The notes under the pieces were generated by a model. That model saw nothing but the letters and a program-made list of their open reading frames with translations. It ran no database searches and was not told the origin of the DNA. This document shows positions 1-64,000 of a stretch of DNA of 64,000 nucleotides, piece after piece (position 1 is the stretch's first letter; every line of letters starts with the position of its first letter). The DNA comes from Hydractinia symbiolongicarpus (Eukaryota > Cnidaria > Hydrozoa > Anthoathecata > Hydractiniidae): positions 16,875,001-16,939,000 of the forward strand of contig NC_079885.1 in NCBI RefSeq assembly GCF_029227915.1, in the 5' to 3' direction. The position numbers and the translations under genes are program-made.

Positions 1-191
1 ACAGCCTAACAAAGGTCTGTGATTGTTACATTAACCACCGATGCATTTAATATCCAGTTGCATATCTATTTTATCTGTATCACATCGATCGTCATACCAC
101 AATTACCGTACCATTTTGACTTATCGCAATCAACATATCGTCTGTACCCTACCGATTATCATACCACAATTACCATGCCGCATGACCGAAT

Positions 192-526
192 GCAACCTGA
201 ACAAGGTGCATTTATATTACAGCTTTGTGCTGATTATTAATGGCGTTGTAAGCCAATTGCAACCTGAACAAGGTGCATTAACATTACAGCTTTGTGCTGA
301 TTATTAATGGCGTTGTAAGCCAATTGCAACCTAAACTAGGTGCATTAATATTACAGCTTTGTGCTGCTTATTAATGGCGTTGTAAGCCAATTGCAACCTA
401 AACAAGGTGCATTTATATTACAGCTTTGTGCTGATTATTAATGGCGTTGTAAGCCAATTGCAACCGAAACGAGGTGCATTAACATTACAGCTTTGTGCTG
501 ATTATTAATGGCGTTTAAAAATGGAA
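192..526. repeat. 67-bp minisatellite, five copies
   Basis: Five head-to-tail units begin at 192, 259, 326, 393 and 460, each opening GCAACC and containing TTACAGCTTTGTGCTG and TTAATGGCG. The spacing is exactly 67 bp and units differ by a few substitutions. Short open frames across 19-307 exist only because the unit lacks stops in some frames. A looser pair of related segments (CATACCACAATTACC at about 94 and 161) precedes the array. Confidence 0.9.
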
Positions 527-938
527 AGTGAGCTGATGGTAAATGTAAGTATTTTCATAGTTCGGTTTTTACCTTTTCAATACTAAAATTGCATTTCTTT
601 AATGCAAAATTTTGCATTCATGTAAGGTTTTTTTTTATTAAAATTTAATACTGAGGATGGTGTTCATGTTTCTGTATTATATCTTTAAAATAATTGCTAA
701 AGTTTTGCCACATAAAGGCGGTCTTACATAGACTAGCTGTTGTTATTGGCTTGGTATCCTGACTGCCATAGATTGTATTATGTATATGAACTCATTGTCA
801 TCTCATTATACGAATGAGATAAAGGCTACCTATACTACTTTTAGCAGCCAAATAAGATAATATAATACTTAGTTGGATTAGCATACAAGAATTAGCATAT
901 GAAAGTATTCAATTAATTTGAGGGATATCTTTATGTAG

Positions 939-1342
939 GAGTTAAAAAGCAGAGAATTGATACCCTGGAGGGGAAAATTGAGGCTTTAGACGAGAAAGTT
1001 AAAGTAAGTTATGCACTAGAAATAATTGCTTTGAAGTGTAGAATGTGATAAAACAGTAACAGTAACTTAGTGAACGATTAGAAGTTTAGAATGTGGCATT
1101 TCCACAATTGTCTTATTTTTTAGGAGTTATCAGCAAAGAAATTGGATTTGTCGTGGGACGCCTTCCGGGACTTTTGTTCCCAAAATAAGACTTTGGGAGC
1201 ATTTATAAGCTCCCAAAATTGCAAATCCTGGAAGGCGTCTGGTGGCTCACGCACCTTTACACAGGAGGATGATATGCGGGAGCGGGCGAAGTTGAAGAGG
1301 AAGAACGGTGAAAGAGGGAGAGGAGGAGGATATAGGTGGTAA
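939..1342 (+). CDS. 3' end of an unidentified + strand gene, two exons (939-1003, 1124-1342)
   Basis: Exon 939-1003 follows a TAG acceptor and ends at a consensus GTAAGT donor. After two split-codon bases it encodes 21 residues with heptad-like charge, including VKKQRIDTLEGKIEALDEKV, which looks like a coiled coil. The next exon starts after a T-rich tract and TAG at 1121-1123, is in phase, and runs 72 codons to TAA at 1340-1342. Its product has a Trp/Cys-rich middle, an acidic stretch and a very basic Arg/Gly tail ending GGGYRW. The 5' part must lie upstream and I could not place it; a weak candidate donor is GTAAGT near 546. I do not recognise the protein. It could be a host gene or a transposon-borne reading frame. 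No convincing AATAAA lies close behind the stop. Confidence 0.5.
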
Positions 1343-2245
1343 AAAAAAATGCAAAATCTTGCTGTTCTTAATTCATTCCTCTCAACCCATCCCCAGACTT
1401 TTCTTCTTTTAAAAATTTTCTTTTGCACAACAGTATGTGCTTTTAATATTTTGACGTAGTATATAGTTATATAGACATCTATAGTTATATAGACAGTCAG
1501 CAAGCATAACTTTAGGTTATAAAATTCTTTATTAAGCTATTATAAAACAATTTGCGTTTTGTCATATTATTTGTGTCTTGCCTTTTTGTTCCAAGATTCT
1601 GCATATAATGTGCGTAATTACCTTATTCCATGAAATTACCCAGTTATGATTTTACACGCTTTTTATAAGAATATAATTATAAGAATATCGAGGCTGAGAA
1701 ATGGGTTAAAATTAGAAATATCCTAAGAATATACCCAGGCTCAACTTCTTGTTTTAGATATGAAAATTTGTGTGATGCGCAGATTTTGATTAGAGGTTTA
1801 TTTCTTATACTGTATGTTTATTTTCTTGTCGGATCACCTGTCGTTTTCACTTTGTTTAACGACTTTCCACCATTTTTTTAAACATCTTTAAGCATATTAA
1901 GGGTAATACATACTTTCCGGTGAAGAATATTTTTAAGAATATTTGAGGCTGAGATTTGTCAAAAAGCAAAGGATACTGAGGCTGAAACGAAAAAACAATA
2001 TTCTTATAAAAAAAGCGTGTAAACCGGTTTTTCAAAATTCGTGTTAATTTAAAGACTTTTAATTTTATGACTCGTTGATTAAACTTACTTAGTTTCACCT
2101 CAAACTTCGGGATTAAGCCTGAAACACACGATCCTTTAATACGAAAGGTCAAAAACTGATGGATAATGATCAATATTACTTACTTTATTAGACACAAGTG
2201 TAAATATTTAAGTATATTTAATTAACAAAATTACATAATTATTAC
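1343..2245. other. non-coding stretch with fragment of a TIR repeat family
   Basis: No gene seen. 1619-1660 carries CCTTATTCCATGAAATTA and 2020-2100 carries AAAATTCGTGTTAATTTAA and TTTTATGACTC. These match the ends and interior of the element at 50525-51138, so this is probably a decayed copy of the same family. Confidence 0.45.
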
Positions 2246-2311
2246 GCCTTGTTAGTCTAATGGCTATGACACTCGTAAACGAGAGATCCAGGTTCGAATC
2301 CTGGACAGGGC
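2246..2311 (+). repeat. tRNA-like SINE head, copy 1
   Basis: A 7-bp acceptor (GCCTTGT with ACAGGGC), an A box (TAGTCTAATGG), a T arm with B box (GGTTCGAATCC) and a D arm are present. The anticodon stem CTCGT/ACGAG closes on only two bases, so there is no seven-base anticodon loop and this cannot be a normal tRNA. Together with the copy at 7947 and shared downstream sequence it reads as the pol III head of a SINE. Confidence 0.7.
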
Positions 2312-2825
2312 ATGAAAAACATTATCTTGCACCTACAACAACCCCGTTGTATTATATTGATAAAATTCTGTATATTGACCTTATAATACCTTAATTAAAT
2401 ATACGTAATCTTCGAGTTGTAGAAGGGGAAGGAGTGTATATTTAAATGCCTGGCCCTGCCTTGCCGTTCCTTTGCCATTGCCTACCCTTTCTATGTCTTT
2501 TTTGTTGCCTGCTTACTATGCCCTTGTCTGTGCCTCCCATGCCTTGCCTACCCCTGCCTTGCTGATTCCTCTTCCTGTTTTCTTGCCTGCCTTTGTCGCT
2601 CCCTTTCCTTGCCGTTCTTAATAAATCCCTTCCTTTCCTATGCCTTTTCTGGTGCCTGCCTGCTGTGCCCTTGCCTGTGCCTCCCATGGCTTGCCTACCC
2701 CTGTCTTGCCTACCCCTGCCTTGCTTATTCCTCTTCCTGTTCCCTTGCCTGCCTTTGCCCTTTCCTTGCCGTGCTTAATGTCTTTGCCTTGGCAACCTCT
2801 CCGCAACACTTTCTATATTGATTAA
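2246..2825 (+). mobile_element. composite SINE-like repeat with pyrimidine-rich array, copy 1
   Basis: The tRNA-like head is followed by TGAAAAACAT and ATCTTGCAC, then TTCGAGTTGTAG, then about 340 bp of tandem CCTTGCCTGCC/CCCTTGCC motifs (2446-2790), and finally GCCTTGGCAACCTCTCCGC and ACACTTTCTATATTGATT. The same blocks in the same order occur at 7947-8763. Long Leu/Pro/Cys open frames here are by-products of the array. Confidence 0.65.
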
Positions 2826-3289
2826 TTATTTTTTTGCGGAGAGTAGCGGAGCCTATTTCCTCATTATTACGATGGCCCCTATGGCTCACTTCTCTTCCAA
2901 ATCAAAATCACTTCTCTTCTATATAACGAAACACTTCTCTTCTGTATTTTGACACTTCTCTTCAGTATTTTGACACTTCTCTTCTGCACTTACACTTCTC
3001 TGCATGTGGCTCTTTACAACTTGAATTCTAAAATCTGGTCCGCAATTTTACATCATTGGTCCGTAGCTTTAACCTTTTGTGAGGTTTATTACACGGGATC
3101 AGTCCCCGCCATGTGACATATTTTTTCGGAAGATGCTTTATCCAAAATGCCATTCCGTGGTTTAAAATTAACTCTTATTCAAAATACTTCGGAATTAAAT
3201 ATGGCTTCCTTTAGCCGCACTTATTACCCAGATCCCCGATTTACCCAGATTTTATTGCGGAAGTAGATATTTGGGTAAAACAGGAAAGA

Positions 3290-4108
3290 AATGTTGAATG
3301 ATGATGTGTTTTTTTTAAAGAAATTTATTTACATTTTTTACAAAACCATTTTCTTCGTGACAAAGCTTGGACATTCGCAATGTTTGCACATTTATCGTGA
3401 AACCACTCCATGCACTTTGAACATTCCACCATTTCATCGTCCGTATTGTATGGCATACGGCAATCGCAATATATTTCTACCAAATTTTTTTTTCGGCCTT
3501 AAAGTTCTCTTTCTTGCGCGTAGCTTACTTTGAAAGGGAGTCATTTGACCAGCATCTAGACATGACAGAAGGTGTGGACGAAGAGAATCATTGCCATATA
3601 TCTTATCGCATGCGTTTTCACCGAATGCTAATGAAGTAGCAAAAGCAATCGAAAACAGGCCGCAGTCAATTCAATTTTTCTGTTGCTGAACAGGCATAAC
3701 ATCGATAACAAGTTCTTCTGATTGGCAGTAAGAAAAGGCGGCAATTTGATTTGCAACATCTACGGAAACGTTTCCACTTGTCAAGCTATCAAAAATTTAG
3801 CAATACCTGTTGTCAATTTTGTTGTTGTTGACATTTGCCACGCATATCCAGTGCAAAGAACCAGCATGAAGCAACTGGATGTAATTTTCTTCGTATTTCA
3901 CGATGTCAAAACTTTGCGTCTTCCCTACAACCGTGTCTTGAAATCCTCCTATGGTTGGGAATTGTGACAACAAAAGACTCTGTGCGATGTTAATTGACTC
4001 GTCAGTTATCATTTGTTTGTTAACAATGGCGCTTCTTTCTTCTTTAGAGAAAAGTAACTTCCTTCGTTTCGGCAAAGGAGTGTCACACTCAGACACATGT
4101 GTTATCAT
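3290..4108 (-). pseudogene. Ulp1/C48-like cysteine protease with C-terminal PHD finger, broken
   Basis: The clean open part is 3797-4108, with LLSQFPTIGGFQ and then LHAGSLHWICV holding the His-Trp of the catalytic triad. Reading on in the same frame gives a stop, then FDSL (candidate catalytic Asp), then VMPVQQQ, a TGA, and IDCGLFSIAFAT with the Cys nucleophile. After a frame change at about 3470-3370 the strand encodes CDCRMPY, then CSKCMEWFHDKC, the ligand pattern of a PHD finger. Protease followed by PHD is a common accessory gene of invertebrate DNA transposons. Two in-frame stops and a frameshift make it non-functional. It lies inside the TIR element and is divergent to the integrase remnant. 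Confidence 0.7.
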
Positions 4109-5224
4109 AACTTCGTCATCTTCAGGAGTGTCTTCGTCCTGTGGTAGTTAGATAGATGAGCAGAAAATGGTCAGACTAAAACGGCAAAACGAGTAATGGA
4201 AAAATAAATGCGCTTACTTTGAAGTCTGGGAAAAAGGCGATGTCACGAATTATGATTTTTGCTGGACAACCAAGTTTTTTCGAATTTTGAACCATAAACC
4301 GAGCCGTACTGTATACCTTGCGATGTGTTTGAGAATCCTATAGATAAGAAAAAGGTTATTATTTTTCCTTTCTTTTTCCTTTTCAGATTTCAAAGCAAAG
4401 GTAAAACATACTTTTCCTTTGATTTTTTCATCCTGTATTTTCTTCTTTTTTAATATGCCATGATCTACGCCGTGCGTGCAATCTAGCGACTTTTTTCCAA
4501 CAATCAGAAAAGGAGTTCCGGACCAAAGGATTTGTTGGGGTGACTCCTTGTTCTTGATATCTTCGAAGAGAATCTTGTGATTTTTTAAATTAATATCTAA
4601 AAAATTAAGTTGGTAACACACACAAAGATTTTCTTTTTTAAAGAAGACTACTGCTTTTTGTTTCTCTATGGTCTAAAGATCAATTTTTTTTATTATAACT
4701 TAAAACTCACCAGCAACTCCGAATGATTTATCTTTTTGATAAACAGAGAAATGGGATAATGATTTTATCTCGAGATTTCTAACTGCTACATCGACATCTT
4801 CCATGGATTCAAATATATATTTCTGTTTTTCTTTACAATCTACAAAGTATCCGGTGGAAAAAAATTTTCGATTTTGATTTATTTCTAGCTTTTATTTTTT
4901 CTTTATAATATCCAAGAATAATAAAAAAAAAAAACTTTGACAACTTTCCATCTAGATTTTCATTATTCGTTTTATTTATTTCCATTATTGAACGATGATT
5001 ACAGTTCGAAAGGTTTTATTTTAGTTGAAAACTTCAACGGTATACAAAATCTCAAAAACACGTGCGTGTGCCTCCAGCAGGCTTTTTCCGCGAACTCCTG
5101 CTAAATGCGCACCCAATGCATTTCGGTGTATTACGCAACAATACGTCATATTTGAATGACGTAATTCTAATAATAATTTAAATATAAAACCACGGAATGG
5201 CATTTTGGATAAAGCATCTTCCTA

Positions 5225-5815
5225 TTTTTTCAACAAGAAAAAGGTCTGATGATGGTACTGAAAACTGTATTTTGGAAGCTGTTGAGATTGCATTAAGATC
5301 TCAGCACAATGACGAATATTTATTGTTGGTACATTCCCAGCTAATCAAAGAATCGAATCTTTTTGGTCACAACTTTCAAAAGACAGACCAAGTTGGTGGA
5401 GGTTATTTTTTAGAGAACTTGCAGACTTAGGATTTTTGCTGGTGATGCACTCATTGCTGAATGTGTACGCCACTGCTTTATGGATTTGTTCAGAAAGAGC
5501 CTTAATGAATTTGCGATTCGTTGGAATTAACATCTGTTAGCACCAAGCAAAGGTGCTCCCCGTAGAAGGCCTGATACATTGTACTTTGTTCCAGAATTAT
5601 ATGGTTGCGAGTCTTTTAAAAAAACTTTAGATCTTAATGAGCTAGAAGAATTTAGCCAACTATCTGTACCAGATCACGATAATGAGCCTGAATTTATTGA
5701 ATTTGCGGAAACAGTTCTTCCAATGGAGGGTTTCTCCAAACTTAAGCCAGATACAGCTCATGAAGCTATTGATTATTATATCGCCTTGATTTGTGCAGTC
5801 AAAAGATATATATAA
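5225..5815 (+). pseudogene. integrase-core (DDE) transposase C-terminal half, broken
   Basis: The segment reads, with frame changes, RSDDGTEN (second catalytic Asp region), then NQRIESFWSQL (the Glu of the DDE triad in the NQRIE motif typical of this eukaryotic integrase family), then VRHCFMDLF, FAIRWN, and PDTLYFVPELYGCESF. I count frameshifts near 5342 and 5440 and an in-frame TAA after RWN. The N-terminal half, with the first Asp, is missing: the sequence to the left of 5215 is the inverted repeat shared with 3130-3170. This is the transposase remnant of the surrounding TIR element. Confidence 0.7.
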
Positions 5816-6541
5816 TATAAAATATAAAAGTTCAAAGTTAGTGGAAACTAGATAAAAAAGCAATCTCGTATTACGCTTCTGGGACCGTACAAGAATATAG
5901 CTTGAAATTCCCGCGAAAAATCTAATTTTGTAGAAACGTTAATTTACCCCCGTAAGAATTTATGCAAACTTTACTGGGTACAAAATTTCCTATGCGCAGA
6001 ACCCGGGGTGTGCCATTTATTCATAAACAAGATCTGGATAAATTTATATATTAAGGACCAGATTCAGTCTGGGAAATTTTCGAGCTTATAGAAGAGAAGT
6101 GTTTCGCACTTGGAAGAGAAGTGTTTCGAACGGAAGAGAACTTTGGGTATCAAAGTAGAGAAGTTTTTATACAGAAGTGTTTTTATACAGAGAAGAAGTG
6201 TTGTTATACAGAAGAGAAGTGTTTTGACTAAGAAGAGAAGTGTTTTTATTGCGAAGAGAAGTGAGCCATAGGGGCCATCGTACATTATATAAGCCAAATA
6301 TAAGAGAAAAGAAGTACGATGGAGAGTATATAGCATTTCTATACGATTTCGTCCCTATACATCCGAATTATAAAAATTCAAACAAAAAATCACAGTAATC
6401 CAGCAATTTAATGTGGTCATTCTTTAGTACAGTTTATAGTAAGCGAGACAACGTGCTTATCAAAGAGCAAAGCGATGGAGTGTTTGTTGTTTTTTAAAGA
6501 TGGTGCCAAGCGGAAAATGGGGACGAACTGATATTTCAAGA

Positions 6542-6786
6542 AAACGAAAGAGGGAAGTATGAATAGCTAGCTAGTATATCACTATTTTTTACATGTAATG
6601 AACCTCTTCTCACCCACACCTAACTAGCAAATAACTACCAACATATAGATAGATAGATAGATGTGCATATTTTACATGGCTAAACGAAAGAGGGAAGTAT
6701 GAATAGCTAGCTAGTATATCACTATTTTTTACATGTAATGAACCTCTTCTCACCCACACCTAACTAGCAAATAACTACCAACATAT
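6542..6786. repeat. 105-bp direct duplication
   Basis: 6542-6646 and 6682-6786 are essentially identical (opening AACGAAAGAGGGAAGTATG, ending ACTACCAACATAT), separated by a 35-bp spacer with GATA repeats. Confidence 0.9.
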
Positions 6787-7361
6787 GTGGCAAAATAAGC
6801 TGGTATAACACTACCAAATTGGCTAGCTAGCAGCATAAACTAGGTAGTTAACCAGCACAAAACTGTTTTCTCACTAGCTACTTATCTGACATAAACCTGG
6901 CTACTTGGCCGGCATAAAATTAGCTATGTAGCTAGATTTAAATGATCCTTAAGACATATTTTCTAGTCATACACATACTGCACAATGAGTTAATTATGCT
7001 CTAATTAGGAAAGTACCATCAAATATCTACAATTATCCACAAAATATGTTGGTTCTAACAATTTTAGACAAAAAACTAAGAACCAAAAGTTTAGCCAAAT
7101 CAGCAAAAGAACATTGGTATAGACATATATTCTTTTTAGCAGAAGAGCCTGGACTTTTTTTATAAATAAAAGAATAAATGCAACCTCCATAATGTGTTTT
7201 TTGCAAACTTGTCCATAGTATTTATTTTGAAAAATATAGTGAAAATGGAAGGTTATGTAGAGCTATCACTATTTTTCACTTTTAGGTCATTCACACCCCT
7301 AAAAAGCTCCCTAACTAAAGCATAAAACATAATTTAGTGGCTCAGATTTTCTAGCTAAATA

Positions 7362-7850
7362 AAGAGGGTGCCGATAAGCCGCAAACGCCCGCATATATAC
7401 GGGCGAGTTCGGGCGACTTTTCGAATTAAATTGACGGTTATCGGCCGAAACCGCCCGCACTTTCCCGAACACGCCCGAACTCGCCTGGAACATTCCCAAA
7501 ATGCAACACCTTGTAACATAAACATGGCGGACGACAGTTAAAAGAATGCGTTTGAAGAGAAAGGAGTTAATAAAGTTTATATATAAGTTATTTATCAAGT
7601 AAATCTTATCACAAATCATAAAAAACAGTTCTTTTAAGAACTTCGCTATCACATAGTTAGTTCATTTTAATTTTTATACTTTTTTAAATAATTCTTCGAG
7701 AGTCATTTGTAGTGAATCTTTTTTTTTTCGGGCATTGTTCGGGACTATGCGGGTTTTTTCAGGCAAATACCTGACCTTTTTTCAAAAAGCCGAACTCGCC
7801 CGAAAACGCCCGCACTTTTTACGGCGTATGCGGCTTATCAGCACCCTCGT
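7362..7850. mobile_element. 489-bp hAT-like MITE
   Basis: Inverted ends share GAGGGTGC, GATAAGCCGCA and the subterminal CGGGCGAGTTCGG/GCCCGAACTCG motifs. An 8-bp direct repeat GCTAAATA flanks the element (7354-7361 and 7851-7858), the size expected for hAT. It is GC-rich at the ends with several CGCCCG clusters. No transposase is encoded; the - strand open frame over it is incidental. Confidence 0.75.
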
Positions 7851-7946
7851 GCTAAATATACCAAACTAGGTGCCATATTTTTTAGTAAAAAGACTGTCAG
7901 CATATATAAGATGCACATGTAAAGTTTTTCATATATATATAATCAT

Positions 7947-8763
7947 GCCCTGTTGGTCTAATGGCTATGACACTCATGCAAATGAGAGATCCAGGTTCAA
8001 ATCCTGGACAGGGCCAGGAAAAACATAATTATCTTGCACTTACAACAACCAGGTAAATGTTTCGCCTTTTTCGTGGACTTCTCTAATTATTTCTATATCT
8101 TGACTTTTTAATGTTGTTGTCATTGGAACCAAGTTAACTTTTAATCTCAGATTTATTAAAAATTGATAGTTTTTTGGCGTTATGACCGATTGTTCAAATA
8201 TTTGTATTGGCACATAATTCTGCTAACATGATTCACTGTATATATATTGACCGGATATAAATTTGAGAGCTTTGTTTGAGCTACTGAATTTGAAATATTT
8301 GCATCTCAATATTTTCTATACTCCTGGATTAATATGATACATATCTTAGATATATCGAGTCTTTGAGTTGTAGGGGGATTCTCTATTAAGGTGCCTGCCC
8401 CTGCCTTGCCGTTCCCTTGCCTTGCCTAACCCTGCCTTGCTGATTCCTCTTCCTGTTTCCTTGCCTGCCTTTGCCTACCCTTCCTATGCCTTTTCTGGTG
8501 CCTGGCTTCTATGCCCTTGCCTGTGCCTCTATGCCTTGTCTACCCCTGCCTTGCTGATTCCTCTTCCTGTTTCCTTGCCTGCCTTTGCCTACCCTTCCTA
8601 TGCCTTTTCTGGTGCCTGGCTTCTATGCCCTTGCCTGTGCCTCTATGCCTTGCCTACCCCTGCCTTGCTGATTCCTCTTCTTGTTTCCTTGCCTGCCTTT
8701 GCCGTGCCCTTTCCTTGCCGTGCTTTGCCTTGGCAACCTCTCCGCAACACTTTCTATATTGAT
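7947..8763 (+). mobile_element. composite SINE-like repeat, copy 2
   Basis: 7947-8014 is a tRNA-like head with an intact 7-bp acceptor, A box TGGTCTAATGG and B box GGTTCAAATCC; the anticodon stem CTCAT/ATGAG closes on a four-base loop, again too short. Downstream come AAAAACATAATTATCTTGCAC, a longer unrelated spacer than in copy 1, the CCTTGCCTGCC array (8392-8735, here with a clear ~120-bp higher-order unit repeated at about 8445 and 8565) and the shared end GCCTTGGCAACC to ATATTGATT. Confidence 0.65.
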
Positions 8764-8769
8764 TGCCAA

Positions 8770-8945
8770 AAAAATCGTTTCAAATCGTTTCAAAATAGTT
8801 TAAAATCATTTTGTTGAAGCGAAAATTGTTTTGCAATTGTTTCGCATTCGTTTCATGATCTTATCACAATATCAACATCAATTCGTTTCAACAGTTTGTT
8901 AAATTCGTTTCAGTTCAAATCGTTTCAAAATCGCTTCAAATTTAA
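8770..8945. repeat. cluster of TCGTTTCAAA motifs
   Basis: About ten dispersed copies of TCGTTTCA/TCGTTTCAAA occur in 170 bp directly after the SINE-like repeat. No gene. Confidence 0.55.
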
Positions 8946-9029
8946 CACCATTATTATTATTATGTTTATCACACGCACCGATTTCTAAAGAAATTTTATT
9001 ATTAAATTATTTGAAATAACTATATACAT

Positions 9030-9188
9030 CGATCTACGGCGATGTTTTAGCTTCCTACAAATCTGTTTTTATAATTTGTAAACGATCTACGGCAATGTTT
9101 TAGTTTCATACGGTCGTGTTTTGATGGTTTTTAAATGATCAACGGCGATGTTTTAGCTTTCTACGATCCCGTTTTTAGTAAATAAAGA
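9030..9188. repeat. 53-bp tandem repeat, three copies
   Basis: Units begin at 9030, 9083 and 9136 with GATCTACGGCGATGTTTTAG-like sequence. The array abuts the 3' broken end of the LINE remnant. Confidence 0.8.
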
Positions 9189-10745
9189 TTTGTTGAAAAG
9201 ACTTGATAAATAAATACTTAAAACTGACAAACCTGCTTTTAGCAGTCGTGAACCAATTCCGTCCAAGCCTGTAGCTTTATTAAGTGTTAGTGAACTAATT
9301 ATTTTTTCGACGCTTTTGGTCTCAATAGGAGCCCACCGAAAATCGTGTCTGCTAATAGGTGGATTAACATTAGTAGTGCTAGAAGAAAATTTTGAGGCTA
9401 GTTTGGCACCAACACTCACAAAAAATGAATTGAATGTCTTTAAAATTTCTTTTGGGTGAGATTTTTCTGTATCATAGTTTTGGACTACTCATTTTATTAA
9501 GTTAGTATTGCCTCACTTATCAGGTACCAGTTTTTTTAGGGTTTTTTCCAAAGTTGTTTTGGCTATTTTTGAAAGTCCTGCAAAACGTTATAGTACTCGT
9601 TTTTGAGTCGATTTTTGAGACCTATTACCTGGTTCCTTTTTTGTTTGAAAGCTTCCCAGTCTATGATGGATTTTGATTCTTTGATGGCTATTATTAAATC
9701 ATCAGTGACCCATGCCTCAACATGGCGGAAAATCTATGTGTTTTAAAAGGGGCATGTTTGTCAGCCACTGTTTTAATATTTTTATTCAGTTTCTCACATG
9801 CTTCATCAAGGTCATCATATAATTAATAAAATATGACCTTATACATGACACCAGTTTTAGAAATACAAGAACTGTTAGAAAGAATCAAGTCAATACGAGT
9901 ACTACTATATTTTATGTAACACAAGTTGGGTCCATAATAATGTTGTTTTAAGAAAAGAGTGGAGCATAATTTCTTTATTTTGAAGGAAAGAGCGTATTTT
10001 GAAAGCATGTTACAGTTAAAATCTCCCAAGATAACTTCTTTTTCTTTTGGGAGTTTATTAGAACATTGTTTAAAATGAGTACACAGGTTTTCAGCACTCT
10101 GCAAATCACTACCTCCAGGTGGCCTGTAAACCCCACACACGTAAGTAGGTTTAGGTTTTTTCAGGCACACTTTCACCCATACTGATTCAACATTTTCGCC
10201 GTAAGGGTGCTTCAAAAGGTGGCTATCCAAGTTTTCATTTACAAAAATCAAAACACCCCCACCTCATCTATTCCGATCATTCCTATAACAAACATAGACA
10301 TCAATTTTAAAGTCAAATGGAGAATACATCAAGTTTTGTTTGATGTAGCAGAAGTATAATTTTTAAGCCCTTCCCATTTCTGATTGCCTCAAAGTTTTCA
10401 TCAATAGTAATATTAATATTGTCCGGAATTTCGTTGTCAAATGAATCCTCAATAGCAAAGGGCAAATTACAAGAAAGACAGGGACTGCACACCAAAAACA
10501 GTTTTATCTTCAGGAGTCTTCAAAAATTGTTGATATTTTTTATCCGAAATACACCCACATTTTTTATGAGCCCATAATCCACACTCGTCACATGAAAGTG
10601 CTTTCTGTGTTTTTGCCACAGGTTTTAAGTATGAAGAACGGGGATACCTAATAAGACCTGGGTTGAGGCAGATGACCCCTGACAAGAGGATTAAAAAATA
10701 GAAATACTTGTGCCTGCTTGGCTTAAGTTTTGATAAAGCCATTAA
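9180..10745 (-). mobile_element. LINE remnant: zinc-finger ORF, endonuclease, start of RT
   Basis: On the - strand, 10467-10742 encodes a start MALSKLKPSRHKY and the PHD-like CDECGLWAHKKCGCI; after a frame change CSPCLSCNLPF continues it. 9823-10251 holds apurinic-endonuclease motifs (VYRPPGG, GDFNCNM, STRIDLILSN). The linker near 9560-9700 reads IIDWEAFKQKRNQV in a broken frame, and 9153-9419 holds the RT entry (LTLNKATGLDGI, LLKAG). The sequence stops before the RT catalytic block, so the copy lacks its 3' half. This is a CR1/Jockey-type domain order. Several stops and frameshifts make it dead. Confidence 0.7.
9823..10251 (-). pseudogene. LINE endonuclease domain fragment
   Basis: 142 codons with endonuclease motifs: a start-side segment HPYGENVESVWVKV, VYRPPGGSDL, VILGDFNCNM and the final STRIDLIL with the catalytic-site Asp. 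The His of the usual terminal SDH motif is not in this frame. Part of the LINE remnant 9180-10745. Confidence 0.65.
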
Positions 10746-11233
10746 TTTTAATTGGAGAGTGAGCTAGCTTTCAAAAATTTTATTGCAGGCAGCAAGTGAA
10801 GAGATAGAAAAAAAACTCCTATCTAGTCGACTCATTTCGTTGTTGTTGGGTGAGCTACTTTTGAAAGAACGTTTTGTATTGCTCAAAAATACAACGAACA
10901 CAAAAATCAGTTTTAGTGTAAATGTGCGGTTTCCTACCTGAGTAAAGTTATTTTTAAGTCGTAGGGAGATCATTATACGATTATGTGCTCTTCCAAAACT
11001 GTATTTGAAAGATCTGAGGCAAGCCCATTTCCTTACTATGTTACAAAGCAGGAGCAGTAGGAACCCACGACACAGCAAAGCTACCATATTAGATGATAGA
11101 TGAATAAAAAACTGACTGGGATAAAAACAATTTATTAAGAAAAACAAAAATTTAAAAACTAAGAAAACAACAATTTAAAGAAATGAAAGAGATATATATA
11201 AATGAAGTAAAGAAGACAGTATATACAATATAT

Positions 11234-11490
11234 AATAAACCAGCCGTTTCTGCAGGAAGTTCTACAGCGTATTACTGATTTATTACGATCATCTACGGGG
11301 AGTATTTGCTAATTCAAAATGATTTATTTGTAAAAATAATAGTTTTTTGTACCTTTTGTACCTTTCAACAGAGTAGTTCTGTTTTTAACACTCAAAAACT
11401 AATAATTTACGCACTGCTACACTAGACTGGTACCCTTCCGTGTTTCGCTAGTCTCAATAGTAAAAACGGCGACAAAAAAAGAAGCCCATT
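11234..11490 (+). repeat. dispersed repeat B, copy 1
   Basis: Two blocks shared with 51517-51930 in the same order and orientation: one around AGCCGTTTCTGCAGGAAGTT and GGAGTATTTGC, one around ACTAGACTGGTACCCTTCCG and AGTAAAAACGGCGACAAAA. No coding potential seen. Confidence 0.6.
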
Positions 11491-11627
11491 TTAAAGTTGT
11501 ACTGGCTAAAGCCATAGAACAATAAATTAAAAAGGACTTAGCTGTCAAAGCAGAAGCTCTTCAAGCTTTAGTCTTCTTTCTTCTCTCTTCAACTTAGCGC
11601 GCCAAGCCCGGATCGTTTTAGATACAG

Positions 11628-12790
11628 TACAGTCTGAATGTAATCTATCGCATACACGCTAATATCACACCTTTGCGTAGAGAACGGCAGTCGTTTGTCT
11701 TTTGTTATGATTAAATCCCTTAAGGGTTTTGCAAGTTTACATTTGCGTATTAAAAAACAATGTGGTCATGAAGAAATATCGGAGCAATTATATTTCTTGT
11801 AATAACGAGATTCATTGTGTAAATGTATTGATAAACTATTCCCTTAAGTATTAGTGAAGTAATTAAATAATAAAAATCTTTCGCGAAGTACTATAGCGAA
11901 CTAATATAAACTTACCATATATTTTATTTTATTATTTTGTAACTTATTTATATATTATGTAATATAAACTCACAATATGTTTTATCTTATTATTTTGTAA
12001 AACTAACTTTTTATTATTTAACATAAACTCACGATACATTTTATCTATTATTTTGTAAAACTAACTTTTTTATTTAAAATATATATGATTTGTTGCTACA
12101 AGATTTCGTTGTCAATCCCAATAATAAATTCCATCATGACTGAATTTGTAAATAAGACTCTTCCGTTTGTTTGCACATTTAATCGTTTTAATTTTATTTG
12201 TAAACAATTTTCTTATCACCATATGCCAGTCTTGAACATAATTGCTGCAAAGGGGCTGAATAATCTGAAAGTGGTTGAAAATGTCAAATTATTATTCTAT
12301 ATTACCTAAATCAAAAAACAAAGCATTATTCGCATATCACAGATAACATATTCAAGAAACCATCGGTCATCGCTGTTCCCGTTTTTATTCCTATCTTTTT
12401 TTCTGGCAACAGAGTACGACCAAATTTTAAATATTGTTTGGCAAATGAGATGGCAAGGGTTTACATATACAATTTATATTTATCGAAGTAACTTTATATT
12501 AAAATACTATTTCTAATTGAACTCCTATGACTAATTTTATAATGTAACGCAAACAACTAAACTTTTACATTTAATTACTGCAATTAAAAGTTTCAGAAGA
12601 GTTCGCGCAGCATAGATTGCTAAAATTGATCTTGCAACCTATTGTGATTAAACAATCGATCGCGTGGGGTCATTGCTTATCAGCAAGGCAATTATTTTCT
12701 TAAAAAAACAAAAGTTATCGCAATGTTACTGTTCTGTGTAACTATTCATGAGTTTCACATCTGTGGCAGATTACATTCAGACTGTACTGT
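11628..12790. mobile_element. possible inverted-repeat element of about 1.16 kb
   Basis: GTACAGTCTGAATGTAATCT at about 11630 is matched by its exact complement AGATTACATTCAGACTGTAC at about 12763. Outside both copies a GGATCGTTT(T/C)AGATAC block occurs in direct orientation (11611 and 12801). The interior is AT-rich and includes three to four ~60-bp units with AACTCACRATATRTTTTATC between 11895 and 12080. No transposase frame. Confidence 0.4.
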
Positions 12791-14010
12791 GCGTCCGACC
12801 TCGGATCGTTTCAGATACGTCCAACCTCCTTTTGTTTTTTATCTTTTCGTTTGTTTTCATTTATTGATGTTGGTAAACGACTGATAACATTTTCTGTGAT
12901 AACACAGAGGCGAGAATTCCTTGTTTTCTAGTTTCTTTTCTTCATTCTTGGAAAATACATCTTAACTCTGATGCTTAACTCTGTACACGCAGAATTAACT
13001 CCTGAATGTATTAAGCTCAAAATTACTTACAGTCGTAATGAAGGAAACTTCTCCCAAGTTGTTTAAACAAAAACTCATGCAACTATTATTCCAAAACTAC
13101 AGTAGCATACAGTAATACCCTAAACCCTCTTTCTATTTTTATACACAAATAAATGACAGAATTATTACTTTTGCTTCTTATTCTTTTTTCGTACAGTAGG
13201 CGTGCTGAGTCTTTTTTCTTTCTCTCTGTGGCTCTCCTGACATATCCTTCTAACTTAGGTAGCCACATTTTTTAGTTTATCTACTAGTGGTTAACCTTGT
13301 GTAACTCCCTAACAGCAATTCAAAATAGGTATATAACTATGTATATACTTGGTATATATATTCATATATTTATTTTATATTTCATATATCATGTTGATTG
13401 ATTGATTGTAAGAAGTTTGGGAAATTACACACTTTATGCTATTTAATTTAATCCACTCTTTTCTAAATTCTATAATTCTACTCAATCCTGCTCTAGTACA
13501 ACGTACAAGGGTTTCATTTACTACACAACCTGAATGAATAAAACAAACAATTTCCCTTTTCATATCTCTAATTTAAGTTTGTTGTACTTTGTAAATCTCG
13601 TGCTTAGCATTTTTGTTCAAAATGATATTTTACAAACTGAATATCGCAGTGGGCATAAAAGTTTTTTGGCCATTCCGTATTGTAGCAGGTGGTTCTTAGA
13701 TGAAAACAAACTGCTAAATAGGGCAAAGAAAGGCGTGGCAGATTGTCAAAAAAACTTGTCATTATAGTTGTATTTTTTTTAAAAACTGCGGGTTTACAGA
13801 GTTGGTAACATCATTTTTTCTTATATAGAACATTTTTTCTCTGAACTTTTGAAGAAAGTATCAGCCACCAAATTTGGACAACGAAACTGAACGATATTGT
13901 TGCATAGCCTATGGCCTAAATGTTTTATGAAAATTCTGATGTGAATTCTTTAATAACATATAGTAAAGACTTATTTGAAATAAACTTTTAAAAGCATTGT
14001 AGGTAACCTT
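12791..14010. other. no gene recognised
   Basis: AT-rich sequence with only short open frames (13086-13268, 13375-13563 on -, 13534-13767 on +) that show no family motif or splice context I can support. Confidence 0.4.
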
Positions 14011-14011
14011 C

Positions 14012-14275
14012 AAAGAGACTAGTAGATAAGCCCATGGAAAAATCCACTTCTTCTTAGACAGGAGAACAATATCGAAAAAAGAACTATCACTTTAATTTTG
14101 ATGACGTCAGCAAGGACTCACCAAGAGGCAAATCTTTTTGTTTACTTGTTGCATCTATTGTGTAGACGCTTGAATAGCTGATTAAAATGATGCATAGGAT
14201 GATATGGTTTGGAGGAACACCTAAGAAGTTATCAGGAGGTGTCACGGTTTTGCTGATTTGCTGATGTCACTAAAA
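14012..14275 (+). repeat. dispersed repeat A, diverged copy
   Basis: Contains AGAGACTAGTAGATAAGCCC, GGAAAAATCCACTT and TTTTGATGACGTCAGCA, the signature blocks of a family also seen at 15505-16060, 49945-50500 and 60740-62945. Confidence 0.65.
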
Positions 14276-14289
14276 CAAACCAATATACA

Positions 14290-15480
14290 AAAATGCCGGG
14301 TTAAGCCACAAATAACTGTGCGGTCTGCTGTTGAACGCTCTGTAGAACGCTTAATAGGAACAGCAAACTGTATCAAACATTCAGGTGGAGAGCTTTAATA
14401 CAGGTATGCAGTATGTCGTGAATCGAGTAAAGTGCACACATCATTCAAGTGTTTTAGGTGTAATGTATTTTTTTTAAATATAACTCTACTGCAACTTTAG
14501 CCGAAATAAGGACACAGTGTACAACCCCTTGTTGCCCCGTCATAGCAATTGGTTAATATTATTTTATTTTGTGTGATAAGTTTCAGTAAACGTCAACAAA
14601 TTAATCATGACACTGGACTGAGCGCTTAGTACAGGTAAACTGTGTCGCACATGCGTAAGGCTTAATACCCTTTTAAAAAAACTGTACAGACTTGGTTTAA
14701 AAAACACAGGATAACTCTGTTGAAACGCTGGGTTAAGTCACAAGTAACTGTGTTACCCGGTGTTGAACACCCGAATGAGTGATTAGTGAGAACCGTCAAC
14801 TGTGCCTCACATTCAGGTAAAGCTCTTTAGTACAGGTATATAGTATGTAGTAAATCAAGTGAAGTGCACACAATTTTGGTGTTTCCGGCGTAATAACGTT
14901 TTCAAAAATTAACTTTCCACATTTTGAGCTGAAATAAAAACAGATTATTATTACCCAGGCCTATTAATAAGGGGAGAGCGATTGCTTTTGCTCACGCAAA
15001 GACTCACCCAATTCTAAGGAATGAGCAGCCAGCTGAGCCATAAATTGCTCCGCCAATTTCTCAAAATTTTGCCCGGCTGAGCAATATCAATTTATCTCAC
15101 ATGGAAATCAATGTCATCTTTCTTATTATTTGCATTAAAGCTAAAATATATCAAAAAGACAAGATAAAATAGATAAAATAAATAAAAAAGATTTTGTAAT
15201 AAAATATGCCTCTATAAACTTATTCTATTTATTCAGATTTCTCACCCAGTCTAAATTATTGTAACTTTGGGGGAGCGATTTATTGCTCAGGTGTTATTTT
15301 CTTATTGATAGGCTTGATTACCCTGTCATAGCAAAAACAGCTGGCCAACTTTGTTTATTTTTTGGAAAATGTTCCCGGTGAAATTTCGAAAAAAATGTCA
15401 AGGTGAGTGCTTAGTACAGGTAAACCATGTGGTACATGAGTATAGGCGTAACACCATTTTTAAAAAACTTAATTGCACAG
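14290..15480 (+). repeat. degenerate tandem array around CTTAGTACAGGTA
   Basis: The block (C/G)TT(T/A)AGTACAGGTA, followed by an ATGTCG/GTGTCGC-like sequence and then GGCGTAATACC-like sequence and a T-run, recurs near 14395, 14630, 14830 and 15415, with AGCCACAAATAACTG/AGTCACAAGTAACTG blocks in between. It ends in a CAGA microsatellite at 15478-15495. Confidence 0.5.
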
Positions 15481-15504
15481 ACAGACAGACAGACAACGGT
15501 TATT

Positions 15505-16060
15505 ATTAAAGAGACTAGTCGTTCACGGAAAAATCCACTGGGTTGCCCCTCCTTATATGTCGCATTTCGTGTTTCTGTAACACGACGCGTCTTTCGCGGA
15601 CAGACAAACGGCAGCTATTATTAAAGAGACTAGTCGATAAGGCACGTGGAAAAATCCACTTAGGCAGGATAACAGAGAAAAACAACCGTCATTAAAATTT
15701 TGATGACGTCAGCAGAGACATGTCAGAACACAAAATGTTTTTTTTTAAAAAAGGTGTATGCCTGTTGCCTTTATCGTATAGATCTTGAAAGGCTGAGCAA
15801 GAAAATGTATAGGATCATGTACTTTTGACAAACGGTTGCAGAGATATTAGGGTTTAAAGGTTTTTTAATGACGTCACCAACCCGTCCATTCCGAAACGGA
15901 TTCGGGGATCCGGGTTTGGGAAAATTACCCAAATTGATTCTAGGTGGTCCCTAGTTACCCACGCGGTGAAAAAAACATTGACGTCACCACCTCGTTTCCA
16001 AGTTATTTGGCCTCAAAGTTTTAAGTGCATTGTAATGGCTTCACTAATCTTAATTAACTT
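15505..16060 (+). repeat. dispersed repeat A, long copy
   Basis: Two heads (GACTAGTCG at 15515 and 15632, each followed by GGAAAAATCCACT), then GACGTCAGCA, TGATGACGTCACC-type blocks, CCGTCCATTCCGAAACGGAT, TTACCCAAATTG, GTTACCCACGCGGTG and TTTTAAGTGCA. The same order occurs at 50225-50495, 61730-61985 and 62455-62735. Confidence 0.7.
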
Positions 16061-16627
16061 TCCTTTGACGTCAATACTATTTTATCGGTAAAGTTTGGTA
16101 AATTACAGAACAATTTTATAGGCGATGTTTTATAGAATTTGTTAAAGAAAATTTTGAAGAATGTAATCCACTTTGCAAAAGTGACAGACAGACACACGGA
16201 ACTGGCGTATTATTGTTCTGCCCAGATTGCGAAAACGACCTGTTTACAACCGGGACAGCCGGATTATGTACGCACGGTCCGATTATGTTTTTTTGCACTG
16301 TTATGTCGTGGTGACCGGATTATGAACGCTGATATAAATAGCTGGGAGACAGGCTGTGATTGGCATTTTCTTCAAGCTTTTGTAAATTAAACATTCTCTG
16401 GAAGATAGAACACCCCTAAAAACTAGACATGGCGAAACAAAAAAGTGTCGACGTAATTCTTAGTATAAACTACCCTTGTAGTAAATACATTTCAACATAA
16501 TATACTTTGAAGCAACTAAATTTCACGGAACCTAAATTATTCTTTTTGCGGGAATTAATTTTGGTGAAAAGTTATTAAACTTGCGAATCCCAAAATTTAG
16601 TATTTGCCACGAATGATATAAAAGCAG

Positions 16628-16860
16628 TCAGCCCCAATTATATTTGTTTTATTTAAGTCCTATAATTGTCGAATAATATTTGACTGTCATAAGTCGGCCT
16701 GCCCCAATTATGTTCGTTCTATAATAAGTGAGAAATAATATTACACTGTCGTATATAAACTGCCCTGATTATGTTCCTTTTATAAGTGCCAAATAATATT
16801 TTTTGAGTAATAAGCCGGCCTGTCCTGATTATGTTGCCCTGATTATGTATTTTCTGCCCT
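16628..16860 (+). repeat. ~70-bp tandem array upstream of TYW5
   Basis: Four units with GCCCCAATTATRTT or GCCCTGATTATGTT start near 16631, 16701, 16772 and 16830, each followed in most units by TATAA and AAATAATATT. The array ends about 200 bp before the TYW5 start codon, so it may lie in the promoter. Confidence 0.65.
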
Positions 16861-16954
16861 GTTCTTAACCGGGGCAAGCTGCCGTACTTAATCAGGCCAA
16901 TGTTCATTATCCGGGCAGAACATTATTATATAGATGTAGATGTACAACATTGAA

Positions 16955-17009
16955 GTAAGTGTAGGTAAAACAGCTGGCAAGATTTGCACCAAATTGTCTT
17001 ACCTTTTAG
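16955..17009 (+). other. possible 55-nt 5' UTR intron or trans-splice acceptor before TYW5
   Basis: GTAAGT at 16955 and TTGTCTTACCTTTTAG ending at 17009 form a good donor and acceptor 50 nt upstream of the ATG. The acceptor alone could instead receive a spliced leader. Confidence 0.4.
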
Positions 17010-17058
17010 GTTCATATTACAATCGACCTTTGGTTAGCATTATATCTATTTTTGAAAC

Positions 17059-18006
17059 ATGTACCAGGATATAGAGTCTAAGGTTCATTCTGTTGAAGTT
17101 TATAATGAAAGTTCAAATCCAAATGGATCTTACTTCAAGGACGTATTATATCCCAGAAGAATCCCTGTTGTGCTGAAGGGATTCAACATTGGTGATATGA
17201 CAACATGGACTGCAGAATATTTAACTCGGACCATAGGAGAAACACCTGTCAAAGTTCATGTCTGTCCTGAATCCAGAATGGATTTCTTAAAGAAAAACTT
17301 TCTTTACAAAACATTGCCATTTAATCAATTCATTAAACGGGTTATAAAAGAAAAGCAACATGAATACTTCATAAGTCCTTTAGAAAAATATTACCTTCGT
17401 TCGCTAGGTTCAGATGCAAGAAAAGATGTTTCTGATATCAGTAAACAATTCCCTGATCTTTCGAAAAACTTGATCATACCAGAATTGTTTGACAAGGACA
17501 AGTTTTTTTCAAGTGTTTTTCGTATCAGTTCATCCAACATACAGTTGTGGACCCATTATGACGTCATGGACAATATACTCATTCATCTTACAGGGCAGAA
17601 AAAAGTTGTTTTATTCCCGCCAAATGAACTACTAAATTTATATATGAATGGTGATAAATCAGAAATCATCGATATAGATAAAGCTGATTTGACAAAGTAT
17701 CCAAGATATAAAAATGTCAAAAGATATGAGTGTATTTTACAGCCTGGTGATATTCTATTTATACCAGCGCTGTGGTTCCACAATGTTAGATCATTGGACT
17801 TTTCAGTATCTGTAAATGTGTTTTGGAAACATTTGGATAACTTATCCTATGACATAAAAGATGTGTATGGCAATAAAGACCCTGTTGTTGCACAAAGAGC
17901 ATTGCAAGGTGTTGATAAAGCACTAAAATTGTTAGAAACCCTACCAGAGGAATATAAAGACTTTTATAAAATGAGATTAATATCGAAGATTGAAAACAAA
18001 CCTTAG
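17059..18006 (+). CDS. TYW5: TYW5, JmjC-domain tRNA wybutosine hydroxylase
   Basis: TYW5 is the Fe(II)/2-oxoglutarate hydroxylase that makes hydroxywybutosine at position 37 of tRNA-Phe. The 315-residue product has the same length as the human protein and follows it end to end. Early blocks are YPRRIPVVLKGFN and MDFLKKNFLYKTLPF; the family signature KYYLRSLGSDARKDV is at about 110-124. The JmjC core gives FFSSVFRISSSNIQLWTHYD with iron ligands His166 and Asp168, and DILFIPALWFHNV with His241; Lys/Arg cosubstrate contacts are expected downstream at VFWKHL. The whole CDS is one exon with no frame break, and a polyadenylation signal AATAAA sits at 18210. The first ATG in frame is used; the residues before YPRR vary in the family. 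Nothing suggests decay, so an intact gene is likely; whether the lack of coding introns is ancestral or from retroposition is open. Confidence 0.95.
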   Translation: MYQDIESKVHSVEVYNESSNPNGSYFKDVLYPRRIPVVLKGFNIGDMTTWTAEYLTRTIGETPVKVHVCPESRMDFLKKNFLYKTLPFNQFIKRVIKEKQHEYFISPLEKYYLRSLGSDARKDVSDISKQFPDLSKNLIIPELFDKDKFFSSVFRISSSNIQLWTHYDVMDNILIHLTGQKKVVLFPPNELLNLYMNGDKSEIIDIDKADLTKYPRYKNVKRYECILQPGDILFIPALWFHNVRSLDFSVSVNVFWKHLDNLSYDIKDVYGNKDPVVAQRALQGVDKALKLLETLPEEYKDFYKMRLISKIENKP

Positions 18007-18209
18007 AAAATCGAAGTATATTTGGAGTTACCTGTATTTGCTTTGTGCTTGTTTTTTTCCATTGTGTTATTGTACCAAACTGTTGCCTGTTGTACCACAA
18101 CCTCTTTTAAGCTCTTTTATTATATTGTTTTTTTAGTTATATACTTACAGTACAATCTGGAATTGCCATTTTTGTTTTTTCTATCTCTTTCTGTAACACG
18201 TAACTTTAT

Positions 18210-18215
18210 AATAAA
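18210..18215 (+). terminator. poly(A) signal of TYW5
   Basis: AATAAA about 200 nt after the TAG stop in otherwise T-rich 3' UTR-like sequence. Confidence 0.55.
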
Positions 18216-19112
18216 AAGATACAGTTCATTATACTATCACTATTTGGTACACCTTTTTTCCACATAAAAATGGTTAGTAAAAATAGTGGAATAGCAAAAC
18301 CTAAAAAATTGGGGAAAGTGGATTGAACAGGCGACAAAACTTAAAAAAAAAACTTTGAGAAATTTCATACTCACAATTATTAGATCAGATAAGATATATA
18401 CATTTTTTAAATGCAAGTCTTGACACCATCAACATGTTCAGTCAAAGTATTTGGAAAAGATAAGAACTGTAAAATATTAATAATCACTTTTCATAACAAT
18501 TTGAATTTTCTTTGAGTATAATATGGTATGTCCCCACATGCGAAATAGGGTCAAATTTACATTTTTTTTAAAGTTTAATCTGTTTACCTTCTACCACTTT
18601 TTACTATCTTGTTCTTAGCACACACAAAACTGGGCTAATAATTTAGTTTGCGTTAATTATTTGTTACATAGATACACTGCTTGGTAAAATTTTTGAAATA
18701 TTAACACTTTTTGACTACCTTGATTGTTTTATTTCTTTTTTTTTGGCATATGGATTTGTTTATAGTAGCCAAAAGTTTTCTCAACTTTTATAACAATTAT
18801 CAGTCTGCCCTAATATGCTTTTATTAATAGGAGATAAAAAAAATTCAAAATCATGTCCAACCTGTTTCAACAGGCTAAAAGTTTTGTTGTTTAATGTGCA
18901 TGAAGTATGCATGTTTCTTTTCCCAAAAAACTAACATTCTGGTATATAAAATTACATGTGTTATGCACAAGTGTGAATCAGGCTAAACATCCTAAATCCA
19001 TCAACAGTTAGGCATGTTGTAGCGAAAAACTGACCTTACGGCAAGGCAATCTAACATTTGACTTCCTATGATGTAGGATTATCATTTGGGTAGAATCAAT
19101 TAGAGCTCAACA
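18216..19112. other. intergenic, no feature seen
   Basis: AT-rich sequence between TYW5 and the possible - strand exon. No repeat or coding signal that I can support. Confidence 0.4.
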
Positions 19113-19542
19113 CTAATGCAAAACTTCAGTAAACATTTTGTACCTGCTTCGTACACAATAAAACAATCCTTGTGAAGTTGCTGTTGTTAAGTCGATACAC
19201 AGATTATTGCTTGGCAGCATTTTTTGTACAGGAAGGTTGATGATAGAGGAAATAACATCTTGTCTGTTCGTCAACAAATTTACAATACGTTTCATCTCAA
19301 TACCTCAAACATTTCTTACCAGCTTTCATCAATGTCTTTAAGTAGGGTATGAAATTCATATATCTTTGTTCAACATGCAACATGTTTAAAAGAAGCACAT
19401 GCCATTTGAGTTTGTGCGTTGGCACAGAGATCATATAATATTTTGTCACATTGGTTCCAATCAAAAAAGATTTACAATTTTTGATGAATGTGTCTTGATC
19501 TTCTTCAACTACACCTGCCAAATCTAATATAGAAGCAAAATC
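19113..19542 (-). CDS. possible - strand exon of unknown gene
   Basis: On the - strand an AATAG acceptor is followed at 19542 by an open frame: DFASILDLAGVVEEDQDTFI, later KLKWHVLLLNMLHVEQ, and LKTLMKAG, where a GTAAGA donor follows at 19319. If it is not spliced there, it reads KKCLRY and stops at 19297-19299. A further open frame in another phase (19113-19295, with MKRIVNLLTNRQDVISSII) follows almost at once and cannot be joined by an intron of realistic length, so a frameshifted terminal exon or a pseudogene is possible. I do not recognise the protein and found no upstream exon. Composition is protein-like, with regular hydrophobic spacing. Confidence 0.35.
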
Positions 19543-20116
19543 CTATTGTGTATTATCAGCTACAGCAAGTCATAAATTGCAGTTCTTTTTGGAAGTTTTT
19601 ATCATAGCATTGGGTGATTAGTTAATAAATTATAAAAGTTATATACAAAATAATAAACTCTTGTTATGCAGCATTAACTTTGTTGAAAGTTGACATGGAA
19701 TATTTGTATTTCTTCAATTATAATATTATGTGAACAAACAGCCTTATTTTAATTTTATAATAAGCACTAAATTCCCTAGTAAACATTTTTGAATAGCAAT
19801 TCAAAAACTAGTAAGTGCAAAGAAATACTTAATTGGCCATTGTGTTCACGGATTTAGCATAATAAAAATAACATTCCTGATTTTTTTGGTTTTTTGGTGC
19901 ACAAAGTGAAGAATTTATAGTTTTTAACTTGTCAGTTTGTTACTTGTGTAGCAAAACTATTTTCCGTGTATAAATGATTTACTAACAGTACGAAATGAAA
20001 GCAAACTTTGTGTTTGAATGTTAACACTTCTTGAATGAATATTATTTCCTGTGTTTTGTTAACTTAAAATTTAAAAGTTTCTCTTCATTTTGTTAGACAA
20101 AAAATATCACATTACC

Positions 20117-23100
20117 ATGACGTCACTACGCATGTTACCCGCGATGGATGTTCATCAATACAATGAAGAACATGAGCAGCAGTATTATATTTCTAAAAAC
20201 AAGTGAGTCTTCTTTTCTTCTGCTAGCCAAGGAGCTTTCTTGACTTTTGTACATTGGCATTAGCCACTAGCAGTTGGTTTTACCTATAATGTGATTTTCC
20301 CTTTACACAAAATAGTAATCTGTGCAAGTATACTATACTGGATGTTTTTGAGAATACCCATCATTTGTGTAAATGTTATGTTGTGCAGAGTGCAATTTGC
20401 AATTAATTTTTAATGAGTGGTTTATAAAAGTGAAAAATTTTCTGGCCATATAAAATAAGAAAAAAAATTGATTTACAAAATATGAATTATGATTAGGAGT
20501 GAACCAGTAGCAATTAGTTTTAAAGAACCTCTAAAAACCTAAATTTCATCATCCACTTGCTGTTTGTCTGTGAACCAATTTAAGAACTTAAAGTTTTGTA
20601 ATAGAAAATGCTATTATAATCGCACTTATAATCATAGTAAGAAATCATCTCCAAGCAAATTTCATTACTTCATGTTAACAGGCAGGCAAGGGTCACAAAA
20701 TATTGATACAGAAAATATATGTACAGTACTGTGAAAAGGTTTGTTAACATTGTGGTTCGTGTTTATTTCATGTTACGCACGAACCACGATAGCCCACAAT
20801 GCATATTTTTTTAACAATCGTGGACCTCACGATCATGTTTTGTGGACTACACAAACAAAAATTAAACATTACACAGTTGCGTCCACGATAAATAACTTCT
20901 ATTGTAAAACAACAAAGACCGTATTCGTTCATCAATTAAATCAAAAACTGACGGCAAAAATAAATAAATTAACACTCATAAAGCTAGCTAAATAATAGAT
21001 TTTAATCGTTCGTAAATCAACATGCGATGTAAAAAAACATTTCTATCGCCGCTTTTTGTTTATAAACTTTTAAAATGCAATCTAAAAAAACATTTATATC
21101 GCCGCTTTTCGTTTATAAACTTTTATAATGCGATCTAAGAAACATTTCTATCGCCGTTCTTCGTTTTTAAACTTTTAAAACGCGATCTAAGAAAACATTT
21201 CTATCGTCGTTTTCGTTTATGAACTTTTAAAATGCGATCATAGAAACATTTCTATCACCCTTTTTCGTTCTTAAACTTTTAAAACGCGATCTAAAACAGC
21301 ATTTCTATCACCGCTTTTCGTTCTTGAACTTTTAAAATGCGATCTTTAAAAACATTTCTATCACAGCTTTTCGTTTTTAATAGTTTAAAATGCAATCTAA
21401 AAAAGCATTTCTATCGCCCCAGACAAATTTAACTTTTCTAGATAAATGACATTTCCTAAAAATACAATCGCGTCCATGACGAAAAAGTATACACCAAGCA
21501 AAAAAATGAATATGCTGTTGTAACTTGATAAAACCTGAAAAAAAAAATTATACTGGCTATAAAAATCGTGGAGCTCACGAAAATAATCGTGGGACACACG
21601 ATCCTTCGTGGAGATAATAATATTAGCGTGGTGGCCACGTTAGAATGTTTGAATGTTTGTTATACATAAAGACCACGATTTTGTCGTGGTTTGTGTGCAC
21701 CACGCTCGTTACACGAACACAATCCTAACAAACCTCTTCACAGTACTGTATGCTGAGCAGTCCTCCATCAAATTTCCCACGGATAAAGACTAGTTCTCCT
21801 AAATTGTCCGAAAAAGGTCCTGATTATTTATCTGAAAAATCGATTTTATCCGTAAATAACTGCAAATATATTTTTTGCCTTTCTGTTTTTTTTTACAAGT
21901 TATACATTAATTTTTTCGCAAACCAAAAAAACTTGGTACTAGTCCTGGGTATAGTCTTGATATGTGTGCAAGGCAGATGTTTTTCAAAATATGCAAACTG
22001 AAACTTATTGACATTCTTCAATTCCCTTTAGTGGACTGCAACAGATCTAACTGGTATGCAGAGGGTGGGTTGGCACAAAACTTGTATCAGGTGTTATGTG
22101 CATTGTTTTTTAAGATTTACGAGTGTTATAATTAAAACAGGTTCATGTTTTAATTACCTTCATCCAGGTTTCAGAGAAAACCCTATATACAGCCTATAAA
22201 CAACACAAAGAATATTTATGTGAGTTATACTCTCTTTTCATAGAAGCATATTCTAAATTTTTATCAGCCTCAGTAGGCTTCAGAAACTGCTATTTCAGCT
22301 GCAAACTGTGCTTACAATATCTAGTATTATCTAGTATATCTCATTATCTATTCTAATTATCTAATTATCTTATCTAATATCTAGTACAATATCTGCTTAC
22401 AATATTTAGTAATGTTGTTCAACCTTGTTTATGTTTGTACCATTTTCACACAATAGCAACAATGTTTTGTAAATTTGTAAAAAGATGTTTGGACATTTTT
22501 AGAATATGTACAATGTATGTGGAATATGAATATGCAGAATTCCTATTCGTCTGTGCAGTCAAACCTGCTATAGCGATCACCTGTATAGGACGGTAACCTG
22601 TCTTGATCACCACATTTGGGTCCCCCAATGTGTTTTTAGGTCATTTGCTACTCTTTAAGACGACCACCTGCCTAATGCGACTAACAACCGCTATTTTTAA
22701 TTCCTTTTTTTTCAAAAGCAGCAAACCTTGCCCATTTTTCTACTGCAATATAAGTATATATGTGTAGTAAAGCATTTACATTTACATTCAATTTTTCATA
22801 ACTTGGAGGTCACAGCTCTTGCATAAATTCAAATAATCTCTTCTTTCCACAAGTTGTGATAAAAGACTAAAAGGAAAAATGTGTCCACAGAGGAGGTGTT
22901 TTTTATGAGGCAACTACTTTAAGTCCCCAGAATGGCCGTCTTTCACAGGTTTGACTGCATGTTTTCAGTTTCGACAGCTGATATTATGCTTTACATACTT
23001 ATTATGCTTTAAGTTGGTTTTTCCCAATACAACTGATTTTAACTAGCTATACAGTTCAATTTAGCAGGACCCAATTTGCTAATCGAAATGCCAATCACTC

Positions 23101-26100
23101 TACGATGAATATTAAAATGGTGAATTAACTATTTTCATTATTGTGTCTTTCCCTATCTTTATTTGTGATAGTGATGTTAATTAGCAGTAATCGTTCCTTC
23201 TTTTTGTTAGTTGTTTTTCTTTTTGTTACTTTTTTTTGCTTGATTATTATTTTATGTTGGGAGCGAAAATAATATATTTTTTTTGTTAGCGTATTTCAGT
23301 TATTACATATTTAATAAACCATTAATGAAATCAAACTAGGCTCATTGCAGTATTTCCTTTTAAAAACCTCCTTTTAATTCTTCAATTGAAGTTTTTATTA
23401 AAATCTTATTATCAAATGCAGCTCACTATAAATAAGTGTATAAAAATATTTACTAAGCTTTTAATTTAGAGTCGAAATATATTTTTTCAAATTTCTGTTA
23501 TCAATATTCGAAAGTACTTCAATTGTTATTATTAAATTCTTATAGGTAAAGTAGTGTACATTAAGGAAAAAGTTAAAATTAAATAAATTTCCTAGATTGA
23601 AAGTGTTTTTAAAATCTCATAACGTTTTAGGACCCTTCATAGTGGACAGAGATTGGGGCAATAATAACAATGTAACGTTTTATGATATCCAAGTAAATAT
23701 TTTATTCATAACATAAATCAAAATTACCTTGTCTTCAATTGAACATTATTTTAGGACATGTTCAAAAAACATAGGCAGGATTTTGGCCAATTGTGAACAT
23801 TGGTATGCCATGTTACATTTTTATCTCTGTAGCTGATTTGGTATTTCCAATAAAAATCTTGAATACATTTTAAGAAATAGAATAAAAAATCTTTGAACAG
23901 TGAAGTTTCCATCCTTGTAGTTTGTGTACACTATGAGATATATATTTACAAACTCAAACAAGAGAAATGATAAAAAAGTAACAAGTGTATTTTTTTAAAA
24001 ATGATAAAAAGCTCCATAATGTTTGAAAATTTATTTTTATGACTTGAAACTTGGTACAGGCATAGTTTTGATAAATACGAGCACAATTTCTCGGTTATTT
24101 TTTATGAAGCAAGCAAAATGATAAATCTGTAACAGAAAACATATTAAGATGTTAGGTTTTTATCTGAAGATTTCAATGTTTATTTTTTTCATTTAGAACA
24201 TAAATCAATAAAAAACAACAGTTTCAACATTATGCTACAACATGAAATAAAAATTATTCAGATTTGAACACAAAAAAATGATAAATATTTAACTAAAATA
24301 AAGTTATTGTTCTATACCCTGCGTTAAATATATGTTACTTTATTGATCAATAATTTAATGAAGAAATGGTTCTAGAAAATTATCCTTTTAAGAAATTAAC
24401 TGGGTAAGCTTTATAAAAGGTTTTTAAGAATAAATAATGGTGCCAAACCTGTAACATTGTGTGTAATTGATAAAAATGTAACCTTGATTGCATTCTCAGT
24501 TACTTATTTTGTATATTGATACAGATGAAGATTTACAAAAAATCTTCTTTCTTACTAAGTTGCTGAACCTAAAAGACAATCCTGGGTGTTAATGGTCTTT
24601 ATCATTTGCAAACTTGTGTGATAAAAAAGTAACATAACTTAAGTATACTTGCCTGTCGATTTTTATGAAAAGGATTGGAAAATCAGCTGTCAGAATTTGT
24701 TGCGTCTGTTATATATTTCTTATGCATTCGTTATGTTACTCTTTTATCCCAATACAATTGTCTAGTTTTCTTCTGATTTAAAAAAGTTTGGTAGCACAAG
24801 AAATAGAATTAAAATATGTTTTTACCTTTAATGACAAATCCAGATAAGAAGATTGAATTGGCTGGGGTGCTTGGAAAGAATAGAGGGGGATAATCGGGTA
24901 AGAAAGTGTAGAGACTTGATAGTTTCTGGGGCAAAGCCCAGAGGCAGACCGAGAAAGACTTGGCAGGAGGTTATAAGGACAGACTTGATACAGAGGAAGT
25001 TGAGTTTAGATCTAACACAGTCTAGATCAGATTGGAAGAGGGTCATTAATATACCACGTCCAACCCATGCTAGCATGGAAAACGGACGTTAAGCCGTTGA
25101 TGATGGTGATGATGATGGTGATGGTGATGGTGATGGTGATGGTGATGGTGATGGTGATGGTGATGGTGATGATGACAAATAATTTATTTAAAATCCTAAA
25201 AAAATTTACCCTGCATGTTATGTTTTTATCCCTAATTTGAATGAAATTTACCTAAAATAATTATTACAATGTAGTTTTTCCATAAATTACTAACCAAATT
25301 ATGACTATTTATTAGATTATAACTACAGATTTTGAGTCCAAAAAGTAACACACTCATAATATTGCCCTTGTTACTTTGTTATCATGTATCTTTCCGGGAA
25401 TAGTGTTACTTTCCTTGTCTGATGCTATTTTTAGCTTCGAATAGGATCAAAACAACCAGTTTTGGATGTTATAGTGTTACAAATCATCTCAAAACAACAA
25501 AAGAGATATTTAAGTAACAAAGTTACTTTTTTGTCAATTTCCTTGTGTAGCTTAGGTTTCAAAAGAAACAAAATAGTGAGTCAGACTTGTTACATGATTA
25601 TCAATTTTTCTACAAAGTTTCATGGAAATCAAGGAAATAATTTTTAAGTTATAGCTGAAAGATCAAATTTGGCATTTTTTGAATGTTCACATCCTTGCCT
25701 ATGTTTTTTGAACATGTTCTTTAACTATTAGAGAAAAGGACGTTAAAAATAACAGAGTTGCAAGCTCCCAAACTCAGTTCTCGTGTTTGGGGTTCACAAA
25801 AAACCTCCACTTCTCACTAGCACAATTTAAAAGCACCTCAGAAAAAAGTATATATATTAAAGTATATTTTTCAATTCTCTCCAATAAGAGAACATCCTAT
25901 CCGACAGCAACAGGTTAGTGATTTTAAAAGTATACGTAGATGTAGATGTGCAATGAAACAATTAAGACCTGTAACAAGTATTGGATAACCATTAAAATTG
26001 TCATCAGTGAATTTATTTTAAAAAAAGGACAATCACAAACATGTATTGGTAAGCATTGCTTTTTTTAAAAAACTTTTTTATAGATATCCAACCGACAGCA

Positions 26101-29100
26101 GCAATGATCCATTCGAATTGTTTATTTGTCCATATGATCCAAATCATAAAATTACTGCTAAGAAATGGAATAAACATTTAAACGGTGATAGAAAAGTATG
26201 CCTGCCCTTTTGTTGATACTGTAGATCTTTTCATAAATTTGTATTATTTGCGTTATTTATTTCAATTTTTAGAAATATGGCGGTAACTTCAAAACTTGTA
26301 TGTTTAACGCAAGCCATCACATTCCTGAACCTGCATATGAGTACCATATGACCACTTGTCCAGACCAGGTAGACTGTATTTTTAGAAATCTATGCTGTCT
26401 TGAATGATCACTTTTGTAATAATATTGTTTAACAAACTTGCCATCTTAAATAATTTTTTGTTTCCTGCAACCTGACCTACTGTAACAAAATATTGCCAAT
26501 CCTAAAAATTTTAGATAAAAAAATGTAGCCATGAGCAATACAAAAATATATAAACAAAGAATAAAATCAATCTATATTAAAATACCCATATACGTCTGTC
26601 CGTCACGCAAAATGGTAACTTAGCTGCACAAGTAGCGAGACGCAAGCAATGCGGTATAAAAAGGACGGGCTAACGACTAGTTTATTAAAACCAAGCTTTT
26701 CGTACTTCTATGTACATTTTTAAGGTACATGAAATGTACATGAAGTACGAAAAGCTTTTATTTTAAAAATTCTACTTCCATAAAATAGGGAGAGAAAAAA
26801 ATTAAATAAAACTTACCTCATAAATTTAGTGTTTATATTTGCATGTTGTTCTTTTATCTTTATATTTTCAGTACATAATACAAAAAGGCAACTGCTAATC
26901 GAACTGCAAAAAAATACTACTAATTTGATTGGTTATTACATGTGCACGTATATACACTCTGCTCTCGTTTTTTCATGCAAACAATGAAGACATTGTAGGG
27001 AATTAAATGTAACAATATATACAAATTATGCAGTATTCGAATTTTACCTGCTTCAAAAAAGTTTGGTAAATTGGAGAAACCATATTAAATTTGAGCAAGT
27101 GATATAATTTAAAAAGAGCAATAAGATTAAAGGGATCATTGATGAGGTTTTATGCACTGGAAACATGGGATGATTTCTCGAAAAGGGCTTTAACTGGAGC
27201 AATTTATGGTACAGAATATTGTTCGATTTCAATTTTTCATCAATCAAAAAAATCAGTGAAGAGGAGGTGTCTGTGTTAAAACTAAATATTGTTGACAAGG
27301 ATTTGGACTTTGACCCCAAGTTAAAGTATGCGAATACAAAAGTTTTTGAAAATGATATGTCAAAAAAAAAATTTTCTTAGGTATTTCCAGCACTAATGAG
27401 GCATGAATTACGTTGCTATTTATTAATATGGTTAAACTGCAAATTTGTGCAGAAGTCCAATTATTTAGGGAAGAAAAAGCTTTAAATCTTGTCAGCCACT
27501 TCAGAGAATGGGAAGTTAAGGCTATGATTGCAAATTGCCTTTGGTATCTTGATAGCACCAATAAAAATATACAGGCTCATGCTAAAAACGATCCTAATTG
27601 AGTTTTGTTTACTTTACGGGTAGAAAGTTTCGCTCAGAGAAGGTTTAGCGCTTTCACGATTTTTAGCCATATTGCGAAAATAAGTACCCGCAGCTAATGT
27701 ACCATCTATCGTTCCATTCCTTTGCTGCCTTCGATCAGGAAATTGGAAGAAAGTGTTACAATGATCACTATACCAGCCCATCAAAATGGAGAAAACAAGA
27801 TTGATGATGAAAATGCCTCGTCAAGTGATCAGGACTCCAAAACGAAAGATTATTTTACACAAAATTGATTTATTCACTCGTTCATGAAGTAAATCCCTAA
27901 AATTTTGTGTTTTCTTCCTTGCGAAACTTTCTCTACGTAAAGTATAATATATTACATAAACTTAAACACACTCATCAACAGCTTGTCTCTTTTTTGCTTT
28001 AAAAATAAATTGATGCGGAAATAAGATGCAATTTGGTTTTGTTCCAGGGCGTGGCACTACAGATGCAATATTTTTACTCAGACAGCTTCAGGAAAAGTAT
28101 TTAGGAAAGAGAAAGAATCTCTATTTTGCCTTTGTAGATTTAGAGAAAGCTTTTGATAGAGTGCCACGTAAAGTTATTTGGTGGGCTATGAGAAAATTAG
28201 GTGTGGATGAGTGGCTAGTTACGATGGTTCAGTCTATGTACAGCAATGCTAGAAGTCGTGTCAGGATTAACGATTCACTTAGTGATGAATTTAGTGTAAA
28301 TGTTGGTGTACATCAGGGTTCTGTACTTAGTCCTTTGTTGTTTATTCTAGTCTTAGAAGCGCTGTCGATGGAGTTCAGAACAGGTTGTCCATGGGAGTTA
28401 TTGTATGCAGATGATTTGGTTCTCATAGCAGAGTCGATGGAAGAATTAGTTGAAAAGTTTGAGAAGTGGAAGAAAGGACTAGAAGAGAAAGGGCTGAAGG
28501 TAAACACAGCAAAGTCTAAAGTCATGATAAGTAGCATTGCAGCCAAGTGTGACCTTGTAGTTGGAAAGTGGCCTTGTGGAGTTTGCAGGAAAGGGGTTGG
28601 TAGTAACTCAATTTTTTGTCAGACCTGCAAGCATTGGGTACATAAGAAGTGCAGTAGTATTAGTGGAAGGTTAAGAGCTGACATACAGTTTGTATGCAAG
28701 CGTTGCAAAGGTGAGACTATAGAGAATGAAGTATTTCCAGCTTTAATGATGTACAACAGTGGCTCGTTAAAGATAGTTAAGAACTTCTGTTACTTAGGTG
28801 ATATGTTGGGCAGTGAAGGGGGTGTTGAAAGAAGTGTTACTTGCAGGATAGGTTCTGCTTGGAAAAAGTTTAGAGAGTTACTTCCTTTATTGACTAGCAG
28901 AGTCCTGTCAATTGAGGTAAAAGGTAGGTTGTATGAGGCCTGTGTAAGAAGTGTTATGTTGTACGGTAGTGAGACATGGGCAGTGAAGCAGGAAGATCTT
29001 GACTGTTTAGAAAGGAATGATATGAGAAGGGTTAGGTGGATGTGTAATGCCAGTCTGAGAGACAGAAAGAGTTCAGATGAGCTAAGAAGCAGGCTAAGTC

Positions 29101-32100
29101 TCCGTAGAATTAAAGTTGTTATTCAGATAAGAAGATTGAATTGGCTGGGGCACTTGGAAAGAATGGAGGAGGATAATTGGGTAAGAAAGTGTAGAGACTT
29201 GATAGTTCCTGGGGCAAAGCCCAGAGGCAGACCGAGAAAGACTTGGCAGGAGGTTATAAGGACAGACTTGATAGAGAGGAAGTTGAGTTTAGATCTAACA
29301 CAGTCTAGATCAGATTGGAAGAGGGTCATTAATATACCCCGTCCAACCCATGCTAGCATGGAAAACGGACGTTAAGCCGAGAATGATGATGATGATGATG
29401 ATGAAACATAAAACACAAAGGCATTAATCTCAAGAGAATAAGGTGTGCTTCAATGAGTGTTGCAAAAATATAATTACGGCTCGCTCTGGCTTGTTAAACA
29501 CCAATAAAAGTAAATTTTGAAATATTTATTTTATTGGTTGTTAATAGGCTTTATATTCTACACTAAAATTGTTGGCTGTCATACAATTTGTATCATTTAA
29601 AATCTTATACATTATGTTAGACTAACGCTTTAATGTGACCCATTAATAGTGTCCTAAAAATAAACTTCCGTCTTTCATTCTCCTTAACGTTTACATAATC
29701 ACTAGTTTAAGAACAGGGATCAGTAAATATGTGGATGAATTATATGCTAAGGGAGCATCAGCCGCAAAATTATAGTTCTTTCGGAATCCATGAAAGCAGG
29801 TTCTTCCTGCTTTCATGGATTATGTTACAATTTAAGGGTCTGCTTGCTGAGACTTTATTCAGCAGCAGCAACAACCGGCTCGACATTCAGTGAATATAAA
29901 GTCTTCAGATATAGTGATCATTTCATATATCTCATTTTTTATTCTAATTCTTGCATAACTATGATTGTCAGGGACAGGAACAGACAGTTGTATTAGCCTT
30001 GGCGTTTCAAACGAAACACACTGCTAAAAATAGCATCCAATATAGCATTTGTATATAACAAACATAATGTAACATTTTTTATAACTCAAGGTAGCCTGTG
30101 GTACTGAAAAGAGTTTGCTTATTATTGACATATTTCCTCCCCCTTACGCTTGAAAATAATATATATATTTTTCGTTTCTAAGATGGACCTACCCTAACCG
30201 ATGGAGCTACCCTAATCCTTTTTTGCAGCTTGAGTTACAGCAAACAAGCAATTATTTAAGGAGAGTCTAATTTTTGGTACTACAACATATCATTAACCTT
30301 ACCTTCCTAACCCATTGTTTATTGCTTGTCCACCTTTGGTGGGTCGCACTCACGCAAAGTTAAGGAATAAAGATGTGCTTTTTTAAAGCTACATCTTCTT
30401 CTTGTTCAATGTTGATAATAATCAACTAATTTAGTTTTTATTCTAACAGATAAGGAATTCTTTTTTTCCTGAAAGAATAAAACAGACTTCTCGTGTCATT
30501 TTTAATTTTGAATGGTCACTATGGTAACTCATAGCAAAGTTAACATTATATATATCTTGTGTTGCAGCACATCATTCGCAAAGGCCTAGAAGAGAGTAAG
30601 TCCTTAATTTGTATTAATTTTATTCTACTTCCAATAAGGATCTAATTTTGGTTGCTTTGCTCGAATTTAATTAATATTCTCACAAAATTTATTTAACTTT
30701 CCTAATGTGAGATAGGAGGATAGAAAAAAATAAACTAAAGAAACTATATCTTTTGTACTGTCTGTGTAGGCAAAGCAAGTGCTTTTATATACATTAGCTT
30801 GTAAAAAATGCATAGCTTTGTTTAATAAAAAATCATTATTTAATCTGATTGATTGAGATTTTGAATAAGAATTTTTAGAAGGAACTCCCGTAAGAAATTT
30901 GTTCTGTATTTTTATGAAACTGTTGTTTACATTTTTAATTGGCTAGAGTTGGCTGGGAATTGTATTGTATGCTAATTTAAATTTACCGCTTGACTTCCGC
31001 TTCAACCTTCTTCTTCATTAAAGAATTTCAAACTAGCTCCTGTCTTTTTTGTTGCATGTGGCCCTATTACATAAGATTTATTTTATTTGTTCAAATTAAT
31101 GACTTCCATCCTATAAAATTAATGTCATAGGGAAAAACAATTAATATCCCTTCGCACCAAAGTTAAAAAAAGTTCTAGGACTTTCCAACATCGATATCTG
31201 TACAAATGTGTTTTAAAACATGTGTTTTAAAACATGATATACTCACATAGCTAAGCTATATGTGAGTATATCATGTTGATAAGGAAATATTTAATTAACA
31301 GCAGGTGTGTCCATAATTTCTTTTGTTTCGAATTGAAAAGGATTTATTTAATGAAACAGGTTGTTAACAACATGGTGACCACAGTCCTAGAAATTCCTGA
31401 AAAATCTTGGGAAAATTAACTTGTCCTGGAAATTCCTAAAAAATCCTGGAATTTTGACAAAAAATTGAAGATGTCCTGGAATTGTCCTGGAAAGTAATCA
31501 TGTTAAGAAAAATGTTAATTCCAAATGTTTAAATCCGTTTACAAACGTTACAGAAGGGATTTTCTCAAGTAGTGGTTAAAACCTTTAAGCTAGATGTTTG
31601 GATTGTTTGCACAGTGAAGAAGCTTTTACTTGCGATGTGTCTCTTTCAACAATTACAAATTGTGATTCCTTTCACTATCGCAACTTGCAAGCGAATAAAA
31701 TGTTACAGTATATATATCTAAAGAAAATGAATTCCCTAATGGAGTTAAAGCTCGTTTTTTACATAATGATATATTCTAAATATAAATCAACTTAATGGCT
31801 CCTTAAGGGAGTCATTAACGTAAAGGAATAATCAAATTCAGGACAACAGGACAAATTCTTATATACCCCTCCCCTTGACGAAGTTAATTAAACTCTAGAC
31901 GTCGGAGTTTCGCCATGGGTCGAAGATATGTACCATTTTTTGTTTTAATTTCTGCCATTCTCACTTTTCCATCTCTTCCTGCAATTCCTTTTACCACAAT
32001 TCCTAGCGGCCACTGTCCTCTCGGCGAGTCTGTTTCAATCAGAACCAATTCGTCAATTTCCATGTTTCGATTTTCATCTTGCCATTTTAATTGTTTCGAT

Positions 32101-35100
32101 AGTGTTGGCAAGTATTTCTTTCTCCAACGGATCCAGAAATGGTTTACGAGTACTTGAATATGCTTCCATCGTCTTCTGAAACTTTGTGGAATATCAGCAT
32201 TTTTGTCTAAAGACAGTGAAGAATTGGGACTTCCAAACCTTTTCAGGAGATGGTTTGGAGTCAAAGCTTGAAAATCGCTAGGATCGTCACTAACTTGTGT
32301 TAGTGGTCGACTGTTGACGATATTTTCCGTCTCCGCCAACAGAGTCATCAGCTGGAAATCGGTCAACACTAGATTCTTAGTCAGAAATTTCATTGTGGTT
32401 TTCACTGTTCGTACAAGTCGCTCCCAAGTGCCACCCATGTGGGGAACAGATGGTGGGTTAAATCTCCATTCAACTTGTAGGCCGAAACAATAATTTTCAA
32501 CCTTTTGATGACCCAGTTTTTTCAGCTCTTGCTTAAGTTTGTTCGAGGCACCCTTAAAATTTGTGCCGCAATCGAAAATTATCAATTTTGGCTTTTACCA
32601 GTTCGAGATGTACCCAACGAATTGTCATGCATGTAAACGACGACACCCATTGCTTGAGTCTCTTTCTCCCCTGCTCTATCAATAGTGGTTCAAAAAAGTC
32701 TACTCCTGTATTTGTAAAGGGAGGCTCTTCCAAGTCGATTCTATGTCTTGGGAGATCCGCCATCACTGGGATTTGAGCCTTTGACCTAAACTTCTGGCAG
32801 TCGATGCATTTTTGGAATCACGCGTTTTACTGCTACGTGACCATTCAAAATCGAATCGAAAATCGAATGAAGAATAATTTTCGTAACTGACTACCATTTT
32901 TTTTCTGTCAACCGCAATAATTTAAACTGTTTTCCCCTTGATGTCTTTGTCATCAGGATCCAATGGGAGTATTTCTATGAATGGCCAAATGTTTTCGTTG
33001 CCCTGCAAGAAATTCGGGCCAGACTTCCAAGATCTTTTGCTGTCTGCAAGTTCTAGCTTGTGCATATTGTAGACCCCTCTTGTGATGACATCAGCTGGAT
33101 TTTCATCGCCAGGTATGTGATACCACTGCGAGGGATTTGTTACTTCTCGGATTTCAGAAACTCGATTTGCAATAAAGGTTTTATATCGACTTTTCTCATT
33201 TTTAATATACTGAAGTGTCAATGTCGAATCACTCCAGAAATAAACTTCTTCAATTGGTATTTTCGATTTCTTTTATGATGAATCTGTACAGCCTTACTGC
33301 AAGTGTGGCAGCATTAAGTTCAAGTCTTCGAAGGTTTTGTGGCTTCGTTGATGCAACTCTTCCCTTTGACATCACGAGGCTTATTTTACTGGTGATACCA
33401 ATTCCTCCGGTAATACATTTAGCACGTCTTTATCATTACTAACAAACTTTGTCAGTCTAAATCCACCAAGCTTCATAGATTCAATCAAATGAAGACACAG
33501 ACTTTTTCCATTTTCCACATTATTGACAGATTTTAGTAGATCATCCACGTAAAAGGACTTCAGGATGCTTTCAACTGCTGCGGCATTCTCTTTGTCAAAA
33601 TTGTCTCTTCCAGATCGTTTTAATGCATAGTTTGCACATGTCGGTGAATCCTTGGCGCCAAAAATGTGTACCGTCATTATGTCCTCCTTCCACAGAAATC
33701 TCAAGGAGTCTTTATAGGTCATCCACTTTCACTTGGAGAAACATTTCTTCTATATCAGCAGAAATTGCAATTGGGTACAGACGAAACCTCATTAAAACTC
33801 CAGTGAGGTTGAAGTCTGGACCACGTAGCAGAGCATCATGTAGACTGCGATCGTTGTGTTTTGATGCAGCATCGAATACCACTCTAATTTTTCTAGGCTT
33901 GTTTGGGTTGAAAACCGGATGATGAGGTAAATACCAGGTCTTATTGGTAGTATGACATATTTCCTCTAGAGTCATCTTTCTTGCGTATTCTTTTCTAATA
34001 TATTTATTGAAGGTATCTTTATACAATTTATGCAGATTTGGGTTCTTCCTTAGTCTTTGAAGTAGGTGTCCAAACCTCTTTTCTGCTGTTGCACGATTGT
34101 TAGGAAGGATAACGCTCTCCTTCCAAAGCATAGGGACTTCGTACTTTCCGCAGTCAAATTTGGTCTGTAGATCAAGTTTATGCAGACAGATTTTATCTTC
34201 AATAGATGGCGCAGGATCCCTGTCGTTCACATTTTTAATTGAATCTTGTTCCTACATCCTTTGTACAGCGTCATGAATACTTTCCTTTGATTCCAGATGC
34301 AATTTATTTACGAAAGGATTGCCAATGCGGCCATGTGGTCCGAAAAGCGTCCAGCCAAATGCGGTTTTTATGGCTGATAACTTTGATCCAATTCCGGTTC
34401 TCACATCAAGCGGAAGTTTAATTACTTTAATGTGCTCGAAACGAGAGATATCCTCAGGATATATTTGTGCAGGCATGTGAAAGTGTGTTTTTGGAGCGAT
34501 GTAGCATTGATCAATCTTTTCGTTTAAATCGTCTAGTGTAGATTTTGCATTCAGCATTGTCTCCTTTACTTTAATCTCATTACCAGTATCATTTATCGTA
34601 CTGATTGATATTATTTTGCTTTTCGTCTTTAATTTCAGTTTTTCAGCAACATCTCGACTGAGAAGGGTACTTTGACTGCCAGAATCGAGAAGAGCGTACG
34701 TTGTTGTCCTAGTTGAGTCCAAACCAATTTACTTGACAGGTACTACAGCAAGAAAAACGGTTTCCTTTAATTGACTAGAGATCTGGGTTTCCCCTTGAAA
34801 TGTTGGCTGATCTTTCTTCGGAGGTTCATTATCTTTCTTTTCACCAACAAAGTATTTATGCAGCGTTGTGTGGTGTCTTTCTGAGCATCCGGATTCGAAG
34901 CAGCTGTTTTTTGATGTGCATTTCGAGGTGAAATGGTCTTGTTTTAAACAGTTCTAGCACATCTTAAGTTTCTTTGCAGCCTGAAATCGTTTCTCTGGAT
35001 CCATTTCCTTGTATGTTGGACATTTGAAAAATGGATGTTTTTCCTTGCATATCCGACAAACATTGTAGTCATTAGCCTTGCGATGGAGAGTTCCAGTCCA

Positions 35101-38100
35101 TTGATTATCGTTTTGATCTTCTCCATCCCTTCTCCTATTACTTCGCTCCTTCTTCTGATCTTGGTCTGGAATTGTGTACAAGCTTCTACCAGGGAAGTCG
35201 TCAGGAAGGTATGATTCCTTCGATGCAAGGATTCTTTCTTGCAGCCAGGACTCTAAGTGAGTAAGGTTTGGTTCTTGACTTCTGCGGATTTTGAGACAAT
35301 ATTCCGCCCACTTCGGATGCAGGTATTGAGGTAGACGTTTACAAGCTTGGTGGAGAACGTCGGTGCTGTATAGGTCGGAGACATTTTTCAGCTTCTGCAA
35401 CGTTATTAAACATTCACTTATGGTATAATACAAATCTGTTAAACCAACGGAATCTCTATTTACAATGGGTTTTCCATTGGTCATCTTTGATAGGACAGCA
35501 TGAGCAATTCGTGATCTTTGCCCAAACATGTATTTTATTCTTTTCAGGGACATGACGTATCCCTCATAATCCTTTTTGAATCCCTGAATTGCGCGTCGTA
35601 CTTCACCTTTTACATGTTGATTAAGGTAAACACATTTCTGTATTGTTGACAAATACTCTTGACTGTGAACTAATTCTTTGAAACTGGTGACAAAATCGAC
35701 GTATTGCTGAGGGGATCCGTCAAACCAAGGTATTCTGATGCAAGGTAGTCCTTGTTGGACAAACCATGACGACAGCGAATCTTCTACCTTTGCGTCGGAT
35801 GGTAATGGTGGTATCTTTACGTCTAGAAAATCAATCCATGAGTCCACCTGATTGTTTTCCAATGGCCATTGTCTTACTTGTGTTAAAACATTGGCAGTGT
35901 GGTATTAGGCTGAAAATTGGTCTTTATTTTGTATATTTAACAAAAGTGTAGTGTATTAAGGGCAATGCAGTCCAGGGTAAAGGTATGCATAATCCTAAGT
36001 ACCCTTAAATCTTGATTTTGTGAGAAATTATGACCTGTAAGAAAGTCTATATTTAAAACTACAGATGTTTTTTTTCAAAATTTTAAAAATCGTATCATGT
36101 ATATTTAGGTAGCTATTTAGATAATATTAATTCTATAAGTAAGGGTAAAAAAATTGGTGTCTATTGGTAGTCATTTGTTTGTGCCTAAAACAAAGTCCAA
36201 TAAAACTTGTGAAAATAAATGTGACAGGCTGCTTTTAGGCAAATCTAATGGCATTAACATAAAATAAAATTTGTATTACAGTACTGGAAAAATGTTGTTT
36301 AACATCGCGCTTCGCGTATCGCGACGGTATTCTCGATCCACTATAGACGTAGACGTGTTTTTACTTTCAAATTGTATCTAGAGGGCTTCGCGATGCATTC
36401 GTCTCGATATCATTCTCGATGCTATCAAGGTCATCAACACTTTCTTATAATAGAACTACTTTAAAAATAAGAGTGTATTCAACAATGATCGCAGAGATTT
36501 AAATATAATTATACTTCCTTTGTGTTACATTTTTTTAACTTATGCAAACAATCTAGGGTAAATTTAAGAACGAAGAACGGCGATAGAAAATCTTCGTTAG
36601 ATCGCATTTTAAAAGTTTTGGAACGAAAAACAGCGATAGAAAAGCATCGTTAGATCGCATTTTAAAAGTTTAAGAACGAAAAGCGGCGATAAAAATGCTT
36701 TTTTAGATCGTGTTTAAAAAATTTAAAAACAAAAACGGTGAGAGAAAAAAAAAACGTTAAAAAAGTAATGCACTAGAATTACTTTAATGAATACGAAAGT
36801 TAAAAATTTTATTATAATATACACTTATTTAAAATAAAAAAAAAGATAAAGCAGAGATGTGTTTGGAATAAAAAAAAACTTTCTCTTTATTCTCATTATC
36901 ACCTACCATCGCGACACATCGATTTCATTTAGGACTGGACCTGATTAAAAATAATGACATCACATCGTGCAGAAAGTTTAGGCGAGCGCAGAGAACATTC
37001 ATGTTAAGACCTATAGCTTACATTGAATCGCTTTTTGTATGTAATTTACGGTTAAATCTTTAAAAGATGGTTAGTTGCCTTGCGTTTCGATGTACCAATC
37101 GACCAGAGAAGTGTAAAGAAGTAAGTTTTCACAGAATCCCGTCTGTGAAAAAGAAAGAACTCAAACTAAAATGGCTAAACAGAATACGTCGTGCAGGTGA
37201 TCTACCAAGCGATCAAAGTTTTTATATTTGGTTGGCGCACTTCACAGATAGTTCCATATTAAAATATTGCCACTTTGTAAAAATGCCATTTTAGCTGGTG
37301 AACGCGATCAAAGTTTTTCATTTCTTCTCATTTCATTATTTGTACTTTTATCCACAGAACGCAACCAAATAACGTTTTGTACATTTTTATATTAAATAAA
37401 AGAACATTATACCAATTTCCAATACAATCACCAACAAAAAAGTTTTATATCTTTCGTAGCGCTCAAGTTTCTATTCTTTGTTTTTCAAAAAAGAAGCTTT
37501 TTGATGGCAGGACTTGCCGAATATTTTCAGGGGGTAAATGTACCCATTTTCTTCAATCTTTGTTACTGTTTAAGGCTCCATGTAATGCTGATAATGCAGT
37601 TTCTAAAAAAGCTTTGTCAAAACAACCATTTATAAATCAGTAGCTTCTGCAACGCATTTATGACCTACCATAATCATAAGAATGATTTTTATTTATACTA
37701 TATTAATACCCCCATTTTACCAACTTATCACGACCAGAACATTATTCGATCTTTCGATCACACATTTCAATGGTCCTCCATCACGGAGAAAATTCCAACG
37801 TTACATAAAATTTGTTTGCATTTGTGCCCAAAAAAGCGCGTGCGGAGGAAAAATATTGCTGAACTGTGAAATAAAAATAAATTGGCTTGTAAAGTAGGAA
37901 AGATTTTTTACTGAAGCGAATGATAAAGTTTTTTTGACGAAACGAGTGTTAAAAAAAGCGATTAAATATATTTTTTATTTCTTTAAAAAGAAAATATTTT
38001 GCTAAGAACGTTGCTTTGAGTCAGTAAAAGACAGCTCGTCACTTTGCATCATTATTAATTTCTCCCTTGTGAGACTCAAGAGGTTCGAAGTCGTGCGGCT

Positions 38101-41100
38101 GTAGCTTTGTAAAGTCTTTTTCATGAAGAGAATTATCCAATTCTATGTTTTCTAAGTTATAATCTTCGTCATTATTACAAGACGTCTTATCAACGAACAA
38201 TGTAAACAGTACGTAAACAAATGTTTAGAAGGTGTGCTGCTGAGGTCACGGACTTTCTGCACGATGTGATGTATGCTCATTTATTCGAACCTAGTCCCCT
38301 CGACTTTACGCGACCTTACAAATTTATTTAAAATTGAAGATGTTTACAGACCGGATTAAGGTATAAATAAAGATTTTTAACGATTGTAAAAGGTTTTTTC
38401 TGACATTTATGCATTGTCTTATCAAAATAACATTTTTTTCACTGGAGTGCCCCTAAGAACCTTAAATCTAATTTTTTGAGAAAAAAAAGCTGAGCTACAA
38501 CACCTAATAAATGTTTTTACAGTTTGATGTAAATGTGTGAACTGTGGAAACATTTTTGTAAAAACAGCATCATGTTTAACGTATGAATGTTTTTTCACCT
38601 TCTGAAAGAAGCTTCTAGACAGCTATCTGAGTTTGATTTATGCCAGAACTGTTACGAATAAACAATGCGATTACTAAGTACACTTGTTGAGCCAAAAATA
38701 TGCTTATAATTAATGTATACTAAACAGTAAGATAAAAGCATATTAGTAGGGGAGTGTGATAATAACAAAACATGGCTTGGCAGCACATCATTTCTGCTTG
38801 AATAGCATATCTAGCTATAATATCTGGTATAATATCTAGTTATAACAAAAAACTGTCTAACCTTTAGCCACTAAATTTCAGTAATTTATTACATATTAGA
38901 TTTTACAGTGGCGCCCTGTAAGCCAACACCTTTTAACGCTCTTTGATGCTCAGCACAGCTTAAAAATCAACTCCTGAACTTGTCGTTGTTAGACTGCATA
39001 ACTTGTTATTTGTATTTCAAGTCACGTAAATTTTACTTTTTTTGTAGAACTTAGAACAAGAATTAAAAACATCAGGTTTTCTTGTTGTTTTTTCTCAACA
39101 AAATCGTTTTGAGTTTCTTCATCGCCGTGTATAGTACATGCATATTTGTTACCACTGTCCTCAAGTTTTGTCATTGCAGCTAAAAATAAAATAAACCCTG
39201 AATGTGACCTGCAAGCGTTTGCAGCATTTTCAAAACAAAAAACTAACAAAAATGCGAAATCAGAGTTAAAGAAGAAAACAAGCAGCATTGTTTATCAAGT
39301 TAGTCACAGGTAATTTTGCTACTGCATTGGTTTTTAAACCAATTAGCTTGATTTTGCAAGAATTTAAAAAATCAAGATATTTTGAAAATTGTAACAAACA
39401 TTTTTTTTAATATGCGAGGTGAATTAAACTTTTATTGAAAATCCAAAACTTTAGAACTTTATTCTGGTATAAAAGGTGTTAAAAGACTATACAAAAATTT
39501 AAAGCCTGCTGCCGTTAAAAATGTCTATATTTTTTACAGCTTTTTGCTAAAGAAATGTAAGAAATTTTGTGGATAGTTGTTAACATAAAAGTTAAAAAAT
39601 AGCTTAACAAAAAATTGCCACTTGGATATAGCTAAATTCGCCTGAAATTTACGAAGAATTTCTCTTTACAATCCATTTTACCCCTGTCTTTATATTTATT
39701 TTACTTGTCTTTCAATTTCCAAATATATTGATAGCTACCGACACTTCTATAACTAGCTGCATACACATTGGAATATTCATCACAACTCAACAACAAAATC
39801 TGAAGATAAAAAACTATGATATAAAAATATTGCAAATTACAAATCCTGTTGAGCTATGTACGCCGTGTGACGTCACAAAGCAACAAAGTATGTACGAACC
39901 GAGTTGGCTTTTGTTTGATAATGGCGACCACCGTTAATGTAATTATCGATTTTGGGGGACAAAATGTGGACACATAAAAATAAAAAATAAAAATTTTTTA
40001 ATGCCATATTGTTTTCGTGATGCGTAAGATTGTATTAATTATAAAAACATTAGGTTTTTTCGTTAGTTCTCCTTTAACAGAAAAATTTAATTGAGGAACA
40101 TTTCGAAAATCTCGCATGATAAAGTACTGTTTCAACTGCATTTAACTTTCCAACAATAGCTTCATGGAAATTGGCGACAAGTGTCAATCATAATCCTGAT
40201 TGGCAACAACCTGATACTGGTGACAACTGGGAGGATGGTATGTCTTGTTGTTTTGTTTCTTTGAGTTGTTTCATTGTTTGTTTTTAAAAGTGAAGAATCT
40301 GGATCCACCGTGTTTCTAGGGCATTGCCTTTGATGATGAATATACTGCTCTGTAATAACGATTTGGGGACCAAGAAACCCTGGGAATAAGGATGTAATCT
40401 GGATATCAAATCCAATATGTAAGGTCTGTTTCGAGTTTTTATCAGCAAGGTTTAGAAACCCTGCGCTGTAAAGCAAACCAAAAACGTCTGTTATACTTGC
40501 TGCATGCTTGGTTGGTCCAAGTAGGTCTTTTTTGAATAAAAAAATAAGTTTTTTAATTAAAGAAACACGTAAAAGTAAAAACAAGCAATTTTTGTGAAGT
40601 TTTACAATAGCTTTCTAGGCAAACAAAGAACAAATAAACTACACACAAACAATTATTTTATTATGTCCTGATGAAAAATTTCTCTATTTCGAGTACAACT
40701 GTGGTCCATATGGACCATATGCAATAAATAAGTAAATACAGAGTTGTTTACTGGTGATTTTGTTATAGTTTGCTATGTGCGGGTTTCTGAATGTCTACCC
40801 TTTAAGCCTGTTTGAGTCTTGTATATGCATTCTTTTACATATATTGTGGGATAATCAATAGTAAACAAATTGATGAGGCTGCTCCTAGGAAAACACTGTC
40901 TCTGAAAAAGAAGTTGTGAAGAATATCTTGGCCTCTGATGATGATGAATATAGTTCTGCAAGTGATTGAAACTATGAAAAGAAAGAAAATGAGACCACGA
41001 TGGCAGTAATATTTGTTGTTGACTTGAGTATGTCCACTTTAGCTACCACCGCTGATGAGCTTGCTAGCTACCCAGATGAAGATAATCAACTAGATTCCCC

Positions 41101-44100
41101 TTCATAAACGGACGAGTGTAGCAGTGTACTTATATTTAGAACGTTGAATCACTTTCCAATAAATCAATTTTTAGATAAGAGATAGGTTTATGAACTTAAT
41201 AAACTAAAAAGTGTAATAGTTGGTTTCCGCACAGAAATCAAAAAAGCAAGTATCTGATATGGTGGAAGTTACTGTGTGATCTCTGTCAAACAATGTGGAG
41301 CATTTTGTTCTTACCAATACTTACCAATGATAGTCTAATCATTGTGATTCTTCTTATTGTATTTTGTATTCTTTCAGAAATAGATCACAATGCTCAAGAG
41401 TTCAGCATTAATGTAAGCAAAGGCATGCCATTGGCAATGTTGCCAAAATATGGTGCTGTTGCGACTGAGGGGGAGGAGGACTTCTGCGACCATGTAGATG
41501 ATGAAAATGAATCAGAAGAAATAGAAGAAGTATATGAAGAATATGTAAATATTGACAGTACATTGTCATCTTCTGTGTTGAGAGAGGAGTTAATCCCTGA
41601 AAAACCATTAAACTGGAACGAGTAAGGTCATGTTATTGTTACTGTGGAAGAACTGGGTTAAAAGCCAACTCTTAATAGATGACCATATTTTTTCCGGAAA
41701 GTTTCGGTTGCAATGATTATTGGTTTACAAATTTTATTTTATTTTAGTATGAGCAAGACCCAGAAGAAGAATCATAAGAGAAAGTACGAGCGCCAGCAGC
41801 AAAGGATGGCAGAAGAGGGGGTCACTGAAGAACATTTTCAACCGTAATTTGTTTTGCATAATTTATTAACTCTGTGGTTGCTTCCTTTTAAGTTAAAAGA
41901 TAGAAAATAAGACCTGGCTATACTTGGTTTGCAAAAAACAATTGATTTTTTTAAAGGGGATGTTTTAACAGGGACTACAAAACTAGCTGTCGATTTTTGA
42001 CTTTAGTGACTTGCACTTGCACGAAAGTCGAGCTTATGGTGAGGAAAAAGTTCATGAGCAATGAAGACAAAAACAACATCTTAAAACATTTTGAATATCG
42101 CATACCCAAATACAACTGAAAAAGACAGAAAAGTACCTTCCAAATATTTGATATCAATAATTTATTTTATATAAAAACTATACCTTGCTTTTAAACCTTA
42201 GCTTTTAAATAAAAACATATTCAATTGATTAAATTTATTGAAATAAAAAGCCTTTTATCCAACTAAACACTCAGGTTCCCACAAGAGACATTTATGTACT
42301 ACATTGTTACTTAGTCCAAAGATGAAATTGCTAAAGCAATGTGGAATAACTTTGGCATTAGTCGCAGACTTTTCCAAGGCTTTTCATACCGTCAATTATC
42401 CAAATCTTCTTAATTTATTAAACTACTTTGGTCTAGCCAACGAATTTTTACGTGCTATTCACAGTTATCTTGCTGAACGCGTACAATACGTCCAAATCAA
42501 CCCCGAAGTCAATCTTCTTTGTAGTACCACAAGGCAGTACATTAGGCCATTCAACGTCTATGTATCTGACAGGTCTACCATTTTACAGAATCATACCCTA
42601 CAATTCGCTGATGATACAACTATTTATATCTATTGTAAAGTGAAGTCAATAATGTCTCTGACAGAAAAACTTAAAAATGATCTCAATGTCATGAGAACTT
42701 GGTGACATGATAAAAACCTTCATTAAATCCATCCGTAACATCAAGGAGGTGTTAAAAAGAAGGAGAGAGAACTCTTTTATTTCTATTGAAATCATCCGTG
42801 GCTCATGTTTACTTTTCTCTATTGTTCTTACATCGAATTGTTAATCAGAATTTGAAATCTCACGCTTAAATTAATAAATTAGCCGTTATCTGTTGTTATT
42901 ATTTGCATAAATTATGAGCTCGCGGCTATTTTTCTCTCAGTGATGCTTGTTAGTTGATAATTTTGTCGTTTTTGCATATCATAAACAAGCAAGAAGCGAA
43001 ATGGTAGGCAAAGACGTTAGAAATATAATAGAATTGGAAGAAAAATCAAAAACATTATTGGAAAAGTTTTGAATTTAAACATGTTGAAAAAATATAAAGG
43101 AGAAGATATACAAAACCTTTCTGTAATTGAGCTTATGAGAGACACTTTAATTGATCAAGCCGGATCATACTTTCACGACATCTTGGAAATGAGAACTTAT
43201 CAAAAATTCTCAAAGCTCAGATTATAAAAAAATAGTGTGACATCAAAGCAAAAGCATACGTCACTGCGATTATACAAGTAGTATAAAAAATTGCTTAAAA
43301 CTTTTACCCAAATATACATAATTAGAACTAATAATTATTTTTTCCATGACAATGGAAAACATCACCGACATCACAGAGGGCTGCGACACCCTACCGAGAA
43401 TTCGTCTACTTTGAGAGTTGAAAACACAATTTTATAAATAACTCCTCTTGACGAAACTGTACAAAAACGTTAATCAACCCTTTAACTAACATTTTCCCAG
43501 GAGGGGACATACGAAATAGTTTTTAAGTTGTAAAACTTTCCGAACTTCCAAGGCAGTTTTTCACACTTTGAAGGCACTTCACTCTTTCCGCGTCCTTATG
43601 AAAGTGGAAAAACAAACTTCACCCCCATTGAATCTTTTAGTTTAACTAAGCCACATGTTTTCCTCCTCTTCTGCATTGCTGTAAGTGTGATTTTAAGATT
43701 TATCTTTTCTCGTTAAAACACTCGTTTTCAATGCTGGTAGGTAAATATTGGGCCCAATCAGAGCCACGGATCGGTTGAAAGGGGCACCGACACAATAAAA
43801 AATTGAATAGAAAATTTAAAGGGACGCGGCAAGTTCTCTCTCCTTCTTTTCAAAACCTCCTTGGTAACATCCAGGTCAGTACATCACAAATGATCAATGA
43901 ACACACACTTAAAAAACAAAATACATAATAAATTCAATGTAATTGAACGAAAAGAAACAAACTATTTGGGATAAAATTTAATAAAACATTTTATGGAAAC
44001 CGCATATAAATGAAATTATAACTTAAGATTTGTTTGTCTGAGTTAAGACAACTGAAAAGATTGCTCCTTTCTGTGTAAGAAAAAGGAGAATGTATGGTTA

Positions 44101-47100
44101 TGTCAAAAATAGATTATGGTTTTGTTATTTTTAAAAACTCTCCACAAATTTAGTAGCACGATAACAGAAACTCCAAAATACTGCTGCTTCTTTTGTTATC
44201 GGTGGCTGCTGTCGAGAGGAGCACGTGATTACGAGATTGCTGTGGATACCAATTAAAGAACCTTAGTACTAAACTCTACCAAAAGACAAACGTGGACAAC
44301 TAAACAAAAGCTCGAGAAGGATACGTTTAAATTTCTGTCAGCTGAAACCTTCAACGAACTCTCCGTAATAATTTGAAAGAAAAAAAGTTTAATTATAATT
44401 AGCAATTCATAATAGTTTAATAAAGCACTTTCTAAACTTCTCCAAGACAAGTAGTTTTTCCTATTTTAAATTTGTCACCTTTTTTTACCTAGCTAGCTAG
44501 CTAGCTAGCTATTTTCTTTGGAAATTTTGTGCAGAAACATGCTAAATATTGCATATAGTTAAGGCAACACAATGATTCAACTTACATGTTTAAGAAATAC
44601 AGTCCCTTGTCTCATCTCATCTCATCAAAACAAGCTTTTGATTTTACAATTATGTATTATATTTTGCAGACCGTCCGCCAAAAAAGAATCCTGAAAAATA
44701 CTGAAGGATAATGTATTTATATTAAAAGAAAGACCATTTAAAAAGGTAGCAAACCATAAAAAATTATTGGCAGGTTGTCTGTTATGGTTACAATAAAGCG
44801 GGTATAATTTCTTGTGTCTCTCAACCTTCTGAGTGATCTAATTATTACACAATGTTATTTAGAATGTGCAAGAATGGAGAGTTACATCAATGACAGTGAT
44901 CTTATTTGAGCCGTTCTATAATTCTTTTAATTTCTCCAGTGAATCGCAAGTTTCTTAAGGCTCAGGAAATCTCAGAAAAAATTCAATTTTTAGAATCAAA
45001 CTACAGAAATGTAATTGCCCTTTTTCGATATAAAAATGATATTTTGTTTGTTTGTATATTTGTTTTGTTGTTAACGTGTACATCGTTACCTTTATAGGGA
45101 GACTGATCCTACGAAGTGGACAGAGGAGAAGAGAAAGGCGAAATTGAATGCCGTTAAGGCTGCCTATCCGGTATCTGTCAACAAAATGATGGGTTGGTTA
45201 AGTTTTTTTTAACTAGTCATTGTTTGAATAAAAAACATTCGTTTGTACACTGATTTGTGATAAAAAAAAAATATAAATTGGCATAATTTTTAAAGAGCTA
45301 TCATGTTGTTGTTAATGCATGGCTGAACTCAATTCGTTTATTGACCATTTATAAACCCTAAACAAACCAATTTTAAGATTTTGGTTACAAATTTAGATCC
45401 TGATGGAGCAGAGCCTAGCCAGCTGTGTTTATCCTATTCTGTTTAGGTTTTTACTCAGCTGAGTGATTTTCATCCCAGCTAACATTATTGTTTGTTTTTG
45501 TGTTATCTTCACCAATCTGATATAGGTATTATTTCTTACAGTTAATTTTGTAACGACAGGCTGTAACTAGGCTGTGTTCGTGTTTAAACTGGCAGTTAAC
45601 TTTAACTTATTTCGCACAATCCCTCTGTAAATATTGTAGCAAAATGGGTAAACAATAGGCATAGTCTGTGTTTTTTATTTAAGTTAAAGTTGGGATACAG
45701 TTATTTTTCGAAATGGAAATAACGCCTGAGAGGGCGTACTGCTGTAAGCACTTAACATGACTTTTCAACATGGTTTACCTGTACCAAGAAGTTTATTTTT
45801 TAACTTTTGCAGGAACTTATTATGCAAAATAAAAAACACTGGCGAACTGTTTTTTGTTATGAAAAGGTTAAACAGGTTGTAGCCTGTTTTTTCTTTAATT
45901 TAGCCAAAATTTGTAGAACGGTTTTTTCGGGAAAAACTGTCTTTGTGTATCGTTCTAAGCGCTCTGTTGGATTTGCGACAGACCCTATGATTTTATTTAA
46001 ATGGAAAGGCTTAAGTTTGCTTATTCCGTAAAATAGATAATGGGTGAATGTTTTTGCTAGGATGGGGTTACAATAGACTATTTTTTATTGAAGAATACAT
46101 GAAACACCTATTACCCAATTGTTTAAGTTCTATATGATAGCGGTTTGCTGGATTTAAATAGAATACGGTGTTGTTTATGATCGCGTTTTGATGATTTTAG
46201 GACAAAATACCATTTCGTTTAAGCTCCATATTATCGCGTTTAAATAAATAAAGAAACGTCCGGTTATTGAAATATAGTGATCGATAGCGCTTTTAAACAA
46301 TCTGTTACATGTGACAACAAAAGTTACAATTGTATCTATCACCTGTTGCGTATTTTTCATAAAGAAACGTGTGAAACATCAAGATTAAAATTTATGCGCA
46401 AGTTTCCGTCTGCGAATTTTATGTTTAGTAGGTAAATTTGATATGCGAAAAATAGGAAATAACCTGCGAATAGCGATTCGCGATCCGTTAATTTGAACGG
46501 TATGGCCTATGTTAAGATTACTAGCTATATTTTTTAAACTACAAAAAAAAATTAAATAATTCTCTAAAAGTTTCCAAGTTGCTGCCTCTACAGGTACAGG
46601 GATTTAATGCTTATCATATAAAGTACCCCGAGTTAAATTCTGCTCCACTTGACTATTAAAACGTTGTCTTGGTTCTGCTGTTCCGAATCTGTGTCACAAA
46701 GTTACTTTTCATGCATGTAAAAGCAAAATAGTTGAACAGCGGTTCTACTTTTTACTTTCACACTGTGATAAAAATATTACCAATTCATTTTTAAGAAAAA
46801 AACAGACATTGTTGAAGAGCTCAGCATATCCAAATCATTAATATTTTAGTTTTGTCTTCATATTCATAAATCTTGTACCTTTTAACCTAAAATGCAGAGA
46901 TGTAGTAAGCAAAAATTATAAACAAATTTCAATGAAATATGATTTTACTAAGCGCTCCACACAGTTTACCTGCACTAAGCGCTCCACACCTGTACTGAGC
47001 GATCCACACAGTTTACCTGTACTTAGCACTCCACACAGTTTACCTGTACTAAGCCCCCTTACACAGTTTTCCTGTACTGAACCGCTCAACCTAGCGTTCA

Positions 47101-50100
47101 ACGCCAAGTTACGGATCTAGTCTGTATAATAATAGCCGTATTTTGTCTTGTGTTCAAAATGGTTGTACAACAGGCAAATTCCTGTGGCTTTTTCCGTGGG
47201 CTAGTCTCTTTGTAATGATGGAGAAGTTAAACATTACATTTAAGTTTTTGTTTCAGTAAATATTGTACTTACGATACTTATAGTTATTTCTTCTCTATGG
47301 CGCAGTCCGAAAAAGGCCTAATTTTAAGGGGAAAACGCAGCCATAGAAAATATCCAGGTAAAATGAAGTTTGGCAATACAAAAGGAGTAACTTGAAGGCT
47401 TATAAATAAACGTATAAATAACCCATTAATTTTAATTAATCTAAAGACAAATTTGAGCGTCTTTTATTTTTATTTCCACAATGAATGCCTAACGCAAAAC
47501 AATTCTTAACAAAATATCAACCCTTAGTACGCATTGTTTGATGTTTAGCTACACAATTTGATTTCACAAGTCTGCTCAACATAGTTTGCCAGAAGACACG
47601 GTTAAATTTGCCAACCTACAAAGAGTGTGCACCAGGAAGCCAAGGCGGATTTGCATACGAGTGTCGGATTCGAGATAAAACGTATGTTGGATTGGACTAC
47701 TGTTCCACAAAGAAGGACGCCAAACACTCATGCGCCAAATGGGCGTTGCTTTCGATGGATATTTCAGGATTGGGTAGGATGGCTATTTCTTAGTGTGTCT
47801 TTTAATACATATGTCGGAATTATTAATAAAACTTAATGGTCTGTAGTAAATAATTATCTGTGAGCTCCATAAGGGGTATCAACATAGTCGAAGCCATATG
47901 GCAATATTCAGAACAGATCTCACAGTTTGATTTCCACCCTTTTTTATTCAAAATGTGAAGTTGGTAAAAGTCTCGCAACATATTTTAATTATTTCAATAA
48001 TCGAGGCAAATTTTGGTATAGATCTGGTTATCCAAAACTAACTGTGTTAAGCATGGCCTTTAAAACTTTAAAACATCACCTGTTAAAATTTAACTTTTTA
48101 AAGTAGCTAGCTTTTTAAACACCTGTATTGGAGCAAGGCCACAGTTCAATCTATGACCGGGTAATGATAGACTTGTCCAGTTCGTGGAGTTTGTAAACAA
48201 ATCCTAGAGGTTTTTTAGATACAAAATTGTTTGAATGTGAGGTGACATCTGCAACCAGGTTTCACTTTTTTATTTACGATTAATGCACCAGCATATTCTG
48301 TGAAATAAAAAGGCTGGATGACTGTTTTAACTACACCCTATCCAAAGGCGTTATATTCAGGGCAGAAATGAACTTGCTTTCAATATCTTGGCAACCACTT
48401 GACCTAAGCGAACAAAATGATCTTGTACAACGTTAAAACAGAGAAAAAAATAACAATCTGCAAGTGCCAAAAGACAGCGGTTTAAAAAAAAGGAATTTTT
48501 GTTTAAAACGGTATGTTTTACATAAAACACAACTCATTGTAAATTCAATAATAATTTAATGACTTGAAACTTTTATAAAATGGAAAATGAAATCGAAACT
48601 TTTCTACTATTATCACAGTTCCGGAGTTCCTGATTATGGCCGTTTTGAAAACGCCGATAAACAATTTTTGACTGTATATCAATTTTAATAAAAATACATG
48701 CACAGAAAACATTAAGAGCAATTCTCATGATTAAAATAAGTCACATGAGGTCTAAATAGAATTTGTGTCATCCTATTTGTTAAAGGGGCTACGGAACGGC
48801 TGTTGGTTTTCGACATTAGTGACTTACACGAAATTCGAGCTATTGGCGGCGAGAAACAAAAATGGCTTTTTTTCCGGCATGTATGTAATTTACTCAAACA
48901 TATAGATATATCTAGAATTTTTATCTTCTCCAGTTTTGTGGCGCCGTAGATTAGTGGTTATAGCTCTCGTACTCTGTGCGGGAGACCGGGGTTCGATTCC
49001 TCTTGACGGCGATTTAACATGGGCGAGTGAATGTTACCATAGCCCCCGGTTAACCCAAGCCATGTGAGGGAAATTAGGGAGATGGCTCCATGTGTGGGCC
49101 GTTGTATGTTGCCAGGAATTGTCTAGTAGAGCGCGGGCCCTTATTGGGTCTGCGTAGCGCAAAATGAGCATTAAATACTCTAGGACTCTCCATCTAAGCC
49201 ATGGTCCCTCCTGGAAATAATAGACAGGGTATATCCCTCGATATTAGTGAGGCTAGCCATGTAAAATATCACATCTATCTATCTATCGATCTAAAAAGCT
49301 GCTGCAACATCAACCATATTTTTATATCTTTTTCAGATATTTTGATTAGGTTTTTATGAAATTTTCTAACTCAAAATTTGCATTAATTTTCCATGAAACT
49401 CAACGTTTGCATTGTTTCAAATCCCAGAATAAAAATAGATAATTTAATGGGGCGCCAGTTAGTATTAAAACATTAATGCTGTGGTAAAGTAGCTGGTTCA
49501 CCTTTGTTATTCGTGAAAATATCTTGGTTGATTCGCGATAAATTTATGCTTGCGTTAGCCACAAAGTGACCACAATTTTTTGCTGCAATATCTCTTGCTT
49601 ATTTGTACTTTTGATTTTTCGCAATTTTGCCGTGATTATAATCTTTCCATTTGCACTCATATTTTCAGATTTTCGTTCAAATTCAAAAGTTTCGTGTTTT
49701 CTAAAAACATTTTTATACTTTCTGTATTTTATTTATAGATGGATCGAGTCACACTAGAGCAAAGCCTATTCATCCATCGCTACGCGCTCATTCTGCAAAA
49801 TTACGCGAAGACGATGAACTTGGTCGACTAATGACTGCGGGAACGTATTCTCAGAAGAAAGCAACCGTTTCTCCATTACGAAGACCCCAAATCCAAAACC
49901 AGGCAAGTTGTAACTATATTTTTGCACTATGCTTTTCAACTTACTATCAATAAGGCCTGTGGAAAAAATTCACTTGGAGAACAATGAAAAAGAGAACCAT
50001 CAGTTGAATTTTGATGCAAGGACCCGTCAAGACACAAAAAAATCTTTTTTCAGAAATTTGTTTACCTGTTGCCTCTATTGCCAGACCTTGAAATGCTGAT

Positions 50101-53100
50101 CAAAATGATGTATATGAACATGTACATTTAACGAACAGATGAGGGGATATGAGAGTTTAAAAAAGACCCGCCAAACCCCCCCCCCCAAAAAAAAAAAAAA
50201 AATTTTTTACAAAATTTGTATACCTGTTGCTTTCATTGTATAGGTCTTAAAATGTTGATCAAGAAAATGTATAGGATCATGTACTTATGACAAACGGTTA
50301 CGGAAATATTGTGGTTTAAAGGTTTTTTGATGACATCATAAACCCGTCCATTCCGAAACGGATTCAGGGACCCAGGTTAAGGAAACTTACCCAAATTGGT
50401 CCCAGGTGGTCTTTAGTTACCTACGCGGTTGAAAATGACTGGCGTCACCACCTCGTTTCCAAGTTATTTGATCTGAAAGTTTTAAGTGCACTGTATTCAT
50501 CATAACCATAAAATGAATTTACATACCTTATTCCATAAAATTAACAAATCATGAAATTAACACGGTTTTTCAAAATTCGCGTTAATTTAATGACTGTTAA
50601 TTAAATGCAGTGTTAATTTAACGACTGTTAATTTCATGACTCTTTAATTATAATACTGTTAATTTGGTAACTTTTTTACAATATAAAGAAGCCTAAAAAA
50701 CATAAAAATTTTTTTACTATTTCCTCCTCGTCGGACGATAGCTCAACGGTGTTCTGTTTTTCAGCGATCTTTTTTAAAATAGCTTTTGTATAATCGTCAT
50801 ACTCTGATCCAAGTGGAAAATTAACTAAAAGCACCTTTTCTTTAAATTTTTAACATTGTCTTTCCAAACAACGAAAACTTTTATTTCGATTTCCAAACCG
50901 CCTTGTAATAGAGAAGGCCGCTTCACCACCGTGGATTCAACTGTTGCCGTAATTTTTGCTTTGTGTGATTCGCATATTCTCAAATTTGCGCTTATTAAAT
51001 GCATTTTTGAAACCAACCTTGCTCAACCGCGTTAATTAAATGCCTTTTTTAAAATAATTTCATTAAACCGCGTTAATTTTATGACCGTTAATTTAATTCG
51101 CGTTAATGTCTCGACTCGTTAATTTCATGGAATAAGGTAATGCGTGCACAAAATCAATATGTTTTGTCATATATATATATATATATATATTTCTGCCTTA
51201 CGTCTTGGTCAATAGCCAATGTGCATGTTTCTTTCCAAGGAAGGCCATGCTCTTCCCTAATTTGTTTCTTCATCATGAAAAGCCATGTCGAAATAGGTCT
51301 TCTACGTGGTCTTTCATAATGTTCTTCAGCATAGGCAAGGGCTATTTTGACAGGCGTGTTGTCCGGAAATATAGTAAAAATTAACACACACTTTAAATTT
51401 TACAAAAATCGTTCATCTTGTTATATTACATGTGACTACCTTGTAATGTTTACAGAAAATGTGAGAAAAGTGATACTCTATGCTGGGTATAAAAATGTCC
51501 TTACACTATCCTAAAAGTTCAATAAGCCGTTTCGGCAAGAAGTTATACGGCGCATTACGGAATGATTACAATCCTCTACGGAGGAGTATTTGCCTTAGTT
51601 CTCCAATTGTGCAGGAAATTTGCGTACGATATTAATAATTAATTATTTTCAACTGGAACAGCAAAAGACAAAAAAGAAAAATATGAAAGTAGAAAAATGA
51701 GTTTATGTTTGTAAACACTGATTTTATGAAATCTGAATGAAACCAAAAAATCGATAAAAACAATTATCTTTGATTTATTTTATTTTTTAAAAAGAATTTT
51801 AGCCTGTTGGAACTCTTGGTGAGCAAATAGTTCTCAACACTGAAAAACTTATAACTCTTACGTACCGCTACACTAGACTGGTATCCTTCCGTGCTTCACT
51901 AGTCTCGGTAGTAAAAACGGCGACAAAATAGCCAGTTTTAAAGTTCTTACATAATTCGTGCTCAAAACAATTTGACTACTAAGGTAGCTATAAATAGCTA
52001 TAAATAGCTCAAAAAAAAAAAGAATAACAACATAGCTCATACGTTAGCAGCTAGCTAATAGAGCTTGAAGCTAACATTAGCTACAGTAGCTAGGACACCC
52101 AGTTAAATATAGTTAAACTGGGGAGACGTATAGCTAGGTATACATATAAAAAGAAACAATAGTAATGTAAAAATTATGACATTTGCAGATTTCAACAAAC
52201 CAAAATTTCCTCTTTCTCTAGCAATTTTTTGGTATCCAGCTAACAGCTTAGTGCAGCATTTTGAATTTTAGGTTAAATATATTAGTTACGCACCAGGGGA
52301 CACATTAATTATGCAAAAAAATAGAAACGAAAATACTAGCTTTTTATTTTTTAAAAAACGCGGTGAAATATAAAACTTTAAGAATTAAAGTTACAATAGA
52401 TTTTTTTGAGAATGCGATTCTCTTTGACAATTTTAGGTGTGCTACATAAAAAAGTAACACGTAGCTCCGACTTTTCTTTCTTTCTCATATATTATTTTTT
52501 GAACTACTTTACCTTTTCATTTTTGCACTTTCTGCAAGATGAATGGACCGTTCTTTTGTTGTTTTTTGTGTGTCGATGGTAACCCTGTTCAATATTATAT
52601 GCTTTTTTAAATCATTTTACTTTTTTTACTTAGAATTTTCTGGCTTTTAATATCTTCACTTTAATGACTAAGGGATCGTCGAAAAAAAGGCATTTTTATG
52701 CGCTTTTATAGTTCGCCTTTTTTTTCTAGAACTTTGTCGAGATATTGTTATGTTTGTTTGTGTTTACGCCAAGGGAACTTTCTATTTGTATGCCGTCCTG
52801 TTTGAAAGTGCATATTTGAGCGAATTATGTCGCTTATTTTGTATCACGTGGTTTATATGACAGCTGCGAAACAAATGTAAACAAAACAAACAAACTCGAA
52901 AAACTCGCGCATTTGTGTGGTAAAAATATCACCTTTGTAAAAGTCACAGACAGACAAACAGTGCTGGTGGTTCCCATATGCCGTACGGACGGACTTTATT
53001 TTGCGGCTCGTTATTTTGTACGACCACGACTTGCATTGCAAACAGATAGACTAACGACTGCTCGTGGAAAAATTCCACCGAATTTCGCCGGCCACAACAA

Positions 53101-53591
53101 AAAAGTTAATAAAAGTATATTGCATTTGCTGTTTCTGTGTGTGTTGTTAATCACCTGTAAAAGCGTATTGTTTAGAATTTTGTATAACTTCAGACTCAGA
53201 CGCAATCATCTTCAAATCTAACTTATGAACAAACTGGACAACCTCAACAACAGCAGTGGCAGCAGCATTCACCACTACCACCACCACAACAACAACAACA
53301 ACAACAAAATGGAGTGCAACCATGGCAACAATCTGGCGTAGTTGGAAACAGAGTCACTGGAGCTTCCATACTGAGTAACAACATGCAGTATATGAATTTG
53401 GATAATATTAAGGTTAATGTCCTTCCTTCCTTTCTTCCTTCAAATCATCACGTTTTGAAGTTATGTGGTTAATATAGCGAACCAACCGATCATAGCTCAG
53501 TTAGTATAAATCTATTCTTTCACGATTTTAGGAATTCCAAGGTTTAGAAGCATGGACGACTGTAACAAAGAAAGGTATGGGATGTTTTTGA
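20117..53591 (+). CDS. GTSF1-like CHHC zinc-finger protein fused to a dsRNA-binding domain (12 exons)
   Basis: Exons: 20117-20202, 26084-26195, 26273-26368, 30568-30595, 40160-40237, 41378-41621, 41748-41843, 45098-45192, 47585-47773, 49739-49902, 53194-53412, 53532-53591. All phases agree across eleven junctions, and the frame stays open for 488 codons. Domains: CHHC modules at 44-64 and 75-95; Trp/acidic segment 110-135 (PDWQQPDTGDNWED) and KGMPLAMLPKY, matching the tail that in GTSF1 contacts PIWI; acidic 155-210; basic 217-240; dsRBD about 270-336; Gln/Pro-rich 410-445. GTSF1/Asterix is normally about 110-170 residues and acts with PIWI proteins in piRNA silencing; a dsRBD is not part of that family as I know it. 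The start ATG lies 20 nt after a TTTTGTTAG acceptor. The 3' end is uncertain: AAAG/GTATGG may be a donor rather than reading to TGA. Introns are loaded with transposons. No transcript evidence is available. Confidence 0.78.
20724..21748. mobile_element. 1025-bp TIR element with TA duplication (mariner/pogo-like MITE)
   Basis: Inverted ends of about 38 bp open CAGTACTGTGAARAGGTTTG, flanked by TA on both sides (20722, 21749). Subterminal sequence is rich in ACCACGA/TCGTGGT motifs. The interior is a tandem array (21012-21420) and encodes no transposase. It lies in intron 1 of the GTSF1-like gene. Confidence 0.8.
21012..21420 (+). repeat. 52-53-bp tandem array, eight copies
   Basis: CATTTCTATCGCC-type units start at 21039, 21091, 21143, 21196, 21247, 21300, 21353 and 21406, each with TTTTCGTT and AAACTTTTAAAATGCGATC. 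The same unit in reverse orientation occurs at 36565-36750. Confidence 0.85.
21750..22555. other. intron sequence, no feature beyond simple repeats
   Basis: AT-rich, with an ATCTA/TTATCTA-rich patch at 22318-22395. No coding signal supported. Confidence 0.4.
22556..22957. mobile_element. 402-bp MITE with CAGTCAAACCTG ends
   Basis: CAGTCAAACCTG at 22556 and its complement CAGGTTTGACTG ending at 22957 define short inverted termini. GCGATCACCTGTATA and GACGGTAACCTG inside resemble the subterminal blocks of Tigger/pogo-type elements. No transposase; target duplication unclear. Confidence 0.55.
23757..25722. mobile_element. foldback-like element with ~25-bp inverted ends, nested LINE fragment
   Basis: ACATGTTCAAAAAACATAGG at about 23757 is mirrored by CCTATGTTTTTTGAACATGT ending at about 25719, followed on both arms by related GTGAACATT sequence. 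Inner parts of both arms carry GATAAAAAAGTAAC and its complement several times, so the ~2-kb segment forms a long imperfect palindrome. TTTA borders both ends. A LINE 3' fragment sits in the middle. Confidence 0.55.
24841..25178 (+). mobile_element. 5'-truncated LINE 3' end with GATGGT tail
   Basis: About 250 bp near-identical to the 3' end of the LINE at 28026-29375 (RLNWLGCLERI, RGRPRKTWQEVIRTDL, PTHASMENGR), ending with the same GTTAAGCCG and then an 80-bp (GATGGT/GATGAT)n microsatellite. A typical severely 5'-truncated insertion. Confidence 0.85.
25725..26083. other. end of intron 1, no feature seen
   Basis: AT-rich sequence up to the exon 2 acceptor; a pyrimidine tract TTTTTTTAAAAAACTTTTTTATAG precedes exon 2 in broken form. 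No gene or repeat supported. Confidence 0.4.
26369..28020. other. intron 3, left part: hairpin and decayed coding-like segment
   Basis: 26690-26757 is an inverted repeat (AAGCTTTTCGTACTTC mirrored by GAAGTACGAAAAGCTT). Between 27215 and 27600 the + strand reads protein-like pieces in shifting frames (IKKISEEEVSVLKLNIVDKD; SHFREWEVKAMIANCLWYLD) that I cannot assign; probably a dead transposon reading frame. Confidence 0.3.
28026..29375 (+). CDS. LINE reverse transcriptase C-terminal ORF with zinc-finger insert
   Basis: 449 codons, open to TAA, opening inside the RT domain: FGFVPGRGTTDAIFLLRQ, FVDLEKAFDRVPRKV (about 36-50), GVHQGSVLSPLLF, and the catalytic YADDLVLIAE with YADD at 127-130. After the RT a Cys/His module CGVCRKGVGSNSIFCQTCKH, then HKKC and CKRC (about 183-230), then FCYLGDMLG, YGSETWAVK, RRLNWLGHLERM and RGRPRKTWQ, the usual C-terminal domain of RTE/CR1-like non-LTR elements. 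The 5' part (endonuclease, RT entry) is missing, so this is a 5'-truncated copy with no start of its own; the ATG is internal. It ends GTTAAGCCG with a (GATGAT)n tail. It lies in sense in intron 3 of the GTSF1-like gene, and its intact frame suggests a young insertion. Confidence 0.9.
   Translation: MQFGFVPGRGTTDAIFLLRQLQEKYLGKRKNLYFAFVDLEKAFDRVPRKVIWWAMRKLGVDEWLVTMVQSMYSNARSRVRINDSLSDEFSVNVGVHQGSVLSPLLFILVLEALSMEFRTGCPWELLYADDLVLIAESMEELVEKFEKWKKGLEEKGLKVNTAKSKVMISSIAAKCDLVVGKWPCGVCRKGVGSNSIFCQTCKHWVHKKCSSISGRLRADIQFVCKRCKGETIENEVFPALMMYNSGSLKIVKNFCYLGDMLGSEGGVERSVTCRIGSAWKKFRELLPLLTSRVLSIEVKGRLYEACVRSVMLYGSETWAVKQEDLDCLERNDMRRVRWMCNASLRDRKSSDELRSRLSLRRIKVVIQIRRLNWLGHLERMEEDNWVRKCRDLIVPGAKPRGRPRKTWQEVIRTDLIERKLSLDLTQSRSDWKRVINIPRPTHASMENGR
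29400..30567. other. intron 3, right part: perfect hairpin, otherwise nothing
   Basis: 29785-29821 is a perfect 16-bp inverted repeat (AATCCATGAAAGCAGG, loop TTCTT). No other feature supported before exon 4. Confidence 0.5.
30596..31860. other. intron 4, left part: palindrome, otherwise nothing
   Basis: 31228-31277 holds ACATGATATACTCACATA mirrored by TATGTGAGTATATCATGT around AAGC-like loop. Several TCCTGGAATT/TCCTGAAAAATC motifs cluster at 31385-31490. No gene. Confidence 0.45.
31884..32766 (-). pseudogene. BEL/Pao integrase, two frames
   Basis: 32554-32766 reads TGVDFFEPLLIEQG (first catalytic Asp) and IRWVHLELV; 31884-32585 continues with IIFDCGTNFKGASNKL (second Asp), VPHMGGTWERLVRTVK with the catalytic Glu, LLAETENIVNSRPLT and a DUF5641-like tail ending LRRLEFN. 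One frame break separates the two. Confidence 0.8.
32922..33221 (-). pseudogene. BEL/Pao post-RT (RNase H side) fragment
   Basis: ADVITRGVYNMHKLELAD with IPGDENPADVITRG is the conserved stretch at the end of the Pao RNase H region (HVPGxxNPADxxSRG-like). Confidence 0.7.
33381..34230 (-). pseudogene. BEL/Pao reverse transcriptase, two frames
   Basis: 33712-34230 gives YLPHHPVFNPNKPRKIRVVF, then DALLRGPDFN and ISADIEEMFLQVKV (first catalytic Asp). After a frame change 33381-33722 gives HIFGAKDSPTCANYALKR and SFYVDDLL with the YVDD catalytic pair. The overlap of ten bases at 33712-33722 marks the frameshift. Confidence 0.8.
34252..34722 (-). pseudogene. BEL/Pao aspartic protease fragment
   Basis: TYALLDSGSQSTLL carries the active-site Asp-Ser-Gly, preceded by a frame break from gag. 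Later ...FGWTLFGPHG matches the DUF1758 region of Pao elements. Confidence 0.75.
34954..35862 (-). pseudogene. BEL/Pao gag-like ORF
   Basis: 302 codons, DUF1759-type capsid region: WFDGSPQQYVDFVTSFKELV, then VKGEVRRAIQGF, and a C-terminal zinc knuckle CRICKEKHPFFKCP. Intact from ATG 35862 to a stop at 34954, after which the polyprotein frame is lost, so the element is counted as broken. Confidence 0.8.
36565..36750 (-). repeat. 52-bp-type array, reverse copy outside its transposon
   Basis: Three to four units with GATCGCATTTTAAAAGTTT and GAACGAAAAGCGGCGATA, the complement of the array at 21012-21420. No TIR ends like those of the 20724-21748 element were found nearby. Confidence 0.7.
36931..38320. 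mobile_element. inverted-repeat element carrying a THAP fragment
   Basis: ACATCACATCGTGCAGAAAG at about 36957 is mirrored at about 38252 (CTTTCTGCACGATGTGATGT), and looser similarity extends outward (GGACTGG/GGACTAGG). Between them lie a THAP-like frame (+) and, at 38037-38182 on -, an open acidic stretch (NNDEDYNLENIELDNSLHEK). THAP domains plus inverted ends suggest a P-element relative; target duplication not identified. Confidence 0.45.
37067..37294 (+). pseudogene. THAP zinc-finger fragment with lost ligand
   Basis: MVSCLAFRCTNRPEKCKEVS starts like a THAP domain (Cys4, Cys9), with FHRIP and KWLNRIRRAGDLPSDQSF following the family spacing. The C-terminal Cys-x2-His is IWLAHF instead of ICxxHF: the Cys codon position reads TGG, so zinc binding is broken. 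The frame ends soon after at TAG 37292-37294 without the AVPTPY box. Probably the N-terminus of a dead P-like transposase or host THAP gene fragment. Confidence 0.65.
38321..40159. other. intron 4, right part: no feature recognised
   Basis: AT-rich; open frames at 39022-39288 (-) and 39728-39937 (+) lack motifs or splice context. Confidence 0.4.
40238..41377. other. intron 5, nothing recognised
   Basis: No repeat or coding signal that I can name. The short open frame 40773-40961 (-) has no support. Confidence 0.4.
41960..42110 (+). repeat. dispersed repeat C, copy 1
   Basis: CGATTTTTGACTTTAGTGAC and CACGAAAGTCGAGCTTATGG match 48795-48870 (TTCGACATTAGTGACTTACA, CACGAAATTCGAGCTATTGG). Confidence 0.5.
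42300..42705 (+). pseudogene. LINE reverse transcriptase fragment
   Basis: LVADFSKAFHTVNYPNLLNL holds the first catalytic Asp; LQFADDTTIYI holds the FADD pair. The intervening PQGS motif (VPQGSTLGH) is in another frame (42452-42643), so at least one frameshift. Both RT ends are missing. It sits in intron 7 of the host gene. Confidence 0.75.
42720..44669. other. intron 7, middle: nothing recognised
   Basis: Contains a TAGC microsatellite at 44491-44512. No gene or repeat family that I can support. Confidence 0.4.
44670..44694 (+). other. possible alternative short terminal exon
   Basis: After TTTTGCAG, an in-phase continuation of exon 7 reads PPSAKKES and stops at TGA 44692-44694, giving a 254-residue form without the dsRBD. 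ATTAAA follows at about 44718. Exon 8 is equally phase-compatible from exon 7, so this would be alternative. Confidence 0.25.
45193..47584. other. intron 8: short tandem array, otherwise nothing
   Basis: 46951-47090 holds five diverged ~33-bp units with CTCCACACAGTTTACCTGTA. 47170-47212 has CCGTGGGCTAGTCTCTTTG, a reverse-strand scrap of repeat A. The rest shows no feature. Confidence 0.5.
46951..47090. repeat. ~33-bp tandem array
   Basis: Units share GC(G/A)(C/A)TCCACACAGTTTACCTGTACT; about five copies, one shortened. Confidence 0.7.
48941..49293 (+). mobile_element. tRNA-derived SINE with TCTA tail
   Basis: tRNA-like head 48942-49011: acceptor CGCCGT with ACGGCG, A box TAGATTAGTGG, B box GGTTCGATTCC. 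A ~230-bp body follows (GGGCGAGTGAATGTTACC, GGCTCCATGTGTGGGCCG, GCGTAGCGCAAAATGAGC) and the element ends in (TCTA)n at 49273-49293. It lies in sense in intron 9. Confidence 0.8.
49945..50500 (+). repeat. dispersed repeat A, copy in intron 10
   Basis: Starts GGCCTGTGGAAAAAATTCAC, continues with GATCAAGAAAATGTATAGG, CCCGTCCATTCCGAAACGG, TTACCCAAATTGGTCCCAGG and TTTTAAGTGCACTGTA. An internal C9/A17 run sits at 50177-50203. Confidence 0.7.
50525..51138. mobile_element. ~610-bp TIR element carrying a coding fragment
   Basis: ACCTTATTCCATAAAATTAAC at the left and its complement (GTTAATTTCATGGAATAAGGT) at the right form the ends, with repeated CGCGTTAATTTAATGAC-type subterminal sequence. The centre (50712-51016, -) reads protein-like with one frameshift: ESHKAKITATVESTVVKRPS, then KVLLVNFPLGSEYDDYTKAI and NTVELSSDEEEIVKK. 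Confidence 0.65.
51168..51387 (-). mobile_element. tiny 5'-truncated LINE fragment with TA tail
   Basis: The - strand reads NTPVKIALAYAEEHYERPRR and RPISTWLFMMKKQI, the C-terminal motif of LINE ORF2 (TPxRIAL...RGRPxxTW), ending at a (TA)n run at 51169-51190 that would be its 3' tail. Confidence 0.6.
51517..51930 (+). repeat. dispersed repeat B, copy 2
   Basis: AAGCCGTTTCGGCAAGAAGT, GGAGTATTTGCC and, ~300 bp on, ACTAGACTGGTATCCTTCCG and AGTAAAAACGGCGACAAAAT, as in 11234-11490. Confidence 0.6.
51931..53193. other. intron 10, right part: nothing recognised
   Basis: AT-rich with AGCTA-rich patches at 51985-52140. Short open frames near 52850-53220 end in or overlap exon 11 and have no support of their own. 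Confidence 0.4.
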
Positions 53592-53626
53592 AGTCTAGCT
53601 AGTTTAGAAAATCTAAAATAATGATA

Positions 53627-53825
53627 CTACCAGCCGAATTCCCGTGGAAGAATCCACTGTATTTCTCATTTAATCCATGTAATAGATATACATGCATCAA
53701 AAACAAACTATACGGCAGTGTGAATCTAACAATCTGCATTATTATATAAGTGGCTAACAAAATTGAAGGTGTCTAACAACTGCAGTATATTTGTGACCTT
53801 TAAACAATAAAGCTACTGAAATACT

Positions 53826-53830
<5 letters not shown>
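53627..53830 (+). repeat. dispersed repeat D, copy 1
   Basis: AGCCGAATTCCCGTGGAAGA, CAATCTGCATTATTATATAA and GTCTAACAACTGCAGTATAT match 58743-58930 in order. Its head is related to repeat A. Confidence 0.7.

Positions 53831-53918
<88 letters not shown>
53827..53918. repeat. (TA)n microsatellite, ~90 bp
   Basis: Near-perfect TA run interrupted once (TATTATA). Confidence 0.95.
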
Positions 53919-53919
<1 letters not shown>

Positions 53920-54885
53920 AATCAAAGTTTGCAAAATTTAATTATTTTGGTATATCTATTCCATATGCCCTCTAAAAGAATATTTTAATCCAAAATGTCA
54001 AAGAAAAACAGTTTGCAACAAAAATCAGTTACTTCGATTATGCATACACTCTTTCCCCCACAAAAGCTTCACAAAGTGTAAAAAAAGAATATTTATAGGG
54101 AGTACTTCTGATTCAACAAAAATCAGTTCTTTTGACATTTTGTATGTTGTCCTTACCCATTAAATCTTACACACAATTTCAAAAAGCTCTTATTTGGAAT
54201 GCATTAAATTTAAATCAAGAAGAATCACTCATTTCTCTATGTTGCACACAGTCCTCCCCTGGTAAAAATTTATACAAAATATAGAAAAACACAGCTTTCA
54301 AGATGTAAAATCTAATTCTTCTTCTGTGTATGGTCCTTCCTCACAAAATTAACATGAAATGTCAGAAAAAGTTAAAACGACAAAAATCAGTTTTATCAGT
54401 ATATGTCATGTCATTGTCTTTCACAAAATGTTCACCTTAAAGTTTCACTGGCCACAGCCTTTAAATTAAAAGCGACTAAGATCAGGTATTTCGGTCTATT
54501 TCATACCATCCTGTCCCAAAGAAGTGTATATAAAATGTGAAAATTGAGCGTTAAACCATAGATTTGCAAAATTCTGTTATTTTAATATGCATATTCTATA
54601 TGCCTTCTACAACAATAAGTTAATCCAAAATGTCAAAAAGAAAAAATAGCTTACGAAGAGTATAAAATCAAAATCAACAAAGTAGCTCTTTTAGTGTATC
54701 AAATATAAGCCATACGCACAAAAGTTTACACTAAATGTAAAGAAAATGTAATTCTAAATGAACAAAAGTCAGTTCTTTCAGCATGCTGATTATATCTTTT
54801 CCCACAACCTGTTAAAACTTTAAACTTTAAAATGCCCGCCACAAGTCAAAGAATTGATACCCTTTAAAAACGACTTACTAGAGAT
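53920..54885. repeat. diverged repeats with AAAAATCAGTT motif
   Basis: CAAAAATCAGTT(A/C)(T/C)TT recurs four to six times, and CCATATGCC(C/T)TCTA plus TTAATCCAAAATGTCAAA blocks recur at 53961 and 54595. Position directly before the Penelope-like N-terminal fragment suggests a 5' flank or pseudo-LTR, which I cannot prove. Confidence 0.4.
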
Positions 54886-55245
54886 GATCAAAAACGTTAA
54901 GGTCTAGTACGTACGTAACAACTTCCAAGATAGACTAAACAATGATTTGAAAAAAATCCGTAGGTCTAATAAAACACTAACAGCCGCAGATAAAACTTCA
55001 AACATGTATAGGCTAACCAACAAAAAAACAAACAGCAATATTCACAAGCAGGTCATAAACAAAGGCAAAGTTATTCTAAAAGGAGACAATGTTATCGACA
55101 GATTAAAAATAAATTCTAAAACTAACTGTTTTATCACTTTGAAAGATCACAAAGAGAATTTTGAAAATAACACGACTGTACGGTTAATTAATCCGTCGAA
55201 AAATGAACTTGGACGTATAAGCAAGGAAATCCTTGAAATCATTAA
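54885..55245 (+). pseudogene. Penelope-like element N-terminal/RT-entry fragment
   Basis: TAADKTSNMYRLTNKKTN, FITLKDHKENFENN and VRLINPSKNELGRISKEIL are the conserved N-terminal blocks of GIY-YIG-bearing Penelope-like reverse transcriptases. The frame breaks off near 55245, where similarity to the family ends, before any catalytic RT motif. Confidence 0.7.
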
Positions 55246-55269
55246 CAAGAAATTGGCCACAACGTTACT

Positions 55270-56178
55270 TGTGGTGAAAGTGCTGCTCCGAATGATGTGA
55301 TGCAAATGATGTGATGCAAATGATGTTATACAAGATGTTTCATCAACATAATTTTTGCAAGAATCACAATTTTTGTTGCACTTTATATAACCAGATGACG
55401 TATTTGCGGTAAGATCAGGTTTCATATTGTATGGATCGCTACGTAGTAAAAGATATCTCAGGTTTCGTTCCCTTTTATTCGCCACTATTATTGAGCCTTT
55501 GGGAAAAAGTTTGTTAAGCTCAGGTTGTTGTTGTAGAAGTGGTAAATTGCGCTTGATTATTGAGCTAATATCTTGTCCCCTTGGATTGAAACAGGCGGTG
55601 AAAATGACTGGATTTTTTTCAGAACGTTTCGTCATCTTTTTTCTTGCTTCAGTTCGTGTCATTTGTGAAACCATCTGAAGTGAATGATCCATACATTTAC
55701 TCTTGTAGCCCCTTTGTTTGAGATACGATGTATATTCCTTAGCCTTTTTCTGATAATTTTCGTCACTACTACATATTCGTCGAAGTCTCAATGCCACACC
55801 TTTAGGAATGCCTTTAATAGATGATTTATTATAGCATGATGTAGCATGAAGATACAAGTGTGAATCAGTAGGTTTGCTATACACAGTGGTAGAAATAAGA
55901 TTATTGCTCAACTTTAATTGTAGATCCAAGAAACACAAGTCATTACGGCCTATTTCCATGGTAAATTTTGAATCTTCATTATATGAATTTAAAAACGTAA
56001 AAAATTCATTTAACCTTTCTTTTGAGCCACACCGGAGTGACAAACAGTCATCACGATACCGACCATAGTGTAACATTTCAGGATAAGTAGATTTCATGGA
56101 TTCAAAAACTGCATCATCATGTTTGGCTGGACATAGCGAATGCAGCATGAGCGTCAAGTCTAAAGCATTTTTATTCAA
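55270..56178 (-). pseudogene. Penelope-like RT fragment, C-terminal half
   Basis: YGRYRDDCLSL holds the catalytic Asp pair; LCFLDLQLKL, STTVYSKPTDSHLYLHATSC and KGVALRLRRICSSDENYQ are family blocks, and CNKNCDSCKNYV the Cys motif that precedes the GIY-YIG nuclease. The nuclease itself and the N-terminal half are missing; the last ~40 codons of the open frame belong to the opposite-strand fragment. It differs in type from the + strand neighbour. Confidence 0.75.
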
Positions 56179-56189
56179 AATTTACTCTT

Positions 56190-57030
56190 GGCTATTCCAG
56201 TTTAGAAAATCGTGCCTAAAACAAGCAAATAATTTGTGTAAGAAGAAAAAAGTCTAAAATATGAGACAAACATGCAGGGTACCAATTAGTATTAGTAGAA
56301 CTGCCACCAAGCTTAGTATTAGCTGATAATTCAACGAACCTAATTAATTAATCTTCAAAATTACAAACCGAGTCTCAAAAATTGGTGTTTGTTTACGTGG
56401 CAAGATCGTTGTTCACGCGAGTTTTTGGCCCAATAATGGACATGTTGAGCTACAGACAAATTTCCTGTCTAAACCAAAAAAGATAAATTTGGAAAAATGA
56501 GGAGACTTTACGAATTGTATGTACATCAAAGTGTGCAAAACGTTCGAAGTTTGTCAGTATAAGTGAAGTTTTGTTGTTGTATGTGGTGTTGCAGTTAACC
56601 CAAATCAGAAGGTAATTTTAAATTACATAGCTGATTTGGAAAAAAACTTTCCGGATTCGCTGCACAATTGCAAAAGGGTATGAAAGGTAAAATTCCCGCT
56701 AATTTCATTTCTGCTTATCTAAAGAGAAAATTTCCTGATAATATATCATATGGTAAAGAAAGAATCGATATAATGCAAAACGTTACTGTTAAGTTAATTC
56801 ATTTGATTTGATCCCGATTAAGCCAAAAACTTTGCTGTACTGCCAAACATTTTATGGAAAGAAATTTTAACTTCGTATAATTATAACATATATTCCTGTT
56901 GCATATGATGTTTACAATTTGCGTATTTTGTGATGTTAATTTTTATGGCTTCGATTATATTTATTCTAAGCTTTAGAAATTTGTTTTGTATGTTTCTATA
57001 TGCAATAAAACTAATTTTACAATCAATGCT
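56190..57030. other. no feature recognised
   Basis: AT-rich sequence after the Penelope-like fragments; nothing supported. Confidence 0.4.
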
Positions 57031-57035
57031 CACAC

Positions 57036-57610
57036 TCTGCATACTAAGCATGTCACACTACTCCGTACTCTGACCATGTGACACTACTCCGTACTCTGAC
57101 CATGTGACACTCCGTATACTAAGTCTGACACACTCCGTATACTAAGCATGTCACACTTCGTATAGTATACTTCGTATATGAAGCATGTCACACTTCGTAT
57201 AGTATACTTCGTATATGAAGCATATCACACTCCGTATGGCATACACCTTATACCACATTTTGCATACTCTGCATAGCAAACTCTACATAACATGCTCTCA
57301 GTATCTCACAATCTGTTGCCATAATCCGTTTGCTGCAATCAAAAACTAATGTTCACACGCTTCGTATAGCTACAATATACTTCGTATGTTTACGATGGAT
57401 AAAAAAATAGGACAAAGATGTGTTTGTCTTTTTAATTTGATCTTCATGGTGATTATTTTTTATTTTTTTCGGAAGTAGTTTTAAAAAAGTCATATATTGC
57501 AATATTTCACTTTGAGAACATTCGTTGGCAGACTCCGTATAGCTAAACCAAACTCCGTATAGCAGCTATACGGAGTATTACTCTGTATAGAAACCACGCT
57601 CCGTACGTCA
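57036..57610. repeat. irregular CTCCGTATA / CTTCGTATA repeat field
   Basis: More than fifteen copies of CTCCGTA(T/C) or CTTCGTATA, interleaved with CATGTGACACTA, AAGCATGTCACAC and, in a 40-bp perfect pair near 57165 and 57207, TAGTATACTTCGTATATGAA. The motif occurs in both orientations near 57545-57590 (TATACGGAGTATTACTC). Confidence 0.75.
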
Positions 57611-58160
57611 CATATGTATATACATATAAGACACAGAAATTGGAGAGGCAATGCACAACTGCGTAGACAATGAATAAAAAATGTTTATTTTAATAAATAA
57701 AATAAATCTTAAATTTTCGTTCGTCAGAAAATAAATAAATGATTAAAAACCCATGTAAATGCTGCAACAAAATCAGGAAATGTGAAAAAGCTACGTAAAT
57801 TTTTACCATAATGCTAAAAACCTCTGTAAAGTAAGAGTTAAAAAAAAACACAGGATTTTCGGTGTTAAAAAGTTTTAACTTTTCTTAAATAACACGTAAT
57901 GTCATAAAAAAACATTTGAGTCAGAACATCTAGAACACCAAAAATCACTACACTTAAGCTACCAGACTTCCCACCTGTTAAATAAGAATCCTTTTGTCAT
58001 ATTGCATGCAACCGATGTAATTTTAGTCACAGGTTAGCCAGGTACTGGGGAGCTTTAGTTTAAAGGTAACAGCAGGTAATAGCTGGTTAGTTAAATATAA
58101 ACTGGAGACTTAGTATAAAAAAAATGGCTACATATATATAAATTAGATAGCAATTGTACT
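57611..58160. other. no feature recognised
   Basis: AT-rich, no coding or repeat signal supported. Confidence 0.4.
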
Positions 58161-58164
58161 TCCT

Positions 58165-58590
58165 AGCTAGCTAGTTGTTGTTGGTGGCTGGCTTTATGGT
58201 GCTAGCTAAGAAACCTGTCTCGCATCAATAATATCGAGAAAAACATAAACAAACCTTACAGTAACCTTGCTATGACTAATTTATATAACTATGCTCTTCT
58301 TCAAATGTTTTCCTAAAAAATTATTTTGAAGGAAAGAGTAGAAAATACTCAAAAAGAACAGCCATCTTTTTTGTGAACACAATTTCCGTTTCTTTATGCT
58401 GGGAACTTCATTAACAATCCGTGTAGTCTGAGAATATCTAAGCCCGTTATTTCATATGTAGCATATACCTCTATATGTATTCCTGTATAGGTATTTTGTC
58501 ATATGGTATATATATTTATATCGTACATTGTGACGCTTATATAATTATAACTTATGTGATTTCTATGAAGTAACAGTCTATATTTACCAT
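58165..58590 (+). repeat. diverged relative of the 711-bp unit
   Basis: CCTAGCTAGCTAG, TGGTGGCTGGCTTTATGGTG, AACCTTGCTATGACTAATTT, CTCTTCTTCAAATG and ACAGCCATCTTTT follow the order of 60182-60500 with roughly one change in five bases. Confidence 0.7.
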
Positions 58591-58690
58591 AACTATTATG
58601 GTAAGCTTTTAACGTAACGCCACGCTTTAGGGGGGCAATGCATGAGCCGTAAGAAAGTTACAGGTAATTTTTTGTCCTTGGCCTCCCTGT

Positions 58691-58722
58691 GCACACACAC
58701 GCACACACACACACACACACAA
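58691..58722. repeat. (AC)n microsatellite
   Basis: About 30 bp of CACACA with one CG variant. Confidence 0.9.
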
Positions 58723-58742
58723 GGCGTATTAATATATAGACT

Positions 58743-58930
58743 AGCCGAATTCCCGTGGAAGAATCCATTGTATTCCTCATTTAATTTATAGAACAGATAT
58801 ACCCTCAAAAAGCAAAGAAGACAGCAGTGCGAATTTTACAATCTGCATGATTATATAAATGACCAAAAAATTGAAGGTGTCCAACAACTGCAGTATATAT
58901 GAGAAATTTAAAATCTAAATCTACTAAAAT
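58743..58930 (+). repeat. dispersed repeat D, copy 2
   Basis: Matches 53627-53830 block by block, starting GACTAGCCGAATTCCCGTGG. Confidence 0.7.
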
Positions 58931-60181
58931 ACTTGCTCTGACCCTCTGACAATGCGAAAATTATTCGGAAAGAAGTTTACCAAAGCATTTCAAAATACAT
59001 CTCACTAAATGTCGACATGAAATGCGTGTAATGGATACCAAACAAAAACATAGAGCATGGTAATTTGATTTTTTAAAACTCACAACCCAACCTCGGCCCT
59101 TCGTCTCTTTTTTATAACGGCACGGAAAAAGAAAGAAAAAGCCCTGGGATCGAGGTTGCTCACAGTCTGCGTGGCTTTATATTTATACTCGTTGAAGCCA
59201 AACCGTTGAAAATATAAGCAGGTGCAACAAAAAAAAAAGAAAAATGCAAAATAACAAAATCAAAGGCGTCTAACAACCGTTACTTAGAAAGCGAAATCTG
59301 CTTAAAATTATACTTGCCTTGCCAACCAGGGAAAAAAGTATATCAGACATTTAAAAACCGACATATTTTGCCAAGTTATACAAAAAAAGTTATTACAAAA
59401 TTTCCACACTGTACAGTTTGTAACACGTCATACAAAATCAGCTATTCAGTCTATTGCATACGGTAAACCTTCCAAAGCTATACTCAAAATATAAGAACTT
59501 GATAGTTGGAAACTCATAAAAGAGAAATATAAAAACTTGAATCATTTGGTACATTGTATATCTACGGAAATATTTCAATCCAAAGTATTAAAAGTACAGT
59601 TTGCCTTACAGACCAAAACTTTTAATCAAGAAAATCACGCATAAAATCAAAGATAACAATGTAGCGTTTTCGAATTTAAGAATCGTAACGTAACAGATGT
59701 AAACAATGATTTAAATGTTTTAAGTCCAGGTTTTTTATAACGACATCAACACTGTATTACACTGTTGAAAACAGTAACAACGGAAAAGTTACTTTTTACA
59801 GTTTATGTATATTCTTCACACGCTGTTTTTATAAGAATAGTGTGTTTTAGTTTCAGCCTCGATGTTCTTAACTTTTTTGACAAATGCTATCCTAATTATT
59901 CTCAATATGTTCTTAGCATGATTATGGCCTCAAAATATATAATGCCTTAATAAAATAAAGCATGCTATAAGTTACTATAGCTAGCTAATAGAAATTCTAC
60001 TACCTGTAACGGCTTATTGCTTGGACATAAGAAAGTTCAGTTCGTTTGATATACAATAAAAAAAGTAAACTTTTAATTTTGTGCGTCGTACAAATGTTCA
60101 TATGTAAAACAAACTATCAAGCTTAGACATATTTTTAGGACATTCTAAACTTCTGACCTATTTTTCAGAGTATATTCTTTA
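58931..60181. other. no gene recognised
   Basis: Non-coding AT-rich sequence; open frame 59765-59950 has no motif. I found no exon here that would continue the GTSF1-like gene. Confidence 0.4.
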
Positions 60182-61603
60182 TAAAATAAGTGATTTAAGA
60201 AAATATTTTCCTAGCTAGCTAGTTAGCTGGTGGTGGTTGGCTTTTATGATGCTAGCTATAAAACATGTCTGGCGCCAATAATATCATCAAAACTAAAAAT
60301 AAAACATGAAAAAACCTTACAGAACCTTGCTATGATTAATTTGCAAAACCATGCTCTTCTTCAAATGTTTTTTTAAAGATTTATTTTGAATGAAAGAGTG
60401 AAGAATACTAAAAAATAACAGCCATCTTTTTCGTAAACAAAATTTCCGTTTTATGCTAGGAACTTCATTTAACAGTCCGTATGCTTTCTGAATATCTAAT
60501 ACCGTTTCATATGTAACGATACCTATATGTATATATATATGCTCATATAGATTTTTGGCATAAGGGTATATATATTTATATCGTTATTAGCAGCGGGTTA
60601 TATATTTACACCTTATGTGCGATGTCTATGAAGTACATCCCTAATTATTTTAGTCAAATTTTAGCGTACAGCCACGTCATAAGAAAGTGACCCGTGATTT
60701 CTGTGTCGTGGACTTACAGTTTTACTCACGCAAGGGATTTAATATATAAGACTAGTCAGTAAAGCCCGTGGAAAATCCACTGAGACAGGATAAAAATGAA
60801 ACAGAAGCGTCTTTTGAATTTTGATTACGTCAGCAACCCATCTACAAAAAAATAATAATTTAAAACCTTGTTTTCACGTTGCCCCTATTCTGTAAAATAA
60901 GTGATTTAAGAAAATATTTTCCTAGCTAGCTAGTTAGCTGGTGGTGGTTGGCTTTTATGATGCTAGCTATAAAACATGTCTGGCGCCAATAATATCATCA
61001 AAACTAAAAATAAAACATGAAAAAACCTTACAGAACCTTGCTATGATTAATTTGCAAAACCATGCTCTTCTTCAAATGTTTTTTTAAAGATTTATTTTGA
61101 ATGAAAGAGTGGAGAATACTAAAAAATAACAGCCATCTTTTTCGTAAACAATATTTCCGTTTTATGCTAGGAACTTCATTTAACAGTCCGTATGCTTTCT
61201 GAATATCTAATACCGTTTCATATGTAACGATACCTATATGTATATATATATGCTCATATAGATTTTTGGCATAAGGGTATATATATTTATATCGTTATTA
61301 GCAGCGGGTTATATATTTACACCTTATGTGCGATGTCTATGAAGTACATCCCTAATTATTTTAGTCAAATTTTAGCGTACAGCCACGTCATAAGAAAGTG
61401 ACCCGTGATTTCTGTGTCGTGGACTCACAGTTTTACTCACGCAAGGGATTTAATATATAAGACTAGTCAGTAAAGCCCGTGGAAAATCCACTGAGACAGG
61501 ATAAAAATGAAACAGAAGCGTCTTTTGAATTTTGATTACGTCAGCAACCCATCTACAAAAAAATAATAATTTAAAACCTTGTTTTCACGTTGCCCCTATT
61601 CTG
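60182..61603 (+). repeat. 711-bp tandem duplication
   Basis: 60182-60892 and 60893-61603 are the same sequence with about three substitutions seen (for example GAAAGAGTGAAGAA versus GAAAGAGTGGAGAA). Each ends with a repeat A head (GACTAGTCAGTAAAGCCCG, GGAAAATCCACTGAGACAGG). Confidence 0.92.
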
Positions 61604-62945
61604 TGGAGCTTAAATTGCTGATCAAGAAAATGCATGGGATGGGATGTTTTTGAGGAACGCAAAAGGAGATATAAGGGTTTAAAAATTGTGTTGACGTCAG
61701 CAATGGCCCGTGAAAACACAAAAATTTTTTTTTAGAAGTTCATATACCTGTTGCCTTCCTCGTATAGATCTTGAAACGCTGATCAAGGAAATGTATCGGA
61801 TCATGTACTGTTGACAAACGGTTGCGAGATATTAGAGTTTGAAGGTTTTTTGATGACGTCAACAACCCGTCCATTCCGAAACGGATTCGGAGACCCAGGT
61901 TTGGGAAACTTACCCAAATTGGTCCAAGGTCACGACCTCGTTTCCAAGTTATTTGGCCTCAAAGTTTTAAGTGCACTGTAACGGCTTCATTAGTTTAATA
62001 TAGGATATTGACGTTGAGGTGGTGTTATTGAAGTCGCGCCGTAACGGCAGAAAATTTAACATATTAGACATGCATTTTTCGGTTACTTCAGAGAAAATTT
62101 CGGTAAGATCAAAGGAAAATGAACATATCCACTTTGCCTGTTACAGACACACGGAACTGGCGTATTATTATATAGACTAGTCGATAAATCTCGTGGAAAA
62201 ATCCACTTTTGCAGGAGGACAATGTAAAAATTGGTTATTTTAGACTTTTTGCTGATGTCAGCAGTGCATATACAAAAACAAATTGACGAAATTCAGTTTA
62301 TTCATTGCGTCTATTGTGTAGAGCTTAAACTGCTGATCAAGAAAATGTATATGATCATGTACTTTTGATGAGCGGTAATGAGATATAAGGGTTTAGAAAT
62401 TTTGCTGACGTCAGCAATTGTCGTCAAAACCCCGAACAATTTTTTCAGAAATTTGTATACCTGTGACCTTCATCCTATACATCTTGAAATGTTGATCAAG
62501 AAAATGTATAGGATCGTGAACTTTTGATAAACGTTTGCAGAGATATTAGAGTTTGAAGATTTTTTGATGACGTCATCAACCCGTCCAGTCCGAAACAGAT
62601 TTGGGGACCTAGGTTTGGGAAACTTACCCAAATTGGTCCCAGGTGGTCCCTAGTTACCCACGCGGTGAAAAATCATTGACGTCACCAACTGGTTTCCAAG
62701 TTATTTAGCCTCAAAGTTTTAAGTGCACTGTAATGGCTTCATTAATTTAATATAGGATATTGACGTTAAAGTAGTGTTATTTTCGTCGCGCCGTAACGTC
62801 TGAATATTTACCATATTAGACATGCATTTTTCGGCAACATCAAAGGAAAATGAAGACATCCACTTTGCCTGTCACAGAGACACGGAACTGGCGTATTATT
62901 ATATAGACTAGTTATTTAAACCCGTGGAATAATCCACTTAAATTT
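61450..62945 (+). repeat. repeat A, tandem ~720-730-bp units
   Basis: Heads ATATAGACTAGT or ATATAAGACTAGT at about 61454, 62171 and 62903, each followed by CGTGGAAAAATCCACT-like sequence. Within each complete unit come GACGTCAGCA, GATCAAGAAAATGTATAGG, CCGTCCATTCCGAAACGG, TTACCCAAATTGG, GTTTCCAAGTTATTT, AGACATGCATTTTTCGG and CACGGAACTGGCGTATTATT. Confidence 0.75.
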
Positions 62946-64000
62946 ATTATGCTTCTTATAACAAAAAGGTTTGTCGATAATTTTATTAAGACGGCTGAAA
63001 AAGAAACGTTTTAAAAGAAATCCTGTGGAGATATAAAAGGTTAAAAACATTTAAAATTTATTCTATGTTTCCTATCACAAAATCATTTGTTGTCAGTTTC
63101 ATTTGAAAGACGCAAACAATTAAAACTTTTGAACGAAATTGACAACTATAATAATAACGTTAATTGCCTATGACTTTACTCGTATAACAATTTATAGCAA
63201 AGCTCCCGTTACGGTAAATTTAAATTCACATGGAATAAAATTCCTAACTAATGAAATCACTTTTTTCTATCACGTGATTTGTTTTAGCCAAACAGCGAAA
63301 TTCATTGCTCTTTTCATCAAAAAGTTTTGTTGTTAATTCCATTCAAGCGGGAATAGATAAAACCAATATTAACCCTATTCGGTCCGGGGGGGGGGCGGAT
63401 TCCGCCCCCCCTGACGGTTTTTTTTTAATAACTCCTGATTGCTTTGTTATATGGCTATGATACTTACTGAGTTTCAACATTTATCTATTAGACACCTGCA
63501 TGCTAATTTTTTAGGTCCCATACCTTTCAGAGGCTTTGATATTGGCCATTACTCGAAACTACCCCTAAAAATCTCTATGAAGTCCTTATAATGGGGAAAA
63601 TATAATAACTCCTGTTAGGATTATCCTTAGAACTTGAAACTTGCAACACAACTTCATTTCATCAAGAAGAATCATTCTGAATAATTTGAACACGTGACTA
63701 ATCCGATTTCCCGATTTTGTCGGATTTCACCCGAAAATTGGAAAAGCGGATTTTCGGGCAATTTTTGGCAATTTTTTATCCGATCCATGTAAAAACCGGA
63801 AGGTATGTTAAATAACTTTTATTTAGCTTTCAGAAACTTCAAACAGAATGTAAAAATTCGCTCTAGAACGAAAGTAATTATATTTTTAGCAGATAGTGGC
63901 ATTTTTGACAATTTTCAAGCTTCTGATGACGTCACAGAAAATGTGCTGACGCAAGCAAAAGTTTATTGGCGCCATTTTGTTCCTTTTATGACGTACTATA
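62946..64000. other. non-coding end of window with GC-rich hairpin
   Basis: 63386-63412 is a G-run/C-run inverted repeat (GGGGGGCGGATTCCGCCCCC) after TTAACCCTATTCGGTCC, like the terminus of a DNA element whose other end would be outside. No gene seen. Confidence 0.45.

Follow-up and report, generated by a model that had tools for sequence, protein, structure and literature searches.

A GTSF1-type zinc-finger protein with a double-stranded RNA-binding domain in Hydractinia symbiolongicarpus and other cnidarians

A gene on the plus strand of the analysed window (64,000 nucleotides of the Hydractinia symbiolongicarpus genome) is predicted to encode two zinc fingers of the GTSF1/Asterix type, a Trp/acidic segment and a double-stranded RNA-binding domain (dsRBD) in one chain. 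The in-frame fusion proposed in an earlier note on this DNA was borne out: the same parts form a single chain in eight relatives, one of which, P0001, reads as one open reading frame. On comparison of sequences and predicted structures, we consider with a probability of roughly 0.6 that this is one GTSF1-dsRBD protein, likely a PIWI slicing cofactor that holds double-stranded or folded RNA through a dsRBD of its own.

The gene comprises 12 exons between 20117 and 53574, with the ATG at 20117 and a splice donor after 53574. The reading phase agrees at all 11 junctions, as had been claimed, the exon borders having been placed with P0001 as a guide and thus not being independent of it. Ten introns are of the GT-AG type and one (after 49902) is of the GC-AG type. 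The joined product of 495 residues is identical to P0001 at 477 of 495 aligned positions, with one gap. P0001 (516 residues) is encoded on a 1,803-nt contig without the introns, whereas the equivalent coding sequence in the window spans 33 kb and is interrupted by 11 introns. Judged from this arrangement, the source of P0001 must be spliced RNA, an intact processed copy being the less likely alternative.

Exon 1 (20117..20202), which is identical to P0001, provides the start codon and an N-terminal extension (MTSLRMLPAMD...) that is present in 7/8 relatives and absent from P0008. Exon 2 (26084..26195) carries finger 1 (26127..26189) and exon 3 (26273..26368) carries finger 2, a CHHC module at 26297-26359; both exons match P0001 and Pfam. 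The family zf-U11-48K (PF05253) was detected in two stretches of the final 495-residue product (E = 3.5e-11, 43.2 bits, cut-off 21.1). With a profile built from the N-terminal parts of seven of the eight relatives, mouse GTSF1 was matched with E = 8.4e-28 and its counterpart in the SIWI complex with 3.4e-17; values were similar (1.8e-27 and 2.7e-17, respectively) when all eight relatives entered the profile at whole length. U11-48K was matched far more weakly by the N-terminal profile (5.2e-4), so that the front half resembles GTSF1 and not U11-48K, although both U11-48K and TRM13, another CHHC-finger protein (PMC9385479), have the PF05253 finger in common with the window family. The spacing of the ligands in the two fingers is the same as in mouse GTSF1 (6x46) and in the GTSF1 of the SIWI complex (9nhb and 9nhc, the latter entitled SIWI-piRNA-target-GTSF1-Maelstrom), and the fingers are followed in both cases by an aligning Trp/acidic segment.

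The paired CHHC modules of the earlier note hold as two GTSF1-type fingers but not in the ligands of finger 1. All eight zinc ligands are intact in the seven relatives other than P0001, whereas the fourth ligand of finger 1 is Asp in place of Cys, giving C-H-H-D, both in the window and in P0001. Aspartate is able to bind zinc. Since a ligand of finger 1 has been lost, we class the protein of the window as GTSF1-derived and not as a typical GTSF1, the zinc ligands of which are called absolutely conserved in the available passages of a review (PMC9539491). The basic RNA-contacting residues, too, are partly replaced in the window. In mouse GTSF1, RNA is contacted by R26, R29, K36 and K39 of finger 1, which are needed for its effect (PMC9385479). 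Two of these four positions are basic in the window and in each of P0001-P0007, and all four in P0008; the R26 position is occupied by Thr or Asn in the window and in P0001-P0007. Given that finger 1 of the window has further lysines at mouse positions 24, 28 and 32, its RNA binding may nevertheless have been retained.

The short exon 4 (30568..30595, 28 nt) encodes HIIRKGLEE(T) and matches P0001; a candidate for this exon near 27736 (EIGRK...) was dropped, as P0001 points to 30568-30595. Exon 5 (40160..40237) encodes the Trp/acidic segment of the PIWI-binding type, and the profile alignment to GTSF1 extends from the fingers through this segment, in agreement with P0001. PIWI is contacted in mouse GTSF1 by W98, W107 and W112 (PMC9385479). 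The equivalent of W107 is found in the window and in all eight relatives and that of W98 in the window and in 6/8, being missing from both Hydra proteins; no equivalent of W112 occurs in the window or in any of the eight. The GTSF1 of the SIWI complex likewise has no second Trp right after the W107 equivalent within the aligned part. The PIWI-binding-type tail suggested previously is supported in part: it aligns to GTSF1 and keeps two of the three tryptophans in the window. The mean pairwise identity of the segment (0.42) is lower than those of the fingers and the dsRBD, which counts against its reading as part of a PIWI cofactor.

Exon 6 (41378..41621), matching P0001, encodes an acidic stretch and the beginning of the conserved linker. 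The linker continues in exon 7 (41748..41843) as a basic helix, MSKTQKKNHKRKYERQQQRM, which is supported by P0001, the family alignment and AlphaFold, and in exon 8 (45098..45192) as a second helix, supported by P0001 and AlphaFold; the family alignment places the helical linker around NW.DMSK.QKKNHKRKY. Exon 9 (47549..47773) contains the dsRBD (approximately 47563-47757), on which Pfam, AlphaFold, the fold search and P0001 agree. The Pfam family dsrm (PF00035) was matched by the final product with E = 3.1e-6 and 28.1 bits (cut-off 23), and KKDAK lies at 47710-47724; the complete dsRBD with this motif described earlier was thereby confirmed. In the predicted models the domain adopts the alpha-beta-beta-beta-alpha fold, and both Foldseek and VIA returned dsRBD folds. 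GTSF1 came first in the fold search with the dsRBDs of HYL1 and R2D2 close behind, HYL1, R2D2 and DRB2 being among the first matches listed. The Foldseek E-values were modest (best 5.8e-4 and 3.7e-4), and the VIA matches are dominated by the dsRBD and barely probe other parts of the model. The closest solved dsRBDs by sequence were those of PKR (5.1e-7) and R2D2 (4.9e-5). AlphaFold models of two family members are ordered in the fingers, the linker helices and the dsRBD, with pTM values of 0.30 and 0.32, which give no fixed arrangement of the domains. Of the two sequence features that we take as dsRBD motifs, KKxAK is present in 7/8 relatives and the GPxH loop is missing from the domain in 8/8. 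The window family thus shares with R2D2, HYL1 and PKR the modelled fold, KKxAK and the sequence matches but differs from proteins of this kind in having a single dsRBD, which lacks the GPxH loop and is joined to GTSF1 fingers.

Downstream of the dsRBD, exon 10 (49739..49902), which ends in the GC donor, encodes a helix (PIHP..LRE.DE.GRLM) supported by P0001, the family alignment and AlphaFold. Exon 11 (53194..53412) encodes a Gln-rich stretch and exon 12 (53532..53574) encodes EFQGL followed by WTTVTKK, both matching P0001. At 53532-53546 the EFQGL of the window stands against EFPSL in P0001, which suggests two small compensating indels, either real or due to an assembly error. The chain had been taken to end at the stop at 53591; this is probably a read-through into the intron past the GTATGG donor at 53575, since P0001 goes on for 22 further residues to an RG-rich end that was not seen downstream in the window. 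Such an end is present in seven of the eight relatives (P0001 and six others), P0002 stopping early. The RG-rich last exon was not found in positions 53575-64000, and GRGR, RGRG, AMKL, TTMKL and repeated GR/GA were all absent from the plus strand after 47000. One DNA pattern for RG repeats gave no match in the window, a search that an exon of different wording could escape. The RG-rich last coding exon probably lies beyond the window.

Several other elements were noticed around and within the gene. The long open frame upstream (17056-18006, plus strand) matches human C2orf60 (3al5, E = 8.3e-112), which we take to be TYW5, a tRNA hydroxylase, and is probably a neighbouring gene. Intron 3 contains a 453-residue open frame (28014-29375, plus) in which a PHD finger (1e-6) comes after a reverse transcriptase (9.8e-28). 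In intron 4 there are retroelement pieces on the opposite strand (31884-35904, minus) with DUF5641 and DUF1759, presumably typical of BEL/Pao elements, so that a transposon of this type lies within a likely transposon-silencing gene; the same intron holds a fragment of a THAP domain (37064-37291, plus; 1.2e-8). A reverse transcriptase fragment in intron 7 (42247-42705, plus) was detected at 4e-6, below the Pfam cut-off. The 344-residue open frame at 55147-56181 (minus) has no Pfam match and resembles a Penelope-like element by eye. The segments 60182-60481 and 60893-61192 form a direct repeat (99% identity over 300 nt, spacing 711 nt) and probably belong to a tandem duplication. A tRNA gene at 2246-2312 (plus; RF00005, 53.3 bits) was the sole Rfam match.

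The eight relatives were found among 476 candidates at E 0.01 in a search of 5.8 billion proteins; exon 4 and exons 10-12 were missing from the query, in which the join of exons 8 and 9 was an early guess. A search with the whole family alignment returned the same eight and only one further protein, P0009. Its match is confined to the linker, 7% of the query, it carries no Pfam domain among the precomputed labels, and it was left out of all counts. This otherwise dissimilar predicted protein of 349 residues has the linker motif of the family, NWNEMSKTQKKNHKRKYERQRQR, near its start, which points either to an artefact of the gene model or to a motif that is used twice. The relatives include two Hydra vulgaris proteins, LOC100213388 and LOC136072005, whose contigs measure 39 and 58 Mb and which are labelled in the database as 'uncharacterized protein', and Seg1367.6, labelled 'Gametocyte-specific factor 1' and presumably, by its label, from the Aurelia genome. 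Judged by these sequences, the family is conserved and apparently medusozoan cnidarian; the search was word-based, and relatives elsewhere could escape it.

The relatives range from 382 to 574 residues and all contain the dsRBD. Both Pfam domains were detected in 8/8 at E 0.01 or better, a looser threshold than that of the precomputed labels, which give both domains in 5/8 (dsrm is missing from P0003 and P0006, the finger from P0002). The order of parts is the N-terminal extension, two fingers, the Trp/acidic segment, the helical linker, the dsRBD, the helix LRE.DE.GRLM and then the C-terminal parts. Among the latter, the Gln-rich stretch occurs in P0001, P0003, P0005, P0006 and P0007 (Gln fraction 0.14-0.30 past residue 390), FPSL or LPSL in P0001 and P0003-P0007, and W.TV in P0001, P0003, P0004, P0007 and P0008. 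Ranked by mean pairwise identity, the dsRBD (0.60) comes first, ahead of the N-terminal extension (0.58), finger 1 (0.565), the FPSL-RG end (0.54), the linker (0.54) and finger 2 (0.516); the helix following the dsRBD (0.42), the Trp segment (0.42), the acidic stretch (0.35) and the Gln-rich stretch (0.28) are the least conserved. Since the dsRBD is better kept than the fingers, it is unlikely, as far as sequence conservation indicates, to be a mere passenger. An alignment of the N-terminal parts of seven of the eight relatives (A2, P0007 excluded) was also used to look for a short classical GTSF1 in these animals; of 101 candidates none reached E 1e-4, a result of little weight because a match requires shared five-residue words.

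Explanations other than a single GTSF1-dsRBD cofactor of PIWI were weighed against these data. The halves of the gene are separated by long introns with transposon pieces, and the earlier note named a possible end at 44694, both of which would fit two adjacent genes or a chimeric gene model. The two transcripts that this supposes are contradicted by P0001, which reads both fingers and the dsRBD in one frame, so that the refutation of the fusion proposed on this ground fails. As P0001 is free of introns and nearly identical to the product of the window, and as both domains are joined in all eight relatives, which come from several sources, we regard two genes or a chimeric model as ruled out for all practical purposes.

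The remaining explanations accept the single chain and concern its role. The protein might be a dsRBD partner in the Dicer/miRNA pathway that has retained a GTSF1-like front and fills the place of Loqs, TRBP or PACT, homologues of which cnidarians are stated to lack in the available text of PMC9923473. The closest dsRBDs, PKR and R2D2 by sequence and HYL1, R2D2 and DRB2 among the first listed by fold, would be in line with this; however, dsRBDs are widely alike and the nearest folds name no partner, and the single dsRBD and the W107 equivalent kept in 8/8 relatives speak against such a role, which we consider unlikely. Alternatively, the protein might act as a scaffold, as C. elegans GTSF-1 does for an RNA-dependent RNA polymerase complex, with the dsRBD making a contact to a protein or to the product RNA. 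C. elegans GTSF-1 is without the basic residues and some orthologues have been suggested to be wholly scaffolds (passages of PMC9539491), and the basic residues of finger 1 are partly missing in the window family, too. Nevertheless, KKxAK in 7/8 relatives favours a contact with RNA and W107 is again kept throughout, and a scaffold of this kind appears improbable.

We therefore return to the reading as a PIWI slicing cofactor. GTSF1 was found to speed up slicing by PIWI proteins, and sponge Gtsf1 does likewise for a sponge Piwi (Arif et al., PMC9385479). By homology, the Trp/acidic segment of the Hydractinia protein would dock on a cnidarian PIWI protein as it does in mouse, the fingers would be placed as in GTSF1, and the dsRBD, borne on the linker, would hold folded or double-stranded RNA near PIWI; candidate RNAs are transposon transcripts with structure, tRNA-like elements and the guide-target duplex. 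The link from dsRNA sensing to PIWI slicing put forward in the earlier note is a reasonable hypothesis. The binding of RNA, which resides in finger 1 in mouse, may be shared with the dsRBD and the basic helical linker or partly passed on to them. The RG tail, if methylated, could recruit Tudor proteins of the nuage; in Bombyx Gtsf1L, a Trp in the tail is needed to bind the Tudor protein Vreteno (PMC10711660).

Only tentatively do we suggest a possible hand-over in hydrozoans, in which the RNA ridge of finger 1 would have decayed, with the zinc ligand lost in the lineage of the window, and the dsRBD with its basic helical extension would have taken over the grip, resulting in a self-sufficient activator of PIWI through which slicing would be coupled to dsRNA or to structures resembling tRNA. 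An analogous case is the tRNA-dihydrouridine synthase Dus2, which gained a dsRBD that binds tRNA together with an N-terminal extension, while the older surface lost its positive charge (PMC9775027). The comparison is one of analogy rather than homology and concerns the transfer of RNA binding to a dsRBD. Structures of the Dus2 type (4wft, 8b02) were among the fold matches, and these extend into the linker with intermediate Z (7.6 for 8b02).

According to the passages available from a review (PMC9539491), GTSF1 homologues are all smaller than 20 kDa, with two CHHC fingers followed by a C-terminus that is probably unstructured. The window family, with at least the 495 residues found in the window and 382-574 in the relatives, adds a dsRBD, a helical linker and an RG tail to this plan and thus breaks the generalisation. 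The view that no dsRBD was known in the GTSF1 family agrees with the same passages, which describe no such architecture. No paper describing a GTSF1-dsRBD protein was found among the open-access papers listed by the literature searches, and a search for the names LOC100213388, LOC136072005 and Seg1367.6 gave none. Two candidate sources were discarded as unrelated on the passages retrieved: in PMC9962485 the terms GTSF1, cnidaria and dsRNA-binding stand apart, and in PMC5788515, retrieved for CHHC and dsRBD, the dsRBD term sits in the title of a reference. GTSF1-dsRBD sequences are already present in public databases.

GTSF1 makes efficient slicers of weak PIWI enzymes and requires contact with RNA to do so (PMC9385479). 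A natural GTSF1 with a dsRBD of its own would be a direct test of whether this contact has been replaced, extended or redirected. The family occurs in Hydra, a tractable animal, the stem or progenitor cells of which contain PIWI proteins (PMC9923473).
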